Part shown: in pieces, positions 1 through 64,000 of the stretch
Layout: every line of letters begins with the position of its first letter
How positions within the stretch are numbered: the first letter of the stretch is position 1
DNA from: Isoetes taiwanensis
Taxonomy: Eukaryota > Streptophyta > Lycopodiopsida > Isoetales > Isoetaceae
Length of the DNA: 64,000 bases
NCBI GenBank assembly: GCA_021234155.1
Contig: JAJEKV010000537.1
Coordinates: 62,001-126,000, forward strand
Direction of reading: 5' to 3'
Position numbers and translations under genes: made by a program
The notes under the pieces: model-generated
The model's database searches: none
What the model was told of the DNA's origin: nothing
The model's input: the letters and a program-made list of their open reading frames with translations, nothing else

Positions 1-535
1 AAAGATGCAACAAGATGCAAGGTATGGTGAGGCACTTGATTAGTTTGACATTTGGTGAGATACACATGAAATCTTTCTACATATTGATGAATAGTCTCAC
101 CATTTCTAATATGGAAAGTTTGTAATTCAAAAACAAGATCTTGAGGATCATAAACCTTTCCAAACCTTGCTAGGAATCTTTTGATAATCTCATCCCATGT
201 GTTAGTTCCATCACTTATCACATATTCCAACCAAGCTCTTACTTCATCATTTTTGAAGCACTTCTTGAATTGATGAACTTGGTACCTTTCTTGTGGCCAT
301 ATTCTTGATAATACTCATCAAAACCTTGAGAAAATTGTTAGCACTCATAGTAGAATCAAATGTAGGAGCGAGGAATGGGAACATTAGGTTCAAAGTATTG
401 GCTTGACACCGCAGATTGTGTTTAGATTCCGATTTGTTGAGATGTCTGAGACATACCTTGGGGTGTAGCTTGTACCTCTGCATTATCTTGTACCTCGGCA
501 TGTTAGGATGTCTCGACATTTAGTCTAGGAGCCAT
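1..535 (-). pseudogene. Ty3/gypsy-type Gag, N-terminal part, broken, running off the left edge
   Basis: Reading leftwards, an ATG at 535-533 opens a Gag-like protein: MAPRLNVET, a Gln/Thr/Ser-rich stretch, then PTFDSTMSANNFL. After a frame change near 297-301 comes the Gag core, with WPQERYQVHQFKKC, VRAWLEYV, TWDEIIKRFL, ARFGKVYDPQDLVFELQ and ETIHQYVERF. That succession (F-x-W-L helices, then W-D-E-I-x-x-x-F) is characteristic of the plant retrotransposon Gag domain, the structural protein that packages element RNA. In-frame stops in the first 60 codons and at least one frameshift break it. Some of these breaks lie where a CAG or CTG would be expected, so damage may be partly technical. Zinc knuckle, protease, RT and integrase would lie outside the window. 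Certainty of the family is high; whether the copy is active cannot be judged. Confidence 0.8.
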
Positions 536-2640
536 AGTTCCCAAGAACCGGGGTGGATCTCGGTAGGAGCCTCCAAGATGTTGAGGGTATTCGGCAATCC
601 CTCAAGCTGGAATGGTATAGGACCTCGAGGTTGCTTTAGGCAACCACTCTTTGCTCAAAATTTGCAGAAACAACTTTCAAGGAATCTGTTAGAACCCGGT
701 TTCCCAAATTGGAAAAAAATACAGTACTAACCTTTTGATTACGAGCAATATAAATTGAATTTTCTCCTGAAATCAATGCAATAGTATACTAGACAATTGA
801 TGTGAAATATGTGCAAAATATATTCTGAAGTCGGATATCATTTGGCACTTTAAAATCACCTGGTGACTAGGTCAAAATTTGGTCAATGTTCTCTCGTGAC
901 TCCTTTTTGAAATTCTTTAAGAATAACTTTTTGAATGAAACCACGGGGAAGTGTTAAAAGGGTCTAAAAGGGTCACGTGCAAACACTCATCTGAGTCTAA
1001 AGATGAAGATATTTTTGGGCTGTGGGATTTTATGGCCCGGCGGACTATGTTTTTGCCCGCAGAGAGAATGCTTTTTAAAATTTTGTCGATATTTAGGTAG
1101 GAAAACTATGTAAAAGGAACAATAGAGATATTCTAAATCAACCCTTGCTATTAAAATCACTAAAGCTTCGAGGAGTTCAACTTCTGAGTATGCAAATGGT
1201 GCGATTCGGTGATGAGATATGGAATGGCATTATGGTGAGCGAGTTTTTTCCTTTATTAACCATAGAAGCGGTGTTGATTGATATGCATACTAGTTGAAAG
1301 AAAGCGAAATAATCTATTTTTGAATTTTCTTTAGTCTTTATGCAATATAAAAGCTATTTGAGCTATTTTTGGAATTTCAAAAATTTCAAAGGGAAAGATA
1401 TTACCAAATTGGATTTTCATTCACTTGATATAACAAATTGGAGGAATCACATCATTTTCGATGCCCACGGTTAATGAGCAAAGCATATTTCGAAAAAAGC
1501 GGGGCCATTTATGGTGAACTTTCTTGATCAACAATCACTTTGAGCGGCAAGGAGGGTCGAATCCAGCGGCGAGGAGATCACTTTTGCATGTACTTCACAC
1601 CGGCAATCTTCGGTTTAGCATAAAAGCCCCTAACTTTCGCATAGAGATTTGCCCTCTTTAAAAGGCCACATTACGGTTGAAATTCTTGAATCTACGGCCG
1701 GATCCTTTGTCTTTTAGCTTTGATTTGGTTTTCTTGATGTTGCGGAGGTGGGTTGGAAGGTAATGATGAGAATTTGTGGTCGGATATGACCAAAAATTCC
1801 GTTTCTTGGTTGGCAAAAATTAAGGGTTCTTGGCTTCCTTCAGCAGATATATATCCCAGGCCAAGAGCAAAAAAGTTAAACAAGGATATAAATAGACTTA
1901 AAGCCGGTTTCAACTAATTGCGTGGTCTCCTCCACGCCCGGCGTCGATTTCGTGATTCGACCGCACGCTGAGGGGGCCACTTGGCGGAAAAATGAGAGGG
2001 TAGATAGATGGGGGTAGATGTAGGTAGGTTTTGCCATTTTTCCAAAGAAGGCACGTTTTTCAAGAAGTAGCTTAAGGAGGTCCAAATAAACTCAATTTGA
2101 AAAATTTTTTGTGTGCCGGTGGCATATTTTCACAAAAAGGGCTACCGGTGGTTTTGTCAAAAGATGATTTGGAGCACTTTGATTTTTTGTCAAAAGAGTG
2201 AAGGGGTGACTAGGCATAAATTTTGGTGAAGTGGCAAATGTACTGCTGATGTGGTACCATTGGATGACAAAAGAACTTTCCCCTAGTCAAAATGTTTTAA
2301 TGAGGTGGATATGGAATGAAAATGATGTGGGTTGACACGTGTGAATAGTGATGTGGACTTGTGAGTGATGATGTGGGCATAAAAAAATACTTTTGCCAAC
2401 TAGACATAGGTGACAACCTTTCCTCAACCTAGTGATCATTTTAACCCTAGGTTTTTTGAAGTGAGAGAAAGTAGGGTAAAGCCTCAAAATTTTTTTGTTT
2501 CTTTTGGTAAACTTGTGAATGTATGGATGGATCATGAGTGTGTGGGTCATTTTGACTAGGGAAAAGTGATTTGAACAATCCCAAGGTATGGTATGATGAA
2601 ATATAGGTATATGGGAAATGATAGTATGAAGTGTAGAGAT
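536..2640 (-). other. Leader and probable LTR of the Gag-carrying element; no gene seen
   Basis: This stretch lies directly upstream, on the minus strand, of the Gag start. A TG/CA-type boundary may lie at about 688, where the minus strand reads GGTTCTAACA. Reading frames are short and unsupported. The region 1690-1910 has a leader-like, TATA-containing composition. An LTR is inferred from position only; the second LTR is outside the window, so its limits cannot be set. Confidence 0.35.
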
Positions 2641-3043
2641 GACAAGAGATAGGAAGGTGGAATATGAGTCAAATGGCTATAAAAATGGGAAATTGGCTGG
2701 GCAAAACTCTTGCAACATCAAGAATCCAAACTTCAAATGCTCAAATCATGAAATAGACTTCATACCATGCTCATGCCTCGCAATTCTTCAACAAGTGACT
2801 TCAAATCTTGTAGGAGTGATCTCTAGTACTTTGGATGATAATCAAAAACCTTGTCCATCCTCCAATTTTGAGATAACCAAGTGAATGTCCTTCTTTGGTT
2901 CTTCTAAACATTTGTTCCTTTTGCTGTTTGACTGAGTCTTCAAGTGCTTCTGAAAGCCAATGGTCTTCATATTTCGTCATGCAATCAATGAGCCAAATGT
3001 CAGATATGTCTAGGCTCTTCTATGCTGCCATGAGTGGCAGCAT
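2641..3043. other. Unassigned sequence left of unit 1
   Basis: Short frames on both strands show no recognisable motif. The sequence stops matching the repeat units exactly at about 3044, so this piece marks the breakpoint where unit 1 lost its RT end. Confidence 0.3.
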
Positions 3044-3182
3044 TCCTATTATGCCGTTTCGGCCGAACAAACTTAATTCATTCCCCAAAATGAGGATACA
3101 TTAATATTTATGCCAGAAATCAAGTCAATGATTTAAAACCCAAAGTATAGGTTTAGAGAAATAATAAGTACCTCGATTCATA

Positions 3183-4818
3183 TCAAAACCTTAGGGTAGT
3201 TGGTTTGACCGCAGTGGCCCGTGCATGTGCTTCCCCTATTGGTTTATTGACTGAGTGCTCCATGCTGTCGATATTGGTAAAATTTTTGGAGGTACCTCAG
3301 ATACACACATGCAGAGCTTGAAGTTGCATATGGTTTTTTCTTAAACTTAGGAGGCATGATAACCTCGATTTCATCGTCCAGTTTCTGCTTTCTCTTATGC
3401 ATAGGATACCTTTGCTGCGTGTCCCTTTCTTCCAATTCAAGGAATCGTTGAGAAACTTTCTAGGTCTTATTGTTTTTCCGAATATCAATTTGTTTGGTGT
3501 TACCAAATTCACTTTTAAGAAAGTGTGTTATCCTCGGCATACTTGGCGGTCATCTTGACCATGGTTTCCCGAACCTTCAAGTAGCCAATATAGGCTCTTT
3601 GCTCAGCCCGCGATACCCTCGAATTCATCAATTTATGGCTGATAAAACCGGTTGCACGGAAGACTTGTTGGGCGGTTTTTGTCGATTACTATTCATTATG
3701 TACCATCTTGCCTGGTCATACGGTGTGATAGTGTCTTGCAATTATTGACTCGCAGACGCCATGCCGTCGCCAGTTAAAGTGATTTTTGAAAAAGGACAAA
3801 AAGTCGCCGGATTTTTCCTTGCATGAGATCATCATGCGCCCTCACTTGTCTTAGCCATGTGGCCTTTTGTCCGGATATACATGCCATTATTAGGTTACAT
3901 TTTTACCAAAGAATGCGTGGTAAATGGCATGTTCAACACAATCCTATCAATTCTTTTGGTGAAGGTATCGGCATCCTTTAAGGATTGTTTTATTTCTTCC
4001 TCTGTAATGTCTTGACAAGCTTATGAGAACGTTGGTGCTAACCGGGGCCAAGACCAAAGAGATTATGTGTGTTCCAAAACCCTTGGTCACATTTGACACC
4101 TTGTAATTTCGCCAATCTTGCCGACAAGTATGGGAAAATGATAACAATTGTAGAGAGTAAGCCTTTTGATATCATAGTTTTCAGATCGTCCTGAAACTTC
4201 CCGTAATTCGGGTTCCAATTCCTTAGTTGGCTCAAGTTCCAAAACCGTTCTCGCTCCTCTTGACAAACATACTTATGTTGAATAGGCAATTATTCATTAT
4301 CACATTCGCTCTCGGCTTCTTTTTTGGGTTGTGTCACCTTTTGGGTTTGTTGATGGGTGGATACATGACATTAAGACCATTTGCTTTACGAATAGCGATT
4401 ACCCCTTTGACAAATGTAAGGATATCCTTGGCCTCATTAAGCTCAAACCTCATAATTCTTTGGCAAAGATGTTGTAAACCTAAATCCACAATACTCATGC
4501 ATGTAGGTATATCATTTTCAGTCTTGTTAATCCACGGAGACCGGATCGAACATATTGTTCATTCCCAAGAAGGTAACTTCGTAAATGTCTCCATCTTCAG
4601 GCCACTTCTTCCTTTTTGATGAAATACTTGTGCATTTCAGGTTTGATGATGCAACCAATCATTAGTTGCACAGCCTTGTTGGGGGGCCAGATCCGTGTGC
4701 TGCCATAGCCAAAGCTTGCAATATCCGTGTACCAATCAGGAGCATCCATAAGAGGCAGCTGTAAAACTACCAAATCAGGGTTTAATGGTTCCTCCTCATT
4801 GATAGTATGTAAAGCTTC
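3183..4818 (-). pseudogene. ORF2 of unit 1, frame broken
   Basis: This is the counterpart of the open frame at 19012-20649 in unit 3, and it keeps the same stop (TGA at 3185-3183) and the same TAG splice-acceptor context at the upstream end. The frame is interrupted repeatedly. Recognisable blocks include KRKQKLDDEIEVIMPP near the C-terminus and PINKPKKVTQPKKKP in the middle. Most interruptions sit where unit 3 has CAG or CTG, for example around 3285-3310 and 3755-3775. Function unknown; see unit 3 for the protein description. Confidence 0.65.
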
Positions 4819-6319
4819 CTATAAAAGACCATCAGAATATAAGTATCATATACTTAAAAAATTGGATAGAAGCCACCAGACCTCATGCCCTTATTACAGA
4901 TAATCAATTCATAAGCAGAATGTTTGCTATCAGTAATGCAAAAGGCTGCAAACTCCACTTTACATGTCATCTTTTTACACCTATGAACTGGACATGGTCC
5001 TTAAAATCCACAATGGTTCTACCATTGTTCTGAAATTAGAAATTATATATTCGTTTCCCTTTCGGTTCTTCGTTTAACCTACTCGAGATATCCATCCATA
5101 CCATCACGGATGTCGATTTATCGGATCTTGACCAAAGTCAAGAGAATCTAAGGACCGATCCGGTTCCATTTTTAGTTAACCATTATTTCTATATCACATT
5201 CTATGTCCAAGACTTAAACAAGCAAAATTTTATCCCAAAAACTGGACCAGAGCCCTGTATATCAGGTGTTTCCATAAAATTCCAAATGCATATGCATCAT
5301 TTCCTAGGCAACATTTTAGCTATGCCTATTGTACCATTTACCCTTTACTATTGTTCCTTTTTAATTAACCATTTTTATCTCATATTCAATGTTCCAGATT
5401 GGAGCAGTTAGACCACTAAAATTTTATGCCAAACTAGAGCAAGGCCCTGGATACTAGGTGTCTCCATAAATCTCCTTTAAAAATTCAAAAAGCATATGCA
5501 TCATTTCTAATGCAGTATACCATATAGCCCTTTTCCCCATGCATAGAATAAAGCATTTATGAATTCCCAATTATGGTGAACCCATTTCCAGAAATATTCC
5601 CAGGATTTATGCCATTTGTGATTATCCTACATACATCCCGAACTTTTCAGTTTCTTTTTATGTGCTTCACACCATATATCGTATGCTAAATATTCAGGAA
5701 AACAAGATTCTATGTCTTTGCGAATCCTGCAATCAGATCCATCTATTTGAAGAGCATTCTATAATGCTACATGAATAAGCATACAATTACTATCAAGGAT
5801 TCAATTACTGTATTATCAAACCAGCATATGCAAATGATAGACCTTCCATTAATCGATTATGTTCATGATAAATCACATTCAAAACTTGCGTTATGGAATA
5901 AACCCATCATTTCTTTTGCGAACATTCTGGAGCATATCCATTCATGTAATATATGCTAATGTCTGCGTTTGAGAAACACTTACCACAATATAGCAGAAAG
6001 CATATACTACTATTTTGCAAAAAGGAAACAAATATCGTCACCCAAAATGGCCACAATTGCAAGGCCCTTTGTAGAAGTCAGATTCCCCATTCAAAACGAA
6101 TTTGGAGGAGTTAGACGGGTTACCTGCAGTGAAACCATAGCAAATTAGCCTTAATCAGGGTAACAAACTAAGCCACTAGCAGGTAAGCTATCGTCTATAC
6201 TCGGCTCTTAAGCCCTTCACCAAATTAAAGGCGAAAAACCACTATTAAACCGTTTTTGATAATCAGTTGTGCTAAAAAGTTGAGAACCTGAACTTTATAG
6301 CCATACAAACACTTTAATT

Positions 6320-6996
6320 TTACTTAACTACAAGGTTTAGAACAGCAGAAGAAGCCTGCTGAACCTGGTTTAACGCGATTGGATCGCTTTCATCCGGATC
6401 CAGCTCATAAGCTTGATTAAAATCCACTTGCTTTCGGCCGGAGAATCAGCAATCTTTGGTAATCTCGAGGTTGGCCCTCTCCACGCTAGTAGATTCTATT
6501 CCCAAGTTGCCCTTAAAGAAATTCGTGACAGTGCCTGCCTTGGCCTGGGTTTTGCCAATTAGATTAAATCTATGCACAATCTTTTCCAGAAACACCTTGC
6601 CTGGTTGAGCAATGTTTTCCCCTACGCTTTTACATGGCGCCGGATCCGGTGACCTTATCAATCAAATCTAGCAATTTAGCTCTTGTAAAACCCAGTTACG
6701 TGTTCCATCGGCCTCGGCATGGCCCGCGGGGAGCAGCAAGATGTGGCAAAGTAGAAAGAAATGGGTGTTCCCCTTGCCTATAAAGCCCCGACCAGTTCCA
6801 ATCCTATGGAAGTTTCCCGAAAACATTCTAAATAGAGCCCATATTTTTCTGTTATACCTTTTCCGCTGGCATGGTTCCTCCGGCCGGTTCGTTTGCATGA
6901 TGCCATTCTACCGGCAACATCCTATCCCTTGGATTGCTCTCATAAGCTGTTAGAGGCCCAATCCGGGCGCCTCCAGCGATCTTTGCTATTACGCAT
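6320..6996 (-). pseudogene. ORF1 of unit 1, frame broken
   Basis: This matches the 225-aa frame at 22158-22835 in unit 3, with the same start (ATG at 6996-6994) and stop (TAA at 6322-6320). The blocks EEPCQRKRYNRKIWALFRMF, GNFHRIGTGRGFIGKGN and AQPGKVFLEKIVHRFNLIGK are preserved but fall in different frames. Several frame changes sit at CAG sites of the other copies: at 6879-6891 unit 1 reads CCGGCCGGTT where unit 2 has CCAGCCAGTT. Confidence 0.65.
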
Positions 6997-7449
6997 GCAT
7001 TAGGTCTTCAAAGCAAACCCTAGACTAATAGTACTCACCAGTATCGTGTATGTGTTCATCCACTTATTTGTTAATTCCTTACAAATAAACGTATTTTGTC
7101 ATACTACCAAATTATCCATTGTTAGTAATTTCGGCCAGTACCTATGGCCATGTTTTCAATACCATAAAAATTGCACCATGCCCTTAGCACGGTCCTTTTG
7201 CATGTTAATTTTCTTTGGGTAGCAGTTCATGTTGCAGACCTTGAAAACCTGGTGCTCCTGCTTCATGGTCTTAAAGGGTCCTGTATTCCAATGTTAATTG
7301 CACTATTGTCAACATTTGTAAAATGCCTTACCTTTCAGGTGTGTATCTGCTGTTTATGGTTCAAACACCTAGTAGTTAGTCTCCGTTACTTAATCCTGTT
7401 ATCTTAAGCTGTAAGACAAGGATCAAAACAAATTTCGTTTGGATATCAA

Positions 7450-7945
7450 TCATATATATGTTCTTATGTTTGTCGCGCTTATCCGTAGATTGATCAGAGA
7501 TCCGGCGGCTTTAAATTAACTTTAGGAAGTATCACGTGGTCGGATGGAATTTGGGAGTTCTTATATACATTCTATATAGACGATCCTACGGTCCAGGCTG
7601 ATTTGATTGTATATAATTCTAACATATATATGTTCTTATGTTTGTCCCATTCAATCCGACCGTTGATTCAAGATCCTACGGCTCACGTGGCTTTGGGAAG
7701 TATCCTACGGCCCAGATGGCTTGGGAGTTTGTATATAGACTATGTAATCGACCCTACGGCCCAGGTTGCTCTTGATCCTGATCGTCGATCCGAGATCCTA
7801 TGGCTCATGTTGCTTGGGACATATCTTACGGTCCACATGGCTTTGGGAATTATATGTAATAGATCCTACGGCTCATATTGCTTTTATATGGTGAGATCTT
7901 GATCGTTGATCGAGTCTAAGATCCTAAGGCTCATGTTGAATGCTC
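7450..7945. repeat. Degenerate tandem repeats built on GATCCTACGGCYCA...TGGCTTTGGGA
   Basis: At least seven variants of this block are seen, near 7582, 7671, 7702, 7751, 7796, 7824, 7864 and 7919, at spacings of about 30-50 bases. A larger unit beginning CATATATATGTTCTTATG recurs at about 7448 and 7613. On the minus strand this tract lies downstream of the tRNA-like head and could be a SINE body. Confidence 0.6.
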
Positions 7946-7983
7946 GTCCCTTAAGGAAAGGCTTTTAAAAATTTTTATGTTTT

Positions 7984-8047
7984 TGGGGGGATTCGAACCC
8001 TGATCCTCAACACCCCAAACCCGCCACTCTAACCACTAGACCAAGCA
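7984..8047 (-). other. tRNA-derived SINE head (pol III A and B boxes)
   Basis: On the minus strand TGGTCTAGTGG at 8043-8033 matches an A box (TRGYNNARNNG), and GGTTCGAATCC at 7999-7989 matches a B box exactly. They lie about 44 bases apart, as in tRNA genes. The anticodon arm does not pair well and no CCA-competent acceptor stem forms, so this is more likely a tRNA-derived SINE promoter than a working tRNA gene. Confidence 0.55.
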
Positions 8048-8120
8048 TTAATTATATGAATGATTTATGTTTCAAATATACTTAAGGGTAATGTTCCCAT
8101 TAAGATAAAATAGACTATAA

Positions 8121-8290
8121 CATTCTAGCTAGTTCAAGAAAGTTCTAGAATGTTCTGGAAGGCTCTAGAAAGTTCTAGAATCTTCTAAAATGTTCTAGAA
8201 CATAAGAGAATCTAGGGGGGATCTAAGAAAATTCTTCCAGAAAGTTCCAAATTGTTCTAATAAGTTTTAGAATGTTCTAGAATGCGGGGA
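8121..8290. promoter_or_regulatory. Array of 10-bp NNTTCNNGAA units, heat-shock-element-like
   Basis: From 8121 to 8200 the sequence falls into eight consecutive decamers, most of them TTCTAGAA plus two bases, in exact 10-base register. Alternating TTC and GAA every 5 bases is the binding pattern of heat-shock factor trimers (nGAAnnTTCn). The register resumes at about 8232-8282. Seen: the periodicity. Known: the HSF consensus. Inferred: any binding. It may instead be a simple satellite. Confidence 0.5.
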
Positions 8291-8711
8291 ATCTATGGGA
8301 ATGTAAAAATCTAGGAAATACTTTGGAAAGTTCTAGAATATTTTGAAAGTCTTAGAATGTTCGAGAAAGTCTTAGAATGTTCTAAAAAGTTCTAGAATGT
8401 AAAGGAATCGAGGAAGAATCTAATAGAATGTAAGAAAATCTCATAAAATGTAAGAGAATCTAGGCGGGATCTAAGAAAATTCTTCCAGAAAGTTCCAAAT
8501 TGTTCTAATAAGTTTTAGAATGTTCTAGAATGCAGGGGAATCTATGGGAATGTAAGGAAATCTAGGGAAATACTTTCAGAAAGTTCTAGAATATTTTGAA
8601 AGTCTTAGAATGTTTCAGAAAGTCTTAGAATGTTCTAAAAAGTTCTAGAATGTAAAAGGAATCGAGGAGGAATCTAATAGAATGTAAGAAAATCTTATAA
8701 AATGTAAGAGA
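8203..8711. repeat. Tandem duplication of about 250 bp
   Basis: The block starting TAAGAGAATCTAGG at 8203 recurs at 8451, and its start recurs again at 8705, giving periods of about 248 and 254 bases. The two copies differ by a few substitutions and small indels. Confidence 0.8.
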
Positions 8712-9090
8712 ATCTAGGAAAATATTTACAAGCCTAAGGGAATCTCTTAAAATCTGGAGGATCTAAAGGAATCTTCATAAAATCTAAGGAATCTAAGAAA
8801 ATGTTGATGCTCTTAGAGTATCTAAGGGAATCTTTATAGAATCTCTTTGAATCTCATGTAATGTAAAAGGGAACCTAGGGCAATCTCATAAAATCTAAAA
8901 AAGGGATCTAAGGGGATCTTCATAGAATCTTGGAGAATCTAGGGAAATCTAATGGAATCTAGAGGGAATCTTATAAAATTTAAAGGAATGCTCACGAAAC
9001 CTCCAAGAGAACCTTGGTAGAATCTTAGAGAATCTATGAATTTAGAGTATTCTCAAGAGATTCTTTTAGAATGTAGAGACCTGACAAGAA
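8712..9090. repeat. Degenerate AATCTAGGGAATCT-type satellite
   Basis: The sequence is made of short variants of GAATCTAAGGAATC and related TCTAGA-bearing words with no long register. No coding or RNA feature is seen. Confidence 0.5.
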
Positions 9091-9148
9091 CTTGCGACAT
9101 AGGAACATGCTACAAAACTTCGAACATGCAAGTAGGGGCATTAAATTT

Positions 9149-9180
9149 CTTGTATATATATATGTATATATATATACAAG
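9149..9180. repeat. Tail-to-tail TA junction, near-perfect palindrome
   Basis: CTTG, then about 24 bases of alternating TA with one central G, then CAAG. It is the CTTG(TA)n end of the left-hand insert meeting the inverted end of unit 2. Confidence 0.7.
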
Positions 9181-9328
9181 TAAGCCCTACCTCCTTCCGG
9201 AAGGCAAGAGCTGGTCAAAATGTAGTAAAGGGGTGGGAGGGTCCCTATACTACATAGAGACCCTCCCTGCCCACTAAGCTTATTCATAGATGTCACTAGT
9301 GCAAATATCTATCACTGATCATGATCGA

Positions 9329-11431
9329 TCATTGAGTTTTAAGGACTCGAATAACAGCTGATAAGTCAAATTTCAAACCAGGGTAATTACCTATCTCCAG
9401 TGTTCTGTAGACAGCCCGTTCAATATCCATTTTCTTGAAGCCTTTTTAATGAATGCTTGCATTAGCCTATACAAGTCCTCGTTTTACCTTGAGGGTTGGG
9501 TGTAATGCGTAAAGGTGCTGCATCACTGCTTGAGATGATTATATTTACGGCCCAATGATAAGGTCTGCAAGCATCAGCATGCACATACTTAGATATATGG
9601 AATGACAATTTCTCCCGTTTGTCATAATGATATGTTTGGAAAATTCCATGATACGGGTCCATGATGACAATGGTCATATTGAGGAAGTTGGCCCTCCTTC
9701 CTCTGCTTTCCAGTCCGGTGTAATTTCCCCAATACTCAGTTTCATCCTCAATCTTTAGGTAGTTCAGATTGTAAATTGTGCCTAATAAACTGTCATCAGC
9801 TTGAAGCCCAAGAGCTTTTCTAATGTAGGCATTATTGACCTCGATTATGTCATCCATATATACTTTGGTGTCGGCCAAAGCAGTGACCTCATTGTACATG
9901 CCAACGCGTACCAACACGAGAATAAATTGCGGCTCAAACCATGCGGTACAAATTGCACCAAAATTTGGGCTCTTTGGAGAATCCATGGGGATTCCTTTAG
10001 CTACCCCTCCATATCTGTTGCCCATCTCGTAAGAAGCGGTTTGCAACAACCGAGAATTCATACTTACAAAAGCATTTTCATTGATGCAAACCCAATTATT
10101 ACTTTACGGTTTTGTGCCTCCATGTGACTTTAACTATTTTGTTACTCCCAACTTTATACCACGAGGTTATTGTTGGAGTATTTCTTATTTTGATACTTCA
10201 AACACAAGAAATTATACTTTCCATCACCCTACATATGCCGTCTTGCCCTCGAGAGGGATATTCTCATAGCATTTGGTGACATACGCATACAAACACATCC
10301 GTGATCCTTTGGGGTAGATTACATACCACATCATATATGGAATTAATTATCCATGAAGCTCTAATCTTGTGCTTTTGGAGCAGTTAATTTTTACCCGACT
10401 TTTCTTCACAAATATTTGGCCATAAGTCACATAGATTGTTCAAGCGGTGCAACCAAGGATGCCGGTTGTGAAAAAGATAGATTCATGGCGCTAGTGATCC
10501 CACTGTAACTATTCTTGTGGGCTTTGAAGATGCCCGAGCATATAGGGTAACTCAATGTTTCCAAGGTCGGTCATGTAGATAAGGTTGTATTTCGGACTGA
10601 TTTTATTTATCAACTCAAGCGGGCTGATTTCAATTGCATGGAAGTCACTACTATTTGCTTTGGCGGGGGCTTCATCCCTAATATGCTTGGGCATATAAAA
10701 GAAGGATTATTAGCGCCTTATCGATTCGAAATGTAGAAATTTGTTACCGGCCGGTTTATGTTGCTTATTCTTTGTAACATCATTGATTGGAAATTTCTTT
10801 TTGAGCGTTTTTCCTTTAATATGCTTCTGGGCTAAGGAACAAGCCTTTCTCAACATTTCCTTTTTACACTCAGCAATAATCTGTTTATCAATATCATATG
10901 TATTATGCTGGTGCACTGTAAAAAATTGCTCAATTGCCTTACTGATCTCAATTCTGAGCTACTTGGTGGTGAAAGGTGCATGCGGTATGTGGTTGAGACC
11001 AATACCCAACCAACCCTTGAGGGCTTTGCTGTGGACCAGTTTTAGACTAGTTGTTCTAATGTGGCCAATCTCAGCACAGACATATTCCTTGAGAGATGGA
11101 TTTGCGCAAGGGCATGGGGCTTCATAATCCTGAGCAAAAACCAATTTAGGTTTATACAGCATGCTTTTGAGGTTGGCATTGAATTTCCATCCGAAAATGG
11201 TATCCGACCACATTTTATCTCCTGCCTCACCTAGATAGGTGATGAGCACATCCCTAAAGGCACCTTGAACCTAATCTTCTCCACACTTTTGGAGAAAGAA
11301 ATTGACATAATACAAATTTACTTTTCTCATTTTCCTTAAGCGTTACCGGTCTCCATTTTGTTTCGACATCTTTGAGCAAGATCCTTTTTTTTACTCTGTA
11401 AATTTAACATTTCAAAGCTTACAGTTAACAT
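9329..11431 (-). pseudogene. Penelope/TERT-like reverse transcriptase of unit 2, 5' part broken
   Basis: Counterpart of the RT gene at 16394-18511. The C-terminal portion is open over about 199 residues (10061 to 9462) and carries motif B (GVAKGIPM), motif C (VYMDDIIEVNN) and the following block NFLNMTIVI, then GIFQTYHYDKREKLSFHISK, giving a complete palm-to-thumb segment where unit 3 is interrupted. The N-terminal two thirds are broken by several frameshifts, many at places where unit 3 has CAG/CTG (10744-10752, 10970-10985, 11510-11530). The block with IKKGFKKMDIERAVY precedes the stop TGA at 9331-9329. The product would synthesise cDNA from element RNA. Units 2 and 3 complement each other's breaks, which argues that the gene was intact recently. 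Confidence 0.75.
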
Positions 11432-11929
11432 GAGTTACTTGCTTGATGGACAAATTGAAACAATCTTACCACCGCCCATTTATTTTTTTAAAAAAAAACT
11501 ACGAGAATTTGATCTGCGGGGATAGGCGGTTGCCCTTGTATTTTTCTTTTAGGCTTAAAAGCCATTCGATCTTGGCATAATAGCCGTAACCCTTTTGGTT
11601 TAATAACCTTAGGGAGGGAACCGGAGGTCCAATGTTTTTATGGCATAATAGCCATAAAAATTTGAGCAACTCTGCCATACTCATGGCTCTCGGCTTAATT
11701 GGCGGGTAGTCATTTCTTAGCCACCAAAAAGGTTTTCAAGCGGTTATCTGTTAGGCCTATGACATTACATCCTAGGTTTTAATGGCGAAATTCCTATTAT
11801 GCCGTTTCGCCCGAACAAACTTAATTCATTCCCAAAATGAGGATACATTAATATTTATGCGGAAATCAAAGTCAATGATTTAAAACCCAAAGTATAGGTT
11901 TAGAGAAATATAAATTACCTCGATTCATA
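11432..11929 (-). other. Spacer between ORF2 and RT, unit 2
   Basis: Equivalent to 18512-19011. It contains a T-rich run near 11487-11500 and two close copies of a TTTTTATGGCATAATAGCC-type word (about 11573 and 11636). No gene is seen; it may be untranslated or intronic. Confidence 0.4.
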
Positions 11930-13572
11930 TCAAAACCTTAGGGTAGTTGGTTTGTAGCGCTGATGGCGTGCATGTGCTTCCCTATTGGTTTATTATTTGA
12001 GTGCTCCATCTTTGTCGATATTGGTAAAGGCTGGAGGTACCTCGGATACACTGTACGAGCTTAGCGAAGTTGCATATGGTTTTTTCTTAAACTTAGGAGG
12101 CATGATAACCTCGATTTCATCGTCCAGTTTCTGCTTTCTCTTATGCATAGGATACCTTTGCTGCGTGTCCCTTTCTTCCAATTCCAAGGAATCGTTGAGA
12201 AACTTTCTAGGTCTTATTGTTTTTCGAATATCGAATTTGTTTTGGTGTTACCAAATTCCTGCTTAAGAGAAAGTGTGTTATCCTCAGCATACTTGCTGGT
12301 CATCTTGACCATGGTTTCCCGAACCTTCAAGTAGCCAATATAGGCTACTGCTCCAGCCCGCATACCCTCCGAATTCATCAATTTATGAAACTGATAAAAC
12401 CGGTACCTGGAAGACTTGTTGGGCCAGATTTTGTCAGTACTATTCATTATGTACCATACTGCCTGGTCATACCAGGTGATAGTGTCTTTGCAATTATTGA
12501 CTCGTTCCTGCCATACCTGTCGCAGCACTTGAAAAAAGGACAAAAAGTGCGCCAGATTTTCCTTGCATACAGATCATGTCTGCCCTCACTTGTCTTAGCC
12601 ATGTGGCCTTTTTGTCCGATATACATGCCATTATTCCGGTTACATTTTTTACCAAAGAACTGCGTGGTAAATGGCATGTTCAACACAATCCTATCAATTC
12701 TTTTGGTGAAGGTATCAGCATCCTTTAAGGATTGTTTTATTTCTTCCTCTGTAATCTTTGCACAAGCTTATGAAGGTGGTGCTATTGCTAGGGGCTTTTC
12801 CACCGAGATTATGTGTGTTCCAAAACCCTTGGTCACATTTGACACCTTGTAATTCTGCCAATCTTGCCGACAGTATGGGAAAATGATAACAATTGTAGAG
12901 AGTAAGCCTTTTGATATCATAGTTTTCGGATCGTCTGAACTTCACAGCCAATTACGGTTCCAATTCCTTAGTTGGCTCAAGTTCCAAAACTTAGTTCGCT
13001 CCTCTTGAACTGACATACTTATGTTGAATAGGCAATTATTCATTATCACATTACCTCTGGCTTCTTTTTGGGTTGTGTCACCTTTTTGGGTTTGTTGATG
13101 GGTGGATACATGACATTAAGACCATTTGCTTTCTGAATAGCAGTTACCCCTTTGACAAATGTAAGGATATCCTTGGCCTCATTAAGCTCAGCCTCATAGT
13201 AATTTCTTTGGCGACATGTTTGTAAACCTAAATCCACAATACTCATGCATGTAGGTATATCATTTTGAGTCTTGTTAATCCACGGAGACGGATCGAACAT
13301 ATTGTTCATTCCCAAGAAGGTAACTTCTGAGAAATGTCTCCATCTTCAAAGGCCAGCTTCCTTTTTGATGAAATACTTGTGCATTTCAGGTTTGATGATG
13401 CAACCAATCATTAGTTGCCCTGACCTTGTTGGGGGGCGGATCAGGTGTCTTTGCCATAGCCAAAGCTTGCAATATCAGGTACCAATCGGGGAGCATCCAT
13501 AAGAAGGCATTTGTAAAACTACCAAATCGAGGGGTTTAATGGTTCCTCCTCATTGATAGTATGTAAAGCTTC
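11930..13572 (-). pseudogene. ORF2 of unit 2, frame broken
   Basis: Collinear with 19012-20649 of unit 3. Long open pieces remain (12187-11993, 12543-12214 and 13315-13046), but they lie in different frames. The TGA stop at 11932-11930 and the TAG acceptor context at 13575-13573 are preserved. The frame is lost at several sites where unit 3 has CAG or CTG, for example 12046-12062 against unit 3 19120-19145, and 12930-12955 against 20009-20035. Protein of unknown function. Confidence 0.65.
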
Positions 13573-15066
13573 CTATAAAGACCATCGGAATATAAGTATC
13601 ATATACTTAAAAAATTGGATAAAGCCACGGACCTCATGCCCTTATTACAGATAATCAATTCATAAGCAGAATGTTTGCTATCAGTAATGCAAAAGGCTGC
13701 AAACTCCACTTTACATGTCATCTTTTTACACCTATGAACTGGACATGGTCCTTAAAATCCACAATGGTTCTACCATTGTTCTGAAATTAGAAATTATATA
13801 TTCGTTTCCCTTTTCGGTTCCCAGAACCTACTCCGAGATATCCATCCATACCATCACGGCATGTCAGGATTTATCAGATCTTGACCAAAGTCAAGAGAAT
13901 CCTAAGGACCAGTCCAGTTCCATTTTTAGTTAACCATTATTTCTATATCACATTCTATGTCCAAGACTTAAACAAGCAAAATTTTATCCCAAAAATTTGG
14001 ACGAGCCACAGTATATCGTGTGTTTCCATAAAATTCCAAATGCATATGCATCATTTCCTAGGCAACATTTTAGCTATGCCTATTGTACCATTTACCCTTT
14101 ACTATTGTTCCTTTTTAATTAACCATTTTTATCTCATATTCAATGTTCCAGATTGGAGCAGTTAGACCACTAAAATTTTATGCCAAACTAGAGCAAGGCC
14201 CTGGATACTAGGTGTCTCCATAAATCTCCTTTAAAAATTCAAAAAGCATATGCATCATTTCTAATGCAGTATACCATATAGCCCTTTTCCCCATGCATAG
14301 AATAAAGCATTTATGAATTCCCAATTATGGTGAACCCATTTCCAGAAATATTCCCAGTATTTATGCCATTTGTGATTATCCTACATACATCCCGAACTTT
14401 TCAGTTTCTTTTTATGTGCTTCACACCATATATCGTATGCTAAATATTCAGGAAAACAAGATTCTATGTCTTTGCGAATCCTGCAATCAGATCCATCTAT
14501 TTGAAGAGCATTCTATAATGCTACATGAATAAGCATACAATTACTATCAAGGATTCAATTACTGTATTATCAAACCAGCATATGCAAATGATAGACCTTC
14601 CATTAATCGATTATGTTCATGATAAATCACATTCAAAAACTTGCGTTATGGAATAAACCCATCATTTCTTGTCGAACATTCTGGAGCATATCCATTCATG
14701 TAATATATGCTAATGTCACACGTTTGAGAAACACTTACCAATATAGCGAAGCATATACTACTATTTTAAAAAAAAGGAAACAAATATCTCGTCACCCAAA
14801 ATGGCCACAATTGCAAGGCCCTTTGTGAAATCGATTCCCCATTCAAAACGAATTTGGAGGAGTTAGGCGGGTTACTGCGGTGAAACCATAGCAAATTAGC
14901 CTTAATCAGGGTAACAAACTAAGCCACTAGCAGGTAAGCTATCGTCTATACTCGGCTCTTCGCCCTTCACCAAATTAAAGACTGAAAAACCACTATTAAA
15001 CCGTTTTGATAATCGGTATGTGCTAAAAGTTGGCCCGAACTTTATAGCCATACAAACACTTTAATT
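13573..15066 (-). other. Spacer between ORF1 and ORF2, unit 2, probably intronic
   Basis: Equivalent to 20653-22157. AT-rich, with short frames on both strands and no recognised motif. It ends at a pyrimidine-rich TAG acceptor directly before ORF2. Confidence 0.4.
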
Positions 15067-15758
15067 TTACTTAACTACAAGGTTTAGAACAGCAGAAGAA
15101 GCCTGCTGAACCTGGTTTAACGCGATTGGATCGCTTTCATCCGGATCCAGCTCATAAGCTTGATTAAAATCCACTTGCTTTCGGCAAACCGGAGAATCAG
15201 CAATCTTTGGTAATCTCGGGGTTGGCCCTCTCCACCGCTAGTAGATTCTATTCCCAAGTTGCCCTTAAAGAAATTAGGTGAGCCGATTTTGCACGCCTTG
15301 GCACGGGTTTTGCCAATTAGATTAAATCTATGCACAATCTTTTCCAGGAACACCTTGCCTGGTTGAGCAATGTTTTCCCCTTCTGCTTTACATAGCGCCT
15401 TCAGATCCAGCCCGGCCTTATCAATCAAATCTAGCAATTTAGCTCTTGTAAAACCCCGGTTCTGTGTTCCATCCGGCCTCGGCATGGCCGGGGCAGCGTA
15501 TGTAAAGATGTGGCAAAGTAGAAAGAAATGGGTGTTCCCCTTGCCTATAAAGCCCCGACCAGTTCCAATCCTATGGAAGTTTCCCGAAAACATTCTAAAT
15601 AGAGCCCATATTTTTCTGTTATACCTTTTCCGCTGGCATGGTTCCTCCAGCCAGTTCGTTGCATGATGCCATTCACGGCAACATCCTATCCCTTGGATTG
15701 CTCTCATAACTGTTAGAGGCCTAATCGGAGCGCCTCCAGCGATCTTGCTATAACGCAT
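15067..15758 (-). pseudogene. ORF1 of unit 2, nearly intact, 3' end shifted
   Basis: From the ATG at 15758-15756 the frame stays open for over 200 codons and reproduces unit 3 ORF1 through GKVFLEKIVHRFNLIGK. It then diverges after CAG-type changes at 15280-15300 and 15190-15235 and leaves the ancestral frame before the homologous TAA at 15069-15067. The conserved middle block KAGLDLKALCKAEGENIA is intact. No known domain is recognised. Position upstream of ORF2 and RT on the same strand implies a shared element transcript. Confidence 0.7.
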
Positions 15759-16205
15759 GCATTAGGTCTTCAAAGCAAACCCTAGACTAATAGTACTCAC
15801 CCGATTATCGTGTATGTGTTCATCCACTTATTTGTTAATTCCTTACAAATAAACGTATTTTGTCATACTACCAAATTATCCATTGTTAGTAATTTCGGCC
15901 AGTACCTATGGCCATGTTTTCAATACCATAAAAATTGCACCATGCCCTTAGCACGGTCCTTTTGCATGTTAATTTTCTTTGGGTAGCAGTTCATGTTGCA
16001 GACCTTGAAAACCTGGTGCTCCTGCTTCATGGTCTTAAAGGGTCCTGTATTCCAATGTTAATTGCACTATTGTCAACATTTGTAAAATGCCTTACCTTTC
16101 AGGTGTGTATCTGCTGTTTATGGTTCAAACACCTAGTAGTTAGTCTCCGTTACTTAATCCTGTTATCTTAAGCTGTAAGACAAGGATCAAAACAAATTTC
16201 GTTTG

Positions 16206-16206
16206 G

Positions 16207-16241
<35 letters not shown>

Positions 16242-16242
16242 C
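16206..16242. repeat. (TA)n junction between units 2 and 3
   Basis: About 36 bases of alternating TA with one G lie exactly between the 3' end of unit 3 and the 5' end of unit 2 (minus-strand sense). Confidence 0.9.
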
Positions 16243-16393
16243 AAGTAAGCCCTACCTCCTTCCGGAAGGCAAGAGCTGGTCAAAATGTAGTAAAGGGGTG
16301 GGAGGGTCCCTATACTACATAGAGACCCTCCCTGCCCACTAAGCTTATTCATAGATGTCACTAGTGCAAATATCTATCACTGATCATGATCGA
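16243..16393 (-). other. 3' terminal region of the RT element
   Basis: Downstream of the RT stop the minus strand folds into a GGGAGGGTC/GGACCCTCCC stem-loop (about 16302-16333) and a CCTTCCGGAAGG hairpin (16258-16269). It then ends GGAGGTAGGGCTTACTTG before the TA tract. Structured 3' ends are what an RT would recognise on its template RNA; that role is inferred. Confidence 0.55.
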
Positions 16394-18511
16394 TCATTGA
16401 GTTTTAAGGACTCGAATAACAGCTGATAAGTCGAATTTCAAACCAGGGTAATTACCTATCTCCAGTGTTCTGTAGACAGCCCGTTCAATATCCATTTTCT
16501 TGAAGCCTTTTTTAATGAATGCTTGCATTAGCCTATACAAGTCCTCGGCGGTACCTGCGGGGGGTTGGTGTAATGCGTAAAGGTGCGGCATCACTGCTTG
16601 AGATGATTATATTTACGGCCCAATGATAAGGATGCGCAAGCATCGGCATGCACATACTTAGATATATGGAATGACAATTTCTCAGGTTTGTCATAATGAT
16701 ATGTTTGGAAAATTCCATGATACGGGTCCATGATGACAATGGTCATATTGAGGAAGTTGGCCCTCCTTCTCTGCTTTCGGTCCGGTGTAATTTCCCCAAT
16801 ACTCAGTTTCATCCTCAATCTTTAGGTAGTTCAGATTGTAAATTGTGCCTAATAAACTGTCATCAGCTTGAAGCCCAAGAGCTTTTCTAATGTAGGCATT
16901 ATTGACACTCAGTATGTCATCCATATACCGGGCTGGTGTGTCGAAGAAAGGCAGACTGACCTCATTGTACATGCCAACACATTACCAACACGAGAATAAA
17001 TTGCGCTCAAACCATGCGGTACAAATTGCACAAAGGCGGATTTCTTTGGAGAATCCCATGGGGATTCCTTTAGCCTGCCTCCATATCCTGTTGCCCATCT
17101 GTAAGAAGCAGTTTTGCAACAACCAGGAATTCATACTTACAAAAGCATTTTCATTGATGCAAACCCAATTATTACTTTCTGGTTTTTTGTGCCTCCATGT
17201 GACTTTAACTTGGCTGTTACTCCCAACTTTATACCACAGGTTATTGTTGGAGTATTTCTTATTTTGATACTTCCAAACACAAGAAATTATACTTTCCATC
17301 ACCCTACATATGCCGTCTTGCCCCTCGAGAGGGATATTCTCATAGCATTTGGTGACATCTGCCACAAACACATCCGTGATCCTTTGGGGTAGATTACATG
17401 CCACATCATATATGGAATTAATTATCCATGAAGCTCTAATCTTGTGCTTTTGGAACAGATTAATTTTAGCCAGCTTTTCTTCACAAATATTTGGCCATAA
17501 GTCACATAGATTGTTCAAGCAGGCTGCAACCAAGGATGCCAGTTGTGAAAAGATAGATTCATGCGCGCTAGTGATCCACCTGTAACTATTCTTGTGGGCT
17601 TTGAAGATGCCCAGCATATAGGGTAACTCCAATGTTTCCAAGGTCCAGTCATGTAGATAAGGTTGTATTTCCAGACTGATTTTATTTATCAACTCAAGCG
17701 GGCTGATTTCAATTGCATGGAAGTCACTACTATTTAGCCTGAGCAGGGCTTCATCCCTAATATGCTTCGGGCATATAAAAGAAGGATTATTAGCCGCCTT
17801 ATCGATTCCAGAAATGTAGAAATTTGTTACCAGCCAGTTTATGTTGCTTATTACTGTAACATCATTGATTGGAAATTTCTTTTGAACGTTTTTTCCTTTA
17901 ATATGCTTCTGGGCTAAGGAACAAGCCTTTCTCAACATTTCCTTTTTACACTCAGCAATAATCTGTTTATCAATATCATATGTATTGTGCTGGTGCACTG
18001 TAAAAAATTGCTCAATTGCCTTACTGATCTCAATTCTGAACTGCAGGCTGGTGAAAGGTCTGTCTGGTATGTGGTTGAGACCAATACCCAACCAACCCTT
18101 GAGGGCTTTGCTGTGGACCAGTTTTAGACTAGTTGTTCTAATGTGGCCAATCTCAGCACAGACATATTCCTTGAGAGATGGATTTGCGCAAGGGCATGGG
18201 GCTTCATAATCCTGAGCAAAAACCAATTTAGGTTTATACAGCATGCTTTTGAGGTTGGCATTGAATTTCCATCCGAAAATGGTATCCGACCACATTTTAT
18301 CTCCTGCCTCACCTAGATAGGTGATGAGCACATCCCTAAAGGCCTGCTTGAACCTAATCTTCTCCACACTTTTGGAGAAGAAATTGACATGTACAAATTT
18401 ACTTTTCTCATTTTCCTTAACTGTTACCAGTCTCCATTTGTTTTCAGCATCTTTGAGCAAGATCCTTTTTTTACTCTGTAAATTTAACATTTCAAAGCTT
18501 ACAGTTAACAT
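16394..18511 (-). pseudogene. Penelope/TERT-like reverse transcriptase, one in-frame stop between motifs B and C
   Basis: About 705 codons from ATG at 18511 to TGA at 16396-16394. The first 509 residues are open. Landmarks: Cys-x-Cys at 106-108, GHIRT at 122-126, LGIGLNHIP at 141-149 (RT N-terminal motif), KAHKNSYRWIT at 304-314 (fingers), ADVTKCYENIPL at 384-395 with catalytic Asp385 (motif A) and RQAKGIPMG at 478-486 (motif B). A TAA at 16984-16982 follows. The same frame continues with RYMDDILSVNN, the YxDD active site (motif C), then shifts before NFLNMTIVI and the thumb block KKGFKKMDIERAVY. The HK-R and GIPMG signatures and the N-terminal CxC...GLNHIP block point to the Penelope-like/TERT side of RTs, not LTR or LINE types. 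No GIY-YIG, AP endonuclease, RNase H or integrase is visible. The start could also be an exon boundary, since a TTACAG precedes SKKRILLKD. Confidence 0.85.
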
Positions 18512-19011
18512 GAGTTACTTGCTTGATGGACAAATTGAAACAATCTTACCACCCCCATTTATTTTTTTAAAAAAAAACTACCAGAATTTGATCTGCAGGA
18601 TACGGGCGTTGCCCTTGTATTTTTCTTTTAGGCTTAAAAGCCATTCTGATCTTGGCATAATAGCCGTAACCCTTTTGGTTTAATAACCTTAGGGAACTTC
18701 TGGAGGTCCAATGTTTTTATGGCATAATAGCCATAAAAATTTAGGCAACTCTGCCATACTCATGGCTCTCCTGGCTTAATTGGCAGGTAGTCATTTCTTA
18801 GCCACCAAAAGGTTTTCAACGGTTATCCTGTTAGGCCTATGACATTACATCCTAGGTTTTAATGACAGAAATTCCTATTATGCCGTTTCGGCCGAACAAA
18901 CTTAATTCATTCCCCAAAATGAGGATACATTAATATTTATGCCAGAAATCAAGTCAATGATTTAAAACCCAAAGTATAGGTTTAGAGAAATAATAAGTAC
19001 CTCGATTCATA
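18512..19011 (-). other. Spacer between ORF2 and RT, unit 3
   Basis: Holds an A/T-homopolymer stretch at 18557-18578 and the duplicated TATGGCATAATAGCC-like words near 18653 and 18716. There is no coding evidence. It could be an intron joining ORF2 to RT, since neither end forces a start codon. Confidence 0.4.
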
Positions 19012-20649
19012 TCAAAACCTTAGGGTAGTTGGTTTGACCGCAGTGGCCCGTGCATGTGCTTCCCCTATTGGTTTATTGACTGAGTGCTCCATGCTGTCGA
19101 TATTGGTAAGGCTGGAGGTACCTCCAGATACACCTGTACCAGAGCTTGAAGTTGCATATGGTTTTTTCTTAAACTTAGGAGGCATGATAACCTCGATTTC
19201 ATCGTCCAGTTTCTGCTTTCTCTTATGCATAGGATACCTTTGCTGCGTGTCCCTTTCTTCCAATTCCAAGGAATCGTTGAGAAACTTTCTAGGTCTTATT
19301 GTTTTTTCCAGAATATCAGCTGTTTTGGTGTTACCAAATTCCTGCTTAAGAGAAAGTGTGTTATCCTCAGCATACTTGCTGGTCATCTTGACCATGGTTT
19401 CCCGAACCTTCAAGTAGCCAATATAGGCTACTGCTCCAGCCCGCATACCCTCCGAATTCATCAATTTATGAAACTGATAAAACCGGTACCTGGAAGACTT
19501 GTTGGGCCAGATTTTGTCAGTACTATTCATTATGTACCATACTGCCTGGTCATACCAGGTGATAGTGTCTTTGCAATTATTGACTCCGTTCCTGCCATAC
19601 CTGTCGCAGCAGCACTTGAAAAAAGGACAAAAAGTGCGCCAGATTTTCCTTGCATACAGATCATGTCTGCCCTCACTTGTCTTAGCCATGTGGCCTTTTT
19701 GTCCGATATACATGCCATTATTCCGGTTACATTTTTTACCAAAGAACTGCGTGGTAAATGGCATGTTCAACACAATCCTATCAATTCTTTTGGTGAAGGT
19801 ATCAGCATCCTTTAAGGATTGTTTTATTTCTTCCTCTGTAATGCTGCACAAGCTTATGAGAACGCTGGTGCTAACCGGGGCCAGCACCCCGAGATTATGT
19901 GTGTTCCAAAACCCTTGGTCACATTTGACACCTTGTAATTCTGCCAATCTTGCCGACAGTATGGGAAAATGATAACAATTGTAGAGAGTAAGCCTTTTGA
20001 TATCATAGTTTTCCAGATCGTCCTGAACTTCCTGTAATTCTGGTTCCAATTCCTTAGTTGGCTCAAGTTCCAAAACTTCGTTCTGCTCCTCTTCAGACAG
20101 CATACTTATGTTGAATAGGCAATTATTCATTATCACATTCTGCTCTGGCTTCTTTTTGGGTTGTGTCACCTTTTTGGGTTTGTTGATGGGTGGATACATG
20201 ACATTAAGACCATTTGCTTTCTGAATAGCAGTTACCCCTTTGACAAATGTAAGGATATCCTTGGCCTCATTAAGCTCAGCCTCATAATGTGCTGCTGGCA
20301 GCATGTTGTAAACCTCGTCCACAATACTCATGCATGTAGGTATATCATTTTCAGTCTTGTTAATCCTGGAGACCAGATCGAACATATTGTTCATTCCCAA
20401 GAAGGTAACTACAGAAATGTCTCCATCTTCAAGGCCAGCTTCCTTTTTGATGAAATACTTGTGCATTTCAGGTTTGATGATGCAACCAATCATTAGTTGC
20501 ACAGCCTTGTTGGGGGGCCAGATCCGTGTGCTGCCATAGCCAAAGCTTGCAATATCCGTGTACCAATCAGGAGCATCCATAAGAGGCAGCTGTAAAACTA
20601 CCAAATCAGGGTTTAATGGTTCCTCCTCATTGATAGTATGTAAAGCTTC
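19012..20649 (-). CDS. ORF2 of unit 3: large protein of unknown function
   Basis: Open for about 545 codons to TGA at 19014-19012. The frame runs upstream past any ATG to GAAGCTTTACAT at 20649, immediately after TAG (20652-20650) preceded by a T-rich tract. The natural explanation is a spliced 3' exon with that TAG as acceptor. Visible features: an N-terminal block with W residues (DAPDWYTDIASFGYGSTRIW), a Lys/Pro-rich linker (NKPKKVTQPKKKP), a Glu-rich acidic segment (LELEPTKELEPELQEV), a Cys/His-rich block with FCPFFKCCCDRYGRN, and a basic tail (HKRKQK, KFKKKP) that could serve in nuclear import or RNA binding. I recognise no family. It lies between ORF1 and RT on the same strand. Conservation in three copies, with breaks mainly at CAG/CTG, supports a real gene. 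Confidence 0.7.
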   Translation of the reverse strand, partial: EALHTINEEEPLNPDLVVLQLPLMDAPDWYTDIASFGYGSTRIWPPNKAVQLMIGCIIKPEMHKYFIKKEAGLEDGDISVVTFLGMNNMFDLVSRINKTENDIPTCMSIVDEVYNMLPAAHYEAELNEAKDILTFVKGVTAIQKANGLNVMYPPINKPKKVTQPKKKPEQNVIMNNCLFNISMLSEEEQNEVLELEPTKELEPELQEVQDDLENYDIKRLTLYNCYHFPILSARLAELQGVKCDQGFWNTHNLGVLAPVSTSVLISLCSITEEEIKQSLKDADTFTKRIDRIVLNMPFTTQFFGKKCNRNNGMYIGQKGHMAKTSEGRHDLYARKIWRTFCPFFKCCCDRYGRNGVNNCKDTITWYDQAVWYIMNSTDKIWPNKSSRYRFYQFHKLMNSEGMRAGAVAYIGYLKVRETMVKMTSKYAEDNTLSLKQEFGNTKTADILEKTIRPRKFLNDSLELEERDTQQRYPMHKRKQKLDDEIEVIMPPKFKKKPYATSSSGTGVSGGTSSLTNIDSMEHSVNKPIGEAHARATAVKPTTLRF

Positions 20650-20668
20650 CTATAAAAGACCATCAGAA
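20650..20668 (-). other. Probable splice acceptor before ORF2
   Basis: The minus strand reads TCTTTTATAG then GAAGC. The TAG is in frame with ORF2 and would stop it, so the exon is only usable after splicing. The same arrangement is kept at 13573 in unit 2 and at 4819 in unit 1. Confidence 0.55.
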
Positions 20669-22157
20669 TATAAGTATCATATACTTAAAAAATTGGATAG
20701 AAGCCACCAGACCTCATGCCCTTATTACAGATAATCAATTCATAAGCAGAATGTTTGCTATCAGTAATGCAAAAGGCTGCAAACTCCACTTTACATGTCA
20801 TCTTTTTACACCTATGAACTGGACATGGTCCTTAAAATCCACAATGGTTCTACCATTGTTCTGAAATTAGAAATTATATATTCGTTTCCCTTTTCGGTTC
20901 CCAGAACCTACTCCGAGATATCCATCCATACCATCACGGCATGTCAGGATTTATCAGATCTTGACCAAAGTCAAGAGAATCCTAAGGACCAGTCCAGTTC
21001 CATTTTTAGTTAACCATTATTTCTATATCACATTCTATGTCCAAGACTTAAACAAGCAAAATTTTATCCCAAAAACTGGACCAGAGCCCTGTATATCAGG
21101 TGTTTCCATAAAATTCCAAATGCATATGCATCATTTCCTAGGCAACATTTTAGCTATGCCTATTGTACCATTTACCCTTTACTATTGTTCCTTTTTAATT
21201 AACCATTTTTATCTCATATTCAATGTTCCAGATTGGAGCAGTTAGACCACTAAAATTTTATGCCAAACTAGAGCAAGGCCCTGGATACTAGGTGTCTCCA
21301 TAAATCTCCTTTAAAAATTCAAAAAGCATATGCATCATTTCTAATGCAGTATACCATATAGCCCTTTTCCCCATGCATAGAATAAAGCATTTATGAATTC
21401 CCAATTATGGTGAACCCATTTCCAGAAATATTCCCAGTATTTATGCCATTTGTGATTATCCTACATACATCCCGAACTTTTCAGTTTCTTTTTATGTGCT
21501 TCACACCATATATCGTATGCTAAATATTCAGGAAAACAAGATTCTATGTCTTTGCGAATCCTGCAATCAGATCCATCTATTTGAAGAGCATTCTATAATG
21601 CTACATGAATAAACATACAATTACTATCAAGGATTCAATTACTGTATTATCAAACCAGCATATGCAAATGATAGACCTTCCATTAATCGATTATGTTCAT
21701 GATAAATCACATTCAAAAACTTGCAGTATGGAATAAACCCATCATTTCTTGTCTGAACATTCCTGGAGCATATCCATTCATGTAATATATGCTAATGTCA
21801 CACGTTTGAGAAACACTTACCCTGTATAGCAGAAAGCATATACTACTATTTTGCAAAAAAGGAAACAAATATCTCGTCACCCAAAATGGCCACAATTGCA
21901 AGGCCCTTTGTAGAAGTCAGATTCCCCATTCAAAACGAATTTGGAGGAGTTAGACGGGTTACCTGCAGTGAAACCATAGCAAATTAGCCTTAATCAGGGT
22001 AACAAACTAAGCCACTAGCAGGTAAGCTATCGTCTATACTCGGCTCTTCGCCCTTCACCAAATTAAAGACTGAAAAACCACTATTAAACCGTTTTGATAA
22101 TCAGCTGTGCTAAAAAGTTGAGAAACTGAACTTTATAGCCATACAAACACTTTAATT
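20669..22157 (-). other. Spacer between ORF1 and ORF2, unit 3, probably intron(s)
   Basis: AT-rich, with no frame on the minus strand that resembles a protein. The three units are almost identical here, so conservation is uninformative. Small exons could be hidden, but none can be supported. Confidence 0.45.
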
Positions 22158-22835
22158 TTACTTAACTACAAGGTTTAGAACAGCAGAAGAAGCCTGCTGA
22201 ACCTGGTTTAACGCGATTGGATCGCTTTCATCCGGATCCAGCTCATAAGCTTGATTAAAATCCACTTGCTCAGCTTCAGGAGAATCAGCAATGCTGGTAA
22301 TCTCAGGGTTGGCCCTCTCCCTGCTAGTAGATTCTATTCCCAAGTTGCCCTTAAAGAAATTCGTGACAGTGCCTGCCTTGGCCTGGGTTTTGCCAATTAG
22401 ATTAAATCTATGCACAATCTTTTCCAGAAACACCTTGCCTGGTTGAGCAATGTTTTCCCCTTCTGCTTTACATAGCGCCTTCAGATCCAGCCCAGCCTTA
22501 TCAATCAAATCTAGCAATTTAGCTCTTGTAAAACCCCGGTTCTGTGTTCCATCCGGCCTCGGCATGACCGGCAGGAGCAGCAAGATGTGGCAAAGTAGAA
22601 AGAAATGGGTGTTCCCCTTGCCTATAAAGCCCCGACCAGTTCCAATCCTATGGAAGTTTCCCGAAAACATTCTAAATAGAGCCCATATTTTTCTGTTATA
22701 CCTTTTCCGCTGGCATGGTTCCTCCAGCCAGTTCGTTGCATGATGCCATTCACGGCAACATCCTATCCCTTGGATTGCTCTCATAACTGTTAGAGGCCTA
22801 ATCGGAGCGCCTCCAACGATCTTGCTATTCTGCAT
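22158..22835 (-). CDS. ORF1 of unit 3: 225-residue protein of unknown function
   Basis: ATG at 22835-22833, TAA at 22160-22158. The N-terminal half is basic and aromatic, with CREWHHATNWLEEP at 27-40, CQRKRYNRKIWALFRMF at 41-57 and GTGRGFIGKGN at 65-75, followed by a short hydrophobic stretch (FFLLCHILLLL, 78-88). The central block KAGLDLKALCKAEGENIAQP (113-132) and KVFLEKIV (134-141) is the most distinctive part, because a similar block recurs in the 4.4-kb elements at 35840-35930 and 40384-40475. The C-terminal third is acidic (DESDPIALNQVQQ). First gene of the element. A Gag-like or nucleic-acid-binding role is possible from charge and position but not shown. No known domain recognised. 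Confidence 0.7.
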   Translation of the reverse strand: MQNSKIVGGAPIRPLTVMRAIQGIGCCREWHHATNWLEEPCQRKRYNRKIWALFRMFSGNFHRIGTGRGFIGKGNTHFFLLCHILLLLPVMPRPDGTQNRGFTRAKLLDLIDKAGLDLKALCKAEGENIAQPGKVFLEKIVHRFNLIGKTQAKAGTVTNFFKGNLGIESTSRERANPEITSIADSPEAEQVDFNQAYELDPDESDPIALNQVQQASSAVLNLVVK

Positions 22836-23281
22836 GCATTAGGTCTTCAAAGCAAACCCTAGACTAATAGTACTCACCAGTATCGTGTATGTGTTCATCC
22901 ACTTATTTGTTAATTCCTTACAAATAAACGTATTTTGTCATACTACCAAATTATCCATTGTTAGTAATTTCGGCCAGTACCTATGGCCATGTTTTCAATA
23001 CCATAAAAATTGCACCATGCCCTTAGCACGGTCCTTTTGCATGTTAATTTTCTTTGGGTAGCAGTTCATGTTGCAGACCTTGAAAACCTGGTGCTCCTGC
23101 TTCATGGTCTTAAAGGGTCATGTATTCCAATGTTAATTGCACTATTGTCAACATTTGTAAAATGCCTTACCTTTCAGGTGTGTATCTGCTGTTTATGGTT
23201 CAAACACCTAGTAGTTAGTCTCCGTTACTTAATCCTGTTATCTTAAGCTGTAAGACAAGGATCAAAACAAATTTCGTTGGG
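22836..23281 (-). other. 5' leader of unit 3
   Basis: About 445 bases between the element's 5' end and ORF1, near-identical in all three units. The opposite strand keeps a 78-codon frame in each copy (7171, 15935, 23010), judged fortuitous. Confidence 0.5.
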
Positions 23282-23304
23282 ATATATATCTGTTATATAT
23301 ATAC
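23282..23304. repeat. Short TA tract, head-to-head junction
   Basis: TA-rich bases separate the 5' end of unit 3 (minus strand) from the 5' end of the next, plus-strand element. The strand of the chain switches here. Confidence 0.7.
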
Positions 23305-23310
23305 AATAAC

Positions 23311-23425
23311 TTAAGCTGCCCCCTTATGGATAGAGATTTGGGTGTCGCCATTTGGGCCGTCCAAATTCGAGATCGACGGTCTACGCAATGACACCCAAAT
23401 CTCTATCCATAAGGGGGCAGCTTAA
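23311..23425. repeat. Perfect 36-bp inverted repeat with 43-bp spacer
   Basis: Arms 23311-23346 and 23390-23425 are exact reverse complements, starting TTAAGCTGCCCCC and ending GGGGGCAGCTTAA. A GGCCGTC/GACGG pair lies inside the spacer. It could be a small MITE flanked by TTAA or a structured 5' end of element A. Confidence 0.85.
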
Positions 23426-23775
23426 TTCAGATTGATCTCAGCCATGGAATGTGCTGCATCAACGGCTGAGGTTTAGCCACATTTTTTCATAGCATTTAAT
23501 GCTACTTGATGAGGTGGCACTAAGCAGCCCCTTATTTGGGGCTTTTAATCTGGGCCGTCAAATGTGTTGCATCAATGGCCCTTACGTTGCCACATATCTG
23601 GAGTGCAATTAATGCTACACGATGAGGTGGCACTCAGGTGTACAAGTGGCAGATTATATTAATGGTTAAAAAGCCATTGAAATTAATGCTTAACCTCATG
23701 AGGTGGCGCCGTCTCGTGTTGTTTTTAATTTTATCCTAAAAGCCTTAAGGTGGCATATTCTATTCTATTCTATTC

Positions 23776-24170
23776 TATGGCGTGGCTGCCCGTTCATTTT
23801 CGACCCATTTTTTATTTCTTAGCAATGTTGGAGCTGCTATATCGGCGCCTGGAGATGGTGAAGCTTTGCAGTGCTATTTGCCGGGTCCTTTCTGTGTTTG
23901 TTTTTCTGCATATTCAGGCATTTCAACAATGCACAAAGGGAAAAAAAATTTGCATGCAACAGAGCATTCCGAAGTTCTTCCGAGGTGCAGCAGGGTCCCT
24001 AAAACGCTATTACAAGCAGCATTGCTCTGCTCGGAATTGAAGAGGGCCTTTGATCCCTCAGTTTTTGCCAGACCCTTGGCTGCCAGATTGGGTTCTCTTT
24101 TCGTATGCTATGTTGAAGACCATGCCTTCCTATATGGTTATTTTTGTGAAAGGAAAATTGCCTGCAGCTA
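23776..24170 (+). other. Possible captured first exon, about 115-129 codons
   Basis: Two overlapping plus-strand frames are open here. One begins near 23782 and is Ser/Ala/Arg-containing with ELKRAFDPSVFARPLAARLG before a TAA. Base composition rises to coding-like levels and AG/GT signals follow. The start resembles an organelle-targeting leader in composition only. It lies just after a (ATTCT)4 microsatellite at 23757-23778. I do not recognise the protein and cannot show that it is transcribed. Confidence 0.25.
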
Positions 24171-25440
24171 ACTTAGTGTTCGCCAGAGGTGATCTGGAGT
24201 TTTGTACTTAGTTTTAAGTATGATATGTGCTTATTCCATAAGATTGTTGCAGGAAAATATGATTGTGGCCAGCAAGAAACATTACTGTTCGTGGTCCACT
24301 CCCGTCTAAGTTGCCGTAGCTGAGGGCAGCATAGCGATATGATGAAGGTTCATTTCTTTTAAATGCGGCTCTGATTAGTCTTAACAACTTCAAAAAATAC
24401 CCTGTTAACAGCTTTCGCTGCTGGATGGGATGAACCACTCTTTAAATTTCGGCAGGTTAGCAGAGCAGCGAAACTAGGGTAACCGATTTTGCGTTCAACA
24501 GGGAAGACAACGATTTAATGCAGGTTCATTTCTTCTGCTGCTTTCTTCATTTTGGCTTGGCACTTCAAGGCATAGCCGGTGTGTTACAATGTATTTGGAA
24601 ACAAGGAGTTGTATGAAGCCGCATTTGGGAACCAATTACAGAGATTTTTCTGAGATGGAGAGTCCAGCTCTTAGAAAACGGCAGTCAACTGCTTGATTTT
24701 GGTCCCTGAGGTTTAATGCATTCATGCAAGTTAGCAATTTCAAAAGAATTCAGACTGTGCAAGCCTTTGATCTGATGCAGGAGAATTCTCCAAAGCGTTA
24801 TCTAAATCATGCTTTCTAATCAGCATATGCACCTGACCAGGCATATGAGATGATGGCAGTAACTGGCAGTAAATATGCAGCATTGTAATTGCAATGAAAA
24901 AGATCTGTGAAGATGAGGTTATCTTCTTTGCTTATTCTCATCAACTGTGAGCACTCTTATGTTCACGGCTTATCCATAAGCATAAGTCTCTGACACTGAT
25001 TATGGCAGGAATTATGTTGAATGGTGCTTCCCTGTTGTGCATGCCAACATGGAACATTTAAAGAAGCTGACACTGCAATTCGATATGCTAGAGTTGCACG
25101 CAAGCTGATGCTTTCTATACTATATGCATTCGTACATTTTTTGAAGCATGCCCACTGGGTTCTGTTAGCCATGTCTCAGAGCTAAACAAATCAACTGGGA
25201 GAGATTTGTAACGTGCTTATTTAGGAATTACTGCCGTGAAGGATCGGCAATTCAATCAAATGTTTTTTTCCAGGCTGCTTTTCTTCCTTTTAATGTCAGA
25301 TGGCCTCTAGTTTAATGGCCAATTTAGAATGCAGGGGCTTTACCTCATCTCCATCGCATGCAAAAGGATAGGAAACAATTGTCTCACTGGTACTGACCAT
25401 TTTTTTCTGAGGCTTGTGTGTCTGAGAATTGTGTGTTTAG
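24171..25440 (+). other. Non-coding or intronic stretch of element A
   Basis: Mixed composition with several TTTGCAG/GCAG acceptor-like sites, but no frame longer than about 70 codons with recognisable content. Confidence 0.3.
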
Positions 25441-25518
25441 TAGGCTACATTGTTTACAGCTATGTTTCTCATCTATGTGTTTTCTGGTATTGTTGAAATA
25501 ATCAAGAAAGGCATATGT

Positions 25519-25735
25519 TCAAAATTCGCAGGAATCCAGCTCAGCAAGGAAAGGAGCATGTTGCTGCTTTTGGTGCCTGGCAAAGGGAAGCTCAAAAAAT
25601 TGCAAAAACTATCTGCAAAAGCAATCGTGTATGTATTTTGCTTGCAGCTTTGGCTTTGAGAGCCAAGTGCATAATATGTCTCGCGTGACATATTGCTTTG
25701 GGAGGTGGTTTACCAAAGGATCGCATTGTTGAGGT
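25519..25735 (+). pseudogene. Gene fragments, the second RecA-like
   Basis: After AAAATTCGCAG (about 25530) a plus-strand exon-like frame reads NPAQQGKEHVAAFGAWQREA, then QKIAKTICKSNR, to a GTATGT donor at about 25629. A second piece at 25687-25733 reads HIALGGGLPKDRIVE and ends at a GT. Bacterial and organellar RecA proteins have ALGGGGLPKGRIVEIYG immediately before the Walker A loop, so the match is good but short. An in-frame TGA precedes it, and the Walker A exon is not found downstream. If correct, this is a scrap of a nuclear gene for organelle RecA (homologous recombination) captured by the element. The first exon is unassigned. Confidence 0.35.
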
Positions 25736-27300
25736 CTGTTACTCAAAAATCTGATATTGTTTTTAGTGTCAAATTTATTGGTCTGTGTTGTCCAGTGCTC
25801 TTGCTTTTACGCTTCCATAATCTCTAAAAACGTTCCTTGTGTGATCGGACTGTTATCTACATGAAATTTTATACGGGCTCTTAAGACACTTGATGTTCTT
25901 ATTAGGAAAGGGGCAATGATGCTCTTCATTGCAGTGATGTATTTTCTTGATATAAAATCCATTGTTCATTGATTGGGCAGTTGTGTTGTAATTTATAAAT
26001 GCCCCTCATCACACCAACACTAAGTTCAATTCTGGCAATTATTTGTAATGGTTTGCACAATGACTTATACTCAAGACCCATTAGAAGATATGGCAAATGT
26101 ATAGCCTTGCACGAAGGAATTTAAAAAGCAAATGTATAGACAAATCTGAAAAGCAACTCAATTTCTTGAGGAGATGCTTTATAAAGATGTGATTTGTTGT
26201 TGCAAAAAGGCTTCGCTTTGTTCGTCATTTTGCATTTTAGGAAATTACGGACAATATTATAACATGCGTACCAATGTCAAACGGATTTGCATGAAGGTAG
26301 AACAAACTAGTGAACACAATGCAATGACTCCATTACGTTAATATAGCGCACGAAACAGATGACTTGCAACGCCAGAACTCACACCAAGCAAATATGCATG
26401 ACTCCAAACATTCAAACGACATAGTCATATTGTTATTGCTAGTAGAACTTTGATGGACATATATTCCATGTGTTTGTTCAACAATCAGCTCAGTCTAAGT
26501 CAGAAACAACAGATTCAATAACATTATGGATCAATGTCTTTGGTTTCCAAATGGGACATAGTCTCATCAATTTGACGCATCATGGCTTATGTTTAATGGA
26601 GGTCTTTGACATTATTATTTGTTCTAGACTCAAAAGTTTCTGTACATTCTAGAATTTTATCTAGACTTACAATTTTATGCAGTTGGACGAAGCAAGTCTT
26701 GGAATGTTACAACTTTCCATATCGTACATCTCATGGTCTAATCCAATGTAGATATGCATTTTGCATGAATAGTTAACGTCTATCGTATCTCCAAACTAGA
26801 AGTAATAATGAATAACATCAACACATCAAGTAATTGAAATACACATTTATTCTCAAATGCGCTAGTAGTGAGTAAATGTGATTAACTCAAATTATTTTGG
26901 TCTTCCTTCTATATGCCGGAATTCATCTTCCTTCTATATGCCAGAATGCATTTCTAGGTGATGAGACACATGATCTTTCAAAATTTTATGACTATCAACA
27001 ACTACATATTTTCAACACTAGTGAGCCAAATCTCGATGTAGAAAGGGGCAAGCTAAAATCTTAAAGAAGATATATATGCGTTAAAGGCACTATCAATTCT
27101 CTCTGTATAGTTGGGTTGTATTTCCAGTGGGAATTGTACATCATTTAATTGACGCTAGAAGCTACAAAAAAGTCAACATATCTTGATTAGGTGTCTGTGT
27201 ACAACTCTCTCTCTCTCTCTACATCATGTGGTGCGATACAATAATGGCACTCATAGAGATAGCATTGACAGTGGCGTGCATATTATGAGGTCATAGTGCA
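25736..27300 (+). other. 3' half of element A; no gene seen
   Basis: AT-rich, short frames only; a CT microsatellite lies at about 27205-27222. The last 120 bases (27300-27420) match the 3' regions of the elements ending at 33765 and 62709 (CACTCAACTTTAGA, GTTCCC-GAT-TT, CATTGATAGTACAA). Confidence 0.4.
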
Positions 27301-27414
27301 ACTCAATTGAATTCTTGACACTCAACTTTAGACCTTGATATGTTTAAGCTTGGATTTTGTTCCCAGATATTCATGAAACATAGTTCGTACACCCATTGAT
27401 AGTACAAGAACTTG

Positions 27415-27441
27415 TATATATATGTATCTACTATATATATA
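27415..27441. repeat. TA tract between elements A and B
   Basis: ACTTG followed by interrupted (TA)n and then the next 5' end, AAATTATTAGGATGCCCCC. Confidence 0.8.
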
Positions 27442-27445
27442 AAAT

Positions 27446-27710
27446 TATTAGGATGCCCCCTTGCGCATAGAGATTTGGATGTACCCATGCGATATAGAGA
27501 TTAATGCCAGCCGTCCAATTGAAAATGGAAGGCCATGATGCCGCCACCTCATGGGAGAGATCATGCATGGGCATAGAAATGTAATGGGGGGCATGCATGG
27601 GCATGCATGGGGGCATGCACCACATCCCCGAGCCTGAGATTTGGGTATAGAGATTGATCCTGGCCGTCCATCTCGGATTTGGACGGCCCACAAGAAAAGC
27701 CCCAATCTGA
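27446..27710 (+). repeat. Shared 5' module: ATAGAGATT boxes, GCATGCATGGG cluster, GACGG hairpin
   Basis: Three ATAGAGATT boxes (27467, 27495, 27646), a cluster of palindromic GCATGCATGGGC words (27560-27620) ending GCATGCACCACATC, and the hairpin CCGTCC-ATCTCGGATTTG-GGACGG (27663-27688) followed by AAAAGCCCC. The GCATGC cluster recurs at 42808-42855, and the hairpin recurs at 47640-47665 and 55341-55366. Confidence 0.7.
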
Positions 27711-29067
27711 TGCTTTTGCATTTTTTTTTACTCTCTGTATTTGGGGTTACGCCCGCGAGCGATATGGCCCTTTGTATGATTTGTTGGATGCGGATGCGCA
27801 GTGCGTGGATGCGATGCTCGATTTTGTATGGGAACCCTAAGCGGTGACCGGCTTTGCGGATTCGACCGAAATAGGTCGGCCGGGTTTTAGTATCTGGGAA
27901 AATGGATTTCGGTTTAAAATTTTTAGTGACAGTTTTACTCGGTTTTAAAACTTAATTCTTGTTCGCTAATGGTGCAAGCGACCTTTACCGCTTATAGTGC
28001 TAGAGAAATTCTAGATCCAGTATCTGTGCTTCCTTGCCGGATCTGGCGGTCGGATGGTAAGCGGCTATGCCGAGTTATAGAAGGATTTCCCTCCTTTTTT
28101 TTTTTTGTATGTGAGGGGGGGCATTCCGGCCGATAAATCTCATGTCCGACATTTTGGAAAGAGATCCGGAAGTAGTCGGATTAGGGTCCCCGGGCCGACG
28201 AGAGGGTTTTTTGAAATTGTTAGGTTTGAAGATGTTACTTACGGATTATAAACCTTATGGCTTGCATTCCATTCACCATTTTAACCATTTTATTGAATAC
28301 ACGTGACGGCGACCATCTGTTTGGATGAAATTGCAGCAAGGTAGATGAAAGTCATTCACATGCAGAACTTTGTATGACAATCGTAATTTCCCTCTTTTGT
28401 TGTCTTTGGATATGATGGATCAAGGGCATTCTCAAGGATTAGCTTCCTAGGGGAAACATGTGGACTATGTCTTATGCCCACGTTTTGAAATAAAAATCCT
28501 AGGGAAATCTTAAATGTCAGAAGCTTTTCTTATCTTGCATGTGTTGATATATTGTTTGACGATAAATACGGCTTGGATTCATGATGGTAAAGTTCTTAGG
28601 CGTTGATCACAGATATAGATTGTTTGACCTAAGATACACTTTTTCTTTCAGATTGGATATTAAGGCTTGGAGTGTGCAGCTTGAGAATATCGTTGATTCC
28701 TTAAAAAGGAACAAATGTCTTTTTGCGTATTAGACAAGTAAGACCTTCTAACTCAAGCTCAGTGCCTTAGTCAAATGGTAAATCGCCATAGCCATGTTTT
28801 GATGTTGCAACTTTGTTGGCGATCATTGCAAGATTGAGCTTCCTCCTATCGGACAAGCGCTGTGTGCAGTTTTGTCCATGAATAGACATATTAGTAGAGG
28901 AGATATAAGTTCGTCGAAGTGTTGCTCTCTTTTGACTACAGTATTGAAGGTACATTTTTAAAAAAATTCCTTCGTTGCATGATGTCTTATGTGTTTATCC
29001 GGGTTATGCCCTTCAAAGAAGTGTAATACAGACCTTATGACTAAAGCATGTATAACACTTTTTTCAG
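27711..29067 (+). other. Unassigned sequence upstream of the WW exons
   Basis: Exon-like GC content near 27740-27900 falls to intron-like AT content afterwards. CAG/CTG words look depleted, so true frames may be hidden. No protein recognised. Confidence 0.3.
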
Positions 29068-29565
29068 AGTGTTTCGGCAACTATAGCAGCAGCATCTGAT
29101 TGGCAGGAAGATATAGCCCCAGATGGCAGAAGGTTATTTGTTTTCCTCTCCTTTTTGTTTTTTTTTTGGTTACATGGCTTACGTGCATCACATTTTTTTA
29201 TGGCTTATGCAGGTATTATTACAACAAAAGATCAAAGCAATCTAGGTAGGAAAAACCTTGCGTAATTGATGACTCCTACCGAGGTACTTAATGTGTAGTC
29301 ATAAGATATTTTAAATGTTTGTGTCTTTGTCTTTGGTTTATTTTTAACAAACCGAAGTCTTGTGCCCGTTTTCTTCTTTTTACAGGCGTGATGCATCTAC
29401 AAGATGGAAGGAATTCACCACCGCAGATGGTCGAAAAGTATGTACTCCTTTTGTATAAAATGTTCTTTGCATGTTTGGGGCATCAATACTGAGAAGGTAT
29501 ACATTAATAGGTACTATTACAAGAAGGAAACGGCGATCAAAATGGACAATGCGGAGGAGATGAAG
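29068..29565 (+). pseudogene. PRP40-like pre-mRNA-processing protein fragment: two WW domains over four exons
   Basis: Four exon pieces lie in order between splice signals. 29068-29132 ends SDWQEDIAPDGRR; 29213-29283 continues YYYNKRSKQS and later LMTPTE in another frame; 29386-29431 gives RDASTRWKEFTTADGRK before GTATGT; 29511-29565 begins YYYKKET and in a shifted frame SKWTM before GAGGAGATGAAG and a GTACG donor. This is the tandem WW pair of plant PRP40 proteins, U1 snRNP-associated factors that bind proline-rich partners in the nucleus. Introns are retained, so capture was at DNA level. The second Trp of WW1 appears as TAG (29247-29249), and three one- or two-base shifts occur. Each break sits where the expected codons contain CTG or CAG (for example AGCTGG read as AGGTAG), so they may be miscalls. 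The FF domains and N-terminus of PRP40 are not found nearby. Confidence 0.75.
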
Positions 29566-32280
29566 GTACGAACCAAAATAAACCCATTTGTAAAACTTTT
29601 AAGCGGGCATTTGTAATGGGAAATGGAAAGTTGGGTAATATGGTTGTGAAGAATGCATTCCCTAAAAGGACCTTTCTAAGGAGAAAGATTATATTAACAT
29701 CTACAAGAGACCACTTGGGTCTATGAGACCATTTATCTGACAATCATGCAAACCTAGGGGTGCATTTGCAGTTTCTAGAGATGACATAAAAATGTAAAAG
29801 AAAAACTAAACGATGAAATCAGGATTTTCCTTTACTGCCCGTTTTCTTCTTCTTGACACTTTCATGGTTACCCCTCTTGGGATCAAATTAGATGGTCCAG
29901 GAAGGGGATCTGATTCCGTTTATTATTATTATCACCTCCAATGAGAAAGAGAGCAGTCTGCCTTTGTGTAAGGTCATTTTCCTGCATTTACATAGATCAT
30001 TACTATCATTCTTCTGCAGGTAGTGTTTAAGGATTGCGGTTATCCTAGGAAGTCGTAATATTCCAAATATGACAAGTATATTATCAAGCCAAAATTCTCT
30101 ACCTACTCGGAGCTGTATGCTTTGAAATCAGAAAACATAAAGGAACTTTTTAATAATCATTATTCGTTTGTATCTGTCAAGACCAACTTTTGTGGAATGG
30201 AATTTTAGCATTGTTTTTGTTGGATGGTTGTCTAGAAGGATGGAGAAAAATAACGGCATGTTCTAACATACGGGCAGACATGTGCTACACAGGTCTGTGG
30301 GCTGTTGCTACTGGAACGTCCGACTGTTTCTTTTGGCCCCGATCTGTTACGAGTATTTGTCATTTGCCAAGAACCATGCTCTTTTGTTGCCATGGTGTTC
30401 TTTGTCAGAACTTATCATGGAATTAGATACGTTCTAAAGTGAGGGTTTGAGCTTTTTACAATCCGGACATTGTTTGGGATTTAATTTGATCTATTGGCAT
30501 TCATGGTTTTCTACTATAACTTGGATTTTGTTTTCAGCTCTAGTGCCAAGCTTGGGCATTTACTATGTTCTTGGTCTTCGGCTGGGTTGCAATGGCTACA
30601 AGACGCCAATAATATGGCGGTAAACATGTTTTTCAACTCGGAACTTTTGCGGATTTAACATCCTTGGTGTCACGTGAACACGATGCGACCAAAGAGCACA
30701 TATTCTAGAATGGCTTCACAAAATCAGGTACCAAGTTTTTGAGAAGCATTCATAGATCGTTGTTGTTCGGATGCTTGCACTTTGATAATGTATGTAGTTG
30801 TATAAAGATGCCATTCTTAGAGATCGCATCCACTATGCATATAAATGATTTTATTTTCAAGGGCGACTAGTTGGATTTGCCTTACCTTATACATCTTAAA
30901 GCAAAGAACAACAAAGCGTGCTAGGTAGAGTGATGACCATCGCTGAGCATTGGTCTCGACATGATTAAGGCTAAACCAATGGAGTATCTAGCGGGATGAG
31001 TTTTGTGCAACATCAAAGCTGAAAGCAGTCTATGGTCCTTTGTGGAAAACTCCTTATCATGCCATTCGGATCTCCTGTTTTGTGTTGTAAGCACAGTATG
31101 ATTGTAATAACGTTTTCAGAGGTCTAACATACAATGTGTTTCTTTTTAGGCCCTCGAGCAAATGGTGGCAATAGTTCCGAAATTGTTTCAAAACAATGAG
31201 CTGTTGAACCAAGCAAAGTTATTCCTTGGCTTCGAAGGGATACTGGTAAGCTCAAGGCTCAATCGGGTTTGAGCTTTAGGCGACTTGATGAGTTCTATTT
31301 TTGGGGAAGGTAGCGGTGTGAATCTTCCCATTCGAGAGCCTTCTCAAGAGATGCAAGCCAACCAGTTTTTTTGAAAGAATACCGTAATATAGAATGTTTC
31401 CATTGCACTTTTACATAATCTCTTTAAATTCTTTCCTCACTGCAAAATCCATCTCAAAGTGACCCCTTGAACATACAGTCGTATTCCACCAAGGTGGATT
31501 CTTGAGTCATAATCACCAATTGTCTTCACACCAAGATGTGATACGCTATTACAACACAGTCCCAAATATCCTCTGCATGATGTTCTTCGTTTCCTCCCAC
31601 CCATCATGTTTCAATGCCCAGCTTGGATGTAAAAGAGGTATGCCTCAACCATTGCAACCTCCTGTTATCCAAAACTTCGACCACACCTGCATCGATGACA
31701 CAGAGCGGGACTTATATTATACGTGTCTTTGAGCAAATCTAATTTCTCTGAAGAAGTCTGGACATTTACCTCAACTTGATTCTCTATGAAGTTTTTACCA
31801 GATTGTAGCTAGGCCATGAGGAACAATTGGTGGTAACTGGTGAACTTTTTCATGTGACAGTAGTGACCCAAATGTATGGATTTTTATTTTTGGAAAATAA
31901 CATGCATTCGACACCAATAAAGTCCAACCCTCTTTGTCAATGTCCCTCGCCTTATTGAAGCAAAGTAGATAAATTTTACCAGCAATTGCTATACATTTGG
32001 GGTAGCCACAGAAAATTTGACATTTTCGCATTAAATTTTCCCAAGTTTTTACTAGTTCTTGCTAGCTTAAGAGGAAACATGAAGCAAGCAGAATATACAA
32101 AAATATAATAGGATAAGAGGATAAAGATATCCCCATTCTTAATGCTAACTTCTCTGTTATCATTTAAATATGGTAGCACTTAGCTATTATAGGACAATGA
32201 GACAAAATGCCAGCCCACAAGTGTGGAGCTTCAAAAATGCTATTTGCAAGTTCATATTCATCAAATAGAAAATAAATTAT
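29566..32280 (+). other. Middle of element B; no gene identified
   Basis: Several short open stretches, for example 31143-31240 reading ALEQMVAIVPKLFQNNELL, follow AG sites and may be exons of other captured fragments, but none is recognised. Confidence 0.3.
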
Positions 32281-32308
32281 ATTTTATAAGATAGGAAATA
32301 TTAGAACC

Positions 32309-32530
32309 ATGGGCACACTTGGCACATTTGGCACACTTGGTACATTTGGTGATGGAATCAAAATTCTACAACTTTTGTTTGCCTTCTGTAGCACACTTGG
32401 CACATTTGGTGATGGAATCAAAATTCTACAACTTTTGTTTGCCTTCTGTAGCACACTTGGCAATGGAATCGAAATTCTACAACTTTTATTTGCCTTGTGT
32501 AGCACACTTGGCACATTTGGTGATGGAATC
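32309..32530. repeat. 60-bp minisatellite, about 3.5 copies
   Basis: Units beginning CACATTTGGTGATGGAATC recur at 32341, 32401 and, after a 51-bp variant unit, 32511. Because the unit is a multiple of three, several frames on both strands stay open and encode 20-residue repeats. This is a consequence of the period, not evidence of a gene. Confidence 0.9.
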
Positions 32531-33409
32531 CCTGTCCACGGGGTACTCGTTTTTCCAAGCAAAGTGGGGCTTTGATCGTTGGCCCATTTAAATACATGTT
32601 ATTCTTTATGTCATGGCTTAATCACAATGACACATCTACATGTAAAATTGACATTGCAGTGCTAGATTTGAGCCATTTGATAGCCTATAAGGCTTTTGCA
32701 AAACAACATATTTTCCAGACGATGTTTTTACATATAAACAAATGGGCGAAAAACTAAATTAAGTTACTATAGATTACCAAAGAGGGCCATTATGGATGAG
32801 AAACAAGCTTTTAGTATACCACTTCGACACGACATTGAATCACTCTTATTTTGTGGGCGAAGAAGTTCTAATAAACCTATTTGTGAGCCTTTGACTACTT
32901 AAAGTTCTAATAAAGAATGGTGAGTTTCATTGAATGGCTATCAGAGATTTTAGTTTAAAACTTCATGACTTTGAAGTAGATGCATACTGTTATTTGTGTG
33001 ATGGGACAATTGAGAAGGACCATTGAATCATTTCTTATTTTGTAGACGAAGAAGTTCTAATAATAAACGGTGAGTTCGCTAAGCGATTTAGCTTAAAGCT
33101 TCATGACTTTCAACTAGATGCATACTGCCATTTAAAAAGGTAAAATCTCAAACAAGATATGCACTAAAGACATTAATAGTCTGCAATGTGATGACAACAA
33201 ATTAGTGGATTATGACACTCGAATTCAACTTGAACAAACAATATTTTAGAAGCCATCTATGACTATATGTTAAGAGAAATACTATGAAATTGTATGCAGT
33301 AAACATGGATTAGTTTAAATAAAAGCTTTGGCTTTGAATTATTCATTTAACTTAACTCTTTCAATTTAATTCAAATTTAGGTTTGCTTTTCGATTTAATC
33401 TCACCCATT

Positions 33410-33411
<2 letters not shown>
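32531..33411 (+). other. 3' part of element B; nothing recognised
   Basis: AT-rich. A block with GAAGAAGTTCTAATAA and GCTTCATGACTTTGAAGTAGATGC-type words occurs twice (about 32858-32990 and 33045-33125), an imperfect duplication. Confidence 0.4.
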
Positions 33412-33499
<88 letters not shown>

Positions 33500-33509
33500 T
33501 ATATATATA
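33412..33509. repeat. (GATA)n microsatellite, about 21 units, ending in TA
   Basis: Uninterrupted GATA repeats pass directly into a short (TA)n. Confidence 0.95.
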
Positions 33510-33765
33510 GGTCCACAAGAACTAAGGTAACTTCAACTTTCAACTTTGTTAATAAACTCTTCACCGAAAAGTTCTAATAAACAATTTGGATGACTATTAG
33601 AAAGGGATTTAGCTTACGACTAGATGCATACTGCTTTGTTTTTTACCTATGACTTCTTCTAACTTAATTCTTAACACTCAACTTTAGATACTGATGTAGA
33701 CTTTACTCCCATATGTTCGTAAACTATAGCTGATAAACCCATTGATAGTACAAAAACTTGTATAT

Positions 33766-33796
33766 CTGTTATATATATACATATATATATATATCA
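33766..33796. repeat. TA tract between element B and the first 4.4-kb element
   Basis: Interrupted (TA)n follows ACTTG; the next element starts TCAAATTAACGGATGG. Confidence 0.8.
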
Positions 33797-35440
33797 AATT
33801 AACGGATGGTTTTGCCCAGTACAAGGCTCAGAAGTTAATTTAAAAACCTATCTTTGATAGTGTCTCAAATTATCACGCATACTAACATTTGGGTAAGAAT
33901 CGTGAGGCGATCGAAAAAATACAATCGCGGGCCGCATGACATCTCGGATAGGGCACAAAGACATGGCCCTTGGTAAGTTTAATAAGGATACACCACGTAA
34001 CATTGTGGAAAAATGGTAGGTGCATTTTTCGAAAGCATGGGCAACATAGCCTAGTTGGTGGTCTACCCTACTCAAAGACAAGCATTAGCGGGCAAGACGG
34101 AATAACATGACGAGATGTGAAAATAAGGGCATGACCCAAGAAGGTTTGTTTTAGAAATAATTGAGCTTTGTTTTAGAAACATTTGAGGAGACACGAGTAT
34201 TAAGATGTTATACGGTATGTGGGTGGCATCTCTAGTCTTAATGATGGAGCCAAGTTCGGGCTAAGGAGAATTAAAATATCGTAAAGTCTTATCTAGACTA
34301 ATGCACCTCCCTATAAAGGAATATGGCTGTCTGCCAAAGTTAATGCCTAAGGGCATAAATACAATGCCTATGGGCATAAATACAAAGGTTGAACACATCT
34401 TTGGACACCAAGAAGATGGAAATTAAACAAGCAAGGGTGGACATTATAAAAACGCAGAGGTGACCACAAGCAAGGTATAGTTGGCAAAATATTTTGGGGA
34501 TGGCAAAGGCATGGCCCTACATGAGTAATAGATTAAAGCATTTTTCACATTAATGGCTATGGCTAGGAGACATAAAAGAAGATGAGCGTCTTGCCGCGAG
34601 ATGCATATGGGAAGGACTAACACATAGCATATGTTCAAGATATCGCTACGGAATGTTATGCCCAAAGGTTGCCTAGTCTACCAAACAGTAGCATGTTGGT
34701 AAAAGCTTGAATAACATGGCGGTTGCAACATAGGTGCATATGATCTACTGCATTTGAGTATATTTCAATAACATCTCCGGATAGCACACAAGGACATGAC
34801 CCTAAAGAAGTAATAAGAGCAAAGATAGCATACAAAGAAGTTAACTCTACATGTAACTTAGGTTGGTGATATCGTTTTGCAATGTTAAGCCTAGATGGAT
34901 GGCGCTCTACTAAAGCACAAGCACAAAGCGGCAAGAATGAACAACAGGGAGATGTAAAACAAGGGCGCCCATAAAATGTTATCTTTAGCAATAACCGATA
35001 AACCATGTAGCATTAAAATGTTTAAGTGTATAGGTTCAAACATCTCCGGTCTTAAATTACCCGGTGGGCTTGCTTTCGGGCTAAGGAGAATCACAATACT
35101 TGTAGGGTCTCCTCTAGACTAATATGCACTTTCCCCATAAGGGAATATGGTTTTCCGTTAAAATTAATGCTTATGGGCATAATTGCAAAGTTTGACACAA
35201 AGTCGTGCACCGAGAAGGATGGAAATTAAACAAGCAAAAGGTGGACAATTTCTTTTTTAAAAATATGTAGAGGTGACTAGAAGCCGATATAAGGGCATAA
35301 CATTTTTCGGATTGCATAAACCATGAAAAATGCTGGTTTTTTTACATACTAACATTTGGGTAAATTCGTGAGATAGAGCAGAAAAAAAATACAATCTTTG
35401 GATGTTTAGGGTTCGTGGTATCTCTAGGATTTAATCTCCC
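33797..35440 (+). other. Long 5' leader of the 4.4-kb element, copy 1
   Basis: About 1.6 kb without a supported gene. A GGCTAAGGAGAATYA word with TCTAGACTAAT and a GGGAATATGG word occurs twice (about 34258-34330 and 35077-35150), suggesting an internal duplication. CAG/CTG are strongly reduced compared with copy 2. Confidence 0.4.
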
Positions 35441-35668
35441 GAGGCCCTAAGTTCTCGATAATGGCGGAAATGGCTGCAAGTACTCATCCGATATGGTATC
35501 ATGGTAAAGAATGCCGCATCGTCATTGGGCATGGACAAGTTCCGCCTAGCAGATGCCGATCATGCAAATCGACTCCATCTCGGAACGGGTACTTCTTCAT
35601 CCCGCTAAATTTACATGGCTTTCTATTTTAGCTAAAGCAAATCATGGAGGCGACATGGCTAACGATGC

Positions 35669-35995
35669 ATGAGACCACATGGTCAAAAGCGAGAGAGGCT
35701 GCTTCACGGCGACATTTTAGCATTTAATCTTGCCAAACACATCCGGAAACCGCCTTGGTTCTTGGAGAAAGCCTTTGGTTCTTGCCGTTCAAATGGCCAA
35801 GAGCAAATTAACAAGGCGGCGATAGGTCCGATCAAAGGGGCCGGAATTGATCTACAAGCCCTTTGCAAGAAAGAGGAGGAAGCCTTTGCTCAACCTAGCA
35901 AAATGTTTCTAATGAGCATTGTAGAGAAGCATCGGTGGCAAAAGCCCCAACACAAGGAAGGGTGGAGATGTCGGCTAATATATCACAGCAACTAG
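35669..35995 (+). pseudogene. ORF1-like protein of the 4.4-kb element, copy 1
   Basis: A 108-codon frame. Residues 57-72 read GAGIDLQALCKKEEEA and 75-84 QPSKMFLMSI. This aligns without gaps to KAGLDLKALCKAEGEN and QPGKVFLEKI of the RT element's ORF1, with shared D, L, ALCK, E and QP positions. An upstream segment with HETTWSKAR on copy 2 parallels HHATNWLEEP. The frame is probably longer and broken: copy 2 is open from 40070 in a different frame over the upstream half. Function unknown; homology to ORF1 is the main information. Confidence 0.6.
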
Positions 35996-36826
35996 CGCAG
36001 AGTGGAGGATACACGGTTATCAAGCACATGGAGCAAGACCTAAATACAACAAGTGCGGGAACAATGAGGACTTAAATGGATTTGGAGCTTCAACCGAATC
36101 GGTTCTTTATGAATTAAAAATGTTATTCGATTTTACAGAGGCAACCGGTTATGCTTTGCCTAAATAACAATAAATTAACCCTTAAATCTAGGCTGGTCAC
36201 ATGGTGTATAACTCGTAATGGGGCAAAGCAGCAAGTAAATTATATCTTGAACATGGAGTAAATGCGGAAGAATAGATGTAAACTTCATTTAATCTTGAAT
36301 ATCCGGGTTGCAGAACAGGTATATCTAAATGGTAAGGTTTATCCGCATTTAGTATGCATAGGCTTGGCCCTGAAAGGATAGCCATAGGTGGAGGCAACTC
36401 GCGCCATCACGACCAGCAATGGCACAAGAAAGCCGATGGGGCAATCGCGCTTTGTACCGTGGCTCATATGAACCAACCTTGAGTTAACAGAACTGATATA
36501 TCACAACAACCAAATAGTGCAATGCAAAATGAGTTATGATTGGGTATTTATTACAATAGAATTACGGGACTCGTTCCCCTTTGGAATTCGGATTGGTCCC
36601 GTGGGAGACCATAGGCCCTATCTTTGAAATTTAACCGCTATTATTCGACTATGATATAGCTGAGTATTATGTGCTGAATTCTTTATTTGAGCTATCTTAA
36701 ATATCGAATTATTTGGATTATATTATGAAGTATATAATTTGGTGAAGGGGTTAAGCCGTGCTTGACTATTCTTACACCGCTAATCCTCTCTTGGTTACCC
36801 ATTAGGCTAACACTTGACTGGTTGGA

Positions 36827-37102
36827 TTGCGTGTAACCGGTCTTGCACCTCCGCATTCCTTGCATTTTTTGGATGTTTTGGATATTTTGGATATTATGGA
36901 TGCAAAGGAAACTATAAAACCAAGTAAAAGACTGGAAGTATGTGGACCTGGCAAGACATTTTTTGACGATTTCTATGAAATCTTGTTGTTAATTGCATCG
37001 ACTGAAGGTACAACTTTTACAATATTACAATTTCTTTTCAAGTATATGAACCAGGCTATCCATTTACGGATCAGCCCGGAGTTGACTTTGGAAAACCGTT
37101 AA
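36827..37102 (+). pseudogene. Second small gene or exon of the 4.4-kb element, copy 1
   Basis: The open stretch corresponds to 41426-41653 in copy 2. Shared residues include MDAKETIKP, DFYEILLLI and LTLENR at the end, followed by TAA. Copy 1 diverges in the middle through small indels. Upstream repeats of TTTTGGATATT code for a DILDIMD stretch. No family recognised. Confidence 0.45.
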
Positions 37103-37789
37103 GCTAATGATGTAATTTTTTTTCACGTAAGCATTTATCAAGTTGTTTGGTATCTCTTGGTCCTAAGAACTATATATGCGAGATATAGCAAAATTGAAAG
37201 GAAAAGTTAAGCTGGTACAATAAGCGACCTATGGGGTCATGTTACCGTGGATTAGAACGGTTTGGACTAGTAAAGAAATGTGATAATCTAAGGAAATATA
37301 AATGAATTGGAAGTAATGCGTGAGTGAAACCGTGGAGATCACTTGAATTAATATAAACATGAAAGAAAAATCACATAATGATAGAGCATTATACCTAGGA
37401 TGACTTGTGTAGTTAAGTATGTAGTAGGCCTTTTTGTTGGGCCTATAGTGCATGGTCCTCACATAGATGATTGTTGTATGAAAGGATGTATAAAACATTG
37501 TCAAGGTAGAAAAGGCTATGCATTGAAAATAGCAATAAATGTTGGATCTCAAGGCTATCGACTTTATGGTGAGGAACCGATAATTTCTAAAGCCCATGGT
37601 TTAGAAAGCCAAGTCTTTGGTCAAGGCTTTGGCAAGTTTATATATTCCCCGACTTGATTACCCCGGTTTAACTAGTGTGAGTCTTGGAGATCCAACTCTA
37701 GTAATATGTACAGACTGATGAACATGTGGAGCGGCATGACTTGTTGTTGCAGATTTGATGCATGTGTTTGATAATATACTAAGCATTCT

Positions 37790-37975
37790 TTCTAGCAGGG
37801 AAGCAAATATGGATAACAACTATGATATCTTACGGGGAAGCTATAGATCAACAAGATACTCTTGGTCAGAAATGGATTGATAGTATATGGCGCTGCAAAA
37901 CAAGGACTAATGCATGCATTACAGAGAAAAGGATGGTCATTGGAGGCATGCACATTCTAGGTAATGCCCTACCTT
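37790..37975 (+). other. Start of a third exon, copy 1
   Basis: After TTTCTAGCAGG an exon-like frame runs with YDIL, WIDSIWRC and KRMVIGGMHILG to a TAG|GTAATG donor at about 37960. Copy 2 (42361) starts with ATG-GAG-AAC and is clean but cut off by the TA tract. Unknown product. Confidence 0.35.
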
Positions 37976-38232
37976 AAAAAGTTTTTTTCAAAAAGCATAT
38001 GCTAAAATAAGTGAGCAAACTGTGTATGACTAGACTACAAAAGTGCGGCCTTTGGGCAAAAACATAGCAAGCCCCTCGGTAACATTAAAAAGCAAATATG
38101 CCAGCGGGATATGCGTATTGGGCTATGGTTCTTAACATTAGTATAGTCAAGGGGGGATCCCTATGAGTATAGGATCCCTCTGTCCTATACTCACAGGTAT
38201 TCCACGCCTTAGGTTGGAGGTAGGGTTTAGCT

Positions 38233-38337
<105 letters not shown>

Positions 38338-40069
38338 AATTAATCGGATGGTTTTGCCCGATTACAAGGCTCGGTTAATTTAAAACCTATCTTTGATAGT
38401 GTCTCAAATTATCGCATACTAACATTTGGGTAAGAATCGAGGCGTGATCAGGAAAAATACAATAATCTTGGTATTGACATCTCCGTGATAGGGCACAAAG
38501 ACATGGCCCTTGGTAAGCAATAAGGATACACCACGTAACATTGTGGAAAAAATGGTACAGGTGCATTTCTGAGCATGGGCAGCATAGCCTAGTTGGTGGT
38601 CTACCCTACTCAGCACAAGCATAGCGGGCAAGACGGAATAACATGACGAGATGTGAAAATAAGGGCATGACCCGGTAAAGGTTTGTTTTAGAAATAATTG
38701 AGCTTTGTTTTAGAAACATTTGAGGAGACACGTAGTATTAAGATGTTTATACGGTATGTGGGTGGCATCTCTAGTCTTAATGATGGAGCCAAGTTCTGGG
38801 CTAAGGAGAATTAAAATATCGTAAAGTCTTATCTAGACTAATCTGCACCTCCCCTATAAAGGAATATGGCTGCCTGCCAAAGTTAATGCCTAAGGGCATA
38901 AATACAATGCCTATGGGCATAAATACAAGGTTGAACACATCTTTTTGGACACCAAGAAGATGGAAATTAAACAAGCAAGGGTGGACATTATAAAACGCAG
39001 AGGTGACCACAAGCAAGGTATAGTTGGCAAAAATATTTTCGGGATGGCAAAGGCATGGCCCTACATGAGTAATAGATTAAAGCATTTTCACATTAATGGC
39101 TATGGCTAGGGAGACATAAAAGAAGATGAACGTCTTGCGAGATGCATATGGGAAGGACTAACACATAGCATATGTTCAAGATCTTTCGAATGTTATGCCC
39201 AAAGAAGTTGCCTAGTCTACCAAAATGTAGCATGTTGGTAAAGCTTGAATAACATGAGCGTTGCAACATAGGTGCATATGATCACCGCATTTGGTATATT
39301 CCCGCATAACATCTCCGGATAGCACACAAAGGACATGACCCTAAAGAAGTAATAAGAGCGACATAGCACACAAGAAGCAGGCATGTAACTTAGGTTAAAT
39401 GATATCGTTTTGCAATGTTAAGCCTAGATGGCGGTTCCGCTCTGCTCTACTAAGCACAAGCGGCAAGAATGAACAACACCTGGAGATGTAAAACAAGGGC
39501 AGTGCCCATAAAATGTTATCTTTAGCAATAACTGATAAACCATGTAGCATTAAAATGTTTAAGTGTATAGGTTCAGCATCTCCAGTCTTAAATTACTGGT
39601 GGGCTTGCTTTCTGGGCTAAGGAGAATCACAATACTGTAGGGTCTCCTCTAGACTAATATGCACTTTCCCCATAAGGGAATATGGTTTTCCGTTAAAATT
39701 AATGCTTATGGGCATAATTGCAAAGTTTGACACAAAAGCCGCGGCACGAGAGAAGGATGGAAATTAAACAAGCAAAGGTGGACAATTTCTTTTTAAAAAA
39801 TATGTAGAGGTGACTAGAAGCCAGATATAAGGGGCATAACATTTTCGGATTGCATAAACCATGAAAAATGCTGGTTTTTTTTACATACTAACATTTGGGT
39901 AACATTAAATTGAGATAGAAACGAAAAAATACAATCTTTGGATGTTTAGGGGTTCGCGGTATCTCTAGGACCGAATCTCCCGGAGGCCCTAAGTTCCGAT
40001 AATGGCTAACAAATGAATCGCAAGTACTCATCCGATATGGTATCATGGTAAAGAATCTTTGCATCGTCA

Positions 40070-40510
40070 TTGGGCATGGACAAGTCCGGCCCTAGAAGAT
40101 GCCGCGCGATCATGCAAATCGGCTCCATCTCGAATCGGTACTTCTTCATCACTAAATTTACATGGCTTTCTATTTTAGCTAAAGCAAATCATGGAGCCGA
40201 CATGGCCGCGATGCATGAGACCACATGGTCAAAAGCGAGAGGAACGCTTCCGCAGCGACATTTTAGCATTTTAATCTTGTCAAACACACCGAAACCGCCT
40301 TGGTTCTTGAGAGCTTTGGTTCTTGCTTAGTTCAAATGGCCAAGAGCAAATTAACAAGGCCCGGTGATAGGTCTGATCAAAGGGGCGAATTGATCTACAA
40401 GCCCTTTGCAAGAAAGAGGAGGAAGCCTTTGCTCAACCTAGCAAAATGTTTCTAATGAGCATTGTAGAGAAGCATCCGGGAAAAAAGCCCCAACACAAGG
40501 AAGGGTGGAG
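40070..40510 (+). pseudogene. ORF1-like protein of the 4.4-kb element, copy 2
   Basis: Open from 40070 for 86 codons, with FFITKFTWLSILAKAN, MHETTWSKARG and QRHFSILILSN. The ORF1-matching block (IDLQALCKKEEEAFAQP) follows at about 40390-40440 in another frame. Breaks occur near 40325-40385, where copy 1 and copy 2 also differ at CAG-like sites. Together the copies imply a protein of at least 150-200 residues related to ORF1 of the RT element. Confidence 0.55.
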
Positions 40511-41425
40511 ATGTCACTAATATATCCGAGGGCAACTAGCAGAGTGGAGGATACACAGGTTATCAAGCACATGGAGCAAGAAACTAAAATAAAACAAGTC
40601 TGGTAACAATGAGGACGAAATGGATTTGGAGCTTCAATTTGAATCGGGTTCTTTATGAATTAAAAATGTTATTCGGATTTTACAGAGGCAACCGGTTATG
40701 CTTTGCCTAAATAACAATAAATTAACCCTTAAATCTAGGCTGGTCACATGGTGTATAATCCGTAATGGGGCAAAGCAAAGAAGTAAATTATATCTTGAAC
40801 ATGGAGTAAATGCGTAAGAATAGATGTAAACTTTTGAATCTTGAATATCCGGGGTGTTGTGAACAGGTATATCTAAATGGTAAGGTTTATCCGCATTTAG
40901 TATGCATAGGCTTGGCCCGAAAAGGATAGCCATAGGTGGAGGTGGCAACTTCGCGCCATACCTACCAGCAATGGCACAAGAAAGCCGATGGGCAATGCGC
41001 TTGTATGCGTGGGCTCATATGAACCGACCCCTTTGAGTTAACAGAATCGATATGTCACAACAACCAAATAGCGTGCAATCTGCAAATGAAGTTATGATTC
41101 AGATACAATAGAATTATAGGGACTCCGTTTCCCTTTGGAATTTCAGATCTGGTCCACGTAGGAGACCATAGGCTCCTATCTTTGAAATTTAACGTTATAT
41201 ACGACTATGATATAGCCTAGTATTATGTGCTTTGAATTCTTTATTTGAGCTATCTTAAATACTGAATTATTTGGATTATATTATGAAGTATATAATTTGG
41301 TGAAGGGCGTTAAGCGGGTGCTTGACTATTGCTTACCCCGCTAATCCCTCTCTTGGTTACCCATTAGGCTAACACTTGGTGGTTGGATTTTGTAAAACGG
41401 TCTTGCACCTCGCATTCCTTGCATT

Positions 41426-41653
41426 TTGGATGTTTTGGATATTTTGGATATTATGGATGCAAAGGAAACTATAAAACCGGTAAAAGACTGGAAGTATGTG
41501 GACACGGCAGACATTTTTGGCGATTTCTATGAAATCTTGTTGTTAATTACATCGGATGAAGGTAACTTTTACAATATTACAATTTCTTTTCAAGTATATG
41601 AACCGGGCTATCCATTTACGGATCAGCCGAAGTTGACTTTGGAAAACCGTTAA
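41426..41653 (+). CDS. Second small gene or exon of the 4.4-kb element, copy 2
   Basis: A 75-codon frame with DWKYVDTADIFGDFYEILLL, NFYNITISFQVYEPGYPF and a terminal LTLENR-TAA. The amphipathic, aromatic-rich texture and preservation in two copies suggest real coding, though the start (ATG at 41426) may instead be internal to an exon. It lies about 0.9 kb after the ORF1-like gene on the same strand. Not recognised. Confidence 0.4.
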   Translation: MDVLDILDIMDAKETIKPVKDWKYVDTADIFGDFYEILLLITSDEGNFYNITISFQVYEPGYPFTDQPKLTLENR

Positions 41654-42360
41654 GCTAATGATGTAAGTTTTTCTGGCGTAAGCATTTATCAAGTTGTTTG
41701 GTATCTCTTGGTCCTAAGAACTATATGACGATATATAGCAAAATTGAAAGGAAAAAGTTAAGCGGTACAATAAGCGACCTATGGGGTCATGTTCTTTGTG
41801 GATTAGAACAGTTTGGACTAGTAAAGAATGTGATAATCTAAGGAAATATAAATGAATTGAAGTAATGTCGAGAGTGGCTGTGGAGATCACTTGAATTAAT
41901 ATAAACATGAAAGAAAAAATCACATAATGATAGAGCATTATACCTACGGATGACTTGTGTAGTTAAGTATGTAGTAGGCCTTTTGTTGGGCCTATAGTGC
42001 ATGGTCCTCACATAGATGATCTGTTGTATGAAAGGATGTATAAAACATTGTCAAGGTAGAAAAGGCTATGCATTGAAAATAGCAATAAATGTTGGATCTC
42101 CAAGGCTATCTCAGCCTTATGGCTGAGAACTGATAATTTCTAAAGCCCATGGTTTAGAAAGCCAAGTCTTTGGTCAAGGCTTTGGCAAGTTTATATATTC
42201 CCTGACTTCAGTACACCAGTTTAACTAGTGTGAGTCTTGGAGATCCAACTCTAGTAATATGTCAGCACTGATGAACATGTGGAACAGCATGACTTGTTGT
42301 TGCAGATTTGATGCATGTGTTTGATAATATACTAAGCATTCTTTCTAGCAGGAAGCAAAT

Positions 42361-42807
<447 letters not shown>

Positions 42808-43236
42808 GGGCATGCATGGGAGCATGCATAAGCATGCATGGAGCATGCACCACATCTTTAGAACGTCGGATCAAAAATGAAGACAAAATCCTAGCCCTTA
42901 AAATGTTTTATGGAATGTGTAAGGAAGGTGCAGCTTTGGGATATAATTAAGGCATTGAATGAAATGAAGTGGCACGCATATTTTATTTCGTATTAAATAG
43001 GGAAATGAAAACGTGGCGCATCCCTCTGGCGACATCTATTGGTATGCATGACTAGATATTCTGGAAGCACAAACGTTAGAAGCTTTATGAGGGAGTGTAC
43101 GAAATTGATTTAGCATTTTTTTTGGCGACGTGGCAGAAATTAACACATCTGATTTCGCTTTTCTCTCGGGCAACAGCTAGCCGCCATAGCCAAGCTTCTA
43201 TCTAATGCCGCTAGCCGCTTCTGCAGCTTCTATCTA

Positions 43237-44075
43237 ATGCCGGATCTGCTGGCATTGCGCCTCTGCTTGAAGGCCCGCTCAGCTGTGCGTTTCAAGGATC
43301 TTATAAGAGCAGCAAAGCATGCATGGCCTCTGTCTATGTTATTCTTTGAATCTATGGAGCTCCCTGTTATATCTCATATCTGTTGTTTCTTTTCCTCTAT
43401 TGCAGTACGCTCGGCCAGAAACTCGGGATTCAACAATATGTCAAATGCCCTTACTATTATGGGTTAGAATTTTTTCATTAGCTTCTGCGGTTTTCCTCCG
43501 TCCATTCCAAATCCTTAGCAAAAACGCACATAATCGTGCCCAAACTCTGTTTCTGCTTAGCATTGCCCATGGAGTTGCAACTCTAAAAAATGCCTACTGG
43601 AAGGGCATATCTCCCAAGCTCGTTTTTCTGACAGCTTTCCTTGATTATCATTAACGAAAAATGCAGGTAAAGCATTTGAAGGGATTTTAGGTATGCTATT
43701 GAATGTTGGAGTGATTTTTCCTCCGTTGGCTATGGTTCAGGGCTCTGCCGGAATGGCCACCCTAGGTCGCTGCAGCTATGGCAGGTCATTTATTTTGAAC
43801 ATTTCAATGACTCCATTCGTCTTGCGGATTATTGAGCTAAATAATCTCATGTTCTCTGGTATGAATGCATTGTTTGGCATTATGTAATCCGTTTTTGTTC
43901 CTCTATTTTTTCTAACTTGCATTTGATTCCTCTATTTTTAACTTGCAACAGGTTATTGGTATCATCAGCTCGATAATCTGGAGCTGTGTCTGTGCCTTAG
44001 CATTTTATAATGCGAGAAGAGAGCTTATGATACCATCTGCCACTGTTGAAGTACTATCTGATGCAGAACATATCT
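43237..44075 (+). other. Captured gene fragment with several exon-like pieces, unidentified
   Basis: The plus strand shows an exon-like frame at 43237-43410 (ARSAVRFKDLIRAAKHAW) and, after TTGCAG, one at about 43405-43460 (YARPETRDSTICQ). After ATGCAG, 43666-43887 reads GKAFEGILGMLLNVGVIFPP, and after AACAG, 43951-44073 reads VIGIISSIIWSCVCALAFYN, then ATVEVLSDAEHI and TGA. Two pieces are hydrophobic and look membrane-spanning. Spacing and AG/GT signals fit a plant gene with short introns in the element's orientation. I do not recognise the protein. Confidence 0.35.
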
Positions 44076-44589
44076 GAGGTAATTGATTTTTTTTACTATT
44101 CAATAGTTTGTTTATGAGGTGGTCAGCATGCTCTAAAGAATGGACATAGTGATACTGGCCATGGAAAGGAAGGAATTCCACCATATTGCCTTCTTTCTCA
44201 AGTTTTTTTAAGCTCCTAATAGTCAATGCAAGGATGAAAAGTCCCCCCGGAAATAGATAGTATTTTCCTCCTTCGTCCGGTGCCTTTTTGCTAATTAACT
44301 ACATAAATCATGTGAGTATCAGTACTCACTTCTCCTTACATTGAATCGCATTGATGAAACTATTCAACACAGCTGAATTTGGTTTCGTGTGCCTGTTCCC
44401 TGTACACATAAAGCTGCAGGAACACGAAGTTTTAAATTTCTCACAAAAATATTTGCATTGCCTAGCCCAATTATTTTTCTATGTCAAATAAGCAATTTTA
44501 ACTTACATCGGTTTTCTTATTTGTTTGGTATTAGACAAAGTGCTGTAGTAGATTTACAACATAACCGTTCTGATGAAAGGACCATTTGC

Positions 44590-45361
44590 CCTGCAGTTTG
44601 ACGATCCCATATGGGTCGAAAATCAAGAAAGGGGAGCATTTTGTGCCAGATGCTAAACATTTTCAAGATATTAAGAATCTTCAGCACAAAAGACAATACT
44701 AGATGTCTTTTATGAATTCAAGTAAAGATATGGACAAGAACAAGGATAGGTTGCGCCAAAGTTGGTAGCCAATCCACAAGAAACGTTTCTGCACTGGAGT
44801 CATCCGCCCACTACAGATATTGGAGGCATGCCTGTATCAAACCTATTATCTTTCCAATGTGATCAAGCAGCTAGAGTCATGGAAAATGTTGGCGAAATAA
44901 TGGAGATTGTGATAAATGATGACACGAGTTTTCTGCTACTGCTTCATGTCATTTCTCATTGTCTGATGTTGGAGCTGCTGCAAACGTTGACATGTTCGAA
45001 GGTGGTAATGAACATGTAACAGGGAATAACATGTTGAATTCTGGCTGGGAAATTAGTGACCTTGAGGATGTAGAATACTTTTTCCGGTAAACTGTCCAAC
45101 TTCTCCTGCTGTGTTTTCTTGCTTATTTTCACTGGCTCATTGTTAAATTTCTTTCTTTACGTCAGAGATGATGACTCATCTTTTCGACAAGCCACACCAG
45201 GCACTGTGCCCCTAAGATATGCAACATCCTTAGATGGTCACAGAAATAGCTCAGAAGATGAGTATGAAGAATCTCATTCCTCTAGGAGAAAAAATGAATT
45301 TTATCAACAGGAACAGGGAAATTCTTTACTTTATGGAAAGGAAGATCAGATTTTATTCTAG
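44590..45361 (+). other. Second group of exon-like pieces in element C, unidentified
   Basis: 44762-45018 has short open pieces. After CGTCAG at about 45166 a clear exon-like frame reads DDDSSFRQATPGTVPLRYAT, then GHRNSSEDEYEESHSSRRKN and YGKEDQILF before TAG at 45359-45361. The acidic/serine-rich composition suggests a disordered C-terminus of a plant protein. It may belong to the same captured gene as the preceding pieces. No family assigned. Confidence 0.35.
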
Positions 45362-47437
45362 GTATTTATATGATCATAACAGGGTTCATAACAACACTCT
45401 CTTGCGTTTAAAGCTAAATGTTTATTGGTTACTAGTTTCATATGGTGAGGTTGTGTCTAATTGCTACTTTCATATTGTTGCTATGAATATAATACGACTG
45501 CAGTTTTGCAGCAGTATGTAATAAATGATTTATTTCCAGTTATTTATGCATTCACAAAAAAAGAACTAGGCAAATAATTATATACTGTAAATTTACCAAT
45601 CTTGATAAAAGAGGGACAAAATCAAGCTTGCTTATTACTGTTTAGTGAGTACAGGACGTGACAAAGAAAGGGCATATGGACATTCTACTCCACTAATTTC
45701 AATCTATATTTCATATCCAGTCATTGCCAATATGATTCTTGATGCCTGTTTTATGCGATATGGTGGGAATTCAATGCTTTCTTATGGGGTATGGTGGGAA
45801 TTCAATGCTTACTTCTAGGAAAGTTTTTAGTCCCCCCTTTTTTTTCGATGGTTATCATTGTATACATCTCAAGGGTGCATCTAGCATTTATGAATTGCTA
45901 AAATTTCAAGTGTAATATGTGGAAATGAAGGTGACATATGTTCTATTACCTATGTATCCATTGGGGGCATCTCACAAAAGGAATGTGATGGAGAACATAA
46001 TATGTAAATTCAACTTTGTACACTCCCATGTAGCACAAACCCTTTATAAAATTTCCATGAGATTTTGAATACTAATGAAGTCCTCGATGTATTTAATAAT
46101 ATCTTATTGAAATCCTTATGGATACTTTAACAAAATCTAGAACAACCTTGAAGAAATCTTACGACCTGGAATCTTCACATTTGCAATGTTGGGTAGTAGA
46201 ATTGACAATCTAGAATAGGTACATTTAACTCCGTACAACCGTAGAAAAATATCATTCCCACCATTTTGTGTCATTTGTTAGGCTTTTCATTGGAAGATTT
46301 GTCACCATACGACATAATTGTGTTAAACAACTCTCCTTCATGGATATCTTTCTCAAACATCTTAACTATCCATACAATATGGAGATTACATGTCAAAGGC
46401 TAGTGTGTCAAATACTCTTATATTTTGCTCTGTAATTTGCCAAAGCTATAAGCCATAAGCAATCCCCCTCTGATTTATGTTGCTACGAGATCATATATAT
46501 GGAGAAAGCAATCGATCGAAGGGAGGCAAGGATTCCAATTTATTTAGATTGTATTATATAAGTTGCTAAAATTTCAAGAGTAATATGTGGAAATCAAGGT
46601 TACATATGTTCTATTAGTTATGTATCTATTAGGCGCATCTCATACCGGGGACTCTCATAACCCAGAACAATCTTGAAATCTCGCTAAAACCTAGACAACA
46701 TTAGCTCATACAATTGTCTGTCCAGTATTCAAAATAAACACATTCGAGTTTGTGCAGACCTTAAAGCCCCCTATATGTCTCCAAGAAAAAACAAGGTCAA
46801 TAATGCAAATTCCATGGTTGTTATGAGGAATGTGTTTCTATCCTATAGACATGAGAACATAAGGCACTAGCATAGGTTCCAATTGTCCATATTTTTAGAT
46901 TGACACGCATCCATTATTACTGGATGGAAAGGCAAATGTTTGCCCCAAGAATACTCCTCTTTAGTAACTCACTCCACCAAATACAAAGGAGTCGGGAAAG
47001 AGAAATGTTCATGGCAAAAAATGAGAACCTCTTTAAGAGAAAGGTTCTTATAGAGTGCCCATAACTTCTTTTAATCTATTTTGGAACGATCTCTTGATCA
47101 TTCTATGGTAACCATCATTTAGAAAGTCTATCAAAATCCTGCTAATTTCATGGAAAGTTGTATAAAAACTCTATGATCCCTAAATTATGATCTCCTTCTA
47201 TATCGTCTTAAGGCAATTCATAGAGATTGATCCTTTTTGCATCGTATGACTAATATAACCGCATAGGTATATAACATTCTTTATGAGATCTTAAGGAATA
47301 TATACAATACTTTGAGAATATTCATGTTGATAGATTTAGAAGACTCGTATAAACTTGAAAAATTTACACTTTACATCGTATGTACATTCGAATTTATGCT
47401 CCCCAACTTCATATAGGCCCTACATAGTACAAAGACT
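45362..47437 (+). other. 3' part of element C; no gene seen
   Basis: AT-rich. A GTGGGAATTCAATGCTT word is duplicated at 45763 and 45790, and an AAATTTCAAG-GTAATATGTGGAAAT word at 45899 and 46567, together suggesting an old duplication. Confidence 0.35.
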
Positions 47438-47690
<253 letters not shown>

Positions 47691-49280
47691 TCTTCATCGA
47701 ATCTCATCTCACCCTTACCCCCTTGACGCTAGAGAGCCGATTTGGCTATGCCGGGGCTATCGCCTAAATTGCATCTTCGACATTCGCCTTTGCTTCAAGG
47801 CACTGGGGCCGTGCATTTTGAGGTCGTACTAAAGAACTATTCAGTTTGCATTTTTTTTAACACCTCTATTATTTGGAAGGATCTCGATTACATTGTTTTT
47901 GCCCGACCTTAAGAAGATAAATGAGATCGAGGCATTGGATGCTTTCCTAGGAATTCTTATTTGTGAAAAGCCGGTTTAGTTTGGTAGATTACAACATTTA
48001 CCGGTGTGGATGATTACCGAAAGTTATATCGCCCATTTTTCTTTGACAATGAATGGCTATAGTGATACGCCATCTTGGTTTTTGAGATATTATTCCTCAT
48101 AAACAACATTCTCCCATTTGACAAATTTCCCCTTTCCAATATGCATTGCTAGGAAGGTCGCCTTCACAGATTATAATATTGTAGAAGCATCGAAAATGGT
48201 GGCTTTACGCTCCTATTGGGCTTGATTATTTAAATGAATGCTCCATGATATTTCTATGAAAACAAAGAATTACCGAAGTTTGAGTTAGCCCTTCCCATGT
48301 TTTCAAATCCCCTTGCTTCGTTATGACACGACATGGAGTGGATGACAAGTACTTCCATGATTTGCAGTGCATGCCGAGATGTGCGCAATAGCAAAATATG
48401 GTCTTACAATGTATGCCAAAGAATAGAAACTCTTGCACTCATTATGGAGAAACGTCGTAGAAGCAAATCAAGATCAAACCGAGATGGAAAAGGTAATGTT
48501 ACTAATCGAAGATATAGGTTGGATCAATCGATAACATAAGCCGCATCCTATTGTTGATTAGGTCTAAATCTATTGTACTTCATCGCGGATTGTCTTCCAT
48601 GATCAAGACAAAATAGTTTATTCTATATTGTTGACATTTTTGCTATTTCATTTACTCGGTGTTTCGTCGACTTAGAATATTTACGGTTGGGTCCACATCT
48701 CCTTTCAACGGAAACGATAATATGGGTTGAAAATGTTATCGATTGATTCAAGCTTTCCTCATGCCCTCAATATGTTTGCGTACTATAGCCTTTATTCCAT
48801 CGCGTCTCAACAAGAAATGGCTTTGCAAATTTTTGTGTCAACGAAGGGGAATTGTGCAACTTGATCTGCATTTCAAGGCCAAAGATATTGGTGAGATATC
48901 TTTCTTATGTACATGTGGTGACAAATTTTTGGGTCATTTGGGAGAGCAGTAAGAGGAGTCAAAGCCATGAAATTAAAAGATGGTGATAAGAATCTTTGCC
49001 ATCATTCAAGGAAGCAGATTAAGGGAAAGAAAGCAGGTTAGTGTTGTCCTTTATAGTGTATTTCATTTCAAACAAGTAATCGTGTTTCTCTTCTAGAAGT
49101 GAAGAAAACATAGAGCCTTGGCTTCTTTTTCTCAAAGAGAATGGATATGGCAAGCGTGTTCTGTTGACTCATTTCCTAGACACAACCTTAACAAAGTTGG
49201 CATAATAGGATGCAAGGTGTGCATATATTTTGCCAATAGTTGATTACATGGTAGCTCATTTGACGGTTCTCGTGCTAATA
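47691..49280 (+). other. Cargo of element D, unassigned
   Basis: Short exon-like frames such as 48333-48540 (IETLALIMEKRRRSKSRSNR) and 48743-48950 occur between GT/AG-like sites. None is recognised. CAG/CTG appear sparse, so frames may be damaged. Confidence 0.3.
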
Positions 49281-49445
49281 AGTTCTTCGTTTTACAATTC
49301 GAAAGTGGGAGACCGAAGCACTTCTTTGTTTGTTGTAGGTTTGACAATCCCGTGTAATATACTTTTACAATTCCGAGGCAGGAGACCGACTTGCTTCTTT
49401 GTTTGTTGTAGGTTTGACAATCCCAGGTAACATACTAGGTAACAT
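49281..49445. repeat. Tandem duplication of about 75 bp
   Basis: A block with TTTTACAATTC, GGAGACCGA and CTTCTTTGTTTGTTGTAGG is present twice (about 49290 and 49366), followed by a doubled GGTAACATACTA. Confidence 0.85.
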
Positions 49446-49857
49446 ACTACCCGGGCTGATGTCCATCATTATTTGTTGTCTTCTGCCGCCCTAGTTTTGC
49501 ACTTTGGATCCTATATGTATGATTGTGGGTTCGGATAATGAGAGTGGAGAAGAAGTTGTAAAACAAACTAAGAGCGCACTTCTTTGATATGGCACTTCTC
49601 CTCCGCACTATGATGCGTGAGGAAAGCTTTCCCAACTTTGATTATCTCTTTTGTTCCATCACTAGAGACTAGCAGGTTATTTGTGGTAAGCTTTTATCTT
49701 GATTCTCAATTTTTATTCTTGCTAACCCTAGGTTTTCCAACAGAACCTTCTTGCTCGGCAACATTCTTGAGAGATATAATAAATCAGGTATGTTCCAATT
49801 TAAGTTCTAATTTGAGTTACTCTTTTTGTTGTGGGTACGATATTCATAATAAAAGTG

Positions 49858-51740
49858 GCCTTGAATTGAGAAGCATTCTGGTTTATTTGACGTATTTACT
49901 TAATGAATTTGAAAATGCGCATTAGCTAGCGACTTTCTTAGATCATTCTTTCAGCTTTTCAATGCATGCTCATGCTTGAGAAAAACAGAGTTTGCTTGCT
50001 GAAGTTATGGCCTCTCAAAAAAAAGCTGTAAAATTAGAACAGAAAATGTGTTTTGCCATATTTGGACCATTTATCATATGAATCTGGAAATTGTGTGCCT
50101 AGCAATATGTTTAGGTCTTCCCTTCATCTTTCCAAGGGATACTCTTGCTGCAAAGATAGAGTTTGCATTTGAAAGTTATGTTTAAGTTCTTACTGCCAGC
50201 CAGAAAGCAAGCCTTGGATTTAGAAACATTTTTGGTTTATTTGACATGTTTACATAATGAATTTGAAAAAAATATGCACCTAACGACTTTGGTAGATCAT
50301 TCTTTGAGCTTTTCAATGCATGCTCATATTTGAGAAACAGAATTTGCTTGCTCAAGTTATGGCTCTCTTTCTACACTGCTGTAAAATTAGAACAGCAAAT
50401 GCATTTTGCCATGTTTGGTCCATTTACAGTAGGAATCTGAAATTTGTGTCCCTAGCAATATTCTTAGGTCTTCCCTTGATCTTTTCAACGGATACTCTTG
50501 CTGTGAAGATAGAGCTCGTGATTTGAAAGTTATGTTAGATTTCACGGCCGGGTCAACAAGCTTCAAAATGGTGAAAGGTAAAGTTGCGCTTTTCCACAAT
50601 AATAGGTACCGTTAAGAGTTGCGTTAAGAGACGGAAGTTCGGTTCATAATATGCCAGAAAGGTGGTAACAATATTTGGGCCAATGAGGTTTATGTGAAAT
50701 TGTCGTGTTAACGTAGTCCGGCCATGATCCTCTTTACTATTGCCATCTTTTGTTGAATGATTCAAATTGCCTCGGCTTTTGCGTGTTATTTGTCCTTTAT
50801 TTGTTTGTTTTTTGGCGATAGGTCTGTTTGTAATGCTTCACAAAGTAGCAAATCCTTATATGTAGGCAAGTGCATGTACAAAAGAAGCCGATTAATTTGT
50901 TGTTTGTTGGAGATGGAATAGGCAAAATGATCATCCCACAATAATAGGTACCCGTTAAGAGTTGCGTTAAAGAGACGGAAGTTCGGTTCATAATATGCCG
51001 AAAAGGTAACAATATTTGGGCCAATGGGGTTTATGTGAAATTGTCGTGTTATGTAGTCCGTGCCATGATCCTCTTACTATTGCCATCTTTTGTTGAATGA
51101 TTCAAATTGCCCTTTGGCTTTTTGCGTTATTTGTCCTTTATTTGTTTGTTTTTGGCGTAGGGAAAATTTCTCCTTTCCAAGAATGCCACAATCAGTCCAT
51201 CTCTGCACATAGGTGAATGCCTTTTCCACCTCACTATTAGTAGGTCTGTTTGTAATGCTTTTCACAAAGTAGCAAATCCTTATATGTAGGCAAGTGCATG
51301 TACAAAAGAAGCTGATTAATTTGTTGTTTGTTGTAGGCAAAATGATCATCTGCAAAGATAGAGTTTGCATTTGAAGTTATGTTTAAGTTCTTCTGCCAGC
51401 CAAAAAGCAAGCCTTGGATTTAGAAACATTCGGGTTTATTTGACATGTTTATATAATGAATTTGAAAAATATGCACCTAACGACTTTGGTAGATCATTCT
51501 TTGAGCTTTCCAATGCATGCTCATATTTGAGAAACAGAGTTTGCTTGCTCAAGTTATGGCTCTCTTTCTACATCTGCTGTAAAATTAGAACAAAGAAATG
51601 CATTTTGCCATGTTTGGCCCATTTACAGTTGGAATCTGAAATTTGTGTTCCTAGCAATATTCTTAGGTCTTCCCTTCATCTTTTCAACGGATACTCTTTG
51701 CTGTGAAGATAGAGCTTGCATTTGAAAGTTATGTTAGATT
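49858..51740. repeat. Nested tandem blocks of about 340 bp in element D
   Basis: Block 1 (GTTTATTTGAC..., GTAAAATTAGAACAG, GGTCTTCCCTTCATC, ATAGAGTTTGCATTTG) occurs at 49858-50186, 50187-50536 and 51386-51740. Between them block 2 (AATAGGTACCGTTAAGAGTTG, GGAAGTTCGGTTC, TTATATGTAGGCAAGTGCATG) occurs twice, at about 50590-50930 and 50935-51345. A diverged block 1 also lies at 56495-56785 in the next element. Confidence 0.85.
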
Positions 51741-54700
51741 TCTACGGCCACTTTCATAATTGAACCACTTTCTTACTGAACCACTTTCATAGATGTTCAC
51801 GGAAGCTGCCATCATTTTAGAATTGTATTCCTTTTAAAAATAAGAGAGCTGAGATATGCTTACAATGCTTCAGAGGCCATCTGAGATTATAAGGCGGAAA
51901 CAAGCATGTGCAGTTTGGTTCCCCATACATTGATCGACCGCTCATGAATTGTCTTTCTCAACCCGCAGCTAACATGCAGTATGGAAATCTAAAGAAGTCC
52001 CTCGAAACGCCATTGCAAAACCATTTAACTCAAATAAGCCTTGAGAAGCTGGGTTTTGCCCTCTTAGCAAATTGTTTTGATTATTAATCTTTATGATGGT
52101 TACATAGATGAGGAAGGATTCAGAGGATGTGCACTTACTTGCTCGGGTTTATCCTGTTTGAAGTGGGATCTCATTGGGGGAGCCAAGTTGGTCTTCAATC
52201 ACGGATGAGGGAATCCTTATGGATGTCTCAAGCATATAAAATTCAATGGTTTTGCCACTTTATAAATGTAACATTTCGCCAAAGGTTGCAATCCAGTGGA
52301 ACTGTGGGTCCGCTTTGCCTTTTATTTATCAAGGTAAAAGTGTGAATGCCAAATCTCGCATATGCCTCAGAAGTTCCATGGATCCCCACGCCATCAAAAA
52401 AGAAGGTAAACATGTCCGGGATCCCAACATTTTTAATTGTTGACCCAGAGGTGAAAATAGGTTCGCCGAAAAAAAAGGAACGCAAAAACAGACCTCAAAC
52501 AATACGAGCTAGATTGTGACTAAGGTGTGCAAAGATCTTTCTTCAACTTTGCCGGTTTTGCCCGACTAAGGCCTAAAATTTGCGCTCAAACAAAAACAAC
52601 TTGAGGATTAACTAATATATAAAAATAAATGAATGTAATTTTAAATTCTCATTTTAAGAGTTGGTAAACATACGTTTGAAAATCCCTACTCCAACTCATG
52701 CATCCAAGAAAGTTATAATAGCACCCAAATATTTATATGAAAAATTAACATGTAGAATATACTATTAGATGCACCACTAGCATTTTAACAAGAATAATAC
52801 CAACCAACACGCAGATGACTTACAATGACCCATTCTGATTTCCAAGGAAAAAAAACAAGCCATCGCTCACGGTCGATCACTGCTCGCTGGTGAGATAAGG
52901 AAAAACACAAGCCACGCTCTCACAATTGGATCAATTGCTCGCCGCTGAGATAATATTAACCAACACCTTGCGGCAAAACGTGAAGCATAAGTAAATATAA
53001 ATAACAAAAAAATGCAGCCATGGAAAGGGCTGGTAAATAAGACCAAACGGGTAAAGCGAGAAGTTTGAATAAGAAAATGAATCATCAAAGGAATCTCGAG
53101 TTTATATATACCCATTAGTGTAGAAGTTTCTAAGTGCAAGAATCCTCATCAATGTCCATAAGAAAAGCAATGGAGCAAACAAAGCAACGAATTACTCGCA
53201 AATCCAAATGGCTCTGCATGTTTGGACAGTAGCGTGTCTCATATCGTATAAATTCTCTAAGGTATGTTGCTCCTTTGCCAAATAGTCATTTCATGGAAGC
53301 ATAATATTCTTAAGGCACAATTTGCCTTATAGTGTCAACAAAAATAAAATATGTTGAACATAAGACCTCTAGGAAATTTTCTAAGATCTTCTATTGAAAT
53401 TGATTTATGTGCAAGAGCCATATTACCGTAGCCTTTTTTTAAAAAAAAATTAGGGCCAATGGCCATGTAGGGTTTCGACATGGCTAACTGTGCTCGCATA
53501 TGAAGGAGATACGGCTTCCAAGCTTTTAACACATACAAATGCCACAACCGATTTACTTGTGAAATTTGTATCTAATTCGGATTTAACTTTAAGAATCGTG
53601 TTTGGATGAAATGCTCAATCAGAGGGATCATGTTGCAAAACCATCGGGGATGATACAAATGCCCCGTTATTTATATGATGATGAGAGAATAAGCCGCTTT
53701 TACGGGGTTACAAGGCATACCGTATATGCTTCCAGGCAGAATATAGACTGGAGGATGGATCTATATGCTAGCTTAGGCATTTTGGTACTACTTCATGTTT
53801 GACATTCTCAGTTCAAACTTTAAGTTAGACGTTGAAAATATTATATAAGAAATAATAATGACCAACCTTACACCGGCCTAAATTTTATCCGAAACTTTTG
53901 CATGGGATGATAGAACTTTAGTTCCTTTGCAATGTTCCACATTTTTTATGACTAAAATGGCAGAGACCAGTGCATGATATGAAGAAAAGAACTCGAATTT
54001 TTTTCTAGTTTTGAGTACCATGATCTTTAGTGTGGATGGTAGTTGAAGAATGTACACGGTGACCACTTTATGGAAACCTAATGTTCAGGAGTCCAAGCAA
54101 AATTTTTATGTGGTAAAAGAAAATCACCGTGTTGATGGAGGGTTGTTTGCAACCAGGTCTTGACTTTGACTTCTTATGTGTAGCTTGACCTTTTAAAGTG
54201 CAATTCAAATTAAACTTAACGATTCAATTTGAGCTTGCCCACTACAGTGACTTTGACGTAAAATCGTTATACTCACTTTTTCCTCTAAGCTTCCTAGCAA
54301 TGCACAACCTCAACTTAGATGGTCTGACCTTTTTACCATCAATGTCAATTAATTTGTTAAATTATTTTGCACCTTTACGCTTGTTGAGGTTTCTTTATGA
54401 AAGAAGACATTGAATTTGACTTATCTAATATAAAGCCACACCGCAATTGATCGACCTTAATTGGGCATGGTCCTTTTGTTGGGGCCCTTATTGGGCATGG
54501 TACTTACTTTAGCAAATGCATGGTCCCTGTGTTTCGAAAAAATTGGGCCATCTTTATCTTAGGAAAGAACAACTCTTTGCTTCTATTAACATTTTCAAGA
54601 TTTCAAGGTTATCAAATCCCAAATACTATGGCAATTTTTTTTTTAGGGTAGTTGAAGAATATATGTAGCGACCACTTTAATGAAAGCCAATATTGAGCAA

Positions 54701-54962
54701 TCCAATGACAAATTTTGGGAAGTATAGGAAACAAACAAAGACTTGCAAGAGAGCATTGACAATATGTGACTGGCATTATGGCTAGGGGTTTGACTATAAG
54801 TTTGACAAAATGGATGATTCAGAGTTTGTGCAGGTGTTGATCACAATTAGAGCTTTGTCTTTAACTTCCTAGCTGTAGCTTTGATTGGGTTTTGCACTAC
54901 GTTGACTTTGACATCTTAGCAAGCTACTAGTTGACTTGATACTCCCTAATAGTACAAATACT
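51741..54962 (+). other. 3' half of element D; no gene identified
   Basis: AT-rich with short unsupported frames. Two related stretches, 54005-54160 and 54650-54800 (GTAGTTGAAGAAT, GACCACTTTA, CCAATGACAAATTTT-like words), indicate an internal duplication. Confidence 0.35.
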
Positions 54963-54992
54963 TGTATATATATCCTTATCCTTATATATATA
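54963..54992. repeat. TA tract between elements D and E
   Basis: ACTTG, interrupted (TA)n with CCTTATCC, then ACAATTATATGG, the next 5' end. Confidence 0.8.
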
Positions 54993-55385
54993 CAATTATA
55001 TGGTGTCCTGATGATGGTGTATCGATTGATCGGCCCATCCATCGAGACGGACGTGCGAGCACGTGCCCACCGTAACACCCCAAGCATCCCCCTTATTTGG
55101 GGCTTTTAATCCTGCCCTCGCCGGTGGGGCATTTTATCCAGAACCGGCCCATTAAAATTATTTGGGGCTTTTCATATGGAGCGTCAGAAAAAAGGGAAGG
55201 TCAAATCTTGGCCATCAATTTTGGATAGGAAGTTGCGGGGAAGGTGATAGAATTGGGGCTTTTAATCCAGATCATTCGGGCCGTCGAATGTGCGAGATCG
55301 ACGGCCCAGATGTGGACCTTTATTTGGGGCATTTGATCTCGACCGTCCATCTCGGATTTGGACGGCCCACAACAAAAGCCCCAAA
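54993..55385 (+). repeat. Shared 5' module of element E
   Basis: Four (A/T)TTGGGGC(T/A)TTT boxes (55094, 55158, 55253, 55324) and the hairpin ATTTGGGGC...GACCGTCC-ATCTCGGATTT-GGACGG...GCCCCAAAT at 55321-55387. The first 280 bases align with 62743-63030. Confidence 0.75.
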
Positions 55386-56260
55386 TTCTCTTCTCACGCC
55401 GGAGCAGAGCTCGAAACTTGGATTTCTTCGTGTCTGTGTTATGGCTGCAATGTGGAGCGCCATTCGAGTTTCGGTTTGTTGCTGATGGCTGCTCATTTCC
55501 ATTCTTAGACGAAAATATTCACTGCACTCAGAGCATTGTTGCCAAGTTACCCATATATTTTTCAAGTACGAATTTTACCAGCTCTTTGGTAAACCATTGT
55601 TTGCAAATGGGGTCGAGCTTATGAACTGGCCGATTGGAGAGATGGTGTGCACCTTGTGCATGTAAGCTTAAGTTTTCCTTTTTTTGTTTTCTTAATTTCT
55701 ATTGGGATGCCTAGGATTTGCTAAATCCGATGCCTCTGGGCTGCAAAGTTCAGGGTTATAAGGGCCTGTTATATTGATGAGGCTTCGACCAAGTTTGGAT
55801 ACGGCATGATGGAGCTGCCATAGTCGACCGAACTTTGCAATAAATGGGCCGAAATTGCCTGGATGGTGCTTCTTTGAGCAGTAGAAATCGAAATTATATC
55901 TCTGGCATGCTTTTTGGAAAGCGGTATCAGAGATGGATTCAGGGCTCCGGAGATTTTTCTCTAGCTTATAATCTGTTAAATAATTTTAAGGTAAAAGCTT
56001 TAGTAGCAGCATCTCTGAAGGTGACCCACTGACGGTTTTGGCCAGTCTGAATGCTGCGAAACATATGATTGGGTTTCAGTTTCTTAACATAGTGTGTGGA
56101 ACAAGCTTTTGGGGACAAGATACTGTGCTGTTCAAATACCCATCAGCATAGCTTCCAGCAAGATTCGATTGCATATCCAGCTACTAAGAAGGTAATTTTT
56201 CTGAGAACAAAATTTGCAAAACAGAGTAGTTATCTCTAGATTCTATCTATTGTTCTATAG
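55386..56260 (+). other. Cargo of element E, first part: possible 5' exon and introns
   Basis: Directly after the hairpin an ATG at 55441 opens AAMWSAIRVSVCC, then stops. AG- and GT-bounded open pieces follow to about 56020 (GTGACCC). The texture resembles the 5' end of a plant gene. Not recognised. Confidence 0.3.
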
Positions 56261-56494
56261 TTTTCAAGCACTACCGTATGGTTTTTTCGGAAGATCCACT
56301 GGTATTCTTTGATGAGCAAAATAAGTAGAAAGATCTAGAATTAGAGTTAAAACTGTTGATACTGTTAATGGGTTGGAATAAAGCATTTTAGAATGGGTCG
56401 GCTGGTATGGGCAGCGATCACATATGGTCTGTTTGCTATTTTTGAGGCTACAACCATGGCAAAGTATCAAAGCTGGAGATTCGTTTTGCTGCAT

Positions 56495-56785
56495 TTGAAC
56501 CCATTTGTACTATGAATTTGGAAAAGATGTACCTAACATCTTTTATAGGCTACTCTATAAGCTTTCTAATGCATGCTTATGTTTTAGAAATGGAGCTTCC
56601 TTGTTGAAGCTAGGCCCCTGTTATTACTCTGCTGTAAAATTAGAGCAGCAAATGCATTTTGTCATATTCGACATATTTAGATTAGGAATTTGAAAATTGT
56701 GTGCCTAGTGTTACTTTCAGGTCTTTCCTTAAGCTTCCAAATGAATGCTCCTGTTGGCAAAACAGAGCTTGCATTTGCAAGGTAT
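56495..56785. repeat. Diverged copy of the element D 340-bp block
   Basis: Shares CTGCTGTAAAATTAGA, CAGCAAATGCATTTTG, GTGTGCCTAG, AGGTCTT and GAGCTTGCATTTG in the same order as 49858-50186. Confidence 0.8.
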
Positions 56786-57599
56786 GGCAATCCTACCATA
56801 GGCATTGTCTTGTTTGGGATGGACAGACAGCTGTCGTTGATATTATGAAGAGGTAGTTAACCTATTTACATGCTTTTAGTTTGTAAGCTGAATGTTAATG
56901 GAGTGAATACAGGCATTTGGAATTAAATTCATCCATGTTTATATGTTTGCCTGGCGTTAGAACCGGCAAGAGGTTTTATGTATGAAAGCCTCACGGAATA
57001 TGGATCTAATTCTCCTCCCTGGCTTGCTATGTCAGTCATGTTCTAGATTCTGTTGGGCCTCTTCTTTGCTATATCAGAACATGCTAGATGGCTTGCAGAT
57101 CATTTAGCAGTTGGTATTGTACGTTATAAGTGGCTCGTTCTAGTTTTGTTTCTCCAGGTTGCCTTGCTGATGCCATGATTTGTGAGTACCCATTTCTGAG
57201 TTTTACCCGGATCAGAGTTTGAAGTGGTCCTTGAACTTGGTCAGAAGGCCAATGCACTGTAGCAGTTAATGTCTTTTATGAAGAACAATCTTCACAAGTC
57301 TTCACAAGACAGTGTGCCAAATAAAAGGCGTTAATTTACGTTATGCCAGTTCAGTTAGTAAGTTAATGATCTAGCATGATATTTACTCTTGCTCAAGGAT
57401 TACTTTAACTGTTGTTCTGGTCTTGCAGTTGGTAAGGCTCATTGCCCATGTCTCCTGTGGAAGGCTCTCCATCAGTGTTTCACGTAATTTGCAACCTTCC
57501 TATAGGATAATATGATGAATGAATGTTCTTTTATAGGATGTTTAGAACTTGAGGCCAAAAACACCACTAAAAATGGCATTTTTTAAGCCATCTCTTTCA

Positions 57600-58850
57600 T
57601 AGATTTTTTGGCCTCTGTTTTTGTTATTATTAATTGTTTCTTTGATAACTTTCTTGCAGTCCTTTTTCTTCTGGTAGGTGGAATTTTCGTCGAAAGTTGC
57701 TTGATGAAACCAAATTCCCGGTCTGTTCTAACTGCTCTTAAAAGGATTGAGCCAATAAATTTCACAGTTATAGCAACAGGATCTGGTCCACTTTTTACGC
57801 TATAATGTTGTCGAGCTTATATACAAATATGAAACTTGGAGTAAGAAGGCGTTAGAAAAGCAGCTAGCTAGTGTCGCTGTTCTTTATGTTTCTGACTATG
57901 GGGTTTAGTGACCGTCTTTCTCAAGTAAGTACTCCCCTTTCATGTCATTTGAACTTATTACATATAACAATGGCTTATGTATAGCTTTATTGCCTTTGAG
58001 AAGCATAAATATTCATGATCTTTGTCATTGAAACATCACGGGAACTTCTTTGGACCAAATTGTACGCTTATTATTATTTTAATCCAGGCTGCTCCACAGA
58101 AACATAAGTTATCCACATCATTGCATTTATGAACTGCATGTCATAGTATTCTGTTGAGGATTTGAAAATGGAGTTTCTTACTTTATACCTTCAGGCACTG
58201 GCAAGAGGATTGACAAAAGCGAATGAGGGAGTTGAGATGATCAATTTGAATTCCGTGGACACACAGGAATTAGTGGAAACAATAGGAAAGAATGGTGTTG
58301 TAGTTGTAATCGCACCACCAAGTTCTGGATCTGCTAATGCAATAGTCAGCACTACCAAGTTCTGGATCTGTAAAACCCAATATCGAGAACATCATGTTTT
58401 CGTTTTTATATTATTTTCTCCATACAGCAAATTTTCCCATGTTTTTCCTAGTTTGCTATTAAAGTGCAGGTCATATGACACGTCTTATGCCTGTGTCATC
58501 TATGCTTCCTTCTGCCATAATTTTTCTACGTAAGGCATCTCATGCAGCCAGACTCTTGGTTGCTGGGACATTTGGCAGCAGGTATATCTGGCATGCCCTT
58601 GTGACTTTACAGTATGCGGCTATCCTGATTTTACAGTATATGAATATCCTAAATTGTGATTTGTTTGAAAAGATGTAACCTCTTTGCAACTGGATTTTGC
58701 AGCTTGTTCTAATAGCAGAGAGCTATGGTGGTGATGACCAACCAGTTGATACACTACTTCAGCGATTTCTTGAAGCTGGACTTTCTTCTGCCCTTCCCTC
58801 TTTAAGGGTTAAGGAATGTTTTGTTCTTACTTAGAAGATTTCTCCTCCTC
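57600..58850 (+). other. Cargo of element E, second part: several exon-like pieces of an unidentified gene
   Basis: After TTGCAG, 57660-57805 is open in more than one frame (including RWNFRRKLLDETKFP). After TTCAG, 58195-58360 reads ALARGLTKANEGVEMINLNS, then DTQELVETIGKNGVVVVIAP. After GTGCAG, 58470-58580 reads TRLMPVSSMLPSAIIFLRKA. After TTGCAG, 58703-58830 reads LVLIAESYGGDDQPVDTLLQ, then RFLEAGLSSALPSLRVKE. Each is bordered by good AG/GT signals, all in one direction, as in a plant gene with 80-300-base introns. The pieces look like a soluble enzyme or regulatory protein. I could not place the family. Confidence 0.4.
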
Positions 58851-61800
58851 AAGAATAGCAAATCAGCGCATCTGCGCATAGGTAAATGCCCTTTTCATCT
58901 GACTATTACTATTTTAAAGGCTTACGTTCTTATTATTTTGCACTTGCAATGCGCATGGAATGCAGATGTGCCATCTTGAAGTGGCTCTTAGCAGCAAGGC
59001 AACATGTCTTATTATATTAGAGAATTGGTTCATTTTTTACCAATAGAGGTTAGATACTCTATCCCTGAAACCTCACTTACGTTTTAATTATTATAGGAGA
59101 ATTTGTGCTCAGCCTATTTCTTACACAACGATAGCAACTTGCTACTGTGGATAACTTGTGCATCATTGCGGGAGATGCCTTTGCAATTCATTGATAAGTC
59201 ATTTTCGATTGGATCTACTATCTGTGGATGTTGTCTCAGGTATTCTGATGCAAAGTTTTATTTTTGTACTATTTGATCTTCACTGCGCTGTAAATTTGTC
59301 TACAAAACCTTCAGGTTGTTGAGACACAAAGATGATTCAGAAATATTTAATACTAGTTTGATGGTTTGCAGACTTGGCAGTGGCAATCTTTAACTTTGCA
59401 TCTGTTGTAGCTGACGTTGATCTTGTGGTAAGTACACATGTTTTGTTTAAACTAATATATAAAGACTATGAAAAGTTTGGCTGGGCTATTATTCTCACAT
59501 TTCCCATTTGGGCAGGGCCTTCAAAATGTTGGCAAGGGAGCACATCTGGGTAAGGTAACTCCCATGCTTAAAAAGATCCAAGATCCAAGATCCCAAGGTA
59601 AATGGGTCTGCTCATACCGAGGGCTTCATAGAAACCTTCTTGGCATAGATTGCAGGATGCAAATTTTATGTATACAAAACTCAGGGTCTAAACAGGGCGG
59701 TGGCATAATTGAGGGGAGCAAACGAGTTCCAGCTATGAAAGGTGCTTATTTATTTTGAGGCAACTTTTAGGTTCTTTTTGCTCAGAGAAAGTCAAGCACA
59801 GTATATCTGATATGGGTCAAATGCAATCCAGTTGCATTGTACTTTGCACTCTGTTTTTTTGTATCATGGCTTCTATCTTGATTTTCAACATTGTGAACCA
59901 GATTCATGTATGTCTTCCCATGTGTTTTATGGCGAATCAATCTATTGTTCAATGCTTGTTTTGACATTTACCGTTGTCTTTCTCTCCTTTTAGGGACACA
60001 GAGTCTATAGGGCCATTCAACTTTCTATATGATTTTTTCTCTCTAGATTTCTTAAAATTTACAATAATGTTAGCAGTCAATATTTTGAAGGCTTATTGGT
60101 AAGTTGAGTCATGTTTTTAGTAAATATCTGCATGGAGGGCAACTTCACTTGGGTTGGTGGTTCTGTGATGTAGGCTTAGGTCCTTGATGCAAATGTAGAG
60201 ACTGTAAATTGAGTTGTTGCATTTTGTTTTGGGGTTAGAATTTGCTCTAGATTTAGCAACATATATTGGAAAGAATTAAGTTCGCTCACTAATCTCATTA
60301 TGGGTGCACATGTGCCTAAAGTGGATCTTCATGCATGCATAGTATTAATTTTGCTATTGCAAGCATTTGAAATGAGAAATGTGTCATCCTGATATTGAGG
60401 TTGGTATATTGTTACTGCACACCGTGTAGTTTCTTGCAAGATGCCTAGCTTGCTGTGATGAATGCTGCATCATGCATAAATGGATGTTACGGTAAAAATG
60501 GCTGTATTTTGGCATTTTGTGTTGTGTTGGTATTGTTACCGCATTCTCTAATAGGCCATTCTTTTTGCAGATTCTAGATGCAGTTCTAAAGTGGGTTATT
60601 TGAATCACTGCAAAAGGGAGCATATCTTGACTTGAGTAGTTTGTTTCACTTAGATGGGCATATTTTGGTAATGCTCAAGCTCTGGAGAGTCAATGCGAAT
60701 GGCTTTTTGAACATTATTTATCAAGAACCTGTTCCTTTTTGCAGCTACTTATTCATGGCAGGAGTAATAAGAGAATGATGATTGAACAGTTTAGTCATTT
60801 CTAAGTCAGTATGATGCAAGATGCATTCATAGAAAAGGCAGGCATGGCTAAACCTCTTAAACATCAGCTAATTAGGGCTATACATTAACATGTCTGTTGC
60901 ACTACTCTGCATGTGACAATACTTTGCAACAGACATTGCTCAAGCATTTTAGAGTGTACATCCAAATAAATGTGTATAAATGCCTTCACATATGTTTGAA
61001 CACATGTATAGTGTCTGAATACATTGCCTGTACGTCGCCTAGAAATGGCTAAACTAGCAGAAAGATTTGTAGAGAAGAATAGTTGATAAACTGCATTTAG
61101 ATTATTAAATTGTTTGATTAAGGCTCATTTGTAGATATTTCATGCCAAGATAATAGTTATTGTTGGAGCACAATTTTGCTCATGCAGGGCTCTATTTTAT
61201 ATTCTGATTCACCAATACCCGCTCATGTTGTCTAGATGTCGTTTTAGAGCGGCTAAAACTTTTACATTCAATCTTTTGACTGTTTAAGTCTATTTATTGA
61301 TCCCGTTGCCATTTATAGTGACTTTATCCCTTATAGGGTAAGTTTAGCATTGCCGTTCATACTATTTGATAAATTTGTGGTTTTGCGGCCCCGGTTTTGG
61401 CGATAAGAGTAAATCGTGTCATTTTTTTTTAGCAAGGGGTTTCCTCTCAATTAGGCTTCTTTTTTCGCAGACGATCTCTTGATCCCTAGGTTCTTGTGAT
61501 CCGTTGTTTTGCATTTTCACGCCGTGGTGAACTCTTAGAACTAGCCTTTTTAGAGCTATTGGGGCGATTATGTTTCTATTTGATCTGTATTTGATCTCTT
61601 CCGATACCGACTTGATTTGTCGATGCAATTACCCGTGTCTTGATGCCTTTATGTTTCAAATACTTGCCATGGAAAGTGGGTCGCGCCCGAAGTGGGTCAT
61701 GATTCGCGGCGATACTTGCTAAGATAGCGTGACTACCATTTATAAAAAATGCAACTAACCAACTTTCCTCTAGGCTTTATGTTGCTATTTTCTTAAATAA

Positions 61801-62105
61801 AGATCTCCTATCTTTTTTTTTTATTCCAATTAGCATTTGAAGTAAAATTTTAGTATTTTATTCCAACTGGGGAGCTTAAATTCATTGGTTTAGCATTAGA
61901 AAATAGCAATTATATCTTTTAATTGCATGAGTTGCACAATGTGCCTTTTAATCAGAATTGTCATATGAAACAAATATTTATCCAACTTCATCTATTAAAA
62001 ACATGGGGAAATATCATAATTTCTTAGAATAGAATAGAATAGAATAGTTTCTAAAGATAATTTCTAAAGATCTCCCAAGTTCCACTCCACCATTGCATTG
62101 AAGTT
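58851..62105 (+). other. 3' part of element E; no gene identified
   Basis: 58850-58915 (AAGAATAGC-AATC-GC-CATCTG, ATAGGTAAATGCC) resembles 51176-51240 of element D. The rest is AT-rich with unsupported frames; an (AGAAT)4 run lies at 62027-62046. Confidence 0.35.
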
Positions 62106-62709
62106 GATTCCCTTTTTATAGAGATTTGGGTGGCGCCTGCGGGCCGGGCCCGTGATCCGAGATCGATGGTTCGGATGGTGTCACCTCAATCCAGGCCAAG
62201 CACCCCCCTTCTTTATAGAGATTGATCCTGGCCGTCGGTGTATGAAATGACGGTCTACAATAAAAGCCCAAATTAGCAGCCATCGCCGCTTTTATTTCTT
62301 CCATCTTGTGCTTGTGTCTATTTTTGGTACAATTTGTCTTGCATAAATTATGGCATATATTATGGCATGGAGAGTATGTTTTGCTTTGCATTTTTGTGTA
62401 CATGCCATCCATGGCATTGCCCTTCTTTGTCCATAAAATAAGTGACGGGTTTGCAGATTTTGTCACCAAGTTGCGAGGAGAATCTTGCAATTATCAATTC
62501 ATCTCTACTCTTAAATAAATTGCATTTCTCGTTGCGTGTGTTTGAAAGTAGGCATATGCCTTTAAATGCTATATAATGGCAAGTTGGTATTAGTCCAACA
62601 AATGAAATTTTTAGACTAGCTTAGTTTAGGCCTTGATTTATTTAAGCTTGAATTTTGTTCCCGGATGTTTATGGACCATAGTTCATAGACCATCGATAGT
62701 ACAAAGACT
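62106..62709 (+). repeat. Second 5'-type module and common 3' end, possibly a small nested element
   Basis: ATAGAGATT boxes at 62120 and 62214, a CCGTC...GACGG pair and AAAAGCCCAAAT at 62264-62275 repeat the 5' module. The tail from 62615 (TTTAGGCCTTGAT, TTTAAGCTTGAATTTTGTTC) matches 27328-27420. Confidence 0.5.
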
Positions 62710-62742
62710 TGTATATATATATCCTTATATTTATACAATTAT
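62710..62742. repeat. TA tract between element E and the last element
   Basis: ACTTG, (TA)n with a CCTTATATT interruption, then ACAATTATATGG as at 54993. Confidence 0.8.
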
Positions 62743-64000
62743 ATGGAGGTCGGATCATGGTGTAGAATTGAGTCTACCATCCATCTACCGGGATGGACGC
62801 TGACCCAGCGGCATTCCTCGTAACACCCCAAGCATCCCCCTTATTTGGGCTTTTAATGGCCCCTCCAAATTGGGGCATTTTATCTAGGCCCGCCGATTAA
62901 AATTATTTGGGGCTTTTATGGGCCTTCGGTTAAAAGGGAAGGTCAAATCTTGGGGTCATTAATTTTGGATAGGTAGTTGCAAGAAGGTGATAGAACCGGG
63001 CTTTTAATCCAAATCATTGGAATTGGGGTTCTAATCTTTCCTTGATTTAAAAGTCAAGGAAATTTAATGTCCACCTTCATGAGGTGGCAATGCACATTAA
63101 TTAAAAAATCATCAAAGGATATTTTCCATTTTTCTCGCTCGGTTCCTTTGCCTTGTGGTCAGGGCTATGGCGGAGAGCGGGGATATCCCCGATAACCTGT
63201 AATTGATTTGAAGCTCGACTTTAGAGTATAGTTTCAACATTTCATTCCATTAGAATCTAATTAGCATAAATACTTTCGGTGCATTTCTAATCGATTGCCA
63301 CAGTATTGTGTTTACCGTGGAAAATTTACTCGGATTCATGGAGCGGGTCATTTCTTCCGCATAGGGTTAAACTTGGAACAATTTAAGGGCACAATGGATC
63401 AAACTTGATTTTCGTGAAAGGTCGAGAGAGGATCGACTTTTGTGTTGCGGACTTTCATTTGAGTTGGATTTCATATTTAGCAAGCAGAGGAAGTAAACTA
63501 TTAAGGCTCTTGCTTTTGCATTGCTTGATTTATCTATCGCTTATGAGAAACACACGACTAATTATCCCTCTGCTTTCATTGCATTTAGATCAAAGCATCG
63601 AGCATGCAACATTTTTCCGAAATGTAGATTCGGTGTTTGTCCGGTGCCCGTAGATTCGAACTCAATAGCACAAAAAAGGTGATATTTTTCGCTTCCATTC
63701 TTTATATCAACTATTTGAGTGGCTTTTTTTGGATGCGTTGTGTTGTTCTCAAATCATGCCTTTGAGCTGTAGTTTATCCTATGCATATCATTTCTTCAAT
63801 CCGGCGGATCCGCATCCAAAGACATCCGGACCCGCCAGCCATTTACATGCTCGTTTTTATTACTTGGGCGATTCTTTGTTCTTCACACGATGTCCGTAGA
63901 AGGAGCAGGGGCAGGGCCCCATTTTTTTCCTCCGTGGGCTTGCAAGCAATGTGGATTGGGGCCGATTTGGTCTAAAAAGTAGCCGGTTTGTGTGGAATCC
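62743..64000 (+). mobile_element. Cargo-carrying element F, 5' part, running off the right edge
   Basis: The first 290 bases match element E's 5' module, including CATCCCCCTTATTTGGGCTTTTAAT and a second TTATTTGGGGCTTTTATGG box. It then diverges into unassigned cargo; open frames at 63405-63653 and 63781-63975 are not recognised. Confidence 0.5.

Follow-up and report, generated by a model that had tools for sequence, protein, structure and literature searches.

What kind of process strings unrelated elements together along a chromosome with little but (TA)n between them? The question is raised by a window of 64,000 nucleotides from Isoetes taiwanensis, for which an initial annotation described eight plus-strand units meeting at TA. 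TA-rich junctions do bound all eight (Table 1). The chain, however, does not begin at 23.3 kb, as had been stated: Ma, mid, Mb and Mc (3042–23290) are joined likewise, at least 20 kb further to the left, and the earlier account omitted the RT-bearing units found there, which are the likely engine. The junctions include head-to-head and tail-to-tail types, and the chain occupies both strands; we gave up the idea of a one-orientation chain as the sign of growth from a break because of these junctions. Ma and mid are separated by a short TA run with imperfections, and the 5′ end of mid also lies near TA in L012, L073 and L077 and beside R copies.

Table 1. Features of the window, with the basis on which each was assigned
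Feature	Position	Strand	Basis
Ma, partial RT-type unit (5′ 4.4 kb; beyond differs from Mb and Mc)	3042..7459	-	sequence identity
mid, tail-to-tail with Mb; 5′ end TCGCGCTTATCCG, 3′ end AAATTTCTTG(TA)n	7467..9152	+	junctions
Mb, RT-bearing, decayed frames, 3′ end GGGCTTACTTG(TA)n	9177..16206	-	identity and junctions
Mc, RT-bearing, three ORFs, RT frame interrupted	16242..23290	-	identity and junctions
Mc RT coding region, several frames	16397..18514	-	tblastn 18466-16403, E 5e-75
Mc ORF-B, conserved, 48% to L044 ORF	19015..20649	-	sequence comparison
Mc ORF-A	22161..22838	-	relatives in L044, L045, E3
E1, gene-carrying type	23304..27414	+	ATAGTACAAARACTTG end
E2, gene-carrying type	27442..33760	+	ATAGTACAAARACTTG end and junctions
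E3, RT-unit relative; ORF-A remnant 35663-35992	33795..38232	+	protein relation
E4, second copy of E3 type	38336..42453	+	90.5% identical to E3
E5, gene-carrying type	42551..47439	+	ATAGTACAAARACTTG end
Pure (TA)n junction, example	47440..47534		95 nt
E6, gene-carrying type, flush start at GGGGCTTTTAATC box	47535..54964	+	junction sequence
E7, gene-carrying type, multi-copy	54993..62711	+	copies at other loci
Gene-like exon fragments inside E7	58195..58831	+	sequence comparison
E8, next element, interrupted by window end	62736..64000	+	54949-55276 vs 62696-63018, 79.0%

First, does the 3′ end that had been assigned to five of these elements, running into (TA)n, mark anything beyond this locus? 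All five ends were located in the window (27399, 33745, 47424, 54949 and 62696; up to two mismatches, shuffle mean 0.21), each with TATA immediately after it. Across the 1.66-Gb genome the 16-base end ATAGTACAAARACTTG has 1,338 exact copies, as against 16 for a reversed control, and TATATA follows directly in 1,008 of them (control 0), so that 330 do not run into it. At 20 fetched loci, 25 of the 29 ATAGTACAAARACTTG sites have a TA run of 8 nt or more within 20 nt and four lack it, compared with 1.1% of random windows that have one. These genome counts support a fixed 3′ end with the TA tract as junction; ends coincide with TA in most copies, and apparently non-nested arrays joined by microsatellites are seen in the window and at the sampled loci. 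The TA-tract-linked chain is a genome-wide phenomenon, and the observation behind the initial annotation is confirmed. Its further proposal, that the microsatellite is also the target, is borne out at one site, where empty paralogues carry a short TA run, read on the 3′ side only.

Copies of E7 show in addition that the blocks are separate, since the E7 body occurs at seven further loci, in some with a different 5′ module, and has different neighbours at different loci; the blocks are therefore not a single unit that happens to contain microsatellites. As long TA tracts are prone to breakage, ordinary genome fragments might have been joined at such fragile sites without any defined elements, but the sheer number of exact 3′ ends, the recurring 5′ ends and the dispersed E7 copies, up to 99% identical over the probe and with the gene-like piece travelling along, make this highly improbable. 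A telomeric chain was likewise rejected: a search for TTTAGGG pairs gave none, TTTAGGGTTTAGGG being absent from the window (up to two mismatches) and from 94 loci (exact).

Second, the units are not all of one kind. E1, E2, E5, E6 and E7 share ATAGTACAAARACTTG and are a second class, without TIRs, whereas E3 and E4, which the initial annotation had included in the chain, belong to a different class. The 5′ boxes, which had been described as fixed, vary in number and position; E6 starts flush at one of them, and the 5′ module differs among copies of one body. The 5′ region of E1 contains a 36-bp inverted repeat (23311–23425), and E5 opens with a 257-bp palindrome of 127-nt arms, at the centre of which lies a normal-looking 5′ end. 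The 3′ end of E1 folds no better than shuffles (z -0.02). As cargo, the elements carry gene-like pieces in a multi-exon arrangement, so the intron-bearing cargo of the initial annotation is apparent from sequence, with splice sites not proven. No Pfam family exceeded the cut-off for ten cargo frames of the window; a sister element with both boundaries defined carries a PPR array, and one sampled TA-bounded element has a PPR frame of 359 aa. Among familiar classes, LTR elements appear unlikely, as in self-BLAST the gene-carrying units are not flanked by LTR-like direct repeats, and so do Helitrons, whose 3′ end is expected to be CTRR and not the ACTTG seen here. The paper on Isoetes taiwanensis describes many PPR genes, often misclassified as repeats (part of PMC8566536).

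Might these five be an unrelated class of DNA transposons, SaTar/MULE-like or unknown, with only the TA target in common with Penelope-like RT units? Capture at the DNA level would naturally keep introns in the cargo, many gene-carrying elements have (TA)nCAA, read inward, at both ends, the genome contains MULE transposases (150 scored of 1,020 candidates), and SaTars are described in similar arrays, non-nested and microsatellite-linked (PMC5907723, in part). Yet a comparison of the 5′ 600 with the reversed 3′ 600 bases in nine elements shows no match at the termini and so no TIR, where guayule SaTars have 40–250 bp; E6 is shortened and the 5′ modules of the E7 type are changed while the 3′ end stays constant; and MULE matches lie near the ends in 0 of 8 cases, a small sample. 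On balance we find this origin unlikely.

Third, the RT-bearing units offer a candidate engine. Mb and Mc are 7-kb units of three ORFs, one a reverse transcriptase, arranged head-to-tail with a TA tract between them, and Ma is 92.7% identical to 11790–16222 and 94.6% to 18871–23302 by self-BLAST. E3 gives no RT match; by protein comparison E3 and E4 belong to the clade of the minus-strand RT units, and the 5′ end of E3 is the same as in L036, L039 and L040. Among 15 other RT copies sampled, 13 have a TA tract at the 3′ end (missing in L032 and L043) and 11, judged by eye, have a same-type 5′ end next. The predicted fold of the RT family is closest to telomerase (model of the relative P0002, with telomerase rows first), Pfam RVT_1 is matched in L045 (3.9e-07), and relatives of the RT occur in Selaginella, with none found in viral contigs. 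No GIY-YIG or other endonuclease domain was matched by Pfam in seven ORFs at E up to 1, and Rfam found no hammerhead ribozyme, a common but non-defining trait of Penelope-like elements, in 9 loci at E up to 1. ORF-B of Mc has no Pfam match, its L044 counterpart has no database relatives, and its structure model is poor (pLDDT 42). The 3′ leader of the RT units is conserved and in Mc folds better than shuffles (z -3.24), with no compensatory changes or covariation. The units are best read as endonuclease-less Penelope-like retroelements with a putatively telomerase-like RT.

Chains need not have grown by reverse transcription if circular or broken TA-ended molecules joined existing TA tracts by recombination, modules piling up without a dedicated insertion enzyme. 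A circle model has been proposed for SaTars (PMC5907723, in part); the head-to-tail tandem in L044, which shares one TA tract, fits circle integration, and module swaps among copies also favour recombination. Recombination by itself, however, makes no new copies, while the RT copies, of which 84 were scored and many retain open frames of ~700 aa, point to replicative spread, and we regard it as improbable. One tandem pair of RT units is 99.3% identical.

How, then, could the chain have been built? At roughly even odds, our reading is that separate mobile elements, their ends meeting at (TA)n, make up the window, and that a predicted telomerase-like, apparently endonuclease-less Penelope-like RT, encoded by some of the links, likely built the chain by retrotransposition into TA tracts. 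In this model the (UA)n tail of a transcript would anneal to a 3′ end freed where a TA tract is broken or melted, and the RT would prime there. Every copy would arrive with a TA tail of its own as a fresh target, so that links would be added beside links and not inside them. The gene-carrying elements may be mobilised in trans by this RT, by analogy with a bdelloid Penelope element; such movement would account for the kept introns, the changed or shortened 5′ ends and, through self-priming, the 5′ palindromes. Since no RT-bearing element with a ATAGTACAAARACTTG end was found and RT remnants were seen at 0 of 20 gene-carrying loci, the trans step rests on the shared target and the company that the two classes keep. 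Against shared machinery, their 3′ sequences are alike in little beyond CTTG(TA)n, and this only in some RT copies. The ends that lack a tract (two of 15 RT copies, four of 29 motif sites), the 3′ leader without compensatory changes, the negative hammerhead search and the one-sided view of the empty site also weigh against the retrotransposition reading.

A broader idea can be put forward only tentatively: a telomerase-related, endonuclease-less lineage might have swapped chromosome ends for (TA)n, using broken or melted TA as primer and perhaps lengthening the TA tail, with a large passenger population that ferries unspliced host genes and a lycophyte genome made up in part of self-extending, gene-bearing, TA-linked chains. 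If the retrotransposition reading is true, a telomerase-like RT without endonuclease could spread inside chromosomes, a self-complementary, break-prone microsatellite serving as both primer and new landing site. Modular TA arrays would be extended from small MULEs to retroelements, and plants would be given a way of spreading genes with their introns which, judged by intron loss, could not be distinguished from DNA-level duplication.

Finally, the view that the chain matches no standard class was overstated, as both SaTar arrays (PMC5907723) and gene movement and chains of Penelope-like elements (PMC3846280, PMC6431247) are described in parts of the published record. MuTAnT of Medicago and SaTar of guayule and rice are presented as MULEs that target TA microsatellites (parts of PMC5907723, PMC4486113), and SaTars also as non-nested arrays of unrelated elements in (TA)n. 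Both resemble the present elements in their insertion into (TA)n, and SaTars also in their microsatellite-joined arrays, which here are apparently non-nested as well. Guayule SaTars, however, are ~0.4–1.7 kb long with TIRs, whereas the links here measure 1.2–7.7 kb, had no TIR found, carry gene pieces and include RT-bearing members; the target site duplications of SaTars and MULEs (8–11 bp) would be invisible inside TA tracts. TA tracts are favoured by MULEs too, an observation that counts against the RT explanation.

Among retroelements, EN(-)PLEs have been catalogued in Selaginella and in conifers (PMC9033089, in part), those of Selaginella being called telomere-associated (PMC12477314, in part), and Penelope-like elements are reported as movers of intron-containing genes and as chain formers. 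In the bdelloid Penelope case, 5′ palindromes and head-to-head copies are explained by self-priming (PMC3846280, in part), and an intron-bearing gene is framed by element ends; all three features have counterparts here, the introns being apparent ones. That element has a GIY-YIG endonuclease and target site duplications, whereas here the elements meet at TA tracts, and the 3′ motif that marks the gene-carrying class occurs more than 1,000 times. Bdelloid Terminons are described with an endonuclease-deficient telomerase-like RT, several ORFs, a 3′ structure followed by a simple repeat, and head-to-tail chains with host genes inside (PMC6431247, in part). The simple repeat here is (TA)n and not telomeric, and no hammerhead was found; in its RT without an endonuclease domain match, several ORFs, 3′ structure and simple repeat, head-to-tail chains and gene pieces, the present chain resembles the Terminons.

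The chain of mobile elements and its TA junctions are firmly established, and our reasoned guess is that the reverse transcriptase (RT) of neighboring units, a likely Penelope-like and apparently endonuclease-less enzyme that would dock on TA tracts, moves the gene-carrying class (E1, E2, E5, E6 and E7) as well. All five copies of the 16-base motif that ends this class at 3′ are present in the window, against a shuffle expectation of 0.21, each followed immediately by TATA. Across the 1.658-Gb assembly (1,110 contigs, the window being positions 62001-126000 of C261), the exact motif occurs at 1,338 sites versus 16 for the reversed control, and TATATA stands directly 3′ of 1,008 of them (control, 0). 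Twenty loci chosen from the first 100 listed places hold 29 motif sites with at most two mismatches, 27 of which run at once into TATA; a TA tract 8 nt or longer lies within 20 nt of 25 sites and of none of the other four, compared with 1.1% of random windows from the same loci. On the far side of the tract, 16 of the 20 target ends face a script-recognized end of a different TA-bounded family, a seventeenth such junction (L022) was recognized by eye, and the remaining three (L009, L024, L026) have a different flank.

The flank past the L026 3′ end is a dispersed repeat. Judged by eye, 12 of its 16 examined paralogues continue through the insertion point; they share a single left flank, and at the point itself they carry a short TA run, which reaches 8 nt or more in seven of them. 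L083, L087 and L093 deviate from this pattern, L089 partly so. The initial annotation had proposed a search for isolated copies whose empty allele is a plain TA tract, and these TA-bearing empty paralogues bear it out for the 3′ side of the site only. TA runs also mark R, a further repeat first recognized as the flank of L011: all 20 copies examined (ranks 2 to 21 of 40 scored, from 3,885 candidates) have one at the 5′ boundary, across which lies R's own 3′ end in 11, the element type “mid” in three, a gene-carrying end in three and a sequence without script assignment in three. At L066, the R junction examined at length, RT ORFs of the same broad family lie upstream, their link to R being putative.

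Annotated relatives of the RT, which is likely Penelope-like, occur in Selaginella (P0101, P0106). A genome search scored 84 matches among 4,072 candidates; many of the matches have an open frame of close to 700 aa. It is firmly established that most RT units are TA-bounded: where the 3′ side was examined (15 of the 84), the RT frame is followed in 13 by a tract of 8 nt or more, which L032 and L043 lack, and by eye a same-type 5′ end comes directly next in 11, with a looser likeness in L034, L035, L037 and L038. The tract is preceded by a conserved leader, CCTTCCGGTAGGAGGTAGGG, based on 16 sequences (the 13 TA-bounded copies, the window units Mb and Mc, and L044; L032 and L043 were left out). 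The Mc leader folds strongly (z −3.24), and the RT-unit leader contains no compensatory changes. In L044, two RT regions spaced 6.93 kb apart are 99.3% identical across 1,875 columns, and a single TA tract separates them. The window elements E3 and E4 have an ORF-A segment in common with the RT units and share their 5′ end with L036, L039 and L040. The mid-unit switch in the window link Ma (see table) suggests that RT units too may be modular.

In the E7 family, surveyed through both-end stretches of six further copies and L015, most copies keep the same 3′ end and the 5′ end is variable, as follows from 3′ stops at the motif plus TA combined with differing 5′ modules. L067, L071, L073, L077 and L015 stop at the motif (0–1 mismatches) and TA, beyond which lie gene-carrying 5′ ends (L067, L071, L015), “mid” (L077), or other sequence and then “mid” (L073). 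L075 breaks within the motif and is joined without TA to an E7-like 5′ part, and the L069 stretch stops short of the 3′ end. The E7 5′ module is present in L068 and L076; L070, L072 and L078 are 93–97% identical to E7 in the body and about 72–77% in the first 150 bases, part of the module being missing; L015 has a different module, and the L074 stretch has no match to E7. A 257-base palindrome opens E5 and surrounds what looks like a normal 5′ end, and E1 contains an inverted repeat of 36 bases; for such palindromes in Penelope elements, self-priming has been proposed (PMC3846280).

E7 carries exon-like frames separated by putative introns with splice-like ends. A 651-base probe from its exon part gave 48 matched pieces (40 scored of 44 candidates), with up to 99% identity on another scaffold and, in several copies, a gap near probe position 490. 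A Pfam search on frames of sister loci found, at L019, whose element has TA junctions on both sides, a PPR array (PF13041, 1.3e-74) and a kinase piece slightly under cut-off (PF00069, 1.7e-07); this array may be relevant to the abundance of PPR genes in the lineage. At L024, PQQ pieces fall in two distinct frames, each below cut-off (8e-06 and 0.004), and at L023 a hAT C-terminus passes the cut-off; since no 5′ end of the element was seen in the fetched stretch at either locus, these pieces may lie outside the element.

Positions of internal features in the window links and fetched loci
Sequence	Positions	Feature	Remark
L019	2829-3905	PPR array in 359 aa open frame	inside TA-bounded gene-carrying element
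E6	49858-51750	353-bp repeat units	
E7	56512-56786	diverged relative of the E6 units	
E2	33411-33507	(AGAT)24 microsatellite	internal, away from junctions
L066	5415-9900	tandem field opening R, period about 1.1 kb	adjoins TA boundary of R
mid	8123-8971	10/20-bp repeat field (TTCTAGAAAG type)	L012 matches this part too
Ma	3042	mid-unit switch to unrelated sequence	

Which engine moves the gene-carrying class? It is possible that the class originated as a DNA transposon, as the genome does contain MULE transposases. Terminal inverted repeats (TIRs) are absent from all five window members, and none of the 20 gene-carrying loci has an RT remnant. In a small sample covering gene-carrying ends from part of the genome (contigs up to C261, where end positions were listed), five of eight RT matches and none of eight MULE matches are no more than 20 kb away from such an end (p 0.026); with the window left out, the RT figure is four of seven (p 0.026). 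Mobilization by the RT remains our reasoned guess.

Within the open-licence literature, we found no report that connects TA-tract targeting in plants to Penelope-like elements, nor one on Penelope in Isoetes. Penelope elements are said to favor simple AT-rich targets, and in a rotifer a Penelope element mobilized an intron-bearing gene (PMC3846280); an in-vitro study describes tandem organization and an AT-rich cleavage preference (PMC11167929); Selaginella Penelope-like elements are called telomere-associated (PMC12477314); and Terminons are chains of endonuclease-less Penelope-like elements with telomeric repeats (PMC6431247). For MuTAnT, TA microsatellites are the target (PMC4486113). SaTar arrays likewise have a non-nested, microsatellite-linked layout, but their links are small TIR elements (PMC5907723).
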